From the NCBI RefSeq assembly GCF_037392515.1, contig NC_090283.1, positions 21,271,001 through 21,335,000 of the forward strand: 64,000 bases of DNA, in the 5' to 3' direction. Source of the stretch: Haliotis asinina. Lineage: Eukaryota > Mollusca > Gastropoda > Lepetellida > Haliotidae. Shown one piece after another: positions 1 through 64,000 of this stretch. Both the position numbers and the translations under genes were made by a program. Position 1 is the first letter of the stretch. Every line of letters starts with the position of its first letter. The notes under the pieces are model-generated. The model saw only the letters and a program-made list of their open reading frames with translations. It was not told the DNA's origin and searched no databases.

Positions 1-1154
1 ATGCAGTAATATTTTCATGGTGCCAAAGCCCTCAAACTATGGGCAAGTTCTATAAGCGCATAATGGACAGTTTTCCCTTGGATAACCCAAGCTGTCTGTA
101 AGGTGCTGGAAGGTTAAAACTCATGACTTATCCAGCCGGGTACCCATTTTCTGCCTCATGATCAGAGTCAGTTTTGATCAAACTCACTCGCCTAAGGTGA
201 GACCACATGTGGCACATGTCAGAGTCAGCTGCCAGCATGACCATTGAAAGAACTCTTCATGACCAGTGTTGCTTAACATGAACTGACTTGTGAAGTGTGT
301 ACACTCTGATACTGATGTTATACATCTATACCATGTTGTTACTTGAAGATCTGGGTTACGACTGATGTTCAGCACCTTTTTGTAAGAGGCAACTAACAGG
401 ATTGGGTGGACTGGCTCACTGACTTGGTTGACCTTTGGTCATCGTTTCCCATTTGTGTAGATCAATGTTCATGCTGTTGATCACTGGATTGTCTGGTCCA
501 GACTTGATTATCTACACACTGTCATCATATAGCAGGAATATTGCTGAATGCGACGTTAAACAACAAACAAACCACAGTGTATTTTGGAAATCCATTCCTG
601 TGTTGGCAAGCAGATTTCATTTCTTCATCAATTATATTTTACTACATTGAAATCTGCTCAAATTCAAATTCAAATTCAAATTCAAATTCAAATTCAAATT
701 CATCCTCAGTAACCGATGCTTGACTTAAGAGGCGACTTGTGGGCTCGGGTGGTCAGGCTCACTAAATTTGTTGACACGTCCTTCTGTACCAGTTGAGCAG
801 ATTAACGCTTGTGATGTTGATTACTAGATTGTCGGGTCCAAACTTGATTATTTACAAATTACAGGCCATCACCATATGGCTGGTATATTGCTGAGTGTGG
901 CGTAAAACTAAACTCACCCAAACTTTGAGTACAACATTAGTGAGAGAGCGGTTTGGTTTGAACAGTTTTGTCTGTTGTAAAAGCTACCTTCAGCAATATT
1001 CTGGCTAATGGTCTGTAAATAAGTGAGTTATACAACTAAACACTCTCACTGTTCATATTATTTATCACTGGCTTGGTTGACTTTATCTGAAAGCTTCCTT
1101 CAGGCATCTGCATGTGTCTAAAACAACGCATGTTGATTTTGTTTGTTTTTTCAG
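1..1154. repeat. WRAP53 intron with two SINE-type relics and a hexamer repeat
   Basis: Copies of the abalone-type element lie at about 386-572 and 725-920, both with the GCAATATTCC-containing tail at the right. A minus-oriented scrap is at 990-1035. A (CAAATT)n run is at 659-702. I see no exon here. Bases 1-380 hold nothing I recognise. Confidence 0.7.
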
Positions 1155-2216
1155 GATCCTGAAATTGTTTGCTGGGATTTGAGAAAGCCTGGCACAATTT
1201 TGTTTGTTGCAAATAGACAGGTACAGACAAACCAGAGAATATACTTTGACTTGGACAGGTAAGTTGATGAAGTCAGGTATATAGTTTTACATCCGTGTCA
1301 GTACATTTAATTACATGTACTTCTTGGTGAGGGGTAGCCCTTCGCTTGTCACACCAAAGATGTAGGTTTCACTGAGGATGAAGCTTAAAAATTGTATTTA
1401 AAATACAACAATATAATAATATTCCCTTTTCCTGTTCTTCTTTTATTACCTCATCAAAGCCATTTGAAATGTTTTGTTGTGTACATGATGCATATGAGTG
1501 TTTTGATGATAATGCTTGACTAGTTTGTGTACCTGTATACATGAAGCTATGAAAAACTCAAGTCACATTGACCATTGTCTATTTCAGCTCTGGGAAATAC
1601 ATGGTATCTGGTAACCATGATGGCACTGTGAGTGTCTGGGACACCCTGCAGCCACCTCAGACTGGGATGCTGGAGAGTGAGCCTCTCCTCAAGCCAGTGC
1701 TCAATTACCAGGCACACACCGATGTGGTCAATGGACTCAGGTACTCAAGCACTCTGTCACAAGCAGGCAGGCTGGTGGCATAGTTTTTTTGTGCCTTGTC
1801 TTGTATTCATGTGTTTTCCATTTTGTTTGGATCACATGGTTGACACATGTCATTCTATCCCATTTGCATAGAATGATGCTTATGCTGTTTAATCACTGCA
1901 TTGTGTGATCCAGACTTATTTACAGACCTCCAAAGTGTAGCTGGAATATTGCTGTATGTAGCATAAACCAACCAACCATTGTGTTCCATTGTTCTGCTGT
2001 GTTCAGTTTTCCATTGTGTTCCATTGTGTTCCATTGTGTTTCAGTGTTCACCGGACAATGCCTCTGATGTGCACTACATCAGGACAGAGACACTACCCGG
2101 CCCTCGGGGACAGTGACGACTCGGATACAGAGACAGCACCAAGTAGCAGCAGCATTGACTACAGCCTCCGTCTGTGGTATTTCCCTCAGCCTGGTGACCA
2201 GATCCCCTCGTCATGA
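1155..2216 (+). CDS. WRAP53: WRAP53/TCAB1 (telomerase Cajal body protein 1), last three exons
   Basis: WD40 protein that binds the CAB box of scaRNAs and telomerase RNA and carries them to Cajal bodies. Exons are 1155-1258, 1588-1740 and 2045-2216, with AG/GT junctions and both introns in phase 2; TGA is at 2214-2216. They give 142 residues in order: [59 protein letters not shown] and a C-terminal DYSLRLWYF. From memory the human protein has matching blocks ([26 protein letters not shown]). An acidic, Ser-rich stretch separates the last two blade motifs. Earlier exons were not found in 1-1154 and should lie to the left. The last intron holds a SINE relic, and its acceptor sits in a run of short TTCCATTGTG repeats. 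Orthology is very likely from three exons in register. Confidence 0.93.
1868..1975 (+). repeat. SINE-type fragment in last WRAP53 intron
   Basis: Decayed copy of the same element, recognisable by the ATGCTTATGCTGTT...ATCACTGCATTG and GCTGGAATATTGCTG blocks. Confidence 0.6.
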
Positions 2217-2244
2217 TGTTTTTTCATGTTTTGTACAGCCTATG

Positions 2245-2250
2245 AATAAA
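2245..2250 (+). promoter_or_regulatory. Polyadenylation signal of WRAP53
   Basis: AATAAA lies 29 bases after the WRAP53 stop codon, implying a very short 3' UTR. Confidence 0.75.
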
Positions 2251-2345
2251 CTTTTATAAGTATGATACCTTCTCTAGGAATAATATATTCACAAATTCAG
2301 TGTGACTGTTATTGAAAGAAAGAGGTCAATTGGCATGTTTATCCT

Positions 2346-2790
2346 TGAGTGAGTGAGTTTAGTTGCATGCCGCACTCAGCAATATTCCAGCTATATGGCG
2401 ACGGTCTGTTAATAAACAAGTCTGGGTTAGACAGTCCAGTGGTCAACAGCATGACCACTGACAATCCTGTCATATGACAAGCATCATATGACAAGCATAG
2501 TTGCCTATGCCTTTTTTTTGTGCGTGCGTGCATGGTGGGTGTGTGGGTGTGGGTGTGGGAGGGTCGCATATGTCATCTTTTGGTGGCTCTCGTATTGTTT
2601 AGGCCATCCCTGTGGTCTGGAGGACAGCCATGCAAAGAAGGTCAAGGGTGTTGGTGACAGGTAGAGTCTGACAGGTTCCCAATTGCGCAGATCGATGTGC
2701 ATCCTGTTGATCACTGGATTGTCTGGTCTGGACTCAATGCAGCCATATACACCGCATGCACTCATGTAGCTGAAATAGTTTTAATCCCCA
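2346..2790. repeat. Two SINE-type fragments in opposite orientation
   Basis: A minus-oriented copy at 2346-2500 begins GAGTGAGTGAGTTTAG and carries GCAATATTCCAGC. A plus-oriented partial copy at about 2640-2790 has the CCCAATTGCGCAGATCGATG and ATCACTGGATTGTCTGGT blocks. They lie just downstream of WRAP53. Confidence 0.7.
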
Positions 2791-4140
2791 TCGCCAGGCA
2801 AGGAAACAACAAATGTTACCATCTTACCCTCTTACCCATCTTACCATCTTACCCTCTTAACAAATACCATCTTTGAATGTTTCTGAGTATTGTTGGTCTC
2901 CATGCGAAGACAAGGTGTTAGGCAACAGGGACTTTTAAAGAAGGATCAGAGTCCACAGGCCCTTATTGTATTCAGTAGTGTCCCTCCCTACGTCCCGTGT
3001 CTTCTTAACACCATATCTAATGAACTGTTGTTCCCAATGTCTTCAGATGTGGTGACACTTTTGGGGATTATGAAGACATTAGTTGATTTGGATGACAGTT
3101 ATCTTACTTCAAGGTCACCAAGACACATCGACCACTTGGTCACCAAGACAGTCTAAGTCAACGTATCCTCAGTACTTTTCATTACACTCCACCACTGAGT
3201 CTAACAAAACCTTATGGGAGGTCGCGTCAAGTAACCTTTGAGATTGACCAGTCAGAACACAGCTTACCAAATCACGAAAGTGCACATTCGCACATCCCTT
3301 ATGAACTTTTTATCTCGAAAAGGTTCGTACCCGAACGATTCCGAATGCTATTTAGGGTTTCCGTGTGATGCACACGGCGTACGTACTGCCATGACAACGG
3401 TGAGTAAACAGTCGCTGAAAATAGTGTTTTTGACAATATTCAAGGATGTTATCTTGCGAAAATATTAGCTAATGGTAACCATGTCAACAGAAACCCCAAA
3501 GCGTACATACTGCAGGTCAAATAACTGTGTTATATGCGGATTTTTGTTTGTGGAGAGATCTATGTCGGTGAACTGAATATTTTGAAAGTCCCTCCGATCC
3601 CTAAATAATAGCCGTTGTCTGATTGGTTAAATCTATTTAACCGTCTTGCATTTGACTGGACTGTCATTGGTTGCTTAAAGGTTACCTGACGCGACCTTCT
3701 ACTAAGTTTTGTTAGGCTCAGTGGTGTAGTGTAACGAAATACATTGAGACGAAGTTTACTTAGACTGTCACCAAGACACATCGACTACTTTTCAAACTCT
3801 TGTTAACGCGATATTTGATGAACTGTCGTACTCAGTGTCCTCAAATTTGGTGACATCCCACATAAGTGGACTGGGCAGACGCGAATTGATTTGGGTGACC
3901 TTGACCTTAAATTCAAAGTTTTATTAATGTGGTGTCTCATAATTCATTGCATCCATTGTCTTCAATTATTGTCGAAAGCCTACATTTCGTGATTATGCAG
4001 ACACCAGTCACTTCATGAATCTTGCACGTGAGCAAAAGATAAAAGCTAGTAAATATGTTATGAATTTAATTTTGCTGTAGCAGGGGGCACTGCCATATTA
4101 GTATATATCAGTGCGGATATAACTTATTTTGTTGTCTATG
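2791..4140. repeat. Intergenic region with two diverged direct repeats around a foldback element
   Basis: Related, diverged blocks (ATCTAATGAACTGTTG... and TATTTGATGAACTGTCG...) lie near 3010-3110 and 3805-3900. Both read into a GGTGACA / TTGATTTGG motif. Between them is the inverted-repeat element listed separately. A CTTACCCTCTTACC simple repeat is at 2820-2865. I find no exon here. Confidence 0.5.
3150..3766. mobile_element. Foldback/MITE-like element, 617 bp, about 90-bp inverted ends
   Basis: The left arm (about 3150-3242, starting AGTCTAAG) is the reverse complement of the right arm (about 3675-3766, ending CTTAGACT). Shared blocks include TTACACT(C/A)CACCACTGAG, CTAACAAAAC and GGTCGCGTCA. 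The element is flanked by an 11-bp direct repeat, GTCACCAAGAC, at 3139-3149 and 3767-3777, which may be a target-site duplication. The same words recur just to the left, so a local duplication is possible. No transposase is visible. The superfamily is unknown. Confidence 0.6.
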
Positions 4141-4186
4141 ATAATTGGAAACGTTTTATTTTTCTCCTTGTTTTCATCTTCGAGTC

Positions 4187-5115
4187 TCACTGCTTATGTT
4201 TACAGAGGTATTTCCCAGGTGCTGGCCTGCGTTTTCCAATGGCTTGTATAGGAGTTACCGTGGATGGCGGGAAATACTGGCATGTGAGAGACGGTGCGCA
4301 GCCGCAGTCACCATTTTGTTTCCACTGGCCGAAACACCATTCGTTTTCGTTTAAGTACGGCTTGCATGTTCCTGTTGAAGACAACAATTTCAATATTAGA
4401 GTCGCATCCATGACTGCGCCTACACTCTTTGAGTCAGACAACTAATCCCCAGCACACAAAGTCAGTGATTTCACCCATTCAGCGACCGGTGGGGATTAGG
4501 TGCCCAACTTGGAGAGTGTGGGCTCTATTCCTGCATGACTTAAAGGTTAAAGTGAGTGAGTTTAGTTTTACGTCGCACTCAGCAATATTCCAGCTATGTG
4601 GCATCGGTCTGTAAATAATCAAGTCTAGACCAGACAATCCAGTGTTCTACATCATGAGCGCCGATCTAAACAATTGAGATATGTTGACGTGTCAACCCAG
4701 TCAGTGAGTCTGACCACCCGATCGCGATAGTTGCCTCTTCCGACAAGCATGGGTTACTGAAGAATAAATCTAACCCGAATCTTCATGGGTTTAATAGGTA
4801 AAACATTGCTCGTCATGCTGATACGTCGTTCGATTCCCTACGTGCGTGGAGCCCTTTACTGGTTTTGGTTGGTTGATTAATGCCACACTCAGCAATATTC
4901 CATATTCTAGTGCCCACCACCATGATGGAGTATTTCTAAACAATAGAACCATACTCACTCAGCGACTTACCCTGTATGGAGCCGAGCTGCCGTTTGCTGA
5001 CAATCAGCGGTCCAGTTTGTATCCCACAACACTCGTTCTGGGCACAGTCATTATCTGTCCTACACACCCTTTGGATTGGAAGACGGCTCAAGGCATTGCA
5101 TGCCAGCATCTGCAC
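4187..5115 (-). CDS. Prokineticin/astakine-like secreted cysteine-rich protein, paralogue 1 (exons 2-3)
   Basis: Exon 2 is 4971-5115 (145 nt, enters phase 0, leaves phase 1, donor GTAAGT, acceptor CCTTAG). Exon 3 is 4187-4371 (185 nt, acceptor TTCAACAG, stop TGA). The cysteine pattern is C-x5-C-x4-CC-x(n)-C-x8-C-x8-C-x-C-x5-C-x(n)-C, the ten-cysteine prokineticin/colipase-type knot. Visible blocks are CRTDNDCAQNECC, LIVSKR, TCKPYLNENEWC and CGCAPSLTC. The domain's first half lies in exon 2 and its second half in exon 3, exactly as in the two paralogues at 30 and 40 kb; the 185-nt length of exon 3 is identical in all three. Prokineticins are secreted GPCR ligands, and astakines are invertebrate haematopoietic cytokines. 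A classical AVITGA N-terminus is absent, so receptor and role are unknown. The signal-peptide exon was not found and should lie beyond the satellite at higher coordinates. A SINE sits in the intron. Confidence 0.8.
4551..4795 (-). repeat. Near-full SINE-type element inside the prokineticin-like intron
   Basis: Starts GTGAGTGAGTTTAGTTTTAC and runs through GCAATATTCCAGCTATGTGG, GTAAATAATCAAGTCTAGACC, CTGACCACCCGATCGCG and GACAAGCATGGGTTACTG. It lies within the 4372-4970 intron of paralogue 1. A second scrap of the tail is at 4860-4915. Confidence 0.8.
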
Positions 5116-5214
5116 CTAAGGCAGGGACAGTAATTGATGAAATTAAATGGTAAATGGTCCCAGAACGTCAACGCTTTGATCTTCAAAAGATGAGTTAGGG
5201 AATGTACACTTACA

Positions 5215-5690
5215 AGTAGAAATAGCACTAAAATAGCACTGAACTTACGCCAAAAGGTAAACCTACTGGTAAAAGTAGCACTTAACTTATACCAGAAAAT
5301 AAACATACAGTAACACAGCACTGAACTTACGTCAAAAGGTAAACGTACTTGTAAAATTAGCACTTAACTTACACCAGAGGATAAATATACATTAACATAG
5401 GACTGGTAAAATTAGCACTTAACATACACCAGAGGATAAATATGCAGTAAAATAGGACTGAACTTACGCCAAAAAGTAAACGTACTGGTAAAATTAGCAC
5501 TTAACTTACATCAGAAGGTAAACATACAGTAAAGTAGCACTTAACAAAATAGGTCCAAAGGTAGGCGTACTTGTAAAATTATCACTAAACTTACGTCATG
5601 AGGTAAACATTCAAGTAAAATAGCATTGAACTTATGCTAAAAGTTAAGCGTACTTGTAGAATCAGCACTAAACTTACATCAAATACTAAA
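5215..5690. repeat. Diverged left edge of the 42-bp satellite
   Basis: About eleven degenerate monomers of 40-42 bp, recognisable by GCACT(T/G)AACTTAC...GGTAAAC. They tend to alternate in two types (GCACTTAAC/GCACTGAAC), giving an 84-bp rhythm. They grade into the uniform core near 5690. Old, diverse monomers at the edge and uniform ones inside is the usual picture of a satellite grown by unequal exchange. Confidence 0.8.
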
Positions 5691-8600
5691 GGTATCAGAA
5701 GAACTAGCACTAATCGTTCATCAGAAGGTACTCTTACCAGAAGAATTAGCACTAATCGTTCATCAGAAGGTACTCTTACCAGAAGAATTAGCACAAATCG
5801 TTCATCAGAAGGTACACTTACCAGAAGAATTAGCACAAATCGTTCATCAGAAGGTACACTTACCATAAGAACTAGCACTAATCGTTCATCAGAAGGTACA
5901 CTTACCATAAGAACCAGCACTAATCGTTCAGCAGAAGGTACACTTACCATAAGAACTAGCACTAATCGTTCATCAGAAGGTACTCTTACCATAAGAATTA
6001 GCACTAATCGTTCATCAGGAGGTACACTTACCAGAAGAATTAGCACTAATCGTTCATCAGGAGGTACACTTACCATAAGAACTAGCACAAATCGTTCATC
6101 AGAAGGTACATTTACCATAAGAATTAGCACTAATCGTTCATCAGAAGGTACACTTACCAGAAGAATTAGCACTAATCGTTCATCAGGAGGTACACTTACC
6201 ATAAGAATTAGCACAAATCGTTCATCAGAAGGTACACTTACCATAAGAATTAGCACAAATCGTTCATCAGAAGGTACACTTACCATAAGAATTAGCACAA
6301 ATCGTTCATCAGAAGGTACACTTACCATAAGAATTAGCACTAATCGTTCATCAGAAGGTACACTTACCAGAAGAATTAGCACTAATCGTTCATCAGAAGG
6401 TACACTTACCATAAGAATTAGCACTAATCGTTCATCAGGAGGTACACTTACCATAAGAACTAGCACAAATCGTTCATCAGAAGGTACACTTACCAGAAGA
6501 ATTAGCACTAATCGTTCATCAGAAGGTACACTTACCAGAAGAATTAGCACTAATCGTTCATCAGAAGGTACATTTACCATAAGAATTAGCACTAATCGTT
6601 CATCAGAAGGTACACTTACCATAAGAATTACCACAAATCGTTCATCAGGAGGTACACTTACCACAAGAACTAGCACTAATCGTTCATCAGAAGGTACACT
6701 TACCAGAAGAATTAGCACTAATCGTTCATCAGAAGGTACACTTACCATAAGAATTAGCACAAATCGTTCATCAGAAGGTACACTTACCAGAAGAATTAGC
6801 ACTAATCGTTCATCAGAAGGTACACTTACCATAAGAATTAGCACTAATCGTTCATCAGAAGGTACACTTACCATAAGAATTAGCACAAATCGTTCATCAG
6901 AAGGTACACTTACCAGAAGAATTAGCACTAATCGTTCATCAGAAGGTACACTTACCAGAAGAATTAGCACTAATCGTTCATCAGAAGGTACACTTACCAT
7001 AAGAACTAGCACTAATCGTTCATCAGAAGGTACACTTACCAGAAGAATTAGCACTAATCGTTCATCAGAAGGTACACTTACCATAAGAATTAGCACAAAT
7101 CGTTCATCAGAAGGTACACTTACCAGAAGAATTAGCACAAATCGTTCATCAGGAGGTACACTTACCATAAGAATTAGCACAAATCGTTCATCAGAAGGTA
7201 CACTTACCATAAGAATTAGCACAAATCGTTCATCAGAAGGTACAATTACCAGAAGAATTAGCACTAATCGTTCATCAGAAGGTACACTTACCAGAAGAAT
7301 TAGCACAAATCGTTCATCAGGAGGTACACTTACCAGAAGAATTAGCACAAATCGTTCATCAGAAGGTACACTTACCATAAGAACTAGCACTAATCGTTCA
7401 TCAGAAGGTACACTTACCATAAGAATTAGCACTAATCGTTCATCAGAAGGTACACTTACAATAGGAATTAGCACAAATCGTTCATCAGGAGGTACACTTA
7501 CCATAAGAATTAGCACTAATCGTTCATCAGAAGGTACACTTACCAGAAGAATTAGCACTAATCGTTCATCAGGAGGTACACTTACCATAAGAATTAGCAC
7601 TAATCGTTCATCAGGAGGTACACTTACCAGAAGAATTAGCACTAATCGTTCATCAGGAGGTACACTTACCAGAAGAATTAGCACTAATCGTTCATCAGGA
7701 GGTACACTTACCAGAAGAATTAGCACTAATCGTTCATCAGGAGGTACACTTACCAGAAGAATTAGCACTAATCGTTTATCAGGAGGTACACTTACCATAA
7801 GAATTAGCACTAATCGTTCATCAGGAGGTACACTTACCAGAAGAATTAGCACTAATCGTTCATCAGAAGGTACACTTACCAGAAGAATTAGCACTAATCG
7901 TTCATCAGAAGGTACACTTACCATAAGAATTAGCACTAATCGTTCATCAGAAGGTACTCTAACCATAAGAATTAGCACAAATCGTTCATCAGAAGGTACT
8001 CTTACCATAAGAATTAGCACTAATCGTTCATCAGAAGGTACACTTACCAGAAGAATTAGCACTAATCGTTCATCAGAAGGTACTCTTACCATAAGAATTA
8101 GCACTAAACGTTCATCAGAAGGTACTCTTACCATAAGAATTAGCACTAATCGTTCATCAGAAGGTACACTTACCATAAGAATTAGCACTAATCGTTCATC
8201 AGAAGGTACTCTTACCATAAGAATTAGCACAAATCGTTCATCAGAAGGTACTCTTACCATAAGAATTAGCACTAATCGTTCATCAGAAGGTACACTTACC
8301 ATAAGAATTAGCACAAATCGTTCATCAGAAGGTACACTTACCATAAGAATTAGCACAAATCGTTCAGCAGGAGGTACATTTACCAGAAGAATTAGAACTA
8401 ATCGTTCATCAGAAGGTACATTTACCAGAAGAATTAGCACAAATCGTTCAGCAGGAGGTACATTTACCAGAAGAATTAGCACTAATCGTTCATCAGAAGG
8501 TACATTTACCAGAAGAATTAGCACTAATCGTTCATCAGAAGGTACACTTACCAGAAGAATTAGCACAAATCGTTCAGCAGGAGGTACATTTACCAGAAGA

Positions 8601-11600
8601 ATTAGCACTAATCGTTCATCAGAAGGTACACTTACCAGAAGAATTAGCACAAATCGTTCATCAGAAGGTACACTTTCCATAAGAATTAGCACAAATCGTT
8701 CATCAGAAGGTACACTTACCATAAGAATTAGCACTAATCGTTCATCAGAAGGTACACTTACCAGAAGAATTAGCACTAATCGTTCATCAGAAGGTACACT
8801 TACCATAAGAATTAGCACTAATCGTTCATCAGGAGGTACACTTACCATAAGAACTAGCACAAATCGTTCATCAGAAGGTACACTTACCAGAAGAATTAGC
8901 ACTAATCGTTCATCAGAAGGTACACTTACCATAAGAATTAGCACTAATCGTTCATCAGAAGGTACACTTACCATAAGAATTAGCACTAATCGTTCATCAG
9001 AAGGTACTCTTACCATAGGAATTAGCACAAATCGTTCATCAGAAGGTACTCTTACCATCAGAAATAGCACTAATCGTTCATCAGAAGGTACACTTACCAT
9101 AAGAATTAGCACTAATCGTTCATCAGAAGGTACTCTTACCATAAGAATTAGCACAAATCGTTCATCAGAAGGTACTCTTACCATAAGAATTAGCACTAAT
9201 CGTTCATCAGAAGGTACACTTACTATAAGAATTAGCACAAATCGTTCATCAGAAGGTACACTTGCCATAAGAATTAGCACAAATCGTTCAGCAGGAGGTA
9301 CATTTACCAGAAGAATTAGCACTAATCGTTCATTAGAAGGTACATTTACCAGAAGAATTAGCACAAATCGTTCAGCAGGAGGTACATTTACCAGAAGAAT
9401 TAGCACTAATCGTTCATCAGAAGGTACACTTACCAGAAGAATTAGCACTAATCGTTCATCAGAAGGTACACTTACCAGAAGAATTAGCACAAATCGTTCA
9501 GCAGGAGGTACATTTACCAGAAGAATTAGCACTAATCGTTCATCAGAAGGTACACTTACCATAAGAATTAGCACTAATCGTTCATCAGAAGGTACACTTA
9601 CCATAAGAATTAGCACAAATCGTTCATCAGAAGGTACACTTACCATAAGAATTAGCACTAATCGTTCATCAGAAGGTACACTTACCATAAGAATTAGCAC
9701 TAATCGTTCATCAGAAGGTACACTTACCATAAGAATTAGCACTAATCGTTCATCAGGAGGTACACTTACCAGAAGAACTAGCACTAATCGTTCATCAGAA
9801 GGTACACTTACCAGAAGAATTAGCACTAATCGTTCATCAGAAGGTACACTTACCAGAAGAATTAGCACTAATCGTTCATCAGAAGGTACACTTACCATAA
9901 GAATTAGCACAAATCGTTCATCAGAAGGTACACTTACCATAAGAATTAGCACTAATCGTTCATCAGAAGGTACACTTACCATAAGAACTAGCACTAATCG
10001 TTCATCAGAAGGTACACTTACCAGAAGAATTAGCACTAATCGTTCATCAGAAGGTACACTTACCATAAGAATTAGCACAAATCGTTCATCAGAAGGTACA
10101 CTTACCAGAAGAATTAGCACTAATCGTTCATCAGAAGGTACACTTACCATAAGAATTAGCACTAATCGTTCATCAGAAGGTACACTTACCATAAGAATTA
10201 GCACAAATCGTTCATCAGAAGGTACACTTACCAGAAGAATTAGCACTAATCGTTCATCAGAAGGTACACTTACCAGAAGAATTAGCACTAATCGTTCATC
10301 AGAAGGTACACTTACCATAAGAACTAGCACTAATCGTTCATCAGAAGGTACACTTACCATAAGAATTAGCACTAATCGTTCATCAGAAGGTACACTTACC
10401 ATAAGAATTAGCACAAATCGTTCATCAGAAGGTACACTTACCAGAAGAATTAGCACAAATCGTTCATCAGGAGGTACACTTACCATAAGAATTAGCACAA
10501 ATCGTTCATCAGAAGGTACACTTACCATAAGAATTAGCACAAATCGTTCATCAGAAGGTACACTTACCATAAGAATTAGCACTAATCGTTCATCAGAAGG
10601 TACACTTACCAGAAGAATTAGCACAAATCGTTCATCAGGAGGTACACTTACCAGAAGAATTAGCACAAATCGTTCATCAGAAGGTACACTTACCATAAGA
10701 ACTAGCACTAATCGTTCATCAGAAGGTACACTTACCATAAGAATTAGCACAAATCGTTCATCAGAAGGTACACTTACAATAGGAATTAGCACAAATCGTT
10801 CATCAGGAGGTACACTTACCATAAGAATTAGCACTAATCGTTCATCAGAAGGTACACTTACCATAAGAACTAGCACAAATCGTTCATCAGAAGGTACACT
10901 TACCAGAAGAATTAGCACTAATCGTTCATCAGAAGGTACACTTACCAGAAGAATTAGCACTAATCGTTCATCAGAAGGTACACTTACCATAAGAATTAGC
11001 ACTAATCGTTCATCAGAAGGTACTCTTACCATAGGAATTAGCACAAATCGTTCATCAGAAGGTACTCTTACCATCAGAAATAGCACTAATCGTTCATCAG
11101 AAGGTACACTTACCATAAGAATTAGCACTAATCGTTCATCAGAAGGTACTCTTACCATAAGAATTAGCACAAATCGTTCATCAGAAGGTACTCTTACCAT
11201 AAGAATTAGCACTAATCGTTCATCAGAAGGTACACTTACCATAAGAATTAGCACAAATCGTTCATCAGAAGGTACACTTACCATAAGAATTAGCACAAAT
11301 CGTTCAGCAGGAGGTACATTTACCAGAAGAATTAGCACAAATCGTTCATCAGAAGGTACATTTACCATAAGAATTAGCACAAATCGTTCAGCAGGAGGTA
11401 CATTTACCAGAAGAATTAGCACTAATCGTTCATCAGAAGGTACACTTACCATAAGAATTAGCACAAATCGTTCATCAGAAGGTGCACTTACCATAAGAAT
11501 TAGCACAAATCGTTCATCAGAAGGTACACTTACCATAAGAATTAGCACTAATCGTTCATCAGAAGGTACACTTACCAGAAGAATTAGCACTAATCGTTCA

Positions 11601-14600
11601 TCAGAAGGTACACTTACCATAAGAATTAGCACTAATCGTTCATCAGGAGGTACACTTACCAGAAGAACTAGCACAAATCGTTCATCAGAAGGTACACTTA
11701 CCAGAAGAATTAGCACTAATCGTTCATCAGAAGGTACACTTACCAGAAGAATTAGCACTAATCGTTCATCAGAAGGTACACTTACCAGAAGAATTAGCAC
11801 TAATCGTTCATCAGAAGGTACACTTACCAGAAGAATTAGCACTAATCGTTCATCAGAAGGTACACTTACCATAAGAACTAGCACTAATCGTTCATCAGAA
11901 GGTACACTTACCAGAAGAATTAGCACTAATCGTTCATCAGAAGGTACACTTACCATAAGAATTAGCACAAATCGTTCATCAGAAGGTACACTTACCAGAA
12001 GAATTAGCACTAATCGTTCATCAGAAGGTACACTTACCAGAAGAATTAGCACTAATCGTTCATCAGAAGGTACACTTACCATAAGAATTAGCACAAATCG
12101 TTCATCAGAAGGTACACTTACCAGAAGAATTAGCACTAATCGTTCATCAGAAGGTACACTTACCAGAAGAATTAGCACTAATCGTTCATCAGAAGGTACA
12201 CTTACCATAAGAATTAGCACTAATCGTTCATCAGAAGGTACACTTACCATAAGAATTAGCACTAATCGTTCATCAGAAGGTACACTTACCATAAGAATTA
12301 GCACAAATCGTTCATCAGAAGGTACACTTACCAGAAGAATTAGCACAAATCGTTCATCAGGAGGTACACTTACCATAAGAATTAGCACAAATCGTTCATC
12401 AGAAGGTACACTTACCAGAAGAATTAGCACAAATCGTTCATCAGAAGGTACACTTACCATAAGAATTAGCACTAATCGTTCATCAGAAGGTACACTTACC
12501 AGAAGAATTAGCACAAATCGTTCATCAGGAGGTACACTTACCAGAAGAATTAGCACTAATCGTTCATCAGAAGGTACACTTACCATAAGAACTAGCACTA
12601 ATCGTTCATCAGAAGGTACACTTACCATAAGAATTAGCACAAATCGTTCATCAGAAGGTACACTTACAATAGGAATTAGCACAAATCGTTCATCAGGAGG
12701 TACACTTACCATAAGAATTAGCACTAATCGTTCATCAGAAGGTACACTTACCATAAGAATTAGCACAAATCGTTCATCAGGAGGTACACTTACCAGAAGA
12801 ATTAGCACTAATCGTTCATCAGGAGGTACACTTACCAGAAGAATTAGCACTAATCGTTCATCAGGAGGTACACTTACCAGAAGAATTAGCACTAATCGTT
12901 CATCAGGAGGTACACTTACCAGAAGAATTAGCACTAATCGTTCATCAGGAGGTACACTTACCATAAGAATTAGCACTAATCGTTCATCAGGAGGTACACT
13001 TACCATAAGAATTAGCACTAATCGTTCATCAGGAGGTACACTTACAAGAAGAATTAGCACTAATCGTTCATCAGAAGGTACACTTACCAGAAGAATTAGC
13101 ACTAATCGTTCATCAGAAGGTACACTTACCAGAAGAATTAGCACTAATCGTTCATCAGAAGGTACTCTTACCATAAGAATTAGCACAAATCGTTCATCAG
13201 TAGGTACACTTACCATAAGAATTAGCACTAATCGTTCATCAGAAGGTACACTTACCAGAAGAATTAGCACTAATCGTTCATCAGAAGGTACTCTTACCAT
13301 AAGAATTAGCACTAATCGTTCATCAGAAGGTACTCTTACCATAAGAATTAGCACTAATCGTTCATCAGAAGGTACACTTACCATAAGAATTAGCACTAAT
13401 CGTTCATCAGAAGGTACACTTACCATAAGAATTAGCACTAATCGTTCATCAGAAGGTACTCTTACCATAGGAATTAGCACAAATCGTTCATCAGAAGGTA
13501 CTCTTACCATAAGAATTAGCACTAATCGTTCATCAGAAGGTACACTTACCATAAGAATTAGCACTAATCGTTCATCAGAAGGTACACTTACCATAAGAAT
13601 TAGCACAAATCGTTCATCAGAAGGTACTCTTACCATAAGAATTAGCACTAATCGTTCATCAGAAGGTACACTTACCAGAAGAATTAGCACAAATCGTTCA
13701 TCAGAAGGTACACTTACCATAAGAATTAGCACAAATCGTTCAGCAGGAGGTACATTTACCAGAAGAATTAGCACTAATCGTTCATCAGAAGGTACATTTA
13801 CCATAAGAATTAGCACAAATCGTTCAGCAGGAGGTACATTTACCAGAAGAATTAGCACTAATCGTTCATCAGAAGGTACATTTACCAGAAGAATTAGCAC
13901 TAATCGTTCATCAGAAGGTACACTTACCAGAAGAATTAGCACAAATCGTTCAGCAGAAGGTACAGTTACCAGAAGAATTAGCACTAATCGTTCATCAGAA
14001 GGTACACTTACCATAAGAATTAGCACTAATCGTTCATCAGAAGGTACACTTACCATAAGAATTAGCACTAATCGTTCATCAGAAGGTACACTTACCATAA
14101 GAATTAGCACTAATCGTTCATCAGAAGGTACATTTACCAGAATAATTAGCACTAATCGTTCATCAGAAGGTACACTTGCCAGAAGAATTAGCACAAATCG
14201 TTCAGCAGGAGGTACATTTACCAGAAGAATTAGCACTAATCGTTCATCAGAAGGTACACTTACCAGAAGAATTAGCACTAATCGTTCATCAGAAGGTACA
14301 CTTACCATAAGAACTAGCACTAATCGTTCATCAGAAGGTACACTTACCAGAAGAATTAGCACTAATCGTTCATCAGAAGGTACACTTACCATAAGAATTA
14401 GCACTAATCGTTCATCAGAAGGTACACTTACCATAAGAATTAGCACTAATCGTTCATCAGAAGGTACACTTACCATAAGAATTAGCACTAATCGTTCATC
14501 AGAAGGTACTCTTACCATAGGAATTAGCACAAATCGTTCATCAGAAGGTACTCTTACCATCAGAAATAGCACTAATCGTTCATCAGAAGGTACACTTACC

Positions 14601-17600
14601 ATAAGAATTAGCACTAATCGTTCATCAGAAGGTACTCTTACCATAAGAATTAGCACAAATCGTTCATCAGAAGGTACTCTTACCATAAGAATTAGCACTA
14701 ATCGTTCATCAGAAGGTACACTTACCAGAAGAATTAGCACAAATCGTTCATCAGAAGGTACACTTACCATAAGAATTAGCACAAATCGTTCAGCAGGAGG
14801 TACATTTACCAGAAGAATTAGCACTAATCGTTCATCAGAAGGTACATTTACCAGAAGAATTAGCACAAATCGTTCAGCAGGAGGTACATTTACCAGAAGA
14901 ATTAGCACCAATCGTTCATCAGAAGGTACACTTACCAGAAGAATTAGCACTAATCGTTCATCAGAAGGTACACTTACCAGAAGAATTAGCACAAATCGTT
15001 CAGCAGGAGGTACATTTACCAGAAGAATTAGCACTAATCGTTCATCAGAAGGTACACTTACCATAAGAATTAGCACAAATCGTTCATCAGAAGGTACACT
15101 TACCATAAGAATTAGCACAAATCGTTCATCAGAAGGTACACTTACCATAAGAATTAGCACTAATCGTTCATCAGAAGGTACACTTACCAGAAGAATTAGC
15201 ACAAATCGTTCATCAGAAGGTACACTTACCATAAGAATTAGCACTAATCGTTCATCAGGAGGTACACTTACCAGAAGAACTAGCACAAATCGTTCATCAG
15301 AAGGTACACTTACCAGAAGAACTAGCACAAATCGTTCATCAGAAGGTACACTTACCAGAAGAATTAGCACTAATCGTTCAGCAGAAGGTACACTTACCAG
15401 AAGAATTAGCACTAATCGTTCATCAGAAGGTACACTTACCAGAAGAATTAGCACTAATCGTTCATCAGAAGGTACACTTACCATAAGAACTAGCACTAAT
15501 CGTTCATCAGAAGGTACACTTACCAGAAGAATTAGCACTAATCGTTCATCAGAAGGTACACTTACCATAAGAATTAGCACAAATCGTTCATCAGAAGGTA
15601 CACTTACCAGAAGAATTAGCACTAATCGTTCATCAGAAGGTACACTTACCATAAGAATTAGCACAAATCGTTCATCAGAAGGTACACTTACCAGAAGAAT
15701 TAGCACTAATCGTTCATCAGAAGGTACACTTACCAGAAGAATTAGCACTAATCGTTCATCAGAAGGTACACTTACCATAAGAATTAGCACTAATCGTTCA
15801 TCAGAAGGTACACTTACCATAAGGATTAGCACTAATCGTTCATCAGAAGGTACACTTACCATATGAATTAGCACAAATCGTTCATCAGAAGGTACACTTA
15901 CCAGAAGAATTAGCACAAATCGTTCATCAGGAGGTACACTTACCATAAGAATTAGCACAAATCGTTCATCAGAAGGTACACTTACCAGAAGAATTAGCAC
16001 AAATCGTTCATCAGAAGGTACACTTACCATAAGAATTAGCACTAATCGTTCATCAGAAGGTACACTTACCAGAAGAATTAGCACAAATCGTTCATCAGGA
16101 GGTACACTTACCAGAAGAATTAGCACAAATCGTTCATCAGAAGGTACACTTACCATAAGAATTAGCACTAATCGTTCATCAGAAGGTACACTTACCATAA
16201 GAATTAGCACAAATCGTTCATCAGAAGGTACACTTACAATAGGAATTAGCACAAATCGTTCATCAGGAGGTACACTTACCATAAGAATTAGCACTAATCG
16301 TTCATCAGAAGGTACACTTACCATAAGAATTAGCACAAATCGTTCATCAGGAGGTACACTTACCAGAAGAATTAGCACTAATCGTTCATCAGGAGGTACA
16401 CTTACCAGAAGAATTAGCACTAATCGTTCATCAGGAGGTACACTTACCAGAAGAATTAGCACTAATCGTTCATCAGGAGGTACACTTACCAGAAGAATTA
16501 GCACTAATCGTTCATCAGGAGGTACACTTACCAGAAGAATTAGCACTAATCGTTCATCAGGAGGTACACTTACCATAAGAATTAGCACTAATCGTTCATC
16601 AGGAGGTACACTTACCAGAAGAATTAGCACTAATCGTTCATCAGAAGGTACACTTACCAGAAGAATTAGCACTAATCGTTCATCAGAAGGTACACTTACC
16701 AGAAGAATTAGCACTAATCGTTCATCAGAAGGTACTCTTACCATAAGAATTAGCACAAATCGTTCATCAGAAGGTACACTTACCATAAGAATTAGCACTA
16801 ATCGTTCATCAGAAGGTACACTTACCAGAAGAATTAGCACTAATCGTTCATCAGAAGGTACTCTTACGATAAGAATTAGCACTAATCGTTCATCAGAAGG
16901 TACATTTACCAGAAGAATTAGCACTAATCGTTCATCAGAAGGTACACTTACCATAAGAATTAGCACTAATCGTTCATCAGAAGGTACACTTACCATAAGA
17001 ATTAGCACTAATCGTTCATCAGAAGGTACTCTTACCATAGGAATTAGCACAAATCGTTCATCAGAAGGTACTCTTACCATAAGAATTAGCACTAATCGTT
17101 CATCAGAAGGTACACTTACCATAAGAATTAGCACTAATCGTTCTTCAGAAGGTACACTTACCATAAGAATTAGCACAAATCGTTCATCAGAAGGTACTCT
17201 TACCATAAGAATTAGCACTAATCGTTCATCAGAAGGTACACTTACCATAAGAATTAGCACAAATCGTTCATCAGAAGGTACACTTACCATAAGAATTAGC
17301 ACAAATCGTTCAGCAGGAGGTACATTTACCAGAAGAATTAGCACTAATCGTTCATCAGAAGGTACATTTACCAGAAGAATTAGCACAAATCGTTCAGCAG
17401 GAGGTACATTTACCAGAAGAATTAGCACTAATCGTTCATCAGAAGGTACATTTACCAGAAGAATTAGCACTAATCGTTCATCAGAAGGTACACTTACCAG
17501 AAGAATTAGCACAAATCGTTCAGCAGAAGGTACATTTACCAGAAGAATTAGCACTAATCGTTCATCAGAAGGTACACTTACCATAAGAATTAGCACTAAT

Positions 17601-18100
17601 CGTTCATCAGAAGGTACACTTACCATAAGAATTAGCACAAATCGTTCATCAGAAGGTACACTTACCATAAGAATTAGCACTAATCGTTCATCAGAAGGTA
17701 CATTTACCAGAAGAATTAGCACTAATCGTTCATCAGAAGGTACACTTGCCAGAAGAATTAGCACAAATCGTTCAGCAGGAGGTACATTTACCAGAAGAAT
17801 TAGCACTAATCGTTCATCAGAAGGTACACTTACCAGAAGAATTAGCACTAATCGTTCATCAGAAGGTACACTTACCAGAAGAATTAGCACTAATCGTTCA
17901 TCAGAAGGTACACTTACCAGAAGAATTAGCACTAATCTTTCATCAGAAGGTACACTTTCCAGAATAATTAGCACTAATCGTTCATCAGGAGGTACATTTA
18001 CTAGAAGAATTAGCACTAATCGTTCATCAGAAGATACATTTACCGGAAGAATTAGCACTAATCGTTCACCAGAAGGTACTCTTACCAGAATATTTAGCAC
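5591..18100 (-). other. Giant stop-free reading frame across the satellite (4,169 codons); probably not a gene
   Basis: The - strand reads as about 296 copies of a 14-residue unit, consensus VPSDERLVLILMVS, and ends inside the diverged left-edge monomers. The + strand has a similar frame (5634-15866, unit ISTNRSSEGTLTIR) broken by a single stop. Variation in the minus frame is mostly amino-acid changing (L/M, L/F, S/P, D/A, S/N/R) and the two strands are open together, so I see no sign of coding constraint. The monomer has few codons one step from a stop, and by eye only a few dozen private changes exist, so absence of stops needs no selection. No signal peptide, splice-supported start or known domain is visible. 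Confidence 0.2.
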
Positions 18101-18150
18101 TAGTATTTCATCACAAGGTGCTTACCAGAAAAGTTAGCACTAATCCAAAT
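5690..18150. repeat. 42-bp satellite array, about 296 copies, with higher-order structure
   Basis: Consensus monomer in two parts: ATTAGCACTAATCGTTCATC then AGAAGGTACACTTACCATAA then GA. A small set of positions varies (ACT/ACA, CAT/CAG, GAA/GGA, TCA/GCA, ACACTT/ACTCTT/ACATTT). Rare variants show a higher-order repeat: CTTACAATAGGA occurs at 7455, 10773, 12663 and 16233 (spacings 79, 45 and 85 monomers), and CCATCAGAAAT at 9055, 11071 and 14557 (48 and 83 monomers). The block of GGAGG-type monomers (around 7.6, 12.8 and 16.4 kb) and the GCAGGAGG/ACATTT block recur with the same spacing. Monomers decay again after 18060. Being 14 codons long and stop-free, the repeat is open in one frame on each strand. 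Confidence 0.97.
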
Positions 18151-18574
18151 GCAAATGTCGGAGCCATGTTTGACGAAATCTGTTGAAAAAATCACTTGGA
18201 TCTGGGTTACAGGTCAGAGATAGTATAGTGATTTATCTGACGATTAGATACGTGTCACGAGAGTAAACATGACGAGCTGACAGTAACAGCAGTTCGCGTA
18301 CAAAATAAATCCTCGTTCACCCGAACGATATCGTTTTCAGGGACATTGTGGGGGTTGACGTAGGGGTGTTCGGACGAATGAAACAATGACAGGTAAAACT
18401 GTTGGTTTTTAGACGATCGCGATCCTTTACGCATCCCAAGTGGGATTTTCGAGTTAGGTATGGTGACTTGTCTGTCTGCCTAGTCTCTTTAATGCCGAAA
18501 TCGAGGTCTATGTCAGACAGCGTGTGATTGAAATCATGAGCATGCATCTACGCAATACGTCACCCAGACCGAGC

Positions 18575-19115
18575 ACGTGGTCTCGTTTGTCGCCTCTCAC
18601 GACAAGCTTGGGTTGCTTTCAACTTGCTGAAGAATCACTCTAACACTGATCCGCACGGGTCCTTGATGATCTGGTGCTCGGGATCGATAATTTGGTTCAT
18701 TGCGTGTCATTGTACCAAATCGTTTTAACTTTTGTCCGTAATATCAGTCACTGGAATGTATGGTTCAACTTCGTCGTGGAATAGCTGAAAGACTGCGACA
18801 TAAAACATCTACCATGGGCGGACTCAGATGAGGGGTGTAGGGATGTGCAACCCCCACCCCTTCCTTCTCCCTTGATGTATTTTGTCCTGAGGAGCATTTT
18901 CTCCAAACCTTTGGGGAATCTTCATGATTTATGTAGCCGGGGCCAGGGCGGTGGGGTAGACCCGTGGTTAAAGCGTTCGCTCGTGACGGGGAAGGCCCGG
19001 GTTCGACTTCCCACAGGACTACAATGTGTAAATCCCATTTCTGATACCCCCCACTGTATTTTTGCTGGAATATTGCCAAACGAGGCGTAAAACCATACTC
19101 ACTCACTCAGACACG
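18575..19115. repeat. SINE fragment and a tRNA-derived SINE
   Basis: A piece of the long SINE-type element lies at 18575-18680 (GTCGCCTCTCACGACAAGC). At about 18927-19115 lies a plus-oriented SINE with a tRNA-like head: A-box-like GTGGTTAAAGCGTTCG and B-box-like GGTTCGACTTCC. It is followed by a body ending GCTGGAATATTGCC...GGCGTAAAACCATACTCACTC. The tail is shared with the other, non-tRNA-headed family. Bases 18150-18570 hold nothing recognised. Confidence 0.8.
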
Positions 19116-21169
19116 AGCGTTAATCACAGAGCTGTAATGATAACAAAGGAATCTAACCTGGATTAATGCTCGCAGGATAAACAGGAATAGAACAGGATTA
19201 ACAATAACAGGATCGCCAGGAGTAATTGCTTTTATAATAAAATGTTGGTGTTTAGTTAAGTTTAGACATATTTTATTCACAATATGAAAACGACTGGGGA
19301 TAAGATTTTTAACCTATAAAACCCCTCTCCAAAGATATTTACAATCACTTATTACATCACAAGAAGTCTAAAAGAAATACAAATATTCTTGTTCTTGGCA
19401 AGCAGATATTGTTTGAATTTCTTAGATTATATTGACGCTTGGAGCCCACGCGTTGAGGAATCATTTCTGTTAGGTAGACTGGACCTTTGTCGTTTTGAAT
19501 ATTTTAGAACAAGGACAATTTTTGTATTCTTCTGCGCTCTGATATTGCTCCCAAGTCTGTTTCATAATAAAATGAATTAAAAGAAGAATATTTAGGAAGT
19601 CCGGCAATAATTCTAGCAGCTTTAATCTGCAGGATTTCCAATTTTAAACTTAGTTCTTTTCCGCAGCCATCCCAGATTTCGTATGCGTACTCAAAGTGAG
19701 GTCTTATAAAAACTGTGTAAATATTTAGAAGTGCATTTGTGTTAGAATATATTTAAGTTTTCTCATTGAGTAAATCATTTTAGAGGTTTTTGGACCATTT
19801 GCACTTCGATGAAAGTATTATCCCCAAATGCTTATGATTTTCTACAGCTTTAACAGTAGTATGGTCAAATAATAACTTAAATGAGGAAGTATTATCTTTA
19901 AGTGAGAAAAGTACTGATTCTGTCTTATCTGGGTTGTATGCTATCAACCACTTGTTTGCCCAGTCGTTTAAACGTCTGAGATTTACGTTTAATGAGGTTT
20001 CGATTTTGTTAAGATTTCCGGTCACATTGCCTAATGATGTTTCATCTGCAAATAGTCACGTAATGCAATCTAACTCATCAGCAATATCATTCACATAAAC
20101 AATGAGTGAAAACGGACCCAGCTCTGATCCTTGTTGTACGCCAGCTTGGAGTAACCTTGGTTTAGACAGGGCTCCATTAACAAAGACTTTTTGATAGCGC
20201 TTACATGTGTAATTGCATAACCACTCTAACAGTCTACCTTTAATACCACATATTTCCAATTTATGTATAAGCCCTCTGTGCCAAACACGGTCAAAAGCCT
20301 CCTAAACATCACAAAAGATCATACAATACTGGTTTTTATCATCTAGAGCTTGACATATTTGATGATATATTTCAATAAATTGATGGACAGTTGAACTTCG
20401 AGCTTGAAAACCAGCTTAGTATTTGTACAATAACTTGTTCTCGTTGAAATAATTAGATATATGCTTGAATACTACTCTCTCTAACAGTTTACCGACACAA
20501 CTTATACGAGATATCGGCCTGTAGTTTGATGCTTCAGTCTTGTCACCTTTCTTGAATACAAGCATTACGTGTGCTAGTTTCCATTCTGATGGATACACAC
20601 CTTGTAGTAATGACAATTCAAAAAGCAAGCATAATGGCACACTCATTGAATGAGCAGTGTCTTTTAACAGCTTATGGCTTCTTCTGTCCGGACCCGAAGC
20701 TTTACTCAGAGGCAAACATTTACTTATATCTGTAATTTCCTGTTTAGTCACTGTTATAAATTCTAGTGGAATTTGTACGTCTGTCAAACTGAGGAGGAGA
20801 CATATTCTCGTCATTTACACAGGAGATCGAGGCAAAGTAGTCGTTTAAAAATTCAGCTTTATCAATATCGGAGAAAAGCGACGGGTCATCATCAGTGGGA
20901 TGCTGTTTGAGAGCAGGAATGCAAGTTGCTGTACTTGAATGTTTTACAACATACCGTAACCTTTTCCAGTAAGAGGATTTATTTGTAAAGTGCATTTCAG
21001 TGATAAAGTCATCAAGATTGGAATAAACTTCTCTTTTGCATGGTGTTTCATGTTGTTGACCTTATTTCTCTGTTTCTTATACAATCGAATAGCTCTTTTG
21101 TAGCAGTATGTTTTTAATGTTGTATTTCACAGCATAATTCATACAAATCATTCATCACATATTTCATAG

Positions 21170-21945
21170 CCATCATTATCTGTTCAATGTTCATTTCTTC
21201 CATGTTGTCTGTGTCTTGCCGTTGAATGCCACCTCTGTACATCTTCACCTTTTTCTTCTGTTTCTGGAGCCTTGTCAACAAGGATTTCCCTTCACTTCCT
21301 CTCTATTCTTAGCTAGGTAACCCATTCTTTGGGAGTTTCCCTTTTCTATTAATAGGACAAAACAAGGACTTCCTTTGATGTGCTACCTATATTCTTATTG
21401 GCTATTGTGCCCTCTGTCCAGACTTCCTTTGGCCACCTGTTTACCACCTCACTTCACTTGCTATTGCTGAGGTGGACACATCATTTCGTTTTCCAGGTAT
21501 GGCCAATTTTCTAATCTGTTTCCATCTGCCTCTTCACTTCATAATTCCCTATAAAAAGGTGCAAAATGTCCTTTAAACAATAATAAAATATAATTAAAAG
21601 TAATATTTAATCAATAATTCTACAATTTAAGGAATATATATTACATTTGTATAATTAAGGTAAACTGTAAACATGGCTTGGACAATGTGCTTTTTGAATG
21701 TTTCAATAACTTTATGCAGGTGCTTTAAAAGGATATTGGATAATTTGCTGTGATATATACACTAGCTGATATTTACTGTGATATTTTGAACTGTTTAATA
21801 TGTAAATTTATCAGAATTATTTACTTGGTTCCCAAATTTTATGACTTCACTGGCTGTTGCTGAAGTGGAAACATCATTTCGTTTTCCAGGACTTGTCTCA
21901 GCGACAGCTTCATTCCTCATTAGAATAAATCTTCATTATCACCAC
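21170..21945. mobile_element. Unclassified insertion in the LINE, with an internal direct repeat
   Basis: It separates LINE linker text at about 21140 from linker text at about 21950. It contains two related blocks with GCTGA(G/A)GTGGA and ACATCATTTCGTTTTCCAGG, at about 21452-21500 and 21843-21893. The left end of the large tandem duplication (21731) falls inside it, so the right-hand unit carries only its right part. Family unknown. Confidence 0.45.
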
Positions 21946-22199
21946 CATTGCCAGAGCCGAACCAACAAACACACGGATACAATCTCACTGTCTGTTCGTT
22001 TTGATTTCTTTCTCATTCTATTCCGTTTTCTGCATTCCCGTTTCAACTCAGAATCGAACCAGGGCTTATCATCGGGACGAATCGTTACAGTTTTAGATTG
22101 GACACGTGATATAGCATATCCTGAGAAAGTATCGTGGAAGACTTTGCATGCATCATCAACACATTCACGGTTGTTGACAATATCGCCCCAATGGTAAGA

Positions 22200-23410
22200 G
22201 TTCCACCCGTAACCCACGCTTGAAAAGTATTCTGTTTATTAGGATTGTTTCGAGGTTTCAGAGTTAGGTAATGATCTTAGGGTAGGGGCTAGGATGTGGT
22301 TTAGGGTAATGGTTAGTGTTAACGAGTTTTGATACATAATCATCTGTTCTTATTTGTAGAATCATAAAATTAAATCAGTATTTTCAATAAGATTGTTAAG
22401 CTAATTGTATTTACCAGTTTTGTAACACCATACCTGTGTAGTAAAACACATTTTGGTGGTGATATTGTGGCAGAGACACAACTATGTACATAGGGATTTT
22501 ATTATAATTTTAATGTTTTCTATTCTGTACATGTATATCTGTAGGCTACTTAATAGGTCATGTGCCCCTCAAACCCTTAACAAACCTAGCCATGACGTGC
22601 TCAACTGATTGGCCAAACTAACTCTCCAAGTTAAACCTCTTGTCTAATAGACTGCACTCTGCACAAAGTCACTACAAGTTCGACAAGTTCAGAGACACTT
22701 GACAAATCACGTTAGTTTAATATATCCCTGTATATTTATATCATTGCACCTATATGTTGTGATACGTTAAATATGTTCTGTTAAAGTAAACTAGGCGTTT
22801 GAGATTGTCTAAACGTCATCCATTACCTATAAACATAAATATGCTAAACCAGGCTTAGCAGTTGTAAAGTTTTTTTTGTAGTTACTAACAACCTTTCTAT
22901 ATCTTTACTCTTGCGCGCATGAAATATTTAAGTCCGAATGTGTATTTTAATTCTGTTTAGTAGGTGTATACAATGTGCGCATATAACATTTCACATAGCA
23001 CATAAATTGTAAAGCTGTTACTCTCAGTTATGAGAGTAATTATATTTTATTCAGATATAATCGAGATACAGATTGTTGCTGTGCTGTGTCGTCACCCAAG
23101 TCTCACCCACATGGTAGGCTCATTGTTTGAATGATTCAAGTTCACAACCTTGTTTAAATTAGAATGTTTATCCATATGTGTCTTGCTATATACTCGATAA
23201 GATAAGTTGTAGCCTTATCGTGTATTTTGTTATCTAATCTGTTTATAGCTATTAGTAATACGTATTGCACATTCATGATTTTATGTACTATTTATTGTAT
23301 CATTATTTCTGTAAATGTTTCAGGGTGACTTATCGACAACAAAATAAACATTCCTCGGGCAATAGCTCACACCCGTAGCGTGTGTTTGTCCTTTGTACAT
23401 TCACTACCCT
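22200..23410. mobile_element. LTR-like insertion, about 1.2 kb (copy A)
   Basis: Non-coding, AT-rich block sitting between two parts of the LINE. Near its right end it has a polyadenylation-like AATAAA followed by a TGTGTTTGTCC run, as in many LTRs. Ends and family are not certain, so this is a solo-LTR-like fossil at best. The same insertion is present in the right-hand tandem unit, so it predates the duplication. Confidence 0.4.
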
Positions 23411-26283
23411 ACTAAAACATTGATGCCTAACGAAATATAAGTTCCGCTATGATCACTGATTTTTTTGTGAAATTCAACAACGCCGCTGTCTCTAACGGAT
23501 ATGTCCTCTCTTACTATCAGAGGGTCTATTAGCGTAGCAGTGGTTCTAGTCTCTCTGGTAGGTTCTTGAATAACATTGTATAGAATTTTTCTTTCCATTA
23601 ACTCCACACTATTTAAATGTTTACTTGACAGCAAATTTTCATTTATATCCCCAGCGATCATTATCTTACTAGTTGCATCTGAGGCTGTTTCTACACTTTG
23701 ATCTAAACGTTGCCAGACCACTCCTCCAAAAGTATTTCTATCTTTTCTGACCGGTTCGGGAAAGTTATCCTATAAGAGATCAGTGTTTATAGTCTCATCC
23801 AGGTGTTTCGGTGAAACAGACAATGTGATAGTCAGAGAACTTCACACACATAATTTAACTTGTGGCGGATACTTCGTGTATTTAAGTGAAATACATCAAG
23901 TGCTTGTTCAGGGTCATGGTTCAGTGGGCCTGAATTTGTCTCCACGTCCCCTGCAAGCAGTAGCAACAATAGGAGGACCACAGCTATGTTGGCGTTATGT
24001 AACTGACAATGTAGAAAGCAAAGAATGCACTCAGTTTTGAACAAACTGATCAACTTTCCAAATTCGTTACAAATAATCCATGGAAAAACACTGCATGATA
24101 CACTGACAGGAGCAGACTGCTTAAGTGATTACAGGAGTTACAATACAATTGAAAAGTTCCTGAAATTGAAAGTTCCTATCGCCACACGGTATTGTACTAT
24201 ATCATTACACATTTGGCAAATGCTGAGAACAATCTGTAGCAAATGTATCCACATGGCACACATTATAGGAAGATTGGATATAAACAGAATAATTACATTT
24301 TTCTTTACATGATTGATCCCTTCTATATTTTAACCGGCAATGCAGATCTGACTTCAGGTAGGAGTTAGGGTATAGCAAAAGTGTTTTGTGGACAGGATAT
24401 AACATTGGAGGTACAATGGATAGACAAATAACAGGGAGCAAGAAGGCAAAAGAAGTGGGTATATATAAATACAAGAGCAGTATGAACAAATATCGACAAA
24501 ATCATTGGACTTAAACATCTCCCGTTGTGTGGACAATATCTACTGACTTTCTGGTATTATGATTGTATCAGTATAAACAGCTTGTCTGAATATTAATCTG
24601 AATATTACAAACATTTATACTTATCCAGGTCAGTTTCACATGTAATCACTCGGACTGCACCGTCCTTGTTACCATCTCGGAGTTCACGTATGTGTATTCT
24701 CCCGTCTTATGTCCAGGTTGAATCGATTTTCCGTTTAGATTTCAGATCTCTTGCTGTTTTAAAAAATGCTTGTGTGCTGGGTTACGTCCTCGTTAATATA
24801 CATGGAACTTCGTTTGGTGTTTCCCCCTTGTTCGCCAATATGGGTTGCAAAACACCTTTCGCCTCATATCTCTGCCAGGATCCGCTTAACACGAGTTCGA
24901 ATCCCCGATTGTCTCTAACCATGATCGTTGGATGGACTTCCCTCACTTTTTCATTGAAACCTTCGTTTTTGGACATCTAAGTGGAAGTAATGACAGATGC
25001 CGATTTTGACAGCTTCCACTGTATATCCCTAACTATTTTTGTCCTGTATAGGTAGCAACAACAAGGTGGGATAACAAAGCGTAAAAAAAAAGGTTATACT
25101 GTGAGCTGCGATAACGTGATGATGAGATGAAGGTGCGTACCATGACAATTACATTCACTGACACTGGTCACTCAAGTCAGCGAACCTGACCGCCCAATCC
25201 CGTTAGTCGCTTCTTACGACAAGCATGTGTTGCTGTAAGATAATTCTAACCGGGTCAGTCTTAAGTGTTTCTATTTAGAAGACAATCAGGTGTTGTCTAG
25301 ACAATTTAGGACATCTGTAGACATGTTTATCTCATAATTCTAAAACAAGAGCGAGTAGAAAAACAAACTCGATCTTGGACTCAGACTTGATGTCGAAGCA
25401 AGCTGACATTTTCAGCAGTTAAGAGCTAAACGTTGATCACAAGAAACCGCCATAGAATCTTTTATTTTATAATTTATATATTTTCATATTGGTAACGGTA
25501 CCACATATCTCCTTCGATTCACATCGGTAATTCAGTTCATGTGCATAGTGAATGAGCATTGCATTATGTCGCTTGTAGATACATTCCGGCAATGAAAAGA
25601 GCTCCACAACTGCACCCAATTCGGGAATCGAGGAATCGAACCCGGATCTTCAGGAAAGGCTTAACAAACTCGGCTATTTCAATGCCTGTCGTTACTGTGA
25701 GGAAACCATGTGTCTCATAGCAGGGTTAAGACCACTCACTTACTCACTCACTCACTGAGGGAGGACACGGAGTAAACTCTGAATCTCTGGTAATTTGAGT
25801 ATTTCTTTACAGTAAATAAAATGCCCAGCAACAACGATCACCACCACCAAAAAAAACCCAAAACAAAACAACGCATACACCCAAATAAATAATTAAATAA
25901 ACACCACCACCACCACCCCCCAAAAAAAAAATGCAAAAAGGAAAGAAAGAAAGCCCCTAAACAGCAACAACAAATCGACATGAAATACTTGACGATGCCA
26001 GCATTTCAGTGTAACCGTCTTTAGAGTAACCAACAATCTACAACAACAAATAACAGTGACAAAGAACAACAACGACTTGGCATGGAATACCTTATAATAA
26101 ACAAACCATCTTTTGAATAAACAACAACATATCCCACCAACAACCACTACCACCATCAATAAACAAAATCGAAAAAAGCCCCGCAACACAGCAACAACAA
26201 CAACAACGACAACGACAACAAAAGTTACGAGGTAACGCAATCGGAGTGAGACATAGTATCATCAGTATATGCACAGGCATATA

Positions 26284-26454
26284 CAGTGGAATCTGTCTAA
26301 TCCGGCACTCATTGGGACTGAGGAAATTATCCGCTTAAAACACTGTGCCGGATTGGAGAGCTGATGATAAATGTACAAGCCACGGAAGGGACTTCAATGC
26401 CGGTAAAGACAACTTTCTGGATTAGACAGATGCCGGTTTTCACAGCTTCCACTG
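26284..26454. mobile_element. Tigger/pogo-type MITE, 171 bp (copy A)
   Basis: Inverted ends: CAGTGGAATCTGTCTAATCC and the complementary GGATTAGACAGATGCCGG... ...CTTCCACTG. The element is flanked by TA on both sides, the usual Tc1/mariner-pogo target. No transposase. A bare right end of a related copy (GCTTCCACTGTA) is at about 25010. The site is empty in the third copy near 44320. Confidence 0.8.
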
Positions 26455-27092
26455 TACGTGTCTATGTTATTACCTGTCTCGTCGTGATTTCTCTTCGTTA
26501 CGACAAGGAAAACACAAACCTTTTCTTTGATCTCACACCTGCGGCGATATTTCGTGACCTAAATGCGCCCCGATCTCACGAGCTCCGTCTCTTTAACGTT
26601 AATTCCAGTCCGTGGCTATTCTGTATGAATGTTATATCTTGCAATGTCTGTTGAGACTTATCAAAAGTGACACATGCGACGAAAAGAATATAAATCCCAT
26701 TAAATCACCCCGAGCGGGATCCGCCCTAAGGCCTTATGAAGAATATACTTGTTTTTCATTGTATTTCTTTTTCAAAAAAATGTTGAGAAATTGTAATTTT
26801 ATGTTTCAAAATTATACAAAATTAAAACAATGGGATTAGTTTCTAGAATTTATTGATATCTCGAACCGATGATATGGTTCCGATCCCCTCTTTACATAAA
26901 TATACAGATTTGACCCTTTTTCCACTCGAATTCGAGGTAAGATTGTGTTTTCAAGTATGGATTTTTAACTGAGTGGAAGCTTAATTCCAGGATTCGATCT
27001 AGGACCCTATGGTTAACGCGTTCGCGTGTCACACGCTTGACCCGACTCCAATACCTCATTGGATACAATGTATAAAGCCTATTATCCTTTGT

Positions 27093-27270
27093 TATATACT
27101 GAGGGAAGAAAATAAGGGATCAATTGAAAGGACAAGTGTTTGTTTGTTGTTTTTTCTAAGGTTTCTTCACAGGCTTTCCATCGGATAGCTTGTGAAGAAA
27201 CCTGAAAGAAATAAAATAAACGAAGAGTTGTCCTTTCTTGTGATCCCTTATCTTCTTCCCGAAGTATATA
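27093..27270. mobile_element. Fully palindromic foldback MITE, about 178 bp (copy A)
   Basis: The left half TATATACTGAGGGAAGAAAA...AAGGGATCA pairs with the right half TGATCCCTTATCTTCTTCCC...TATATA. The centre is itself a hairpin, GTTTCTTCACAGGC...GCTTGTGAAGAAAC. Present at the same place in all three copies of the segment. Confidence 0.75.
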
Positions 27271-28259
27271 ATGTAATTTGTAAAATTATCGATGTTTGAC
27301 TCTTAGTTGTTCACAAACAAGTAACTTTATCCTAACGTATGAATACAACCTTGAAGGTAACCGTCTAATTTATAAAAGTTGTTTGCGTCAAACACATTTA
27401 AGAAAAAAAAAAGAAACCAATTGATGACGCTAATTATCTTACCTCTCACATAAATGTCGTTTTCTGACTGGTTGAGCCAATCGGTCCGTCCCGCTTACAG
27501 GGGAATAACATTTTCTATGTTACCCGCTTGAAATGCCGAACTATGGGAATTTGGTATTGTTTATGTTTGGGCTGTTGCCTAACTTCGGTACTTCTTATTA
27601 TGATCCAGCACCCGTGCTTCAAACAGTTCAAAATTAACATTGAGGTGTTCGGTCCCGAGGGACCAGTGAACATCTTATATGTATGTTATAGTCAGTGATG
27701 TAAAGGGGAAGTAGCTGTGAAAATCATATCACTAGATCACTGAAAATCAGTGATGACACCAGGTGTTCGGGAGAAAGGTACAGGTGTCCGATACACCCTC
27801 AATTTACTCCCGTCACGCAACGGCTGTCTGTAAACAAACCAGTGATCATTATACTAAAAGGCCAGTTCTTAATTTTTTGAATGACGAAGACTGTACACGT
27901 TCAGAGAATTCGCTGTTTACAGTTAAAGAACGTCGTCTTTCGTGGCATGATCTCTGACCTCTGACGCCTGCGAACAGGTGACAAATAACACGTGACCTTG
28001 GCGTCGATGGAAAGATGCTACCATATAGCAGGGGCCAGTACGGTTATGTGGTACCTGTCCATCATCCGGGTCCTGCTTTATTCACACAGGTAAATAATCA
28101 GTCATCATTATTATAGCCTCCGATCAATCTTTCTCAGGAGGATAAGAACCTTTTTTTTACATTTATATTTTATATCTGAACATGTTATCCCTCCATATGT
28201 GCTACAGTGGCTGCTAGAGTTTGGGAAGTATTTCTGCTTTTATGTCCAGATCGGTTACA

Positions 28260-28670
28260 CTGAAACCTCATTAAAACGGACAGCAGCATTCAGTGCAATT
28301 GTCCGCATTAGCAACAGTCCGCGTTATCGAAGTGCCGTAACGATGGATACATGAGTTGAGAGTAAGCATCTGGGTTGCGGTGTGTCCGCATTAACGAGGG
28401 TTGTATTAGGGAGGTGTTGGACGTGGATGAGTGATTCAACATTGTTTGCTTGTTGTTTTATGCCGCAATATTCCAGCTGTGGTGTGTAAACTATCGAATC
28501 TAGACCATGTAATCCAGTGATCGAAAGAATGAGTAACGATCAACGCGACAGGGAAGCGCGGTGAAATGCATTAGCAAAGTCAGCCAGCCTGACCACCCGA
28601 TCCCGTTAGTCAGCTCTTCCGAGAAGCTTGGGTTACTGAAGACCAATTCTAACCCTCATCTATATCGGTC
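28260..28670. repeat. Pogo-like MITE fragment followed by a minus SINE copy
   Basis: CACTGAAACCTCATTAAAACGGAC at 28259-28282 is a pogo-type terminus followed by a GTCCGCATTA... decayed body. From about 28430 a minus-oriented SINE-type copy follows (GCAATATTCCAGCTGTGG, CTGACCACCCGATCCCGTTAG). The first half is missing from unit B and retained in copy C. Confidence 0.6.
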
Positions 28671-29039
28671 AAGTCTTGAACATTCAACATCGCACCATCA
28701 GCGAACCGTTAATGCGGCGCTGGTTACCACGGTTACTGGCTGCTTCAGACAAGGGGCCCGTTTCACAAAGCTCTGATAGGCCTAAAATCTCGTAACTTTA
28801 CTCGTAACACTGGTACCGCCTATGTTACAGTAGAGGAGGTAGGAAATTTACGAGATCTTACAGAACTTTGTGAAACTGGCCCCAGTTCTAACCCGCATTG
28901 CAGGGGCTAAATGAGTGTGTGACTGAGTGATGTTCTCACCTTCTTAGTTCGGACCAGACAATCCAGTGAAGAACATCGATTCACACAATAAGATCACAAT
29001 CAGATGAGATTGACTAAGTCCCCGAATTGACCAGCCAAT

Positions 29040-29710
29040 GCAACCTTTAGACCTCGAGCGTTCAGATAAATCTCCACTATACTTTGCATGCATCTACGGC
29101 TAGACCGAAAATTGTATTACCTCTATTGGCTGGATTTTTATCCAATCAGCTATCTACAATTTGAAGTTTAGCGTACCAATCACAAGGCTTCTATCATAGC
29201 TCACTTCCGCTTCTTCCGTAAACGGTAATGGCCGCGGAAACCCTTGACTTCGATCGGATAGGTTCTCGTTCAACATGGAAAAGTTGACCATTTGAGGAAA
29301 AAGCTGATTCCCATAAATCAGAGTCGTACAGAGAGCAAACCTTCGCAGCCAACCGATGTGTTACGATGATTTCGTTATTTCATTATTTATGTTCCAGCAT
29401 CCTGAGAGCACCAATGGCCTACACGACCTGAGGATACGTGTGTAATGGATATGTTGATTCGAGGCTTTCATGGATATGTCGGACATGCATTCACGTGGCG
29501 GACTGGCGAATGTGGGAATGGCTGAAGGACATAAACACAGTTTGTGTACTTTCCTGTGTTGAATCTTCCCGTGTATATTCTCACAACAACAGTAAACATA
29601 CATTTGTAGAAAGCCATTGTCGTGTTGTGCTGCGTTTGAACTAAGAGTGAGTGAATGAGTACGGTTTTATGCTTTTAACCGAGCTTCCTCATCTGACCTT
29701 GAACTAAGAT
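29040..29710. repeat. Conserved non-repetitive segment present three times (copy A)
   Basis: Contains GTAATGGCCGCGGAAACCC and a following run that is almost unchanged in units A, B (38.63-39.31 kb) and C (50.76-51.42 kb). A minus-strand frame of up to 136 codons is open in B and 92 in C, but is shifted by one base in A. No recognised domain. A short plus-strand frame MAAETLDFDRIG also starts there. I cannot say whether it is an exon, a promoter or simply a slowly changing part of the duplication. Confidence 0.4.
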
Positions 29711-30205
29711 CGCTAGACCCCCCACCCATCTCCCCTTCCCGTCAAAGCAACACGTAAGAGTCAGGCGTTGCCGGTGGACTGGGACACCGCTACCCTTTTC
29801 GCGAACATCTGGACCTACCCAGATCAGCAAGCTCGATTACTCCATCAGTCGTGTTTTGCCACAGGTGTTGGCGGGGGAATGTGGATCCCAATCACACAAC
29901 AAGAACCAGATTGATAAAGGAAAATTATGCGAAGGTCATGATAAACTCGGTGCGCCTAGAAGCATCAAAGTTAGGACTGACAATACGATGTGCCTTTTGA
30001 GATTGACATCCAGTGATCGAAGGAAAAATACAAAATACAAACGCCTTGAACCAGCTTCATTTGAGTGGATATGCGCGCTGTGTATAAATATTCTATAATA
30101 ATAATGATCATGATACATAAATCTTGTAAAGACAAACAAATCACGAATATTGTCGTATATTTCTTTATATTCCAAGTAGACGTATTGGACATATTACATC
30201 ACGAT

Positions 30206-30823
30206 CTAGGGACCCATCTCCTTCGGCTCGCAGAGATAGTTGCCAGCCAGCATCTTTCTTTTACCCCTAGTAACTATGCCTGTGAGGGGGTAGCGGTGGC
30301 AGGTGAGGGAGGGGGCACACCCGCAAAATCCGTTCTGCTTCCAGACACCTCCACACCACTCTCCGTGCTTCAGGTACGGCTTGCAGGTTCCTGCAAGAGT
30401 GAATGAGATGACGAGATAATTTGAGATATCCTGGACGTCTCATTTCAAGTGAATGAGTGAGGAATGTATACTATGGTGATATCACTTACTGAGGATATGG
30501 TCCGATTGATACAATAGGGGTAACGGTACAAGGTTTGTGTTTGAGCGGAAATAGATCCCACCCCATTGAACACACGGACACGTGCACATGATAAACATAA
30601 CCACACACAATCACACGCACACACACACCACACATATCACGCAGGCACTCACGCACGCTCCTTGTACAGTGGCAGGGTCGGGGGTAGTGTAGGCATCCCT
30701 CTTGCTGACAATTAAGCCCCCGATCTGCTTGGCACAGCACTCTCCAGTCCCACACTCCCCATCAGTCATGCAGGTCTTGGTCTTCGGCAGCTGAAGGACA
30801 GCGCCATAGAGTGCCGGCACAAT
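30206..30823 (-). CDS. Prokineticin-like gene, copy A (exons 2-3; no adjacent first exon)
   Basis: Exon 3 is 30206-30390 (185 nt, acceptor CACTCTTGCAG, stop TAG). Exon 2 starts at 30823 after TCCTCAACAG. Blocks: LYGAVLQLPKTKTC, CMTDGECGTGECC, LIVSKRDAYTTPD, TCKPYLKHGEWC and CGCAPSLTC. All ten knot cysteines are present. At the position used as donor in copy B (after 30661) copy A reads GG instead of GT. The next site keeping phase 1 is after 30649, which would add four codons including an extra Cys. The signal-peptide exon is not part of the duplicated unit, so this copy either is dead or uses the exon at 42.35 kb. Function as for the other paralogues: secreted, role inferred only from fold. 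Confidence 0.75.
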
Positions 30824-31142
30824 CTGTTGAGGAGAACATTATAACTCCAACATTTGCAATCAGTGTTGTGCAGGAATAGATGCAGCAAGTATTGGGGAGT
30901 TCTGGCACAGCCTGTTGAGGAGAACATTATAACCCCTATGTTTGCAGTTAGTGTTGTACATGATTAGATGCAGCAAGTATTGGGGAGTTCTGGCACAACC
31001 TGTTGAGAACATTACAACCCTTATATTTTCAGTTAGTGTTGTACATGATTAGATGCAGCAAGTATTGGGGAGTTCTGGCACAACCTGTTGAGGAGAACAT
31101 TACAACCCCTATATTTGCAGTTAGTGTTGTACATGATTAGAT
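30824..31142. repeat. 88-bp minisatellite containing copies of the exon-2 splice acceptor
   Basis: Four starts of CTGTTGAG, at 30824, 30912, 31000 and 31085. Each unit repeats GGCACAA(T/C)CTGTTGAGGAG, which on the - strand is the end of the intron plus the first bases of exon 2 (CTCAACAG then (A/G)TTGTGCC). The array ends at the junction with unit B. Confidence 0.85.
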
Positions 31143-31619
31143 TAGGATATTGGATAATTTGCTGTGATATATACACTAGCTGATATTTACTGTGATATTT
31201 TGAACTGTTTAATATGTAAATTTATCAGAATTATTTACTTGGTTCCCATTTTTAATTTTATGACTTCACTGGCTGTTGCTGAAGTGGAAACATCATTTCG
31301 TTTTCCAGGACTTGTCTCAGCGACAGCTTCATTCCTCATTAGAATAAATCTTCATTATCACCACCATTGCCAGAGCCGAACCAACAAACACACGGATACA
31401 ATTTCACTGTCTGTTCGTTTTGCTTTCTTTCTCATTCTATTCCGTTTTCTGCATTCCCGTTTCAACTCAGAATCGAACCAGGGCTTATCATCGGGACGAA
31501 TCGCTACAGTTTTAGATTGGACACGTGATATAGCATATCCTGAGAAAGTATCGTGGAAGACTTTACATGCATCATCAACACATTCACGGTTGTTGAAAAT
31601 ATCGCCCCAATGGTAAGAG

Positions 31620-32830
31620 TCCCACGCTTGAAAAGTATTGTATTTATTAGGATTGTTTCGAGGTTTCAGAGTTAGGTAATGATCTTAGGGTAGGGGCTAG
31701 GATGTGGTTTAGGGTTAGGGTAATGGTTAGTGTTAACGAGTTTTGATACATAATCATCTGTTCTTATTTGTAGAATCATAAAATTAAATCAGTATTTTCA
31801 ATAAGATTGTTAAGCTAATTGTATTTACCAGTTTTGTAACACCATACCTGTGTAGTAAAACACATTTTGGTGGTGATATTGTGGCAGAGACACAACTATG
31901 TACATAGGGATTTTATTATAATTTTAATGTTTTCTATTCTGTACATGTATATCTGTAGGCTACTTAATAGGTCATGTGTCCCTCAAACCCTTAACAAACC
32001 TAGCCATGACGTGCTCAACTGATTGGCCAAACTAACTCTCCAAGTTAAACCTTTTGTCTAATAGCCTGCTCTCTGCACAAAGTCACTACAGAGACAAGTT
32101 CACAAAGACACTTGACAAATCAGGTTAGTTTAATATATCTCTGTATATTTATACCATTGCACCTATATGTTGTGATGCGTTAAATATGTTCTATTAAAGT
32201 AAACTAGGCGTTTGATATTGTCTAAATATCATCCATTATCTATAAATATAAATATGCTAAACCAGGCTTAGCAGTTGTAAGGTTTGTTTTTTTGTTGTTG
32301 TTAGTAACAACTTTTCTATACCCTTACTCTTGCGCGCATGACATATTTAAGTCCGAATGTGTATTTTAATTCTGTTGTTTAGTATGTGTATACATTATAA
32401 CATTTCACATAACACATAAATTGTAAAGCGTGTTATTCTTAGTTATGAGAGTAATTATATTTTATTCAGATATATTCGTGATACAGATTGTTGCTGTGCT
32501 GTGTCGTCACCCCAGTCTCACCCACAGGGTAGGCTTATTGTTTGAATGATTCAAGTTCATAACCTTTTTTAAATTAGAATGTTTATCCAAATATGTCTTG
32601 CTATATACTCGATAAGATAAGTTGTAACATTGTGTATTTTGTTGTCTAGTCTGTTTATCGATATTAGTAATAAGTATTGCACATTGACGATTTTATGTAT
32701 TATTTATTTTATCATTTCTGTAAATGTTTCAGGGTGACTTATCGACAACAAAATAAACATTCCTTGGGCAATAGATCACACCCGTAGCGTGTGTCTGTCC
32801 TTTGTACATTCTCTACTCTGCTACAACATT
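31620..32830. mobile_element. LTR-like insertion, about 1.2 kb (copy B)
   Basis: Copy of the block at 22.2-23.4 kb, in the same position relative to LINE text. It is the most diverged part of the A/B pair by eye. Fossil, non-coding, family uncertain. Confidence 0.4.
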
Positions 32831-34105
32831 GATGCCTGACGAAATATGACTTCCTCCCTGATCACTGACTTTCTTGTCAAATTCAACAACGTCGCTGTCT
32901 CTCGCAGATTTGTCCTCGCTTACTGTTACAGGATCTATTAGCGCAGCAGTGGTTCTAGTCTCAAGTAGGTTCTTTAATAACATTATGTAGATTTTTTCTT
33001 TCCATTAAGTCCACAATATTTAAATATTTACTTGACAGCAAATTTTCATTTAATCCCCGAGGATCATTATCTTATTGGTTGAATCTAAGGCTGTTTCTAC
33101 ACTTTGGTCTAAACATTGCCAAAATGTTTAGTTATACTTAGGTCTGTATAGATCGCCTAATAGTAAATTGTTTTTGTGGAAGAAATAGCTTGATCCAAAA
33201 CGTTTCGTCATGAATATTTTCTAAATCTACCATCCTTTTAAAGGCTAGTTGTTTACTTACATATATCATGGCCCCTCCTCCAAAAGTGTTTCTATCGTTT
33301 CTGATCGGTCCGTGAAAGTTATCCCATAAGAGATCAGTGTTGTTTGTAGTCTCATCCAGGTGTTTCGATGAAACAGACAATGTGATAGTGAGAGAGAACT
33401 TCACACAAATAATTTAACGTGGCTGATACTTCGTGTATTAAAGTGAAATACATCAGGTGCTTGATCAGAGTCATGGTCCAGTGGGCCTCCATTTGTCTCC
33501 ACGTCCCCTGCAAGCAGTAGCAACAATAGGAGGACCATAGCTATGTTGGTGTTATGTAACTGACATCGTAGAAAGCAAAGAAACAGATACATACAGCACG
33601 TATTGCACTCAGTTTTGAACAAACTGATCAACTTTCCAAATTCGTTACAAATAATCCATGGAGAAAACACTGCATGATACATTGACAGGAGCAGACTGCT
33701 TAAGTGATTACAAGAGTTACATAAAACAATACAACTGAAACTTCCTAACGCCACACGGTATTGTATTATATCATTACCCAATGGCAAATGTTGAGAACAA
33801 TCTGTAGTAAATGTATCCACGTGGCACACATGAGAGGAAGATTGGATATAAACAGAATAATTACATTTTTCTTTACATGATTCGTGCGATCTATTTTAAC
33901 CGGCAATGCAGATCTGATTTCAGGTAGGAGTTAGGGTATAGGAAAAGTGTTTTGTGGACAGGATATAACATTGGAGGTGATATTGATAGACAAATAACAG
34001 GGAGCAAGAAGGCAAAAAGAAGTGAGTATATATACATACAAGAGCAGTATGAACACATAACGACAAAATCATTGGACTTAAACATCTCCCGTTGTGTGGA
34101 CAATA
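32830..34105 (-). mobile_element. LINE 5' part in unit B: N-terminus, 2A-like sequence and endonuclease
   Basis: Same LINE as at 23.4-24.5 kb but with more endonuclease text: SKHLDETTNNTDLLWDNF, FGGGAMIYVSKQLAFKR and ETFWIKLFLP are present here and partly missing in A. The 2A-like motif reads AGDVETNGGP (around 33510). Broken by several frame changes. The reverse transcriptase is not included in this unit. Confidence 0.82.
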
Positions 34106-35831
34106 TCTACTGACTTTCTGGTATTATGATTGTATCAGTATAAACAGCTTGTCTGAATATTAATCTGAATATTACAAACATTTATACTTATCCAGGTCAG
34201 TTTCACATGTAACCACTCGGACTGCACCGTCCTTGTTACCATCTCGGAGTTCACGTATGTGTATTCTCCCGTCTTATGTCCAGGTTGAATCGATTTTCCG
34301 TTTAGATTTCAGATCTCTTGCTGTTTTACAAAATGCTTGTGTGCTGGGTTACGTCCTCGTTAATATACATGGAACTTCGTTTGGTGTTTCCCCCTTGTTC
34401 GCCAATATGGGTTGCAAAACACCTTTCGCCTCATATCTCTGCCAGGATCCGCTTAACACGAGTTCGAATCCCCGAATGTCTCTAACCATGATCGTTGGTT
34501 TGACTTCCCTCACTTTCTCATTGAAACCTTCGTTTTTGGACATCTAAGTGGAAGTAATGACAGATGCCGATTTTGACAGCTTCCACTGTATATCCCTAAC
34601 TATGTTTGTCCTGTATAGGTAGCAACAACAAGGTGGGATAACGAAGCGTCAAAAAGGTTATACTGTGAGCTGCGATAACGTGATGATGAGATGAAGGTGC
34701 GTACCATGACAATTACATTCACTGACACTGGTCACTCAAGTCAGCGAACCTGACCGCCCAATCCCGTTAGTCGCTTCTTACGACAAGCATGTGTTGCTGT
34801 AAGATAATTCTAACCGGGTCAGTCTTAAGAGTTTCTATTTAGAAGACAATCAGGTGTTGTCTAGACAATTTAGGTCATCTGTAGACATGTTTATCTCATA
34901 ATTCTAAATCAAGAGCGAGTAGAAAAACAAACTCGATCTTGGACTCAGACTTGATGTCGAAGCAAGCTGACATTTTCAGCAGTTAAGAGCTAAACGTTGA
35001 TCACAAGAAACCGCCATAGAATCTTTTATTTTATAATTTATATATTTTCATATTGGTAACGGTACCACATATCTCCTTCGATTCACATCGGTAATTCAGT
35101 TCATGTGCATAGTGAATGAGTATTGCGTTATGTCGCTTGTAGATACATTCCGGCAATGAAAAGAGCTCCACAACTGCACCCAATTCAGGAATCGAACCCG
35201 GATCTTCAGGAAAGGCTTAACAAACTCGGCTATTTCAATGCCTGTCGTTACTTTGAGGAAACCATGTGTCTCATAGCAGGGTTAAGACCACTCACTTACT
35301 CACTCACTCACTGAGGGAGGACACGGAGTAAACTCTGAATCTCTGGTAATTTGAGTATTTCTTTACAGTAAATAAAATGCCCAGCAACAACGATCACCAC
35401 CACCAAAAACAACCCAAAACAAAACAACGCATACACCCAAATAAATAATTAAATAAACACCACCACCACCACCCCAAAAAAAAAAAATGCAAAAAGGAAA
35501 GAAAGAAAGCCCCTAAACAGCAACAACAAATCGACATGAAATACTTGACGATGACAGCATTTCAGTGTAACCGTCTTTAGAGTAACCAACAATCTACAAC
35601 AACAAATAACAGTGACAAAGAACAACGACTTGGCATGGAATACCTTATAATAAACAAACCATCTTTTGAATAAACAACAACATATCCCACCAACAACCAC
35701 TACCACCATCAAGAAACAAAATCGAAAAAAAACCCCGCAACACAGCAACAACAACGACAACGACAACAAAAGTTACGAGGTAACGCAATCGGAGTGAGAC
35801 ATAGTATCATCAGTATATGCACAGGCATATA

Positions 35832-36002
35832 CAGTGGAATCTGTCTAATCCGGCACTCATTGGGACTGAGGAAATTATCCGCTTAAAACACTGTGCCGGA
35901 TTGGAGAGCTGATGATAAATGTACAAGCCACGGAAGGGACTTCAATGCCGGTAAAGACAACTTTCTGGATTAGACAGATGCCGGTTTTCACAGCTTCCAC
36001 TG
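35832..36002. mobile_element. Tigger/pogo-type MITE, 171 bp (copy B)
   Basis: Same ends and same TA flanks as the copy at 26284, at the equivalent place, so it was inserted before the A/B duplication. Confidence 0.8.
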
Positions 36003-36637
36003 TACGTGTCTATGTTATTACCTGTCTCGTCGTGATTTCTCTTCGTTACAAGGAAAACACAAACCTTTTCTTTGATCTCACACCTGCGGCGATATTTCGT
36101 GACCTAAATGCGCCCCGATCTCACGAGCTCCGTCTCTTTAACGTTAATTCCAGTCCGTGGCTATTCTGTATGAATATTATATCTTGCAATGTCTGTTGAG
36201 ACTTAACAAAAGTGACACATGCGACGAAAAGAATATAAATCCCATTAAATCACCCCGAGCGGGATCCGCCCTAAGGCCTTATGAAGAATATACTTGTTTT
36301 TCATTGTATTTCTTTTTCAAAAAAATGTTGAGAAATTGTAATTTTATGTTTCAATATTATACAAAATTAAAACAATGGGATTAGTTTCTAGAATTTATTG
36401 ATATCTCGAACCGATGATATGGTTCCGATGCCCTCTTTACATAAATATACAGATTTGACCCTTTTTCCACTCGAATTCAAGATAAGATTGTGTTTTCAAG
36501 TATGGATTTTTAACTGAGTGGAAGCTTAATTCCAGGATTCGATCTAGGACCCTATGGTTAACGCGTTCGCGTGTCACACGCTTGACCCGACTCCAATACC
36601 TCATTGGATACAATGTATAAAGCCTATTATCCTTTGT

Positions 36638-36815
36638 TATATACTGAGGGAAGAAAATAAGGGATCAATTGAAAGGACAAGTGTTTGTTTGTTGTTTTTT
36701 CTAAGGTTTCTTCACAGGCTTTCCATCGGATAGCTTGTGAAGAAACCTGAAAGAAATAAAATTAACGAAGAGTTGTCCTTTCTTGTGATCCCTTATCTTC
36801 TTCCCGAAGTATATA
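36638..36815. mobile_element. Palindromic foldback MITE (copy B)
   Basis: Equivalent of 27093-27270, with the same arms and central hairpin. Confidence 0.75.
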
Positions 36816-37517
36816 ATGTAATTTGTAAAATTATCGATGTTTGACTCTTAGTTGTTCACAAACAAGTAACTTTATCCTAACGTATGAATACAACCTTGAA
36901 GGTAACCGTCTAATTTATAAAAGTTGTTTGCGTCAAACACATTTAAGAAAAAAAAAAGAAACCAATTGATGACGCTAATTATCTTACCTCTCCCATAAAT
37001 GTCGTTTTCTGACTGGTTGAGCCAATCGGTCCGTCCCGCTTACAGGGGAATAACATTTTTTATGTTACCCGCTTGAAATGCCGAACTATGGGAATTTGGT
37101 ATTGTTTATGTTTGGGCTGTTGCCTAACTTCGGTACTTCTTATTATGATCCAGCACCCGTGCTTCAAACAGTTCAAAATTAACATTGAGGTGTTCGGTCC
37201 CGAGGGACCAGTGAACATCTTATATGTATGTTATAGTCAGTGATGTAAAGGGGAAGTAGCTGTGAAAATCATATCACTAGATCACTGAAAATCAGTGATG
37301 ACACCAGGTGTTCGGGAGAAAGGTAAAGGTGTCCGATATACCCTCAATTTACTCCCGTCACGCAACGACTGTCTGTAAACAAACCAGTGATCATTATACT
37401 AAAAGGCCAGTTCTTAATTTTTTGAATGACGAAGACTGTACACGTTCAGAGAATCCGCTGTTTACAGTTAAAGAAAGAACGTCTTAGTATTCAAATATCT
37501 TTTCCACTGCTGGTAAG

Positions 37518-37773
37518 CTTGTCAGAGAGTGAATTTAGTTTTACACGCTTCTAACTATAGTCCAGCCGTACGCGTATTACGGCCGGGACAACAGAAACGT
37601 CGCAAATTGTACCCATGTGGGGAATCGAACCCAGGTCGTCGTCGTGATCAGCGAGCGCCTTAACCACTAGGCTCATCCTGGGTGCAGCGTATGAAGCCCA
37701 CTTCCGGTGTTCCCCGTCGTAATATTGCTCGAATATTTTACATCGTAAAACTGAACTCATTCACTCACTCGTG
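37518..37773. repeat. Two tRNA-type SINEs fused head to head
   Basis: The left half is a minus SINE (tail GAATTTAGTTTTACACGC, B-box-like GGGGAATCGAACCC read from the other strand). The right half is a plus SINE (GTGTTCCCCGTCGTAATATT, ending GTAAAACTGAACTCATTCAC). The result is a roughly palindromic 250-bp unit. It is retained in copy C and missing in A. Confidence 0.7.
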
Positions 37774-37971
37774 ACCAGCTCTTATTATTTGGAAATAACC
37801 CGAGTACTCGAATCTACTCGATCCCTGCTCGCAGCCATGTCTGCGACTGGGTTCCGTCTGAAGGCAAAGAAAAACATAACTAAGCGCAATCCTGGAAAGA
37901 AAAATAACTTGAACAGTAGAACCGGAACCAAAGTGAGTATGCAACAAAAGTTTTATTTTCAGAATTTCGTG

Positions 37972-37984
37972 GTGTGTGTGTGTG

Positions 37985-38017
<33 letters not shown>

Positions 38018-38060
38018 AGAGGGGGGGGGAGGGGTGAATAGGTGTCTTGGGGGGAACCAA
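37972..38060. repeat. (GT)n and G-rich run
   Basis: A GT run of about 40 bp (with one TGTTGTG interruption), followed by GGGAGAGGGGGGGGAGGGG and a T run. Only in unit B; it lies in the segment missing from A, and copy C has no GT run here. Confidence 0.9.
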
Positions 38061-39788
38061 GGATTTTTTTTCGTGGCATGATCTCTGACCTCTGACGCCT
38101 GCGACCATGTAATCCAGTGATCGAAAGAATGAGTAACGATCAACGCGACAGGGAAGCGCGGTGAAATGCATTAGCAAAGTCAGCCAGTCTGACCACCCGA
38201 TCCCGTTAGTCAGGTCTTCCGAGAAGCTTGGGTTACTGAAGACCAATTCTAACCTTCATCTATATCGGTCAAGTCTTGAACATTCAACATCGCAACATCA
38301 GCGAACCGTTAATGCGGCGCTGGTTACCATGGTTACTGGCTGCTTCAGACCAGGGGCCCGTTTCACAAAGCTCTGGTAGGCCTAAAATCTCGTAACTTTA
38401 CTCGTAACACTGGTACCGCCTATGTTACAGTAGAGGAGGTAGGAAATTTACGAGATCTTGTGAAGCTGGCCCCAGTTCTAACCCGCATTGCACAGGCTAA
38501 ATGAGTGTGTGACTGAGTGATGTTCTCACCTTCTGAGTTCGGACCAGAGAATCCAGTGAAGAACATCGATTCACACAATAAGATCACAATCAGATGAGAT
38601 TGACTAAGTCCCCGAGCTTGACCAGCCAATGCAACCTTTAGACCTCGAGCGTTCAGATAAATCTCCACTATACTTTGCATGCATCTACGGCTAGGCCGAT
38701 AATTGTATTACCTCTATTGGCTGGCTTTTTATCCAATCAGCTATCTACGATTTGAAGTTTAGCGTACCAATCACAAGGCTTCTATCATAGCTCACTTCCG
38801 CTTCTTCCGTAAACGGTAATGGCCGCGGAAACCCTTGACTTCGATCGGATAGGTTCTCGTTCAACATGGAAAGGTTGACCAGTTGAAGAAAAAGCTGATT
38901 CCCATAAATCAGAGTCGTACAGAGAGCAAACCTTCGCAGCCAACCGATGTGTTATCGATGATTTCACTATTTCATTATTTTTGTTCCAGCCCCCCGAGAG
39001 CACCAATGGCCTACACGACCTGAGGATACGTGTGTCATCGATATGTTGATTCGAGGCTTTCATGTATATGTCGGACATGCATTCACGTGGCGGACTGTCG
39101 AATGTAGGAATGGCTGAAGGACATAAAGACAGTTTGTGTACTTTCCTGTGTTGAATCTTCCCGTGTATATTCTCACAACAACAGTAAACATACATTTGTA
39201 GAAAGCCATTGTCGTGTTGTGCTGCGTTTGAACTAAGAGTGAGTGAATGAGCACGGTTTTATGCTTTTAACCGAGCTTCCTCACCTGACCTTGAACTAAG
39301 ATCGTTAGACCCCCCACCCATCTCCCCTTCCCGTCAAAGCAACATGTAAGAGTCTGGTGGACTGGGACACCGCTACCCTTTTCGCGAACATCTGGACCTA
39401 CCCACATCAGCAAGCTCGATTACTCCATCACTCGTGTCTTGCCATAGGTGTTGGCGGCTGAATGTTGACCCAAGTCAAACAACAAGAACCAGATTGATAA
39501 AGGAAAATTATGCGAAGGTCATGATAAACTCGGTGCGCCTAGAAGCATCAAAGTTAGGACTGATAATACGATGTGCCTTTTGAGAATGACATCCAGTGAT
39601 CGAAGGAAAAATACAAAATGCAAACACCTTGAACCAGCTTCATTTTCGTGGATATGCGCGTTGTGTATAAATATTCTATAGGAATAATGATCATGATACA
39701 TAAATATTGTAAAGTCAAACAAAACACGAATATTCTCGTATAATTCTTTATATTCCAAGTAGACGTATTGGACATATTACATCGCGAT

Positions 39789-42229
39789 CTAGGGACCCAT
39801 CTCCTTCGGCTCGCAGAGATAGTTGCCAGCCAGCATCTTTCTTTTGCCCCTAGTAACTATACCTGTGAGGGGGTAGCGGTGGCAGGTGAGGGAGGGGGCA
39901 CACCCACAAAATCCGTTCTGCTTCCAGACACCTCCACACCACTCTCCGTGCTTCAGGTACGGCTTGCAGGTTCCTGCAAGAGTGAATGAGATGACGAGAT
40001 AATTTGAGATATCCTGGACGTCTCATTTCAAGTGAATGAGTGAGGAATGTATACTATGGTGATATCACTTACTGAGGATATGGTCCGATTGATACAATAG
40101 GGGTAACGGTACAAGGTTTGTGTTTGAGCGGAAATAGATTCCACCCCATTGAACACACGGACACGTGCACATGATAAACATAACCACACACAATCACACG
40201 CATACACACTCCACACATATCAGACACCCACGCATAAAACTACACTCCTACAGAGTACACGAACGCGCGCACACACACACACACGCAGGCAGTCAGGCAG
40301 GCAGGCAGGCAGGCAGGCAGGCACCTTGTACAGTGGCAGGATCGGGGGTAGTGTAGACATCCCTCCTGCTGACAATGAAGCCCCCGATCTGCTTGGCACA
40401 GCACTCTCCAGTCCCACACTCCCCATCAGTCATGCAGGTCTTGGTCTTCGGCAGCTGAAGGACAGCGCCATAGAGTGCCGGCACAATCTGCTGAGGAGAA
40501 CATTATAACTCCCATATTTGCAATCAGTGTTGTGCGGGAATAGATGCAGGAAGTGTTGGGAAGTTCTGGCACAGCCTGTTGAGGAGAACATTATAACCCC
40601 TATATTCGCAGTCAGTGTTGTGCAGTACTAGATGCAGCAAGTATTGGGGTGTTCTGGCACATTCTAATGAGGGGAACATTATAACCCCTATGTTTGCAGT
40701 CAGTGTTGTGCAGGACTAGATGCAGCAAGTATTGGGGAGTTCTGGCACAGCCTGTTGAGAACATTATAACTCCTACATTTGCGGTTAGTGTTGTGCAGCA
40801 CTAGATGTAGTAAATACTGTGGGGGCGTCCTGGGGTCTGGGGGTCAACCTGTTGAGAGAAACGTTTTAGTTCTTTTGCATAAGTAAGAGTTCTAGCGTAT
40901 GATGAAAAATGCGCACGCTAACAATAATCATGTTCATCGTTTTACCTCGTATTTTGTCACACAAAGACGTTTTTTTTTATTCCTATTCACAATAAGAAAG
41001 GACAACTTATTCAGAACTTGATAGTTTGAACGTTAAAACACTCACTTTTCTGCTTGAAGCAGGACTGACGTCATTTCCGGTCAATGGCGAGACAAGGCAG
41101 TAAGTACCATCTTTAAACATTAACTACACGCCCCCTCCATAACTAATGGGTTGCCAACTGTTTCTTAACTCAGTTTCCAAACTAAAGGTTTCCTGACTGT
41201 TTGCGAACTAAATTGTTTGGACTAACAGTTTGAGAGTATAAAACTAAACGTTACTTTTTAAGGCGCAACTTGACATGCCTCCAATTTCGTACCGATGTAA
41301 TATTGCTGAATACGGCATAAAACAAACGAATACTCATGTATAGTCAGAACAGTTCAGTCGACTCAGTTCATGCAGATATCTCTTATGGATATGGAAAGGA
41401 CTTTGTCTTTTCTATTACACTCCTTTTGGCTCAAAACGACTAATTGCAGACTAACTAAAAATTAATAAACGTATAATACCCAATTATACAGTTGATCATA
41501 ATCATTACATTAGCCCAACACTGTGGATTTCTTTTGCAGAATGTATGTCATAAAAAAAGCACCTGGCTGTTCCTTTCAATACATTCCTCCCTCGCAACAA
41601 ATAGTGAAGTGTGTCAAAAATTTAATAATAGTTTGTTAAAAACCTATTTTTTATTTTAGGGGCATAAATAATGAAAAAAACTCACGGCGTTGGTCTGATA
41701 ATTTAATTATGATCAGCGTTTCACTGAATATTTTATATTTATTAGTTTTCGAGTTAAACTGCAATTCATCGGCCCGCTTTTGAGCCAGACTGAGTAAAAG
41801 AAGCTTGATATTCGTCACCATTAAATAAACATATAAAATGATCCTTTTGCCTCAACGTGGACTGAAGGTAAGCCTTGAAATCCGTTCTGATGACGACACG
41901 TTGCTTACTATGCATCTCATGCTTGGGGTCAGTCAGGGACTGTGTGGCTCTTGTAAGCCAACTGCTCATGGAGGATGGACGGCCAGGTAAGCGTCAATAC
42001 ATGGTGTTTCTTGTTTTCAGTAACCTTTTCCGAGTCTGCTAGTCGCTTGAAAGGTTGTTAGCCCCAACGGACAATCCGTGAGTATGTAAACATGACATAT
42101 GGCGGTCACACGAGGGTGTGTGAGTAGTTACGCGGGTCTCGGCGTTAATTGGACATGGGGTGTCACACTGTGACGGATGTAGCCCTCTTGTGTACATTAC
42201 TTACTCCAGCAATATACAGATCTGTTGGT

Positions 42230-42282
<53 letters not shown>

Positions 42283-42368
42283 TAGCTAACTAAGAGTAGT
42301 GTAGATCTCTTGAGTACTGTGTTCCAACTTACTATTGCCAGCACAAGGACAGTTTTCTGGACATCCAT
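39789..42368 (-). CDS. Prokineticin/astakine-like secreted protein, copy B (complete three-exon model)
   Basis: Exon 1 is 42333-42368 (36 nt, ATG, MDVQKTVLVLAI, donor ATA/GTAAGT, phase 0). Exon 2 is 40325-40487 (163 nt, phase 0 to 1, acceptor CAG). Exon 3 is 39789-39973 (185 nt, stop TAG). All phases fit and give 127 residues. The signal peptide runs over exons 1-2 (hydrophobic to about LYGA, residues 1-20). The mature part has ten Cys as C-x5-C-x4-CC-x(n)-C-x8-C-x8-C-x-C-x5-C-x(n)-C, the prokineticin knot. Blocks: CMTDGECGTGECC, TCKPYLKHGEWC, CGCAPSLTC and NYLCEPKEMGP. Expected to be a secreted signalling peptide; members of this fold act on GPCRs or on haemocytes. A dibasic-rich KRKM segment lies between Cys 9 and 10. 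Intron 2 is about 350 bp, and intron 1 about 1.85 kb with the 88-bp repeats at its 3' end. Dickkopf or colipase relatives share the fold, so the exact subfamily is open. Confidence 0.85.
40488..40860. repeat. 88-bp minisatellite with repeated acceptor (copy B)
   Basis: Equivalent of 30824-31142 with about five degenerate units (AACATTATAACYCC...GCAGTCAGTGTTGTGCAG...TATTGGGGAGTTCTGGCACA). On the - strand it lies just before exon 2 of copy B. Confidence 0.8.
40861..42229. other. Intron 1 of prokineticin-like copy B, single-copy sequence
   Basis: Unique here apart from a tail-like scrap at about 41290-41335 (GTAATATTGCTGAATACGGC). A minus frame of 67 codons at 41766-41969 has no recognised domain. 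I see nothing else. Confidence 0.5.
42230..42279. repeat. (GA)n microsatellite
   Basis: About 24 GA units, 54 bp from the donor of the signal-peptide exon. Confidence 0.95.
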
Positions 42369-42869
42369 ACTGCAGACAGCGTGCAAGTATATTCCTGCTG
42401 AGAGACTAACATCTGTCTTTCAGTGATAACGTTTTTCATAAAGTTACGTTTTATTTTGCTTGGTTTGAGTAGCTCCGTTTGGGCTAATGCTACACCGAAG
42501 AATACATTCATTTCACTATAGTGAGAATGATAATCGTCGTGAACATGGATTGGAACTCAAGGCCACCGCATGTAGAGCGATAAAATATTCATACGTTTTT
42601 TTGCCTAAACAGGAGTTATTGGCCGAGACAGCGAACGAAGGGAGATAACACTCGTTATATTTATTTCTTATTAAGTATCGACGTTGAGTGGTGTTCATGC
42701 TGTCGACCATTTATTTACTTGACTAGGTTTCAGGTTACAGGGAGAAGAGACATACACGGGGTAATGTTGATATTATCCCCACCAAATAAAAGTGCGCAGT
42801 CGTTAAGGCTAACTGATAATTACCAGGGACCACTGGAGGTTCATCCGTCTAACCTGCTGTACAGAGTTA

Positions 42870-43597
42870 TGCCCCTTAAGCATTACAGGAAACTGTTTTT
42901 GTGGGTTCGAGTCCTGGTGTCAACTGATTAAGGTTTTAAGTATGTCAGCACCATACCCTTGTGAGTTTTACCAAAAAAAACTCCATCCGTTCTGAAACCT
43001 GAAACACTTCTCAAAATGAAAACTCCATCCGTTCTGAAACCTCAAACCCAGATCTGAACTGGTCTTCAGCAATCCATGTTTGTCTCGACCCGTGACGATC
43101 CAGGCTGGAACTGGTTGACTTGGGTGATGCCTGTCATCGTTCTCAATGCCTACCGATGCTTATAATGTCAATCACTGTCTGACCAGGTTCGACAGTTTAC
43201 AGGCCGTGACCCTGAATATTGCTGAGGGTTGCTTTTACAACAGACAAAACTGTTCAAAACGGCGATTAACCCAACTCTCTCACTCACTGTTGTACTGAAG
43301 GTTTGAGCAATGGTTGATTTATTTATTGAGTGGCGTTCTAGATGCTGGTGACATAGAAATGACAAAACTTTTATGGATGATCAGCTTCTTTTATTTTCAC
43401 AATAACGACGTTTTGGTATAGTTTCTTATAGTTTTTCAATGATGGGGCTCAGTCGGTTATACATTTGTATACAGGACACATGTGATAATATACTGTACAA
43501 AAAAAGTTAGGGATATTTTCTAACTGATGTTTAGTACACATCATTATTCATAATTTAAAAAGTTACGTATATCTCTAAGTATTTTTGTCCTGTACAT
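42870..43597. repeat. SINE fragments and a small MITE
   Basis: A tRNA-like scrap (GGGTTCGAGTCCTGG) is at about 42903. A plus SINE-type copy is at about 43100-43290 (CTGGTTGACTTGGG...GAATATTGCTGAGGG...CTCTCACTCAC). A MITE of about 110 bp is at 43490-43597 with ends TGTACAAAAAAAGTTAGGGA and CTCTAAGTATTTTTGTCCTG. Between 42370 and 42870 I see nothing recognised. Confidence 0.55.
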
Positions 43598-44217
43598 AGT
43601 GAATGAGTATTGCTTTATGCCGCTTGTAGATACATTCCAGCGATGAAAAGTTCTCCACAACTGCACCCAGGTCGGGAATCGAGAAATCGAGCCCAGATCT
43701 TCAGGAAAGGCTTAACACATCGGTTATTTCAATGCCCGTCATTACTGGGAGGAACCCATGTGTCTCATAGCAGGGTTAAGACCACTCACTCACTCACTCA
43801 CTCACTCATGGAGGACACGGATCTCTGGTAATAGGAGTATTTCTTTACAGTAAATAATAATACTCAGCAACAACAACCACCACCAACATAAAACCACAAA
43901 CAAACAAACAAACAAAACAAAAACTACAAAAAGGAAAGAAAGAAAGAAAGAAAGAAAGAAAGCTCCCAAACAGCATCATCAAATCGACATGAAATACTTG
44001 ACGATGCCAGCATTTCAGTGTAACCATCTTTAGAGTAAACAACAATCTACAACAACAAATAACAGTAACAAAGCACAACAACGAATTGCCATGGAATGCC
44101 TTGTAATAAATAAACCATCTTTTGAATAAACAACAACATACCACAACCACCACCACCACCATCAAGAAACAAAATCGAAAAAAAACCCCGCAACACAGCA
44201 ACAACAACAACAACGAC

Positions 44218-44251
<34 letters not shown>

Positions 44252-46900
44252 ACGACAACAAAAGTTACGAGGTAACGTAATCGGAATGAGACATAGTATC
44301 ATCAGTATATGCACAGGCATTTCACAACCAATAAAGAATGACGTATCTATCTTATTACCTGTCTCGTCGTGATTTTTACTTTCCTTACGACAAGGAAAAC
44401 ACAAACCTTTTCTTTGATCTCACACCTGCGGCGATATTTCGTGACCTAAATGCGCCCCGATCTCACGAGCTCCGTCTCTTTAACGTTAATTCCAGCCCGG
44501 GGCTATTCTGTATGAATATTATATCTTGCAATGTCTGTTGAGACTTATCAAAAGTGACACATGAGACGAAAAGAATATAAATCCCATTAAATCATCCCGA
44601 GCGGGATCCGCCCTAAGGCCTTATGAAGAATATACTTGTTTTTCATTGTATTTCTTTTTCAAAAAAATGTTGAGAAATTGTAATTTTATGTTTCAAAATT
44701 ATACAAAATTAAAACAATGGGATTAGTTTCTAGAATTTATTGATATCTCGAACCGATGATATGGTTCCGATCCCCTCTTTACATATATACACACATCTGA
44801 CCCTTTTTCCACTCGAATTCGAGGTAAGATTGTGTTTTCAAGTACGGATTTGTAACTGAGTGGAAGCTTAATTCCAGGATTCGATCTAGGATCGCTGTGA
44901 TAGTCCTGTGGTTAAAGCGTTCGCTTGTCACACGCTTGACTCGACCTCATTGGATGCAATGTATAAAGCCTGCTACCCTCTGTTATATACTGAGGGAAGA
45001 AAATAAGGGATCAATTGAAAGGACAAGTGTTCGTTTGTTTTGTTTTTCTTCACAGGCTTTCCATCGGATAGCTTGTAAAGAAACCTGAAAGAAATAAAAT
45101 AAACGAAGAGTTGTCCTTTCTTGTGATCCCTTATTTTCTTCTCGAAGTATATAATGTAATTTGTAAAATTATCGATGTATGACTCTTAGTTGTTCACAAA
45201 CAAGTAACTTTATCCTAACGTATGAATACAACCTTGAAGGTAACCGTCTAATTTATAAAAGATTGGCAAGTTGTTTGCGTCAAACACATTTAAGAAAAAA
45301 GAAACCAAGTGATAACGCTATTTATCTTACCTCTCACATAAATGTCGTTTTCTGACTGGTTGAGCCAATCAGTCTGTCCCGCTTACAGGGGAATAACATT
45401 TCCCGCTTGAAATGCCGAAGTATGAGAACTTCTTTTTTCACTTCGTGTTGGTATTGTTTGTGTTTGGGCTGTTGCCTAACTTCGGTACTTTTTATTATGA
45501 TCCCACACCCGTGCTTCAAACAGTTCAAAATTAACATTGAGGTGTTCGGTGAGATAAATATGCTGTTCATTGATCCCGGAGGGACCAGTGATCATCTTAC
45601 ATGTATGTTATCGTCAGTGTTGTAAACGGGAAGTAGCTGCGAAAATCATATCACATGATCACTGACAATCAGGTACCGGTCACGCGACGGCTGTCTGTAA
45701 ACAAACCAGTGATCATTATATAAAAAATGCCAGTTCTTAATTTATGATTTACGAAGACTGTGCAAGTTCAGAGAATCCACTGTTTACAAGTAAGGAAAGA
45801 ACGTGTTAGTATTCAAATAGTTTTTCACCTGCTGGTAAGCTTGTCAACAACTGAATTTAGTTTTACACGCTTTTAACAATTTTCCAGCCATATTACGGCG
45901 GGAGACCCCATGTGGGGAATCGACCACGGGTCATCGGCGCCTAAACCACTACGGTTCGATTCCCCATATGGGAGCAATGTGTGAAGTTCACTTCCGGTGT
46001 TCCCCGCCGTAATATTCCTGGAATATTGTTAAAAACAGAGTAAAACTAAACTCCTCACTCGTGTTCAGCTCTTATTATTTGGAAATAACCCGAGTATCAA
46101 CTCGATCCCTGCTCGCAGCCATGTCTGCGACTGGGTTCCGTCTGAAGGCAAAGAAAGCCATAACTAATCACAATCCTGGAAAGAAAACTAACTTGAACAG
46201 TAGAACCGGAATCAAAATGAGCATGCAACAAAAGTTTTATTTTTAGAATTTCGTGGGGAAAAACCAAGGATTTCTTTTAGTGGCCTGATCTCTGACCTCT
46301 GACACCTGCGAACAGGTGGGATCTGTTGACAAATAACACGTGACCCTGTTATCGATGGTAAAGATGCTACCATACAGCAGGGGCCAGTACGGTTATGTGG
46401 TACCTGTCCATTATCCGGGTCCTGCTTTATTCACACAGGTAAATAATCAATCATCATTATTATAGCCTCCGATCAATCTTTCTCAGGAGGATAAGAACCG
46501 TTTTTTTACATTGCTTAATATATTTTATATTTGAACATGCTATCCTCCTACATGTGCTACAGTGGCTGCTGAAGTTAGGGAATCATTTCAGCATCGATGT
46601 TAGGATTGGTTACACTGAAACCTCGCTAAAGCAGACAACAGCATTCAGTGCAGTTGTCCGCACTGGCAACAGTCCACGTTATCCAAGTGCCGTAAAGATA
46701 CATACATGAGTTCATGAGAGCAAGCATCTGGGTTGCAGCGTGTCCGCATTAACGCGGGTTGTATTAGGGAGGTGTCGTTGAACGTGGATGAGTGATTCAA
46801 CATTGCACATGTTTGTTGTTTTACGCCGCAGTATTCTAGCTGTGGCGGTGGTATGTAAACTATCGAATCTAGACCACGTAATCAATACATCAGCTCTAAC
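43560..46900 (+). repeat. Third copy of the duplicated segment, part C1 (older, dispersed)
   Basis: Collinear with 25540-28510 of unit A but visibly more diverged. It contains the foldback MITE (44984-45153), an inverted SINE pair (45850-46055) and the pogo-like stretch (46610-46760). It lacks the Tigger-type MITE near 44320. It keeps both of the segments that A and B lost separately. Confidence 0.85.
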
Positions 46901-47167
46901 CCGGATCAACACGGATGATCACATATTCCTACAAATAGCCTTACTGAGAGAATGCTTGGAAAGCCGCATCCTGAGCCTCATTAAAGTTTATTCAATTTAT
47001 TGAAAGAAAAAAGCATTCTTTTCTTACAACTCAATTATCATGATGTACATCAATCTTGAAGATCACCTTAATTAGACTGAACGCTAACAGCCGTCTCGGA
47101 TTGTACTCTTGAATTAGCTTGCACCGTTGTCTCTGACGGAAAATTGGGTTCATAGCCCAGGTGCGTC

Positions 47168-47218
47168 ATGTCATTCTCTGATATCGACATGTTTTTGAAG
47201 ATGATTTATGCGTCACAT
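47168..47218 (+). CDS. Candidate first exon of the type II TM protein at 48.7 kb
   Basis: ATG opens MSFSDIDMFLKMIYASH (17 codons) and ends in phase 0 at CAT/GTGAGT. The next proposed exon (48662) begins in phase 0 and has Cys as its second residue. The paralogue at 57.3 kb has the same design: a short first exon with YFSDEDF, phase 0, then an exon starting ICP. The similarity is short, so this is a tentative assignment. Confidence 0.4.
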
Positions 47219-47377
47219 GTGAGTAGCGTTGATGACATATTGACATTGTTCCTCGTGTCCTGCTTGTTTCTGAATATCTAGGAGACGACATGGTATGTAT
47301 CGGTGAGTGTATTTCACGAATATATTTTTTCATTTGTTTGCTTGTTTGTTTGTTGGCTTGACGTGGCGACGCGTGGC

Positions 47378-47534
47378 ATGTATGTATGTATGTATGTATG
47401 TATGTATGTATGTATGTATGTATGTATGTATGTATGTATGTATGTATGTATGTATGTATGTATGTATGTATGTATGTATGTATGTATGTATGTATGTATG
47501 TATGTATGTATGTATGTATGTGTGTATGTATGTA

Positions 47535-47593
<59 letters not shown>

Positions 47594-47594
47594 A
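47378..47594. repeat. Compound (GTAT)n(GT)n(GA)n microsatellite
   Basis: About 38 tetranucleotide units, then a GT run, then GA. All reading frames across it are artefacts. It would lie in the first intron of the TM gene. Confidence 0.97.
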
Positions 47595-48661
47595 TCTGAA
47601 TGTATGTATGGCTGTGCATAATCTTTTAAAGTATTCGATAATGTGCAAAGGTAGTGTTTACACATGAACAGATGTATTGTACAACAAATCGTAACGTTGA
47701 AAAGATTATTGTCATGAGTTCACTAAATGTCTAAACTCAATGACAATTGGCGAATTATTAACAAAACTTAACTCTGAAATGCTACTGTGCACAATCACGA
47801 TATTTGCACATGCTTTTACTCATTTTCATGCATGATCCTCGTGCAATTCACCTGTATAAGTTTTGCTGTTGACTCCCCCCCAAGTTGATGGAGGAATTCA
47901 TCTTCGATGAAACCACATATATGTAGATAACATATAATGAATGTCTAAACGATTCATAGGTAGTATACTGGTGTTTCCTGTTCTCGCGCATCGTACGGAT
48001 ATCAGCTGAAGGAATAGTACAAACAGTTCTTTTCTCATGAATGCTTGTTGTTTTTAATTGAAGAGACTCCCCCTCTAATATATGCATCTATCAACAGCTT
48101 GATCCAACAGGTGTACTACCACTCTTGAACTCGATGAAAAGCAAGGTCGTCCGCCGCTGACTTGTCGAGACGTCTCGCATTCTCACGGCATAACGAGTAA
48201 TGTTATGAAGTGTGAGGAAGGGGAATTGTGTCGGAAAGGGCGGGGACAAAACTGAAATTTTCCAAGTTGGTAAAAACTCACGAATATTCATTACAAATAT
48301 TCATTGCAAAATTTTGATAATTCACAGACTTTGGCCACTTCTTAGTTACCGGTCAATGATGTAAACAACCGCTAAGTATCACACATCGGCGATCTCGGCA
48401 GAAAACGTGTTTACCGCGAGAATAGGAAACCCGCGAGAATAGGAGATGGTCCTATGTATATCATGTATCACACGTATATTTGTGTAAACTATATCCAACA
48501 ATTCTTAGAAGTACATCCTACTTGGGTCTTTACTCCACGTCACATTATAATACAGTATTTGGCGAAAATTATCATCTGGATGAAAGTATTATCGACCTAA
48601 ATGAAAAAGAAAATAATGATAAAAGCTGTGACCTTGACAGTTACTCTCACGTTGCCTTTAG

Positions 48662-48833
48662 ACCTGCCATCCGGTGACATTTGTACGCCAAGAGCCCCTG
48701 GAACCGCCCGTAGACTACAACCGAGATTGTACGAGAGGAAGACTTGGCTTGTGTGTTCTGATTGTGCTGGGTGTCATGGCAATCGTGATGGGCATCTCAA
48801 TCATTGTCATGGGCTTCCTTGTGTCTAGTGGAG
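48662..48833 (+). CDS. Transmembrane exon of a type II membrane protein, paralogue of the SEA gene at 57-63 kb
   Basis: Acceptor CGTTGCCTTTAG, 172 nt, phase 0 in and phase 1 out, donor GAG/GTAGGT. It encodes TCHPVTFVRQEPLEPP, then NRDCTRGRLG, then a strong membrane helix (about residues 30-54: LCVLIVLGVMAIVMGISIIV) followed by GFLVSSG. Basic residues before the helix favour N-in/C-out topology. Phase pattern and layout match exon 2 of the gene at 57.3 kb, but the cytoplasmic part is much shorter (about 28 against about 200 residues). I did not find the following linker and SEA exons between here and 57 kb, so this may be a relic, or they are too diverged for me to see. Confidence 0.6.
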
Positions 48834-48985
48834 GTAGGTGGTGTCTGGTCTTACTTCCTGGTGTTCACTAGGGGCAGGTGGTGTTAATACTTCCTTGTGT
48901 CTAGTGGAGGTAGGTGGTGTCTGATCGTACTTCCTGGTGTTCATTAGAGGCAGGTGGTGATAATACTTCCTTGTGTCTAGTGGGG

Positions 48986-50304
48986 CACAGGCAAAGTGTA
49001 GCGCAAAATGGGTTGCGCAGGAGAACGAAACTGACCAGTCTTCGTATATGCGAGCGAAGCGAGCAAAGGTTGGCAACAAACTTCCCTCGCTTCGGTCCGA
49101 AAAATATTATTCATGTCAAAATAAAATATCGCCACCATCAAATATAGACACACATTTACTCACAGGGTTGTGCTCTCAGATTTCCAACCTCATACTTAAC
49201 AATTACTCACGTGAAATATATTTTAATCAACGTTTTAAGCGCCGCTGGTGCTCTCACAGAGCGTTCTTCGCCTCCATTACCCCTGCCAGCTTCCGGTTCA
49301 GCGGAATGAAGGAACGGGTTAGGTAACTCTGAAAACACTTGTCGAGTCGCATGTCCTCCGCAAAGTTCGCAGATGACAGTCGTCGTGCAGATTAACCATG
49401 AATGAGGAGCAAAGGAACTGCACTGCTGTTGCTGAGGCAGGCCACAATCTCCTTATAACAGGACAATGCGGGACAGGAAAGACATTTACTTTGAGGTATG
49501 GATGTTTTGTTTTTAAATTTCAAGTCATCAAGTGGATTTGTTGTGAGGTGTCACGGTTTTCGTTTACAGTGAAAACGATCTTTTGCTTTGTAATAGAACT
49601 ATTTTGTATTGATAAGAATTGATCAAGAAATGAAAAGAATTGCTTTTCGTCAAATCGGTTCTTAGATCACATGGAACACTTTTTCTTAACAAGAAAAGAA
49701 ATAAGTTTAATTTTACTTCATATTACGTACCAGCTGACGGCATCTGTCCCAGCGTATGGCCACATTTTACTGTGTTTGTATTTCCCGCAAAAATAACTAC
49801 TTGCGCAATTACCTCCCTTGCATTCATCCACTCGCTACGTCAGGAGTGAGCCTTTTTAGAATAACTGTTACTAAAATTCTAACAATAACCACAACATATC
49901 AGATAAATAATCTGGAACAGTTTAATGAGAAATTAGGGCAATATGATGTGTCCTCTTAATTTCTGCTTATTCTTGTTCCTTCATTCCGCTGAACCGGAAG
50001 CTGGCAGGGGTAATGGAGGCGAAGAACGCTCTGTGAGAGCACCAGCGGCGCTTAAAACGTTGATTAAAATATATTTCACGTGAGTAATTGTTAAGCATGA
50101 GGTTGGAAATCTGAGAGCACAACCCTGTGAGTAAATGTGTGTCTATATTTGATGGTGGCGATATTTTATTTTGACATGAATAATATTTTTCGGACCGAAG
50201 CGAGGGAAGTTTGTTGCCAACCTTTGCTCGCTTCGCTCGCATATACGAAGACTGGTCAGTTTCGTTCTCCTGCGCAACCCATTTTGCGCTACACTTTGCC
50301 TGTG
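48986..50304. mobile_element. DNA transposon, 1,319 bp, with 330-bp terminal inverted repeats
   Basis: The left arm 48986-49315 and right arm 49975-50304 are reverse complements of equal length, with perhaps one mismatch that I can see. Termini are CACAGGCAAAGTG...CACTTTGCCTGTG. Both sides carry AGTGGGG (48979-48985, 50305-50311), a 7-bp target duplication. Arms this similar suggest a recent insertion or recent copy. The 660-bp interior carries a Pif1-like exon and no transposase that I can see, so it looks like a deletion derivative. The superfamily is not assigned: long arms with a 7-bp duplication do not settle it. Confidence 0.9.
49398..49495 (+). CDS. Pif1-like helicase first exon inside the transposon (truncated)
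   Basis: ATG opens MNEEQRNCTAVAEAGHNLLI then TGQCGTGKTFTLR, ending before GTATGG in phase 2. NEEQ resembles the Pif1 Q-like motif, and GQCGTGKT is a Walker A P-loop with the spacing usual in Pif1/RRM3-type helicases. No Walker B or later motifs occur before the right arm, so the product cannot be a working helicase. Some transposon families carry such helicases; here it is a remnant of the parent element. Confidence 0.65.
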
Positions 50305-50739
50305 AGTGGGGGTACGTGGACTTACTTCTTAGTGTTCACTTGAGGTAGGTGGTGTCAATACCTACTTCCCTGGTGTCTACCGAATGTAGGTGTGTCAGTA
50401 CTTACTTCCTGGTGTCGACCTGAGGTAGATGGTGTCAGACCTATGCTTTCTGATGTCGACCGGAGGTAGGTGTGTCAGACCTCGCTTCCTGGTGTCTACT
50501 GAAGGTAGGTGGTGTCACATCCTGCATCCCGGTGTGAGACTATGTGGTGTCAGATTTGCCTTCCTGGTGTCTACCAGGACCGGATGGTGTCAGACCTTAC
50601 TTCCCATGTCGGCTAACTTGAGTTAGTTATATATATCAGGTCTTACTTCAAGGTGTCTAGTGGAGGTAGGTGGTATCAGATCAGATCTTATGCTATCCAT
50701 GAAATGTGTAAATATTGTACTTCTTAAATTCTAAAGTGA

Positions 50740-51420
50740 TCCAAAATACGCATCACCATCCTCGATAACCTCCAAGATGTTCATTCAGATAAATTTCCAC
50801 TATATCCTGTATGCATCTACGGCTATTGGCTGGCTTTTTATCCAAACAACTATCTACGCTTTGAAGCTGAGCGTACCAATCACAAGGCTTCTATCATAGC
50901 TCACTTCCGCTTCTTCCGTAAACGGTAATGGCCGCGGAAACCCTTGACTTCGATCGGATAGGTTCTCGTTCAACATGGAAAAGTTGACCAGTTGAAGAAA
51001 AAGCTGATTCCCATAAATCAGAGTCGTACAGAGAGCAAACCTTCGCAGCCAACCGATGTGTTATCGATGATTTCGTTATTTCATTATTTTTGTTCCAGCA
51101 TCCTGAGAGCACCAACGGCCTACACGACCTGAGGATACGTGTGTCATGGATATGTTGATTCGAGGCTTTCATGGATATGTTGTATATGCATTCACGTGGC
51201 GGACTGTCGAATGTAGGAATGGCTGAAGGACATAAAGACAGTTTGTGTACTTTCCTGTGTTGAATCTTCCCGTGTACATTTTCACAACAACAATAAACAT
51301 ACCTTTGTAGAAAGCCATTGTTGAGTTGTGCTGCGTTTGAAGTAAGAGTGAGTGAATGAATACGGTTTATGCTTTTAACCGAGCTTCCTCACCTGACCTT
51401 GAACTAAGATCGGTAGCCCC
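50740..51420 (+). repeat. Third copy of the duplicated segment, part C2
   Basis: Collinear with about 29030-29710 (A) and 38630-39310 (B), including GTAATGGCCGCGGAAACCC. It is separated from C1 by 3.8 kb holding the first TM gene exons and the transposon. Confidence 0.85.
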
Positions 51421-51916
51421 CCACCCCCCAGGTTTTGACTACAAGAACTCCATACAGGTAGCATACACCGCTGACACAGGCTGCAAAATTCTGTTGGCTT
51501 TTCTCTCTGTTTTGCTTGACCGCGCTAACATTCATTAGCTGCAGTGCGTAATGTGTAAAGTGTGGCCTGAGGTTTCTAAAACATTTGGAAATCTGAGGAA
51601 ATTAAGTCTAAGTTATCACACCAACTTTTCAAATTCATATGTGAAACAGACTGACTGGCAAAGAAAATCATCCGTAAACAACCCTCGTGAGTCAGCCAGC
51701 TCTCGGACGGAAAACAACATCCTGTCTGGAGAAGATATGATCTCTCCTCAGCACTGTATTTTTATCCTTTATTGTGTTTTTATCCTTTTTAAATAAATTT
51801 TCCTCTCCGTCCTTTTACCTGTCACAACTGATTCTTAGCCTTATTATCATTCCAGGAAATACTTTTGAAACATTTCGAGCAAATGCGGGTTGTATCCATG
51901 TCACCTTGTTTTGATA
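51421..51916. other. Stretch without recognised features
   Basis: Single-copy sequence between copy C2 and a SINE. A polypyrimidine tract with CCCCCCAG near 51430 and a GGTAGC at 51455 could bound a tiny exon, but nothing supports it. Confidence 0.4.
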
Positions 51917-52186
51917 CTGAGCGAATTTAGTTTTACGCCGCACTTAGCCGTATTCCAGCCGTATGGCGGGCTCTGTAAATAATCGAGTCAGGACCAGACA
52001 ATTCAGTGACCAATGACATGAGCATCGATCTGCGCAATTGGGAACCTATGACATATGTCAACCAAGTCCCGTTAGTCACCACGTACGACAAGCTGAGACG
52101 CCTTGTATGGCAAGCATGGGTTGCTGAAGGCCTAGTCTACCCCGGGACCTTCACGGGTCCTGAGATTTATGGTTCTCCTGGAAACA
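51917..52186 (-). repeat. Full-length SINE-type element, minus orientation
   Basis: Clean copy: GAATTTAGTTTTACGCCGC, TATTCCAGCCGTATGGCGG, GTAAATAATCGAGTCAGGACC, GATCTGCGCAATTGGGAACC and CTACCCCGGGACCTTCACGG. It is the most complete copy in the window and useful as a reference for the others. Confidence 0.85.
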
Positions 52187-52214
52187 TTTAAGGGGACGGT
52201 TTCACATAACACGT

Positions 52215-53330
52215 AGATAGATATTACATGTATAACCTAATAATAAAATAGTGGTTACATGTTTACAATGTAATACTAAGAAAGACTCTTGCATGTGAAA
52301 TGTTAATAGGAGATAGTCGTTACATCCATACAATGTAATAATAAGGCAGTCCTTACATCCATACAATGTAATAATAAGGCAGTCCTTACATCCATACATT
52401 GTAATAATAAGGCAGTCTTTACATCCATACAATGTAATGATAAGGCAGTCGTTACAATGTAATAATCAAACAATAAATCTTATTATATTATGATCAGTAA
52501 GATATTACTTGTATAATGTTATAATCAGTTAGACGGTTACATGTGTAATAATAGTGCGATAGTCGATACATGTATAACGCAATAATGAAATAGTCGTTAC
52601 AAACGTATAATGTAATAATGAGGGTCATTACATTTATGCAATGTAATAGTGCGATGGTCGATACATGTATTATTCAATAATGGAGTAGTCATTACATGTA
52701 TAGTGTAATAATGTATAGTTGTTACACATATGCAATGTAATAATCTTGCTAAATCGCGAGTTTGTGGTATCAGCTCGCTTGGCAGCTAGGAGGTGTAACT
52801 ATACCCAACCCACACACAACACGAGAATGTGAGTGAATAAACAAGGTGTTTATTACGCCACAGTCACAGGATGATTTGTGACTGTGGTCGTCCCTGTTTT
52901 ATACCCTTTCCCAGTTGTCATAGCTTATCGGGTTTACTCATAATAGTGCTGATAAGTTGTTGTATCTAATCCTATTGCCTAATTGGACTACCGATAACGT
53001 GCCTACAGCGAGGTTTAGTTACTCTATCTGTCAGAATTACATAAAGATTTTCATAACGTGTTTGACGACAGCGGCGTTGACAAGTGAAAGACATGATGCA
53101 TCTGCTGACACATACAAGATATTGGTCTTGGACATTCGTTATCAGTGTGACCCTTGGCAGATTGAAGATGTGGACCGTGTAGCATTTCGATATTTCTATA
53201 AAATATTCTGTCATAGAATCTTTATAAAATATTGTGCATTTCCACCATGTTAATAATACGACAGTTGATCACGTGACATGTAATAATGAAACAGTCTGTA
53301 ATGTAATAATCAGGTAGACATTTCATGTGA
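52215..53330. repeat. AT-rich minisatellite (TACATG...AATGTAATAAT), interrupted
   Basis: Irregular units of about 32-38 bp with GT(C/T)GTTACAT...AATGTAATAATGA at 52215-52750 and again at 53240-53330. A run of four CATCCATACAATGTAATAAT units near 52320-52440 is nearly perfect. A non-repetitive block of about 490 bp separates the two parts. Confidence 0.8.
52750..53240. mobile_element. Unclassified insertion in the minisatellite, possibly LTR-like
   Basis: Non-repetitive block inside the TAATAAT minisatellite. It contains GTGAATAAACAAGGTGTTTATTACGCC and a TATAAAATATT-rich right end. No coding domain is visible. The family and exact ends are uncertain; if an LTR, it is a solo fossil. Confidence 0.3.
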
Positions 53331-53924
53331 ATCGCGCGCGGGCACATACACACCTAATTATTTATTGAGTGTTAACTTAGTTGGTTTTTTTCATAAACAT
53401 GGTTTTATAGTATACAAAATAAGAAACATGAGATAAACACATTTAGACACACCTGTCATTATGACACATAAAGATCGATGCGACTCTTACATTATCGACA
53501 TACACTTTTTGTACTCGTCAAAAAAAACCCAGCTTCCTTTGTATATGTTGATATGGTGTGTACGTCCACAGATGTACTTTTCAGAAGTTGAAAAAACTCA
53601 TTATGTTCATATACCTAAAGGTAACCTGTCATAGCTGTCATAACCTTCCAATCGTGGGAGTTCTTTAACATCATTTGAAGATTATATGTTTTCTCGTGAA
53701 TTATGATCCTTGTTTACGGTTCCGTCCTAAAGACAACCGTCAGTGACAAATTCCTTTACTAACACATCAATCAAACTTAAGAAGAACATATGTTGTTTAT
53801 ACTCCACCATCAGTGATAAACAGGAAGAGCATAAAAACATCACATGACCTCACGATTTATGTCCTTTTAAATAAATCAATGACGCCTGTTCAGAAATCTT
53901 GAGATATTGATGTAATGTTGCTAA
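53331..53924. other. Stretch without recognised features
   Basis: AT-rich single-copy sequence. I see no exon, repeat or RNA gene. Confidence 0.4.
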
Positions 53925-54345
53925 AAGCGGCGTAAAACCACACTCACTCACTCAGTCAGTATTCAACGTAGTGCACATGAGAATGATGTGATTATTCCGA
54001 TTCTTGGGAATCATGTCCCCTTAACCAGTTCAATGACACATGTTCACTGTCGTACAGATATTGGTGGACTGTTGAAAAAAGCGGCGTAAAACCACACTCA
54101 CTCACTCAGTCAGTATTCAACGTAGTGCACATGAGAATGATGTGATTATTCCGATTCTTGGGATTCATGTCCCCTTAACCAGTTCAATGACACATGTTCA
54201 CTGTCGTACAGATATTGGCATAAAAGCACACTCACTCACTTATTAGTCAACGTCGTGGACACGAAAACACTGTGAGTATTCCGTTTCTTGGTATTCATGT
54301 CATTTTAACAAGTTCAGTGACACCTATCACACTTCGTGCTGGACA
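53925..54345. repeat. Tandem repeat of about 155 bp carrying the SINE tail (2.7 copies)
   Basis: The unit GCGGCGTAAAACCACACTCAC...CAGTCAGTATTCAACG...CTGTCGTACAGATATTGG occurs twice almost unchanged, then a third, diverged copy follows (about 54225-54345). Each unit starts with the SINE tail, so a SINE-plus-flank segment has been multiplied. Confidence 0.8.
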
Positions 54346-55279
54346 TGAAAATACTTCCAATAAAAGTTGTTCCAAACGAGGAATTTACGAGACAAAGTAC
54401 GTAAATAGCAAACACTCATATGACGAACTGACTGATATCACGAACTAACTTTTCAGTCCATGGTACTTACTGAATAATTTAGTCGTGGTGCATGTATAAC
54501 GAAGACGAATTAGTGATGATTTTGAGTTCTATATAACCGACGCTTACTGTATTTTGACTAAAGTGTCATCTGGGGTGGGGAGGATAATGAATTCGTGCTA
54601 AAACATCACAAAGAAACTATTACGTCGTTACGACTGTTCGTTACGTCAGTGTCGAATGAAATAATAAGGAGTTGGAGATGTGTGAAGATGGTTCAGGTGA
54701 CGTTCAGCACTATCCTGTGATAGTGCCTCTATATACTAAAGCACAACGAGGAACGATGAAACAAGACGTGGGCTTCGTATTAACTACAATATACAGTAAA
54801 CTATGTTTATTACGAACTGCTGGATATAACGAACTGGTCACAGCCACTTGCTGTATATTTTAGAATAAATGCGAATGACGACTTTATATGTGTCCCTCAT
54901 ATGTGTAAGTCAATGAGTTTTGCTTTACGACCGTTTTAACCAGCGAGCGAACTCTTTCACCAGTAGACTACCCTACCTTCTGATTTGGCCATAACGGTGA
55001 TTACACGTTAATAATATATAATGAACAGCCACACCAAAATTGTTTGTTTGTTGACTTTGTCTATATTACAAATGGTCTCCATCTGTAAATTAATCCTTTA
55101 AAAGAGGTTGAAGTCGAGCTTGATTCTGAATTGCCTTGTGTTTGCGTGTGTGTTTGCGTAATCCTATACATCTTTAAGCATGAGCATACAAGGGAGTCAG
55201 TATGTGTTTGCGCGCGCGCATGTGTGCGTGTGCGCATATGTATATGTGCTTGTTTTGTATGTGAGTGTATGAGGATGCT

Positions 55280-55342
<63 letters not shown>

Positions 55343-57302
55343 TCATGACAAAATTGTGAGAGCTTATTTGTGGGCGTATGTTTGTAAGCGCGTATATATT
55401 ACTTATCCGAAGCTGAGACAAATTTCACATTTTGAGCAGTTAACACGTGCATGGGCTGGAACAGATTTGTGGTTCGGTAAATGGCTTCTCACCAGACAAC
55501 GATAATTAATGCCCTCAGAAACAGAAACTGGCCCACATTTTAAGAATACAAGGTTTTTTTGTCCACACGGCACTATTCACAGCAGATAATATCAGTTAGT
55601 AGATGCAAGAATTTCAGTCCCGTAAACACTGAGAGGTGATGTATGGAGGTGTCAGGACGCACCATGTTTGGATGTTGTGTGATGACCCCTATAGACATGA
55701 GTGTGCTTTATATTTCCTGCCCTACTGTCCCGCATACTAATGGGACAAATGAGGTGATAGTACATGTCCTTGTCGCATCACCAGGACCTTTTCCAGTTTG
55801 GTAGCATGTGTCTGTTCTTGTAATGCTGGTTGTGTAAAGACGTGCTTCAACTTGCGTTTGCATAATGGTGTGCGCGTGTGTATAAAGGGTAAAGGTGTGC
55901 GTGCGTGATCTCTCTGTCTCTCTGTGTGTGCGTGCGCACTCCTTTCCCTATGTGTCCCTCTCCGTCACTACGAATGTATCATTCGTATGACACGGGAGAG
56001 ATAAGGGGAAGGGATGCTTAAATCATAAAAACCAAAGGGGACAACTGTATGTCTGTTTGACGGACGGTGTGTCCAATGTTCAGGTATGCGTGACGATGAA
56101 TATAAGATCCTGTGACAACAGACGAAACAACACCAAGCCTGGTCAAGTTTTTCTCACTTAAGACATATAAATTATTTACAAAAACTGATTTGTTCGACAT
56201 GGCTCCTTCGTAATAATATAATACTGATAACTAAATTTGTGGGGATGTAAATACGATACATTTTTTGCAGTTTCCAACATTATTGTTATACAGTCAAGTT
56301 CGCTGCACTGAAAATTGTCAGATTAACGAGGATTATCTCTCCCTGAAGGCAGTGCTTCTATGTATTTGCCTATATCTTAATCTCTTTGAAACTGTCTGCC
56401 AAAACATACGTGTGCACTGTATAAGAGCGACACACATACTGAGTAAGTAATGAAGGTGTCTTGAGGCAAGCTCAGCGTGGAGTATGAAGTCGAAGTTGAA
56501 CTTTTTGTTTCAACTTTGAAGCAGATGTAAATATGTTTAGGAAATAAGAAGGATGCAATTCTGGATTTCTCCGTACAAAATTGTACGAAATGTATAGAAT
56601 TAAAGACGATCCTCCCTTAATATGTTGAGGATGACTGTAACCACGACATTCAGCCTACTTTTCCAAACTTCACTTCTAACTGATTATAAATACTTATGAA
56701 TTTAAATAGACAGCGCCAGCTAAACCATAATTTATAAATCAAACATACATGATTGTCTCCATGATTATCCTCCATCTAGAAAAGCCCATTACCTCTCGCA
56801 GGGGAAGGTCATCATTTCGCCAATAAAAGTGTCACGCTGTTTTTTTTTCCACGTTTCCTGTCAGCTTAAAAAACCAGTGCATCGTTGCGTCAACACATCA
56901 AACAACGAATCTTAGTCACTGCTTAAGAAAGAGGAAGGTGTTTTTTTGTAAGAATGCATGCATTTATAGAATTGATGCATTCGCTGTCGCTGTCAGATTA
57001 TATCGGATAGCGGCTTCAGGCTGAATAACTGGTTTGCAACTGGCGTGCGACAAGGAGGATTTCTGAATGCGGCGCATTTTGCAAGATATGTAGCCATGAA
57101 GAAAGCAATATATTAGAATTCATGGGGCGCGTGTGTTACACGGGACTACATGGTCCGTGAGTTACCTTTGGCAGAGACGTATGGTGGGTGACCTCAAGTT
57201 AACAAGAAGGATGTTTATACATCCCAGAGTAAATACATGACACAAGTGTGGAAATGTGCCTCCGGGGATTTGAATATTTGACAAAATACATAATTATACA
57301 AG
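54346..57302. other. Intergenic region, few features
   Basis: Contains a (GT)n run at 55284-55340, a GT/GC-rich stretch around it, and a GTGTGTGCGTGCGC run near 55925. A SINE-like scrap (GAGTTTTGCTTTACGACC) is at about 54912. Otherwise I see no exon or recognisable element. Confidence 0.5.
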
Positions 57303-57793
57303 ATGGAAATACCTCGTTGGATTCGTTACTTTAGCGATGAGGATTTTCGAGATTACCAGCAACAAGCCAGGATGTACAGGGGTAAGGTAAGCGAGGCTAT
57401 TTTACTTTCCTACTTTTAGGAGACAAAATATTTGGTGGGAGGTCGCTTTTGTGAAAACCTACTGGTACAGTCAGTAATGTTTTTTAATGATAATTATTCA
57501 TAAAGTTCAGAGGAAGGAATGCAACGATTTCGCAGACGACACAATGAATTCTGCACGAAGAATGTACGGAGACGTTATAGGGTGTGACCTGTTTGTGTCA
57601 CCATACCACTGCCTGTACAGTGATAGACTGCTGTCTTTCTCGTATTTTTGGAGAAATGCATTGCAATATTCGGTACCTATCCAACCAACCACCTACCTAC
57701 CTACCTACTTCCCTACCTACCTACCTACCTACTTACCTACCCACCCCCGCACACCCACCCACCTACCTACCTACCTACCTACCTACCTGCCTA

Positions 57794-57833
<40 letters not shown>

Positions 57834-60800
57834 CCCACCCATCTACCCACCCATCTACCCACCCATCTACCTACCTACCTACCTACCTACCTATGTCATT
57901 ACCTACACACCTACCTACCTACCCAAAGCGACAGCAAGTTATCAGAAATGAGCGGGCCACTGTAACTTGATAATGCCCGCAAAATGCTTGACGACGGGCC
58001 ATTATCAAGCCCGTCGTTAGGTGACGTCATAAGTAGCTCAGCTGTTGAAGTTCAATCACCTACGGTTTGTTTGAACTTGGTTTCAGTATTGACCATATAT
58101 CTGGCTCACATTCGTCACACGTGCCCGTGCCATTATGCACTTTCCTCCTGCGCCAACCATAACAAGTGTACCATAAATGACAACATACATCAAGGAAAAT
58201 ATCGACTTGAAGTCTAACGTTGTTGATCACTGAAAACAATGGCGGCTGGTAGTATGAGCAAAGGTCAAGGTCGAATGTCGTCACTCTCAATAGTGACGTC
58301 ATTTGTGTTGCGCTGTGACGTGTCTATATTTGTAAAATGTGTGTCAGTGACCTCCGTCGTTTTGTTGTTGGCAGTAAATGCTTCTAAACCGATGCCGTTT
58401 TTTATTCTTATTTTATTAAATTTCTATTCATTTTAGCTATAATAACGGTAACGCTATTTCAAGGCAATATCATTTGCAGAAGCCCCCGGTCTTTTCAACT
58501 GACCTCCTTCGTCGGTGAGTTAATGAAAGACTTCGGGTTTCTGCAAATGACAATGCCCTGAAAAGTAGCGTAACCCTTATAATAGCGGGACACTGTAACT
58601 TGATAATGGCCGCAAAATGGTTGACAACGGGCTATTATCAAGCCCGTTGTCACCTACGGCTCGTTTGAACTTGGGTTCATTATTGTCGATATATCTGGCT
58701 CACATTCGTCACACGTACCTGTGATATTATGCATTTTCTTGCTTTTGCCAATCATAACAATTGTACCATAAGTTACAACATACAGCAATGAAAATATCGA
58801 CTTGAAGTCTAACGTTGTTGAGTACTGAAAACAATGGCGGCCGGTAGTATGGGTAAAGGGGAAGGTCGAATGCCGCCACTCTCTATATTGACGTCACCTG
58901 TCTTGTTCTATGTTGTAAAATGTATGTCAGTGACCTCCGTCGTTAGCAGTAAATGCTTCTAAACCGATGCCGTTTTTTTTTTTTTTTTTTTTTTTTAAAA
59001 TCTATTCATTTTAGCTATAATAACTGTAACGCTATTTTCAAGGCATTATCATTTGCAGGAGCCCCTGGGCTTTTCAACTGCTGTCTTCTTTCTTCGGGCA
59101 GTTAATGAAATACTTCGGGCTTTTGCAAATGACAATGCCCTGAAAAATAGCGTTACCCTTACAACATACATACATACATACATACATACATACATACATA
59201 CATACATACATACATACATACATACATACATACATACATACATACATACATACATGCATGCATGCATGCATGCATGCATGCATGCATCCATCCATCCATC
59301 CATACATACATACATACATACATACACACATACATACATACATAGGTAGTTGCGAACACACAAACGTAGGTTCCTTTCAACATATCTTACTCAACTCCTC
59401 GCCCATCTGTCTATCTGCCATACAACCCTAGCCACTTGTCTAAAAGCAACACACTAACTAGCTCGTCGTGATATTGCTGGTATATTGCTAACAGTGGCGT
59501 GGAACCAAGCTCACTCACTCACTCACTCACTAAGTAGGTCACCCACGACCAGCATACTTTGATCCATGTCTTTCTTTTTTTCTGTTAACCTAACTACGGT
59601 TCTGTTAACCTAACTACGGTTCTGTCAACCTAACTACGGTTTTCTGTGAAATCTTACTTAAAAGTATTCCGCACGATTCTAGATTTGTCCGGCGACGAAG
59701 GAAGACTGCAGTGAGTATCAGCTTAGTGCCATCAACTCTTTTGGGGACTATTCCAACACACCAACTCAGGCAGAATACACCTCGTCTTGCACAGCGCCCC
59801 TCAAGGACGTGAGAAATGAAGTACAGTCTACGGTCAACAGGAGGTGGGGGCATCTGGATCAGGGGCATGAACGCATCCCCATGGCACACAGGGATGAAAT
59901 TCATGGACATCAGCCAAATTCACAAGTAAGACCCGAAAGCAGCACTCCTTCCCAAAAAGTTTTGGGACGCGAACGACACTGTGTCTCCTACAAGGAACGT
60001 CGAAGTGAAAGTCGAACAACGTCATTTAAAGAGCGGACATACGAAGGTCGACCAACCCGCTACAAGGAAGGGGACAATGTACGTCGTTCAACGCCCAAGA
60101 CGGGAGGCCATGATCGTCGCCCATCGTCTCTCAAGTTGGGTGGACAAGAACACCATTTAACGACATTGACACTGAACAAGGGAGATAAGTCAAATGGCCA
60201 GGACTTGGACCATAACTCGAGCGAGACGTCAGGCAACTCCACAGTAGAGCTTTTCAACTTTAAAAACCCAAGAAGAAATCCAGTAGTGTTGACTTGCCTT
60301 ATTTTACTCGTCACGGTGATACTGGGAGCGACAGTCCTGGTCATATATTTCATCCTGAATCAAAAACAAGGTAAGCTATTTCAGTTGCCAAAGAGTGTAT
60401 CATGCAATTAACAGAACAGAGTAAATTGACCGTATGCCATAGCAAGCACGTCAGTTGTTCACGAGAGTTTTTCACCTCCATGATGGCAAGCAATGGTACT
60501 CTTTTCCCCTTCCTCCCGCCTTCTTGGTTTTCTTTTGCTATATTCGTTGCTTCTATTCTTTCTTCTTTTTCGACTTTCTTTCCTTCTTATCTTTCTCTTC
60601 TTTTCTTCTTTCCTGCTCTCGTTTCATGTTTCTCCTCACTTTCATTCTTGTTCTTTGCCCTCTGTCCATCTCAACACTCATTTACATGTATTATGTTTTA
60701 TTTATTACTATTTCCTATATCCGTTCATTTGGTCTTTCATTCTTATTTTATTATTTTCTTAGTTCTCATTTTCCTTCACATTTTTCCTCATCATCTGACC

Positions 60801-62422
60801 TTTTTGGTATAAGTAGTTTTTTCTTTACTCCTTTCGTTTTTTAATCCTTTTGATGCAATAATCTGAACTGTCTATAGTATATACAAATAATACATGAAGT
60901 ATTATGATTCCTCTATCAAACTATCTATGTATAGGAAGTAATATCCTGTAACGTTTGGTTCGTCGGCTTGATTCAGACTTGTCAATACTTGTTGAGGCAT
61001 ACCTGACATTTTACAAGGAAACAAAACATCAAGAGACTGTTTCAAAGCCAACTTGATACTTTTTATACCTAGAATGAATCGCCGAATCTTTTTAGGCAAT
61101 GCAATCCATATAAGCGAACAATGAATCATATTTATATGACAGATATGCACTTCTGACATGCTGTCTATCACATTCCATGGATGAAAATGATTCATGAATT
61201 TAAAAGCTTGCCATACGCTACATATTCCATATAAAGAAAATTTTCAAAACACTTTTGGCATTTTCATATTTTCGGGTTGATTTAGCTGCGTTGTGTAAGT
61301 TACGCTCGTGTGAATGCAATGCTGTTGCATTTATCACTGTTTCTACGAATGGTTGAGCGTCTTGAGATTCTATAATGATTAGACTGCATAAAAAAATATT
61401 AAGTGTTTCTCGGGCATATTTTTTTCAAAAGTGACGACTTTATTTTTAGTTTTGATAGAAAAAAAAACAGTGACGAGGGAGGAAAACATTAATTTGTATT
61501 TATTCTCTCAGAAGTACAGCTTGGGAAGTACAGGACGTGTTTATGTGTTGTAGATTCAGTGGCACCCGTTCATATTGATACTCATTCCTATTGTGGACAA
61601 ATGGATGATCGGGACGCGGCCAAGTGAAATGTATATTTTTAAAATGGGAATAAAAAATTGCTACGCGTACAAATAATAGTGACGCGCCGATGCTTGAGAA
61701 ACATGTCACTTTTTTATTTAGCCTTACTGTTTCAACAATACGCGTCTGTAAATAACGTTAGGTCAGGTTTGATAATGATTCATGCGTTATTGGAAAACAA
61801 AATTCTTTATGCAGTAAATACGTTAGTTATTAATTTAAGAATTTAAACAATAATTTTGAAATGAAAATAAAATTCAACAAATGTTTCTCCGTTATCGCCA
61901 GGACTACCACAAGTGCCATCTGAAGTTGAGAAGTTGAAAGGAATACGTGAGTGTTCATTACGATATCCATTTCAAACTGCCGAGCTACAGAAAATATAGA
62001 TTCGTGTGCAAAACTGAAGGATGTCAAGGATGCACGTGCAATGGTTACATATATTCTATCATACTTGTGTTGTGGACCCCGATCAGTTCGGTAGATTTCG
62101 ATTCATCCTATTAACGTTTGTAAAATGTGCTTGTAAAACGTAATGTTTTGGTCAAATGAAATTTTGAAGAATGTCTGTATGTCTGTATGTCTGTATGTAT
62201 CTATATATGTCTGTCTGTCTGTCTGTCTGTATCTATGTCTGTCTGTCTGTATGTATGTATGTATGTATGTCTGTCTGTCTGTCTGTATGTATGTCTGTAT
62301 GTATGTATGTATGTATGTATGTATGTATGTATGTATGTATCTCTCTCTCCGTATGTGAGTGAATGAGTTTAGTTTCACGTCGCACGAAGCAATATTTCCG
62401 CTACATGGCGACGGTGTGTAAA

Positions 62423-62480
<58 letters not shown>

Positions 62481-62726
62481 CGTGTGTGTATGTGCGTGTG
62501 TGTGCTGTGTCTAGAGGTTCGAATCGTATGTATTACATATGTACTGTTTACTCTACACGTATACTGAAATATGACGTTTTTAGGTGTCTTTTTACACAAC
62601 TTACCTGTTTCAGCTGCTATAAGGGCATCTGTTAGCCTGAAGATTCTCAACAAGTCCTACAAGTCAGCCATGAACCATTCTAACTCTATAGAGTTCAAGT
62701 CCATAGCAGAGCCATTCGCCACGGAG
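57303..62726 (+). CDS. Type II transmembrane protein with SEA domain, first four exons (runs off right edge)
   Basis: Exons: 57303-57386 (ATG in AAG-ATGG context, [15 protein letters not shown]..., phase 0, GTAAGC donor); 59683-60370 (688 nt, acceptor TCTAG, starts ICPATKEDC, phase 1 out); 61902-61946 (45 nt, [13 protein letters not shown]); 62614-62726 (113 nt, acceptor GTTTCAG, phase 0 out). All phases join. The first about 225 residues are polar, Arg/Lys/Ser-rich and look cytoplasmic. A helix follows ([16 protein letters not shown]...YFIL) near residues 228-252, then a short linker, then [14 protein letters not shown] and [12 protein letters not shown], which match the first half of a SEA domain. 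TM followed by SEA is the layout of type II transmembrane serine proteases and other cell-surface glycoproteins. The domain after SEA is outside the window, so the enzyme or adhesion role is unknown. Intron 1 holds several repeats. Confidence 0.75.
57690..57930. repeat. (CCTA)n/(CCTG)n microsatellite
   Basis: CCTA tetramers change to CCTG and CCCA and back to CCTA. It lies in intron 1 of the SEA gene. Pro/Thr/Tyr-rich frames across it are artefacts. Confidence 0.95.
57951..59160 (+). repeat. Tandem dimer of an element of about 610 bp with a hairpin at each end
   Basis: Unit 1 is about 57951-58585 and unit 2 about 58588-59160, collinear with small differences. Each starts with a stem-loop (CTTGATAATG(C/G)CCG...GGGC(C/T)ATTATCAAG). 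Each ends with another (GGTAACGCTATTT...CATTTGCAGAAGCCC pairing with GGGTTTCTGCAAATG...TAGCGTAACCC). No reading frame is shared by both. It lies in intron 1 of the SEA gene. Confidence 0.75.
59163..59345. repeat. (CATA)n(CATG)n(CATC)n microsatellite
   Basis: Starts directly at the end of the tandem dimer. Three related tetramers occur in succession, suggesting point changes spread by slippage. Confidence 0.95.
59468..59645. repeat. SINE tail and a short tandem repeat next to the SEA-gene acceptor
   Basis: A plus SINE tail (GATATTGCTGGTATATTGC...CTCACTCACTCACTCAC) is at 59468-59530. Three copies of CTGT(T/C)AACCTAACTACGGTT lie at about 59582-59643, 40 bp before the exon-2 acceptor. Confidence 0.75.
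60371..61901. other. Intron 2 of the SEA gene
   Basis: A pyrimidine-rich stretch (TTC/TTCT) covers about 60500-60850, and AT-rich single-copy sequence covers the rest. Long frames in the TTC stretch are compositional. Nothing else is recognised. Confidence 0.5.
62165..62476. repeat. (GTCT/GTAT)n, SINE tail scrap, (GT)n
   Basis: GTCT/GTAT tetramers cover 62165-62345. A minus SINE piece is at 62354-62425 (GTGAGTGAATGAGTTTAG, GCAATATTTCCGC). A GT run covers 62424-62476. All lie in intron 3 of the SEA gene. Confidence 0.9.
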
Positions 62727-64000
62727 GTAACATCTTCCCATTTCATTGTAGATTAGTTAAGTGTATGTCGTTGAGATCGCAGTCGTCCACAGGAGCAGCA
62801 TCTCGAAGCAACAAAATGTGTTAACGACATACCCTCGTTGTGTGAACGTTGGCTTCTGTGATGTAAGTGTCCATATAACGGTGTTTCTGGATTAATAGGG
62901 GTCGGGCTAAGGAGGATTAGCTGAATATGATTCGACAGTTTTGGTTTGTTCCCTCAACAACATTCCATGACGGCGGTCTGTATAATCTACCCTCGAACCC
63001 ATAATTCAGTGACTGATATCATGAGCATCGGTCATATATGTCATCAAGTAGATTATGTGAATTTCGAATTTCAAGCAGAAGCCTAATCCATTTTCGTTCT
63101 TGACAGTTCGATAATTCCATACACCCGCCACAAGCCCCCGGTTTCGTTTTTTTTTTCGCTCTTGCAATTTAATTTTGGTTATAATCACGTGCTGTCCGTG
63201 TGTAAGGGTGGATGCTACTTGCCTTGACTCGCAAATGTTGCAAATGCCTACATGAAATTGTGAATTTCCTCCACTTTTCACGTAAAAATATGTTATCCAG
63301 TCAGAGACACTTCGTGTAAACTGTGCAGCTACACAACGGTCAAGGCGATGCCATCGTTTGTCAGACCGAAACCTGGTCGAGGAGCCCTTTTTTTCTATAT
63401 TTTGTCACAGATGTTCAGGAATTTACTCAGATGTGCGGAACATGTTATCTAAACTGTTCACCCGACCATAGTGCAAGCTAGCCACAAATTAAGGCAGTCT
63501 GTCAGAAATGTAGTCCGTCTCGGGCGGTTGGACGTGCCTTATTTCATACACTTTAGGTATATATCATACTTATCAGAGTCGAGCGCCTTTGGGTAATGAT
63601 TATGATACAAGCAGATTCATAATAATTAGTTTGTCCTCACGTAGTTCATTAGTCAAGTCCTACTATTTTTGTCGCCGTAGATATCATTCGAAGAAGCAGT
63701 AAAATCCCTAACTTGCAAGTGAAGGTAACAGTGAAAATTGTTGAACGCAATTATGTCTGCCTTTGATAAAAATCTGTGATAATGACTGGATCTTTTCCTA
63801 CTCTGATTCATGCGCATGATGCTTGCGAGCCAACTGTACAATATGATTACGGAAAATTACTAGACAAAGCCTTACAAGCTTAGTACATGTATTTGGATAA
63901 TACTGATTTTGATTACTTGGAATATATTTTAAACGTTAGAATGAGTGGTCGGAATACAGATTAAATTTAACTGAATTGCTCATGTACAAGTCCTATCTTG
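62727..64000. other. Start of intron 4 of the SEA gene
   Basis: A decayed minus SINE-type copy is at about 62935-63055 (CATGACGGCGGTCTGT, ATCATGAGCATCGG). The rest is single-copy, and I could not find a phase-0 exon continuing the SEA domain before the window ends. Confidence 0.5.

Follow-up and report, generated by a model that had tools for sequence, protein, structure and literature searches.

The window, a 64,000-nucleotide stretch of Haliotis asinina DNA, contains two complete genes for prokineticin-like peptides (P1 and B) and one damaged partial copy (A), as judged from the sequence. The repeat arrays in the first introns of these genes appear to have been seeded by the genes' own splice junctions, and we regard this combined reading as likely. 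It builds on direct observations: exon homology, reading frames, a duplication, a match between each repeat unit and a splice junction, and a genome search in which neither unit showed other exact or near-exact copies. The features are as follows.

4187..4371, minus strand: P1 exon 3, 185 nt, with the last six cysteines and the stop codon TGA
4971..5115, minus strand: P1 exon 2, 145 nt, with the first four knot cysteines; acceptor TTAG, donor GTAAGT
5116..18125, minus strand: P1 intron 1, 13,010 nt, mostly tandem repeat
5699..18145, minus strand: 42-bp minisatellite, 296 copies (TRF), apparently copying the end of P1 exon 1 and its 5' splice site
18126..18167, minus strand: candidate P1 exon 1, 42 nt, MAPTFAFGLVLTFL, phase-0 donor GTAAGC
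21730..31142, no strand: duplication unit 1, holding A; right edge inside the 88-bp array
30206..30390, minus strand: A exon 3, 185 nt, encoding the same protein as B exon 3
30661..30823, minus strand: A exon 2, 163 nt, with GA in place of the donor GT
30809..31142, minus strand: 88-bp array before A exon 2, 3.8 copies; apparent 3' splice site copies, reaching 15 nt into exon 2
31144..40806, no strand: duplication unit 2, holding B exons 2-3; right edge inside the 88-bp array
39789..39973, minus strand: B exon 3, 185 nt
40325..40487, minus strand: B exon 2, 163 nt
40473..40807, minus strand: 88-bp array before B exon 2, 3.8 copies; apparent 3' splice site copies, reaching 15 nt into exon 2
42333..42368, minus strand: B exon 1, 36 nt, MDVQKTVLVLAI, phase-0 donor GTAAGT

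All exons of P1, A and B lie on the minus strand of the window, and the three copies encode the same ten knot cysteines. Exon 3 is 185 nt long in each of the three, exon 2 is 163 nt in A and B and 145 nt in P1, and the intron between them is always in phase 1. These features had been described in an earlier note on this DNA and are confirmed here, as is the length of the copy B protein (127 residues when exons 1, 2 and 3 are joined). The complete genes have three coding exons each: one for the predicted signal peptide, then two for the halves of the knot. Both predicted proteins have hydrophobic N-termini, and they are 50% identical to each other. With the candidate exon 1, which lies beyond the satellite, P1 has a predicted length of 123 residues, and its leader holds one cysteine in addition to those of the knot.

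A search of the 1.14-Gb genome with the protein of B exons 2-3 scored eight candidates; six of these matched at E ≤ 10, and each of the six is exon 2 or exon 3 of P1, A or B. E-values ran from 2.8e-29 to 8.3e-41 for the exons of A and B; P1 exon 3 followed at E 1.3e-17 (60% identity), and P1 exon 2 reached no better than E 0.0068. When P1 exon 3 was used as the query (five candidates scored), P1, A and B were recovered at E ≤ 1.1e-16, with 63% identity to B exon 3 (E 1.1e-16); the next two candidates (E 1.33 and 4.96) contained internal stops. By these comparisons the exons of P1, A and B are real and homologous. No further paralogues were seen in the 100 kb on either side, one stretch excepted. 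A search of the whole genome with the PF06607 profile returned no matches, which is uninformative, because 14 control genomes returned none either. Egg-lysin genes are present in the genome, in support of its molluscan setting.

The earlier note called the peptides prokineticin/astakine-like. This identity is partly supported: it is the best available reading, yet a borderline one. Prokineticin (PF06607) is the sole Pfam family matched by B up to E 10 (E 4.9e-4), although its 20.8 bits fall just short of the 21.6 cut-off. A, which lacks exon 1, reached 13 bits, P1 had no Pfam match up to E 10, and NCBIfam gave no match. Among nine cysteine-keeping shuffles of B, none matched PF06607 and four matched unrelated families (best E 0.027). 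The ten cysteines of P1, A and B have the conserved prokineticin spacing; counted by eye, B shares with chordate prokineticins (PF06607) the spacings CX5CX4CC, CX9C and CXCX5C and the overall order. Two features set the peptides apart from those of chordates: the loop that separates cysteine 4 from cysteine 5 is longer, and AVIT(GA) is missing before cysteine 1 (AVLQLPKTKTC in B, LSRLPIQRVC in P1).

Alternatively, the peptides could represent a different colipase-fold family, perhaps as a lone Dickkopf-type second domain, but we consider this unlikely. Dickkopf proteins combine an N-terminal Cys1 domain with a Cys2 domain, whereas the P1 and B gene models encode a single ten-cysteine domain straight after the signal peptide. 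A search of solved structures gave no significant match; it placed Dickkopf-2 first (E 0.33) and a prokineticin-fold chain behind it (E 0.48), followed by six galactose oxidases (E 1-1.2). The cysteine spacing in the printed Dickkopf-2 match is identical, and spacing therefore does not discriminate between the families. However, B matched no Dickkopf or colipase Pfam model up to E 10, and ten cysteines without AVIT are also what is described for published molluscan prokineticin-like peptides (PMC8398477). In the accounts available, absence of AVIT is usual outside chordates (PMC8398477, PMC11521371), and arthropod astakines carry two signature sequences in the domain (PMC11521371). Going by published descriptions rather than sequence comparison, the prokineticin-like reading has close counterparts in molluscan Cragi-prokineticin 1-5, CgAstakine and Pc-PlP, which are likewise short, with ten cysteines, no N-terminal AVITGA, several paralogues and, in most, a signal peptide (PMC8398477, PMC9178244). 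The descriptions consulted make no mention of satellites derived from splice junctions.

A 12.4-kb satellite fills P1 intron 1. Between 5200 and 18167 we count 303 units that match the 42-bp unit at 24 or more of its 42 positions, diverged units reaching down to about 5240, and GTAAG is kept in 253 of the 303. The unit matches the last 18 nt of P1 exon 1 at 16 positions, while the best score among 91,583 control 18-mers (18201-64000, both strands) is 15/18, reached by two. Over 36 nt ungapped, the match between array and junction falls to 22/36, the exon side being the stronger (16/18). Across the 1.14-Gb genome, a 34-mer taken from the unit has 71 exact matches, every one of them inside the P1 array; this search covers the exact pattern only, with common words skipped, and diverged copies are outside its reach. 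The repeats are not unrelated background: the satellite and the 88-bp arrays look like copies of the genes' splice junctions. The satellite was also considered as a coding exon, both of its strands having reading frames that run for thousands of codons without a stop, and was rejected, since openness is expected of a 42-bp unit that keeps frame and in which few single changes create stops (4 of 126 in the open minus-strand frame, 6 of 126 on the plus strand).

The link to the P1 junction depends on the candidate exon 1, the last 20 nt of which TRF counts in the satellite. Exon 1 of P1 might lie elsewhere, in which case the genes would be right and the satellite would be an ordinary local minisatellite whose edge resembles a signal exon and donor by chance; we consider this quite unlikely. 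The 42-bp unit alone reads as hydrophobic residues and then GTAAGT. The upstream ATG could thus be luck, as the satellite already supplies hydrophobic coding sequence and a donor, and under a looser filter that gave 138 P1 candidates, 25 of 25 among the matches listed fell inside the array. No resemblance to the unit is seen at the end of B exon 1 (at most 10/18, and 5/18 in register), so that the kinship of the two first exons is argued from protein position, phase and LVL only. Against this, the ATG of the candidate has a good start context, and the exon aligns with B exon 1 at the LVL core, with the same intron phase and a similar length.

We scanned 264 kb on both strands, with the satellite (5200-18100) masked, for stretches of 8-22 codons that begin with an ATG in good context (-3 purine, +4 G), end at a GT[AG]AG phase-0 donor and have a hydrophobic score of at least 2.6. 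Two sites pass, B exon 1 and P1 exon 1, leaving no good-context alternative for P1 other than B exon 1; the filter was not blind, because it and its threshold were chosen after both exons were known. Lowering the score threshold to 2.2, with B's continuation, adds two candidates: a stretch of 11 residues at 29.6 kb and the duplicate of this stretch at 39.2 kb. If the start context is left free, 11 sites pass at 2.6 with P1's continuation, including both exons, and six of the other nine are simple-repeat reads. When 5116-5690 and 18146-30200 were searched separately, nothing emerged beyond two weak candidates at 29.6 kb that overlap each other. By our own rough estimate, the chance that an ATG upstream of the satellite mimics P1 exon 1 is a few per cent.

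In the 88-bp arrays, the resemblance of the unit to exon 2 ends after the first 15 nt, of which 11-12 agree; of the following 15, 3 do. A genome search for a 32-mer of this unit, allowing up to two mismatches, found five matches, all in the A and B arrays. A and B exons 2-3 lie in a tandem duplication with units of ~9.5 kb; B exon 1 is outside the duplicated unit, and A has no exon 1. The two copies differ at four positions in exon 2, three of them protein-changing, and at three in exon 3, none of them protein-changing. At the exon/intron boundary that follows TACAAG in exon 2, A reads TACAAG GAGCGT and B reads TACAAG GTGCCT. Selection on A was considered as an explanation for the similarity of the exons and rejected: intron 2 is as alike as the exons, save for an ~80-nt indel beside the donor, so the similarity is no sign of selection, and conversion or low divergence would explain it.

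It is very doubtful that A serves as a working alternative end of B, with the exon 1 at 42.3 kb spliced either to B exons 2-3 or past them to A exons 2-3: the frames of A are open, its exon 3 protein is unchanged, the duplication placed it downstream of B exon 1 on the same strand, and the only exon-1 candidates between A and B are two weak overlapping ones at 39.2 kb, but A exon 2 is followed by GA at the donor position, splicing at the nearby GTs (+4 or +8) would change the reading frame, the GT at +12, which is in frame, agrees with the consensus at only 4 of 9 places and adds an eleventh cysteine, and the low divergence is matched in intron 2. A is probably a pseudogene, a recent partial copy. 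Thus, of the three-gene cluster first proposed, the homology of the exons stands, while A is the exon 2-3 part of a duplication and not an independent gene. The accompanying claim of a local expansion comes down to an old pair, B and P1, plus a third member that is recent and probably defective. Pieces of the duplicated unit recur at 43.6-51.4 kb, where low-threshold tblastn found no convincing exon remnant of a further, degraded copy.

We propose that intron 1 of each gene acquired a private minisatellite seeded by that gene's splice junction. For P1 the seed would be the 5' splice site of exon 1, now repeated as about 300 copies of 42 bp; for the common ancestor of A and B it would be the 3' splice site of exon 2, with about 4 copies of 88 bp. 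The most probable course is that the exon-intron junction was first spanned by a short tandem duplication, which was tolerated because the outer, authentic site was still used in splicing and was then expanded inside the intron by unequal exchange. Transcription, splicing and secretion of P1 and B are what we infer, together with this direction of amplification and the function of the peptides. By analogy with other protostome prokineticin/astakine peptides, they are presumably secreted and signal through a receptor; no receptor homologue for prokineticins is known in protostomes, as far as the available accounts go (PMC8398477, PMC8557429).

Prokineticin-like peptides have already been published for molluscs, with five such transcripts in oyster (PMC8398477), and several such genes in one mollusc are therefore not notable in themselves; P1 and B alone would enlarge a peptide group already known from molluscs. 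The arrays carry more weight than the genes, as they point to the probable source of a satellite, the splice junction of its own gene. In amphioxus, "mirage" minisatellites are described at exon-intron boundaries of the globins BflGb6 and BflGb9 and of Adh3 (PMC3087553). These likewise repeat a boundary in tandem, at a 5' or a 3' splice site, with the splice signal retained in many of the copies, but they have units of 10-160 bp, and BflGb6 has 3 and 6 copies in two haplotypes (PMC3087553). Here, in contrast, about 300 copies fill a 13-kb intron in a mollusc, and each paralogue has a different type of array. A tandem duplication spanning an exon-intron boundary, the mark of a mirage, is found in the 88-bp arrays and, if exon 1 is right, in P1. 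A limited literature search on mirages and minisatellites, not aimed at molluscs, found neither mirage-type boundary repeats in molluscs nor a mirage-type array as long as that of P1. Our reading would extend such repeats to a mollusc and suggests that an array of this type can fill a 13-kb intron with more than 200 donors that beat the authentic one on consensus. The locus makes it possible to test how the spliceosome chooses among near-copies of a site, by what route introns grow and whether expression is tuned by the length of the array.

In P1 intron 1, 214 GT sites score 8/9 on the 5' splice consensus, compared with 7/9 for the authentic donor; three control stretches of equal length contain 2, 3 and 8 sites at 8/9 or more. 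Read-through past P1 exon 1 meets a stop after 18 codons, and 300 of the array's 303 donors do not share the frame of the authentic one. Each of the decoy acceptors examined (four in B, three in A) leads to a stop in the frame of phase-0 entry. Since decoy sites lead to early stops from the authentic start codon, any use of them would lower productive mRNA. In the human IFI6 (6-16) minisatellite, repeat units also serve as splice donors (PMC4526556, citing Turri 1995); there, two downstream units are reported to be used, giving three mRNAs (PMC4526556), whereas the P1 decoys would be unproductive from the authentic ATG. The array of some 300 donors might even act as a control element, in which U1 binding and splicing at decoys throttles P1 and array length sets its output, serving at once to hold the gene back and as a reservoir of first exons; we find this role quite unlikely. 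In about 39% of the 303 units an ATG immediately precedes the donor (118 ATGGTAAGT and 96 CTGGTAAGT sites), so transcripts starting within the array could yield alternative signal peptides, for example MVSVPSDERLVLILL joined in frame to VQMLACNA.... Against such a reservoir, the in-array ATGs carry a pyrimidine at -3.

The repeats around the prokineticin-like genes of Haliotis asinina look, at sequence level, like amplified copies of the genes' own splice junctions. This is the unexpected part; the genes themselves are of a known kind. The features concerned are as follows.

18167-18126, 5115-4971, and 4371-4187, minus strand: exons 1 (candidate), 2, and 3 of P1, the first prokineticin-like gene
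30823-30661 and 30390-30206, minus strand: exons 2 and 3 of A, a partial copy
42368-42333, 40487-40325, and 39973-39789, minus strand: exons 1, 2, and 3 of B, a complete gene
5699-18145: 42-bp minisatellite (the satellite) filling most of intron 1 of P1
21730-31142 and 31144-40806: two units of a tandem duplication containing A and B

An earlier note described three prokineticin/astakine-like ten-cysteine genes here, and was largely right overall: the exons it named are present, with the lengths and phase claimed. Three is too high a count, as there are two genes and one remnant (A). The joined B protein reads MDVQKTVLVLAI/IVPALYGAVLQLPKTKTC...EMGP (127 residues). Relative to B, A carries three protein changes in exon 2, while its exon 3 encodes an identical sequence; full-length P1 and B share 50% identity. 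Searched against the whole genome, exons 2 and 3 of B gave six matches at E ≤ 10 among the best eight candidates scored, namely exons 2 and 3 of B, A, and P1, with P1 exon 2 ranking lowest (E = 0.0068). The same search with P1 exon 3 (best five candidates scored) found P1, A, and B, plus two matches at E > 1 with internal stops. Since the best candidates alone were scored, remote paralogues could escape both searches. No additional copy of these exons was seen in the surrounding 264 kb, one stretch excepted.

The upstream edge of the satellite on the minus strand (18167-18126) reads ATGGCTCCGACATTTGCATTTGGATTAGTGCTAACTTTTCTG/GTAAGC. This candidate exon 1 of P1 translates to MAPTFAFGLVLTFL, ends in phase 0, as required by exon 2, lines up at LVL with B's first exon, and brings P1 to 123 residues. 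A signal-exon filter (good start context, score of 2.6 or more), designed after both exons were known and thus not blind, was applied to both strands of 264 kb with the satellite masked; its two matches were exon 1 of P1 and exon 1 of B. Two extra candidates passed at 2.2 with B's continuation, and 11, including both exons, passed with P1's continuation when start context was dropped. Short pyrimidine-AG stretches on the minus strand at 18180 and 42395 end 12 nt (P1) and 26 nt (B) upstream of the start codons, suggesting that each gene may begin with an untranslated exon located farther upstream.

On the gene strand, the satellite unit is GTGCTAATTCTT(A or C)TG/GTAAGTGTACCTTCTGATGAACGATTA. It matches the last 18 nt of P1 exon 1 at 16 positions, while the best two of 91,583 control 18-mers (18201-64000, both strands) score 15. 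Over 36 ungapped nucleotides of the P1 junction, agreement is down to 22/36, and the end of B exon 1 reaches 10/18 at best (5/18 in register). The array, as delimited by TRF, spans 12,427 of the 13,010 nt of P1 intron 1. We could distinguish 303 units between 5200 and 18167 (24/42 or better), with GTAAG at the donor place in 253 and GTAAGT in 221; the most divergent lie close to exon 2. A genome-wide word search that skips very common words found 71 exact copies of a 34-mer from the unit, all within this array and on the gene strand, and none of its reversed control.

The intron holds 214 GT sites that fit the donor consensus at 8/9, whereas the authentic donor scores 7/9; in three controls of intron-1 length, the counts of sites at that higher score are 2, 3, and 8. 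None of the four units closest to the authentic donor keeps the unit's donor unchanged; two still equal the authentic 7/9, and the first decoy to score higher lies 209 nt into the intron. The satellite is also in open frame for >4,000 codons on the minus strand and 3,400 on the plus strand, as expected when few positions of the 42-bp unit are stop-prone. Such frames could mislead gene finders.

Exon 2 of both A and B is directly preceded by 3.8 copies of an 88-bp unit, an array that reaches 15 nt into the exon. Five of six upstream units carry CTCAACAG/G(T or C)TGTGCC, which corresponds to the 3' splice site plus a little exon sequence, and the remaining one has CTCATTAG/AATGTGCC. The unit has 11-12 of the first 15 exon bases in common with exon 2 and only 3 of the next 15. 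A 32-mer of it, with up to two mismatches allowed, occurs five times in the genome, always in the A and B arrays. It seems, then, that the start of intron 1 was amplified in P1 and, independently, the end of this intron in the ancestor of A and B, giving a 42-bp array at a 5' site and 88-bp arrays at a 3' site.

A duplication over an exon-intron junction would be almost unseen by the protein while the outer junction stays in use, and further unequal exchange would then lengthen the intron. Decoy splicing from the authentic start codon would be unproductive. Read-through of P1 exon 1 meets a stop after 18 codons, all but three of the 303 donors in the array (300) would break the reading frame, and the decoy acceptors checked (four in B, three in A) all lead to a stop in the phase-0-entry frame. 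Unproductive decoys suggest passive filler or a brake, and we favor arrays that would act as filler with a mild brake.

Tandem repeats over exon-intron boundaries, named mirages, are described in amphioxus Adh3 and in globins; RT-PCR in that study suggested continued normal splicing, and mirages were put forward as a route of intron gain (PMC3087553). Two other papers report that minisatellite units act as donors in human IFI6 (PMC4526556) and that tandem repeats altered the structure of human genes that had duplicated recently (PMC2812944). A literature search not specific to molluscs returned, in the extracts covered, no molluscan mirage or any of this size, a weak negative.

When the alignment of the ~9.5-kb duplication units is cut into 38 windows of 250 bases (the last shorter), 29 windows differ by 7% or less. 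Overall divergence is 6.4% (589/9,266), a figure that takes in poorly aligned sequence around 27.8-28.6 kb. Both units have their right-hand edge inside the 88-bp array directly preceding exon 2, and exon 1 is therefore absent from the A duplicate; the only exon-1 candidates between A and B are two weak, overlapping ones at 39.2 kb. That A uses exon 1 of B in common with B is the weaker possibility, and we take A for a pseudogene. Its exon 2 donor has GA in place of GT, the closest GTs (+4 and +8) cause a frameshift, and an in-frame GT at +12 is a poor site that would bring an eleventh cysteine. Over some 233 nt spanning parts of intron 2 and exon 3 (30324-30556 versus 39907-40139), A and B are identical, with flanks several per cent different; gene conversion is a possible cause. 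Partial extra copies of pieces of the units (79-91% identical, one short inverted piece left out) lie at 43588-46883 and 50784-51426, with no convincing exon remnant in either.

Assignment to the prokineticin family, as first proposed, is plausible and borderline. B scores 20.8 bits against Pfam Prokineticin, whose cut-off is just above that at 21.6; A, lacking exon 1, scores 13 bits, and P1 has no match. None of nine cysteine-keeping shuffles of B matches Prokineticin; four match other families (best E = 0.027). Neither B nor a two-protein profile has a significant match among solved structures: B alone finds one prokineticin-fold chain (E = 0.84), and the profile finds Dickkopf-2 (0.33), the same prokineticin-fold chain (0.48), and six galactose oxidases (1-1.2). 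With scores below the cut-off and non-significant structure matches, we call the proteins prokineticin-like, not certain members. Earlier studies describe five such peptides without AVIT in oyster and further prokineticin-like peptides in apple snail; a survey covering nemerteans, brachiopods, and one phoronid found prokineticin precursors, and protostomes have no known vertebrate-type receptor (PMC8398477, PMC9178244, PMC8557429, PMC11521371).

The window (C4:21271001-21335000) belongs to a 1.14-Gb genome of 159 contigs. This genome has six matches to the egg-lysin family (Pfam PF01303; best E = 2.9e-12), two with internal stops, and none of 14 control genomes matches. Egg-lysins are not known outside abalone and their snail relatives. 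The mollusc setting of the genes is thus sound, and a vetigastropod origin is likely.

Two neighboring elements were also observed. A 330-bp inverted repeat (48986-49315 and 49975-50304), with arms 100% complementary (99.7% by blastn) and 659 nt between them, adjoins 40/80-bp minisatellites and has the appearance of a young fold-back or terminal-inverted-repeat element. Some 135.7-149.6 kb to the right of window position 1, long open frames (up to 1,049 codons) with an ATPase-like motif resemble, by eye, a putative integrated Maverick/adintovirus-like element.
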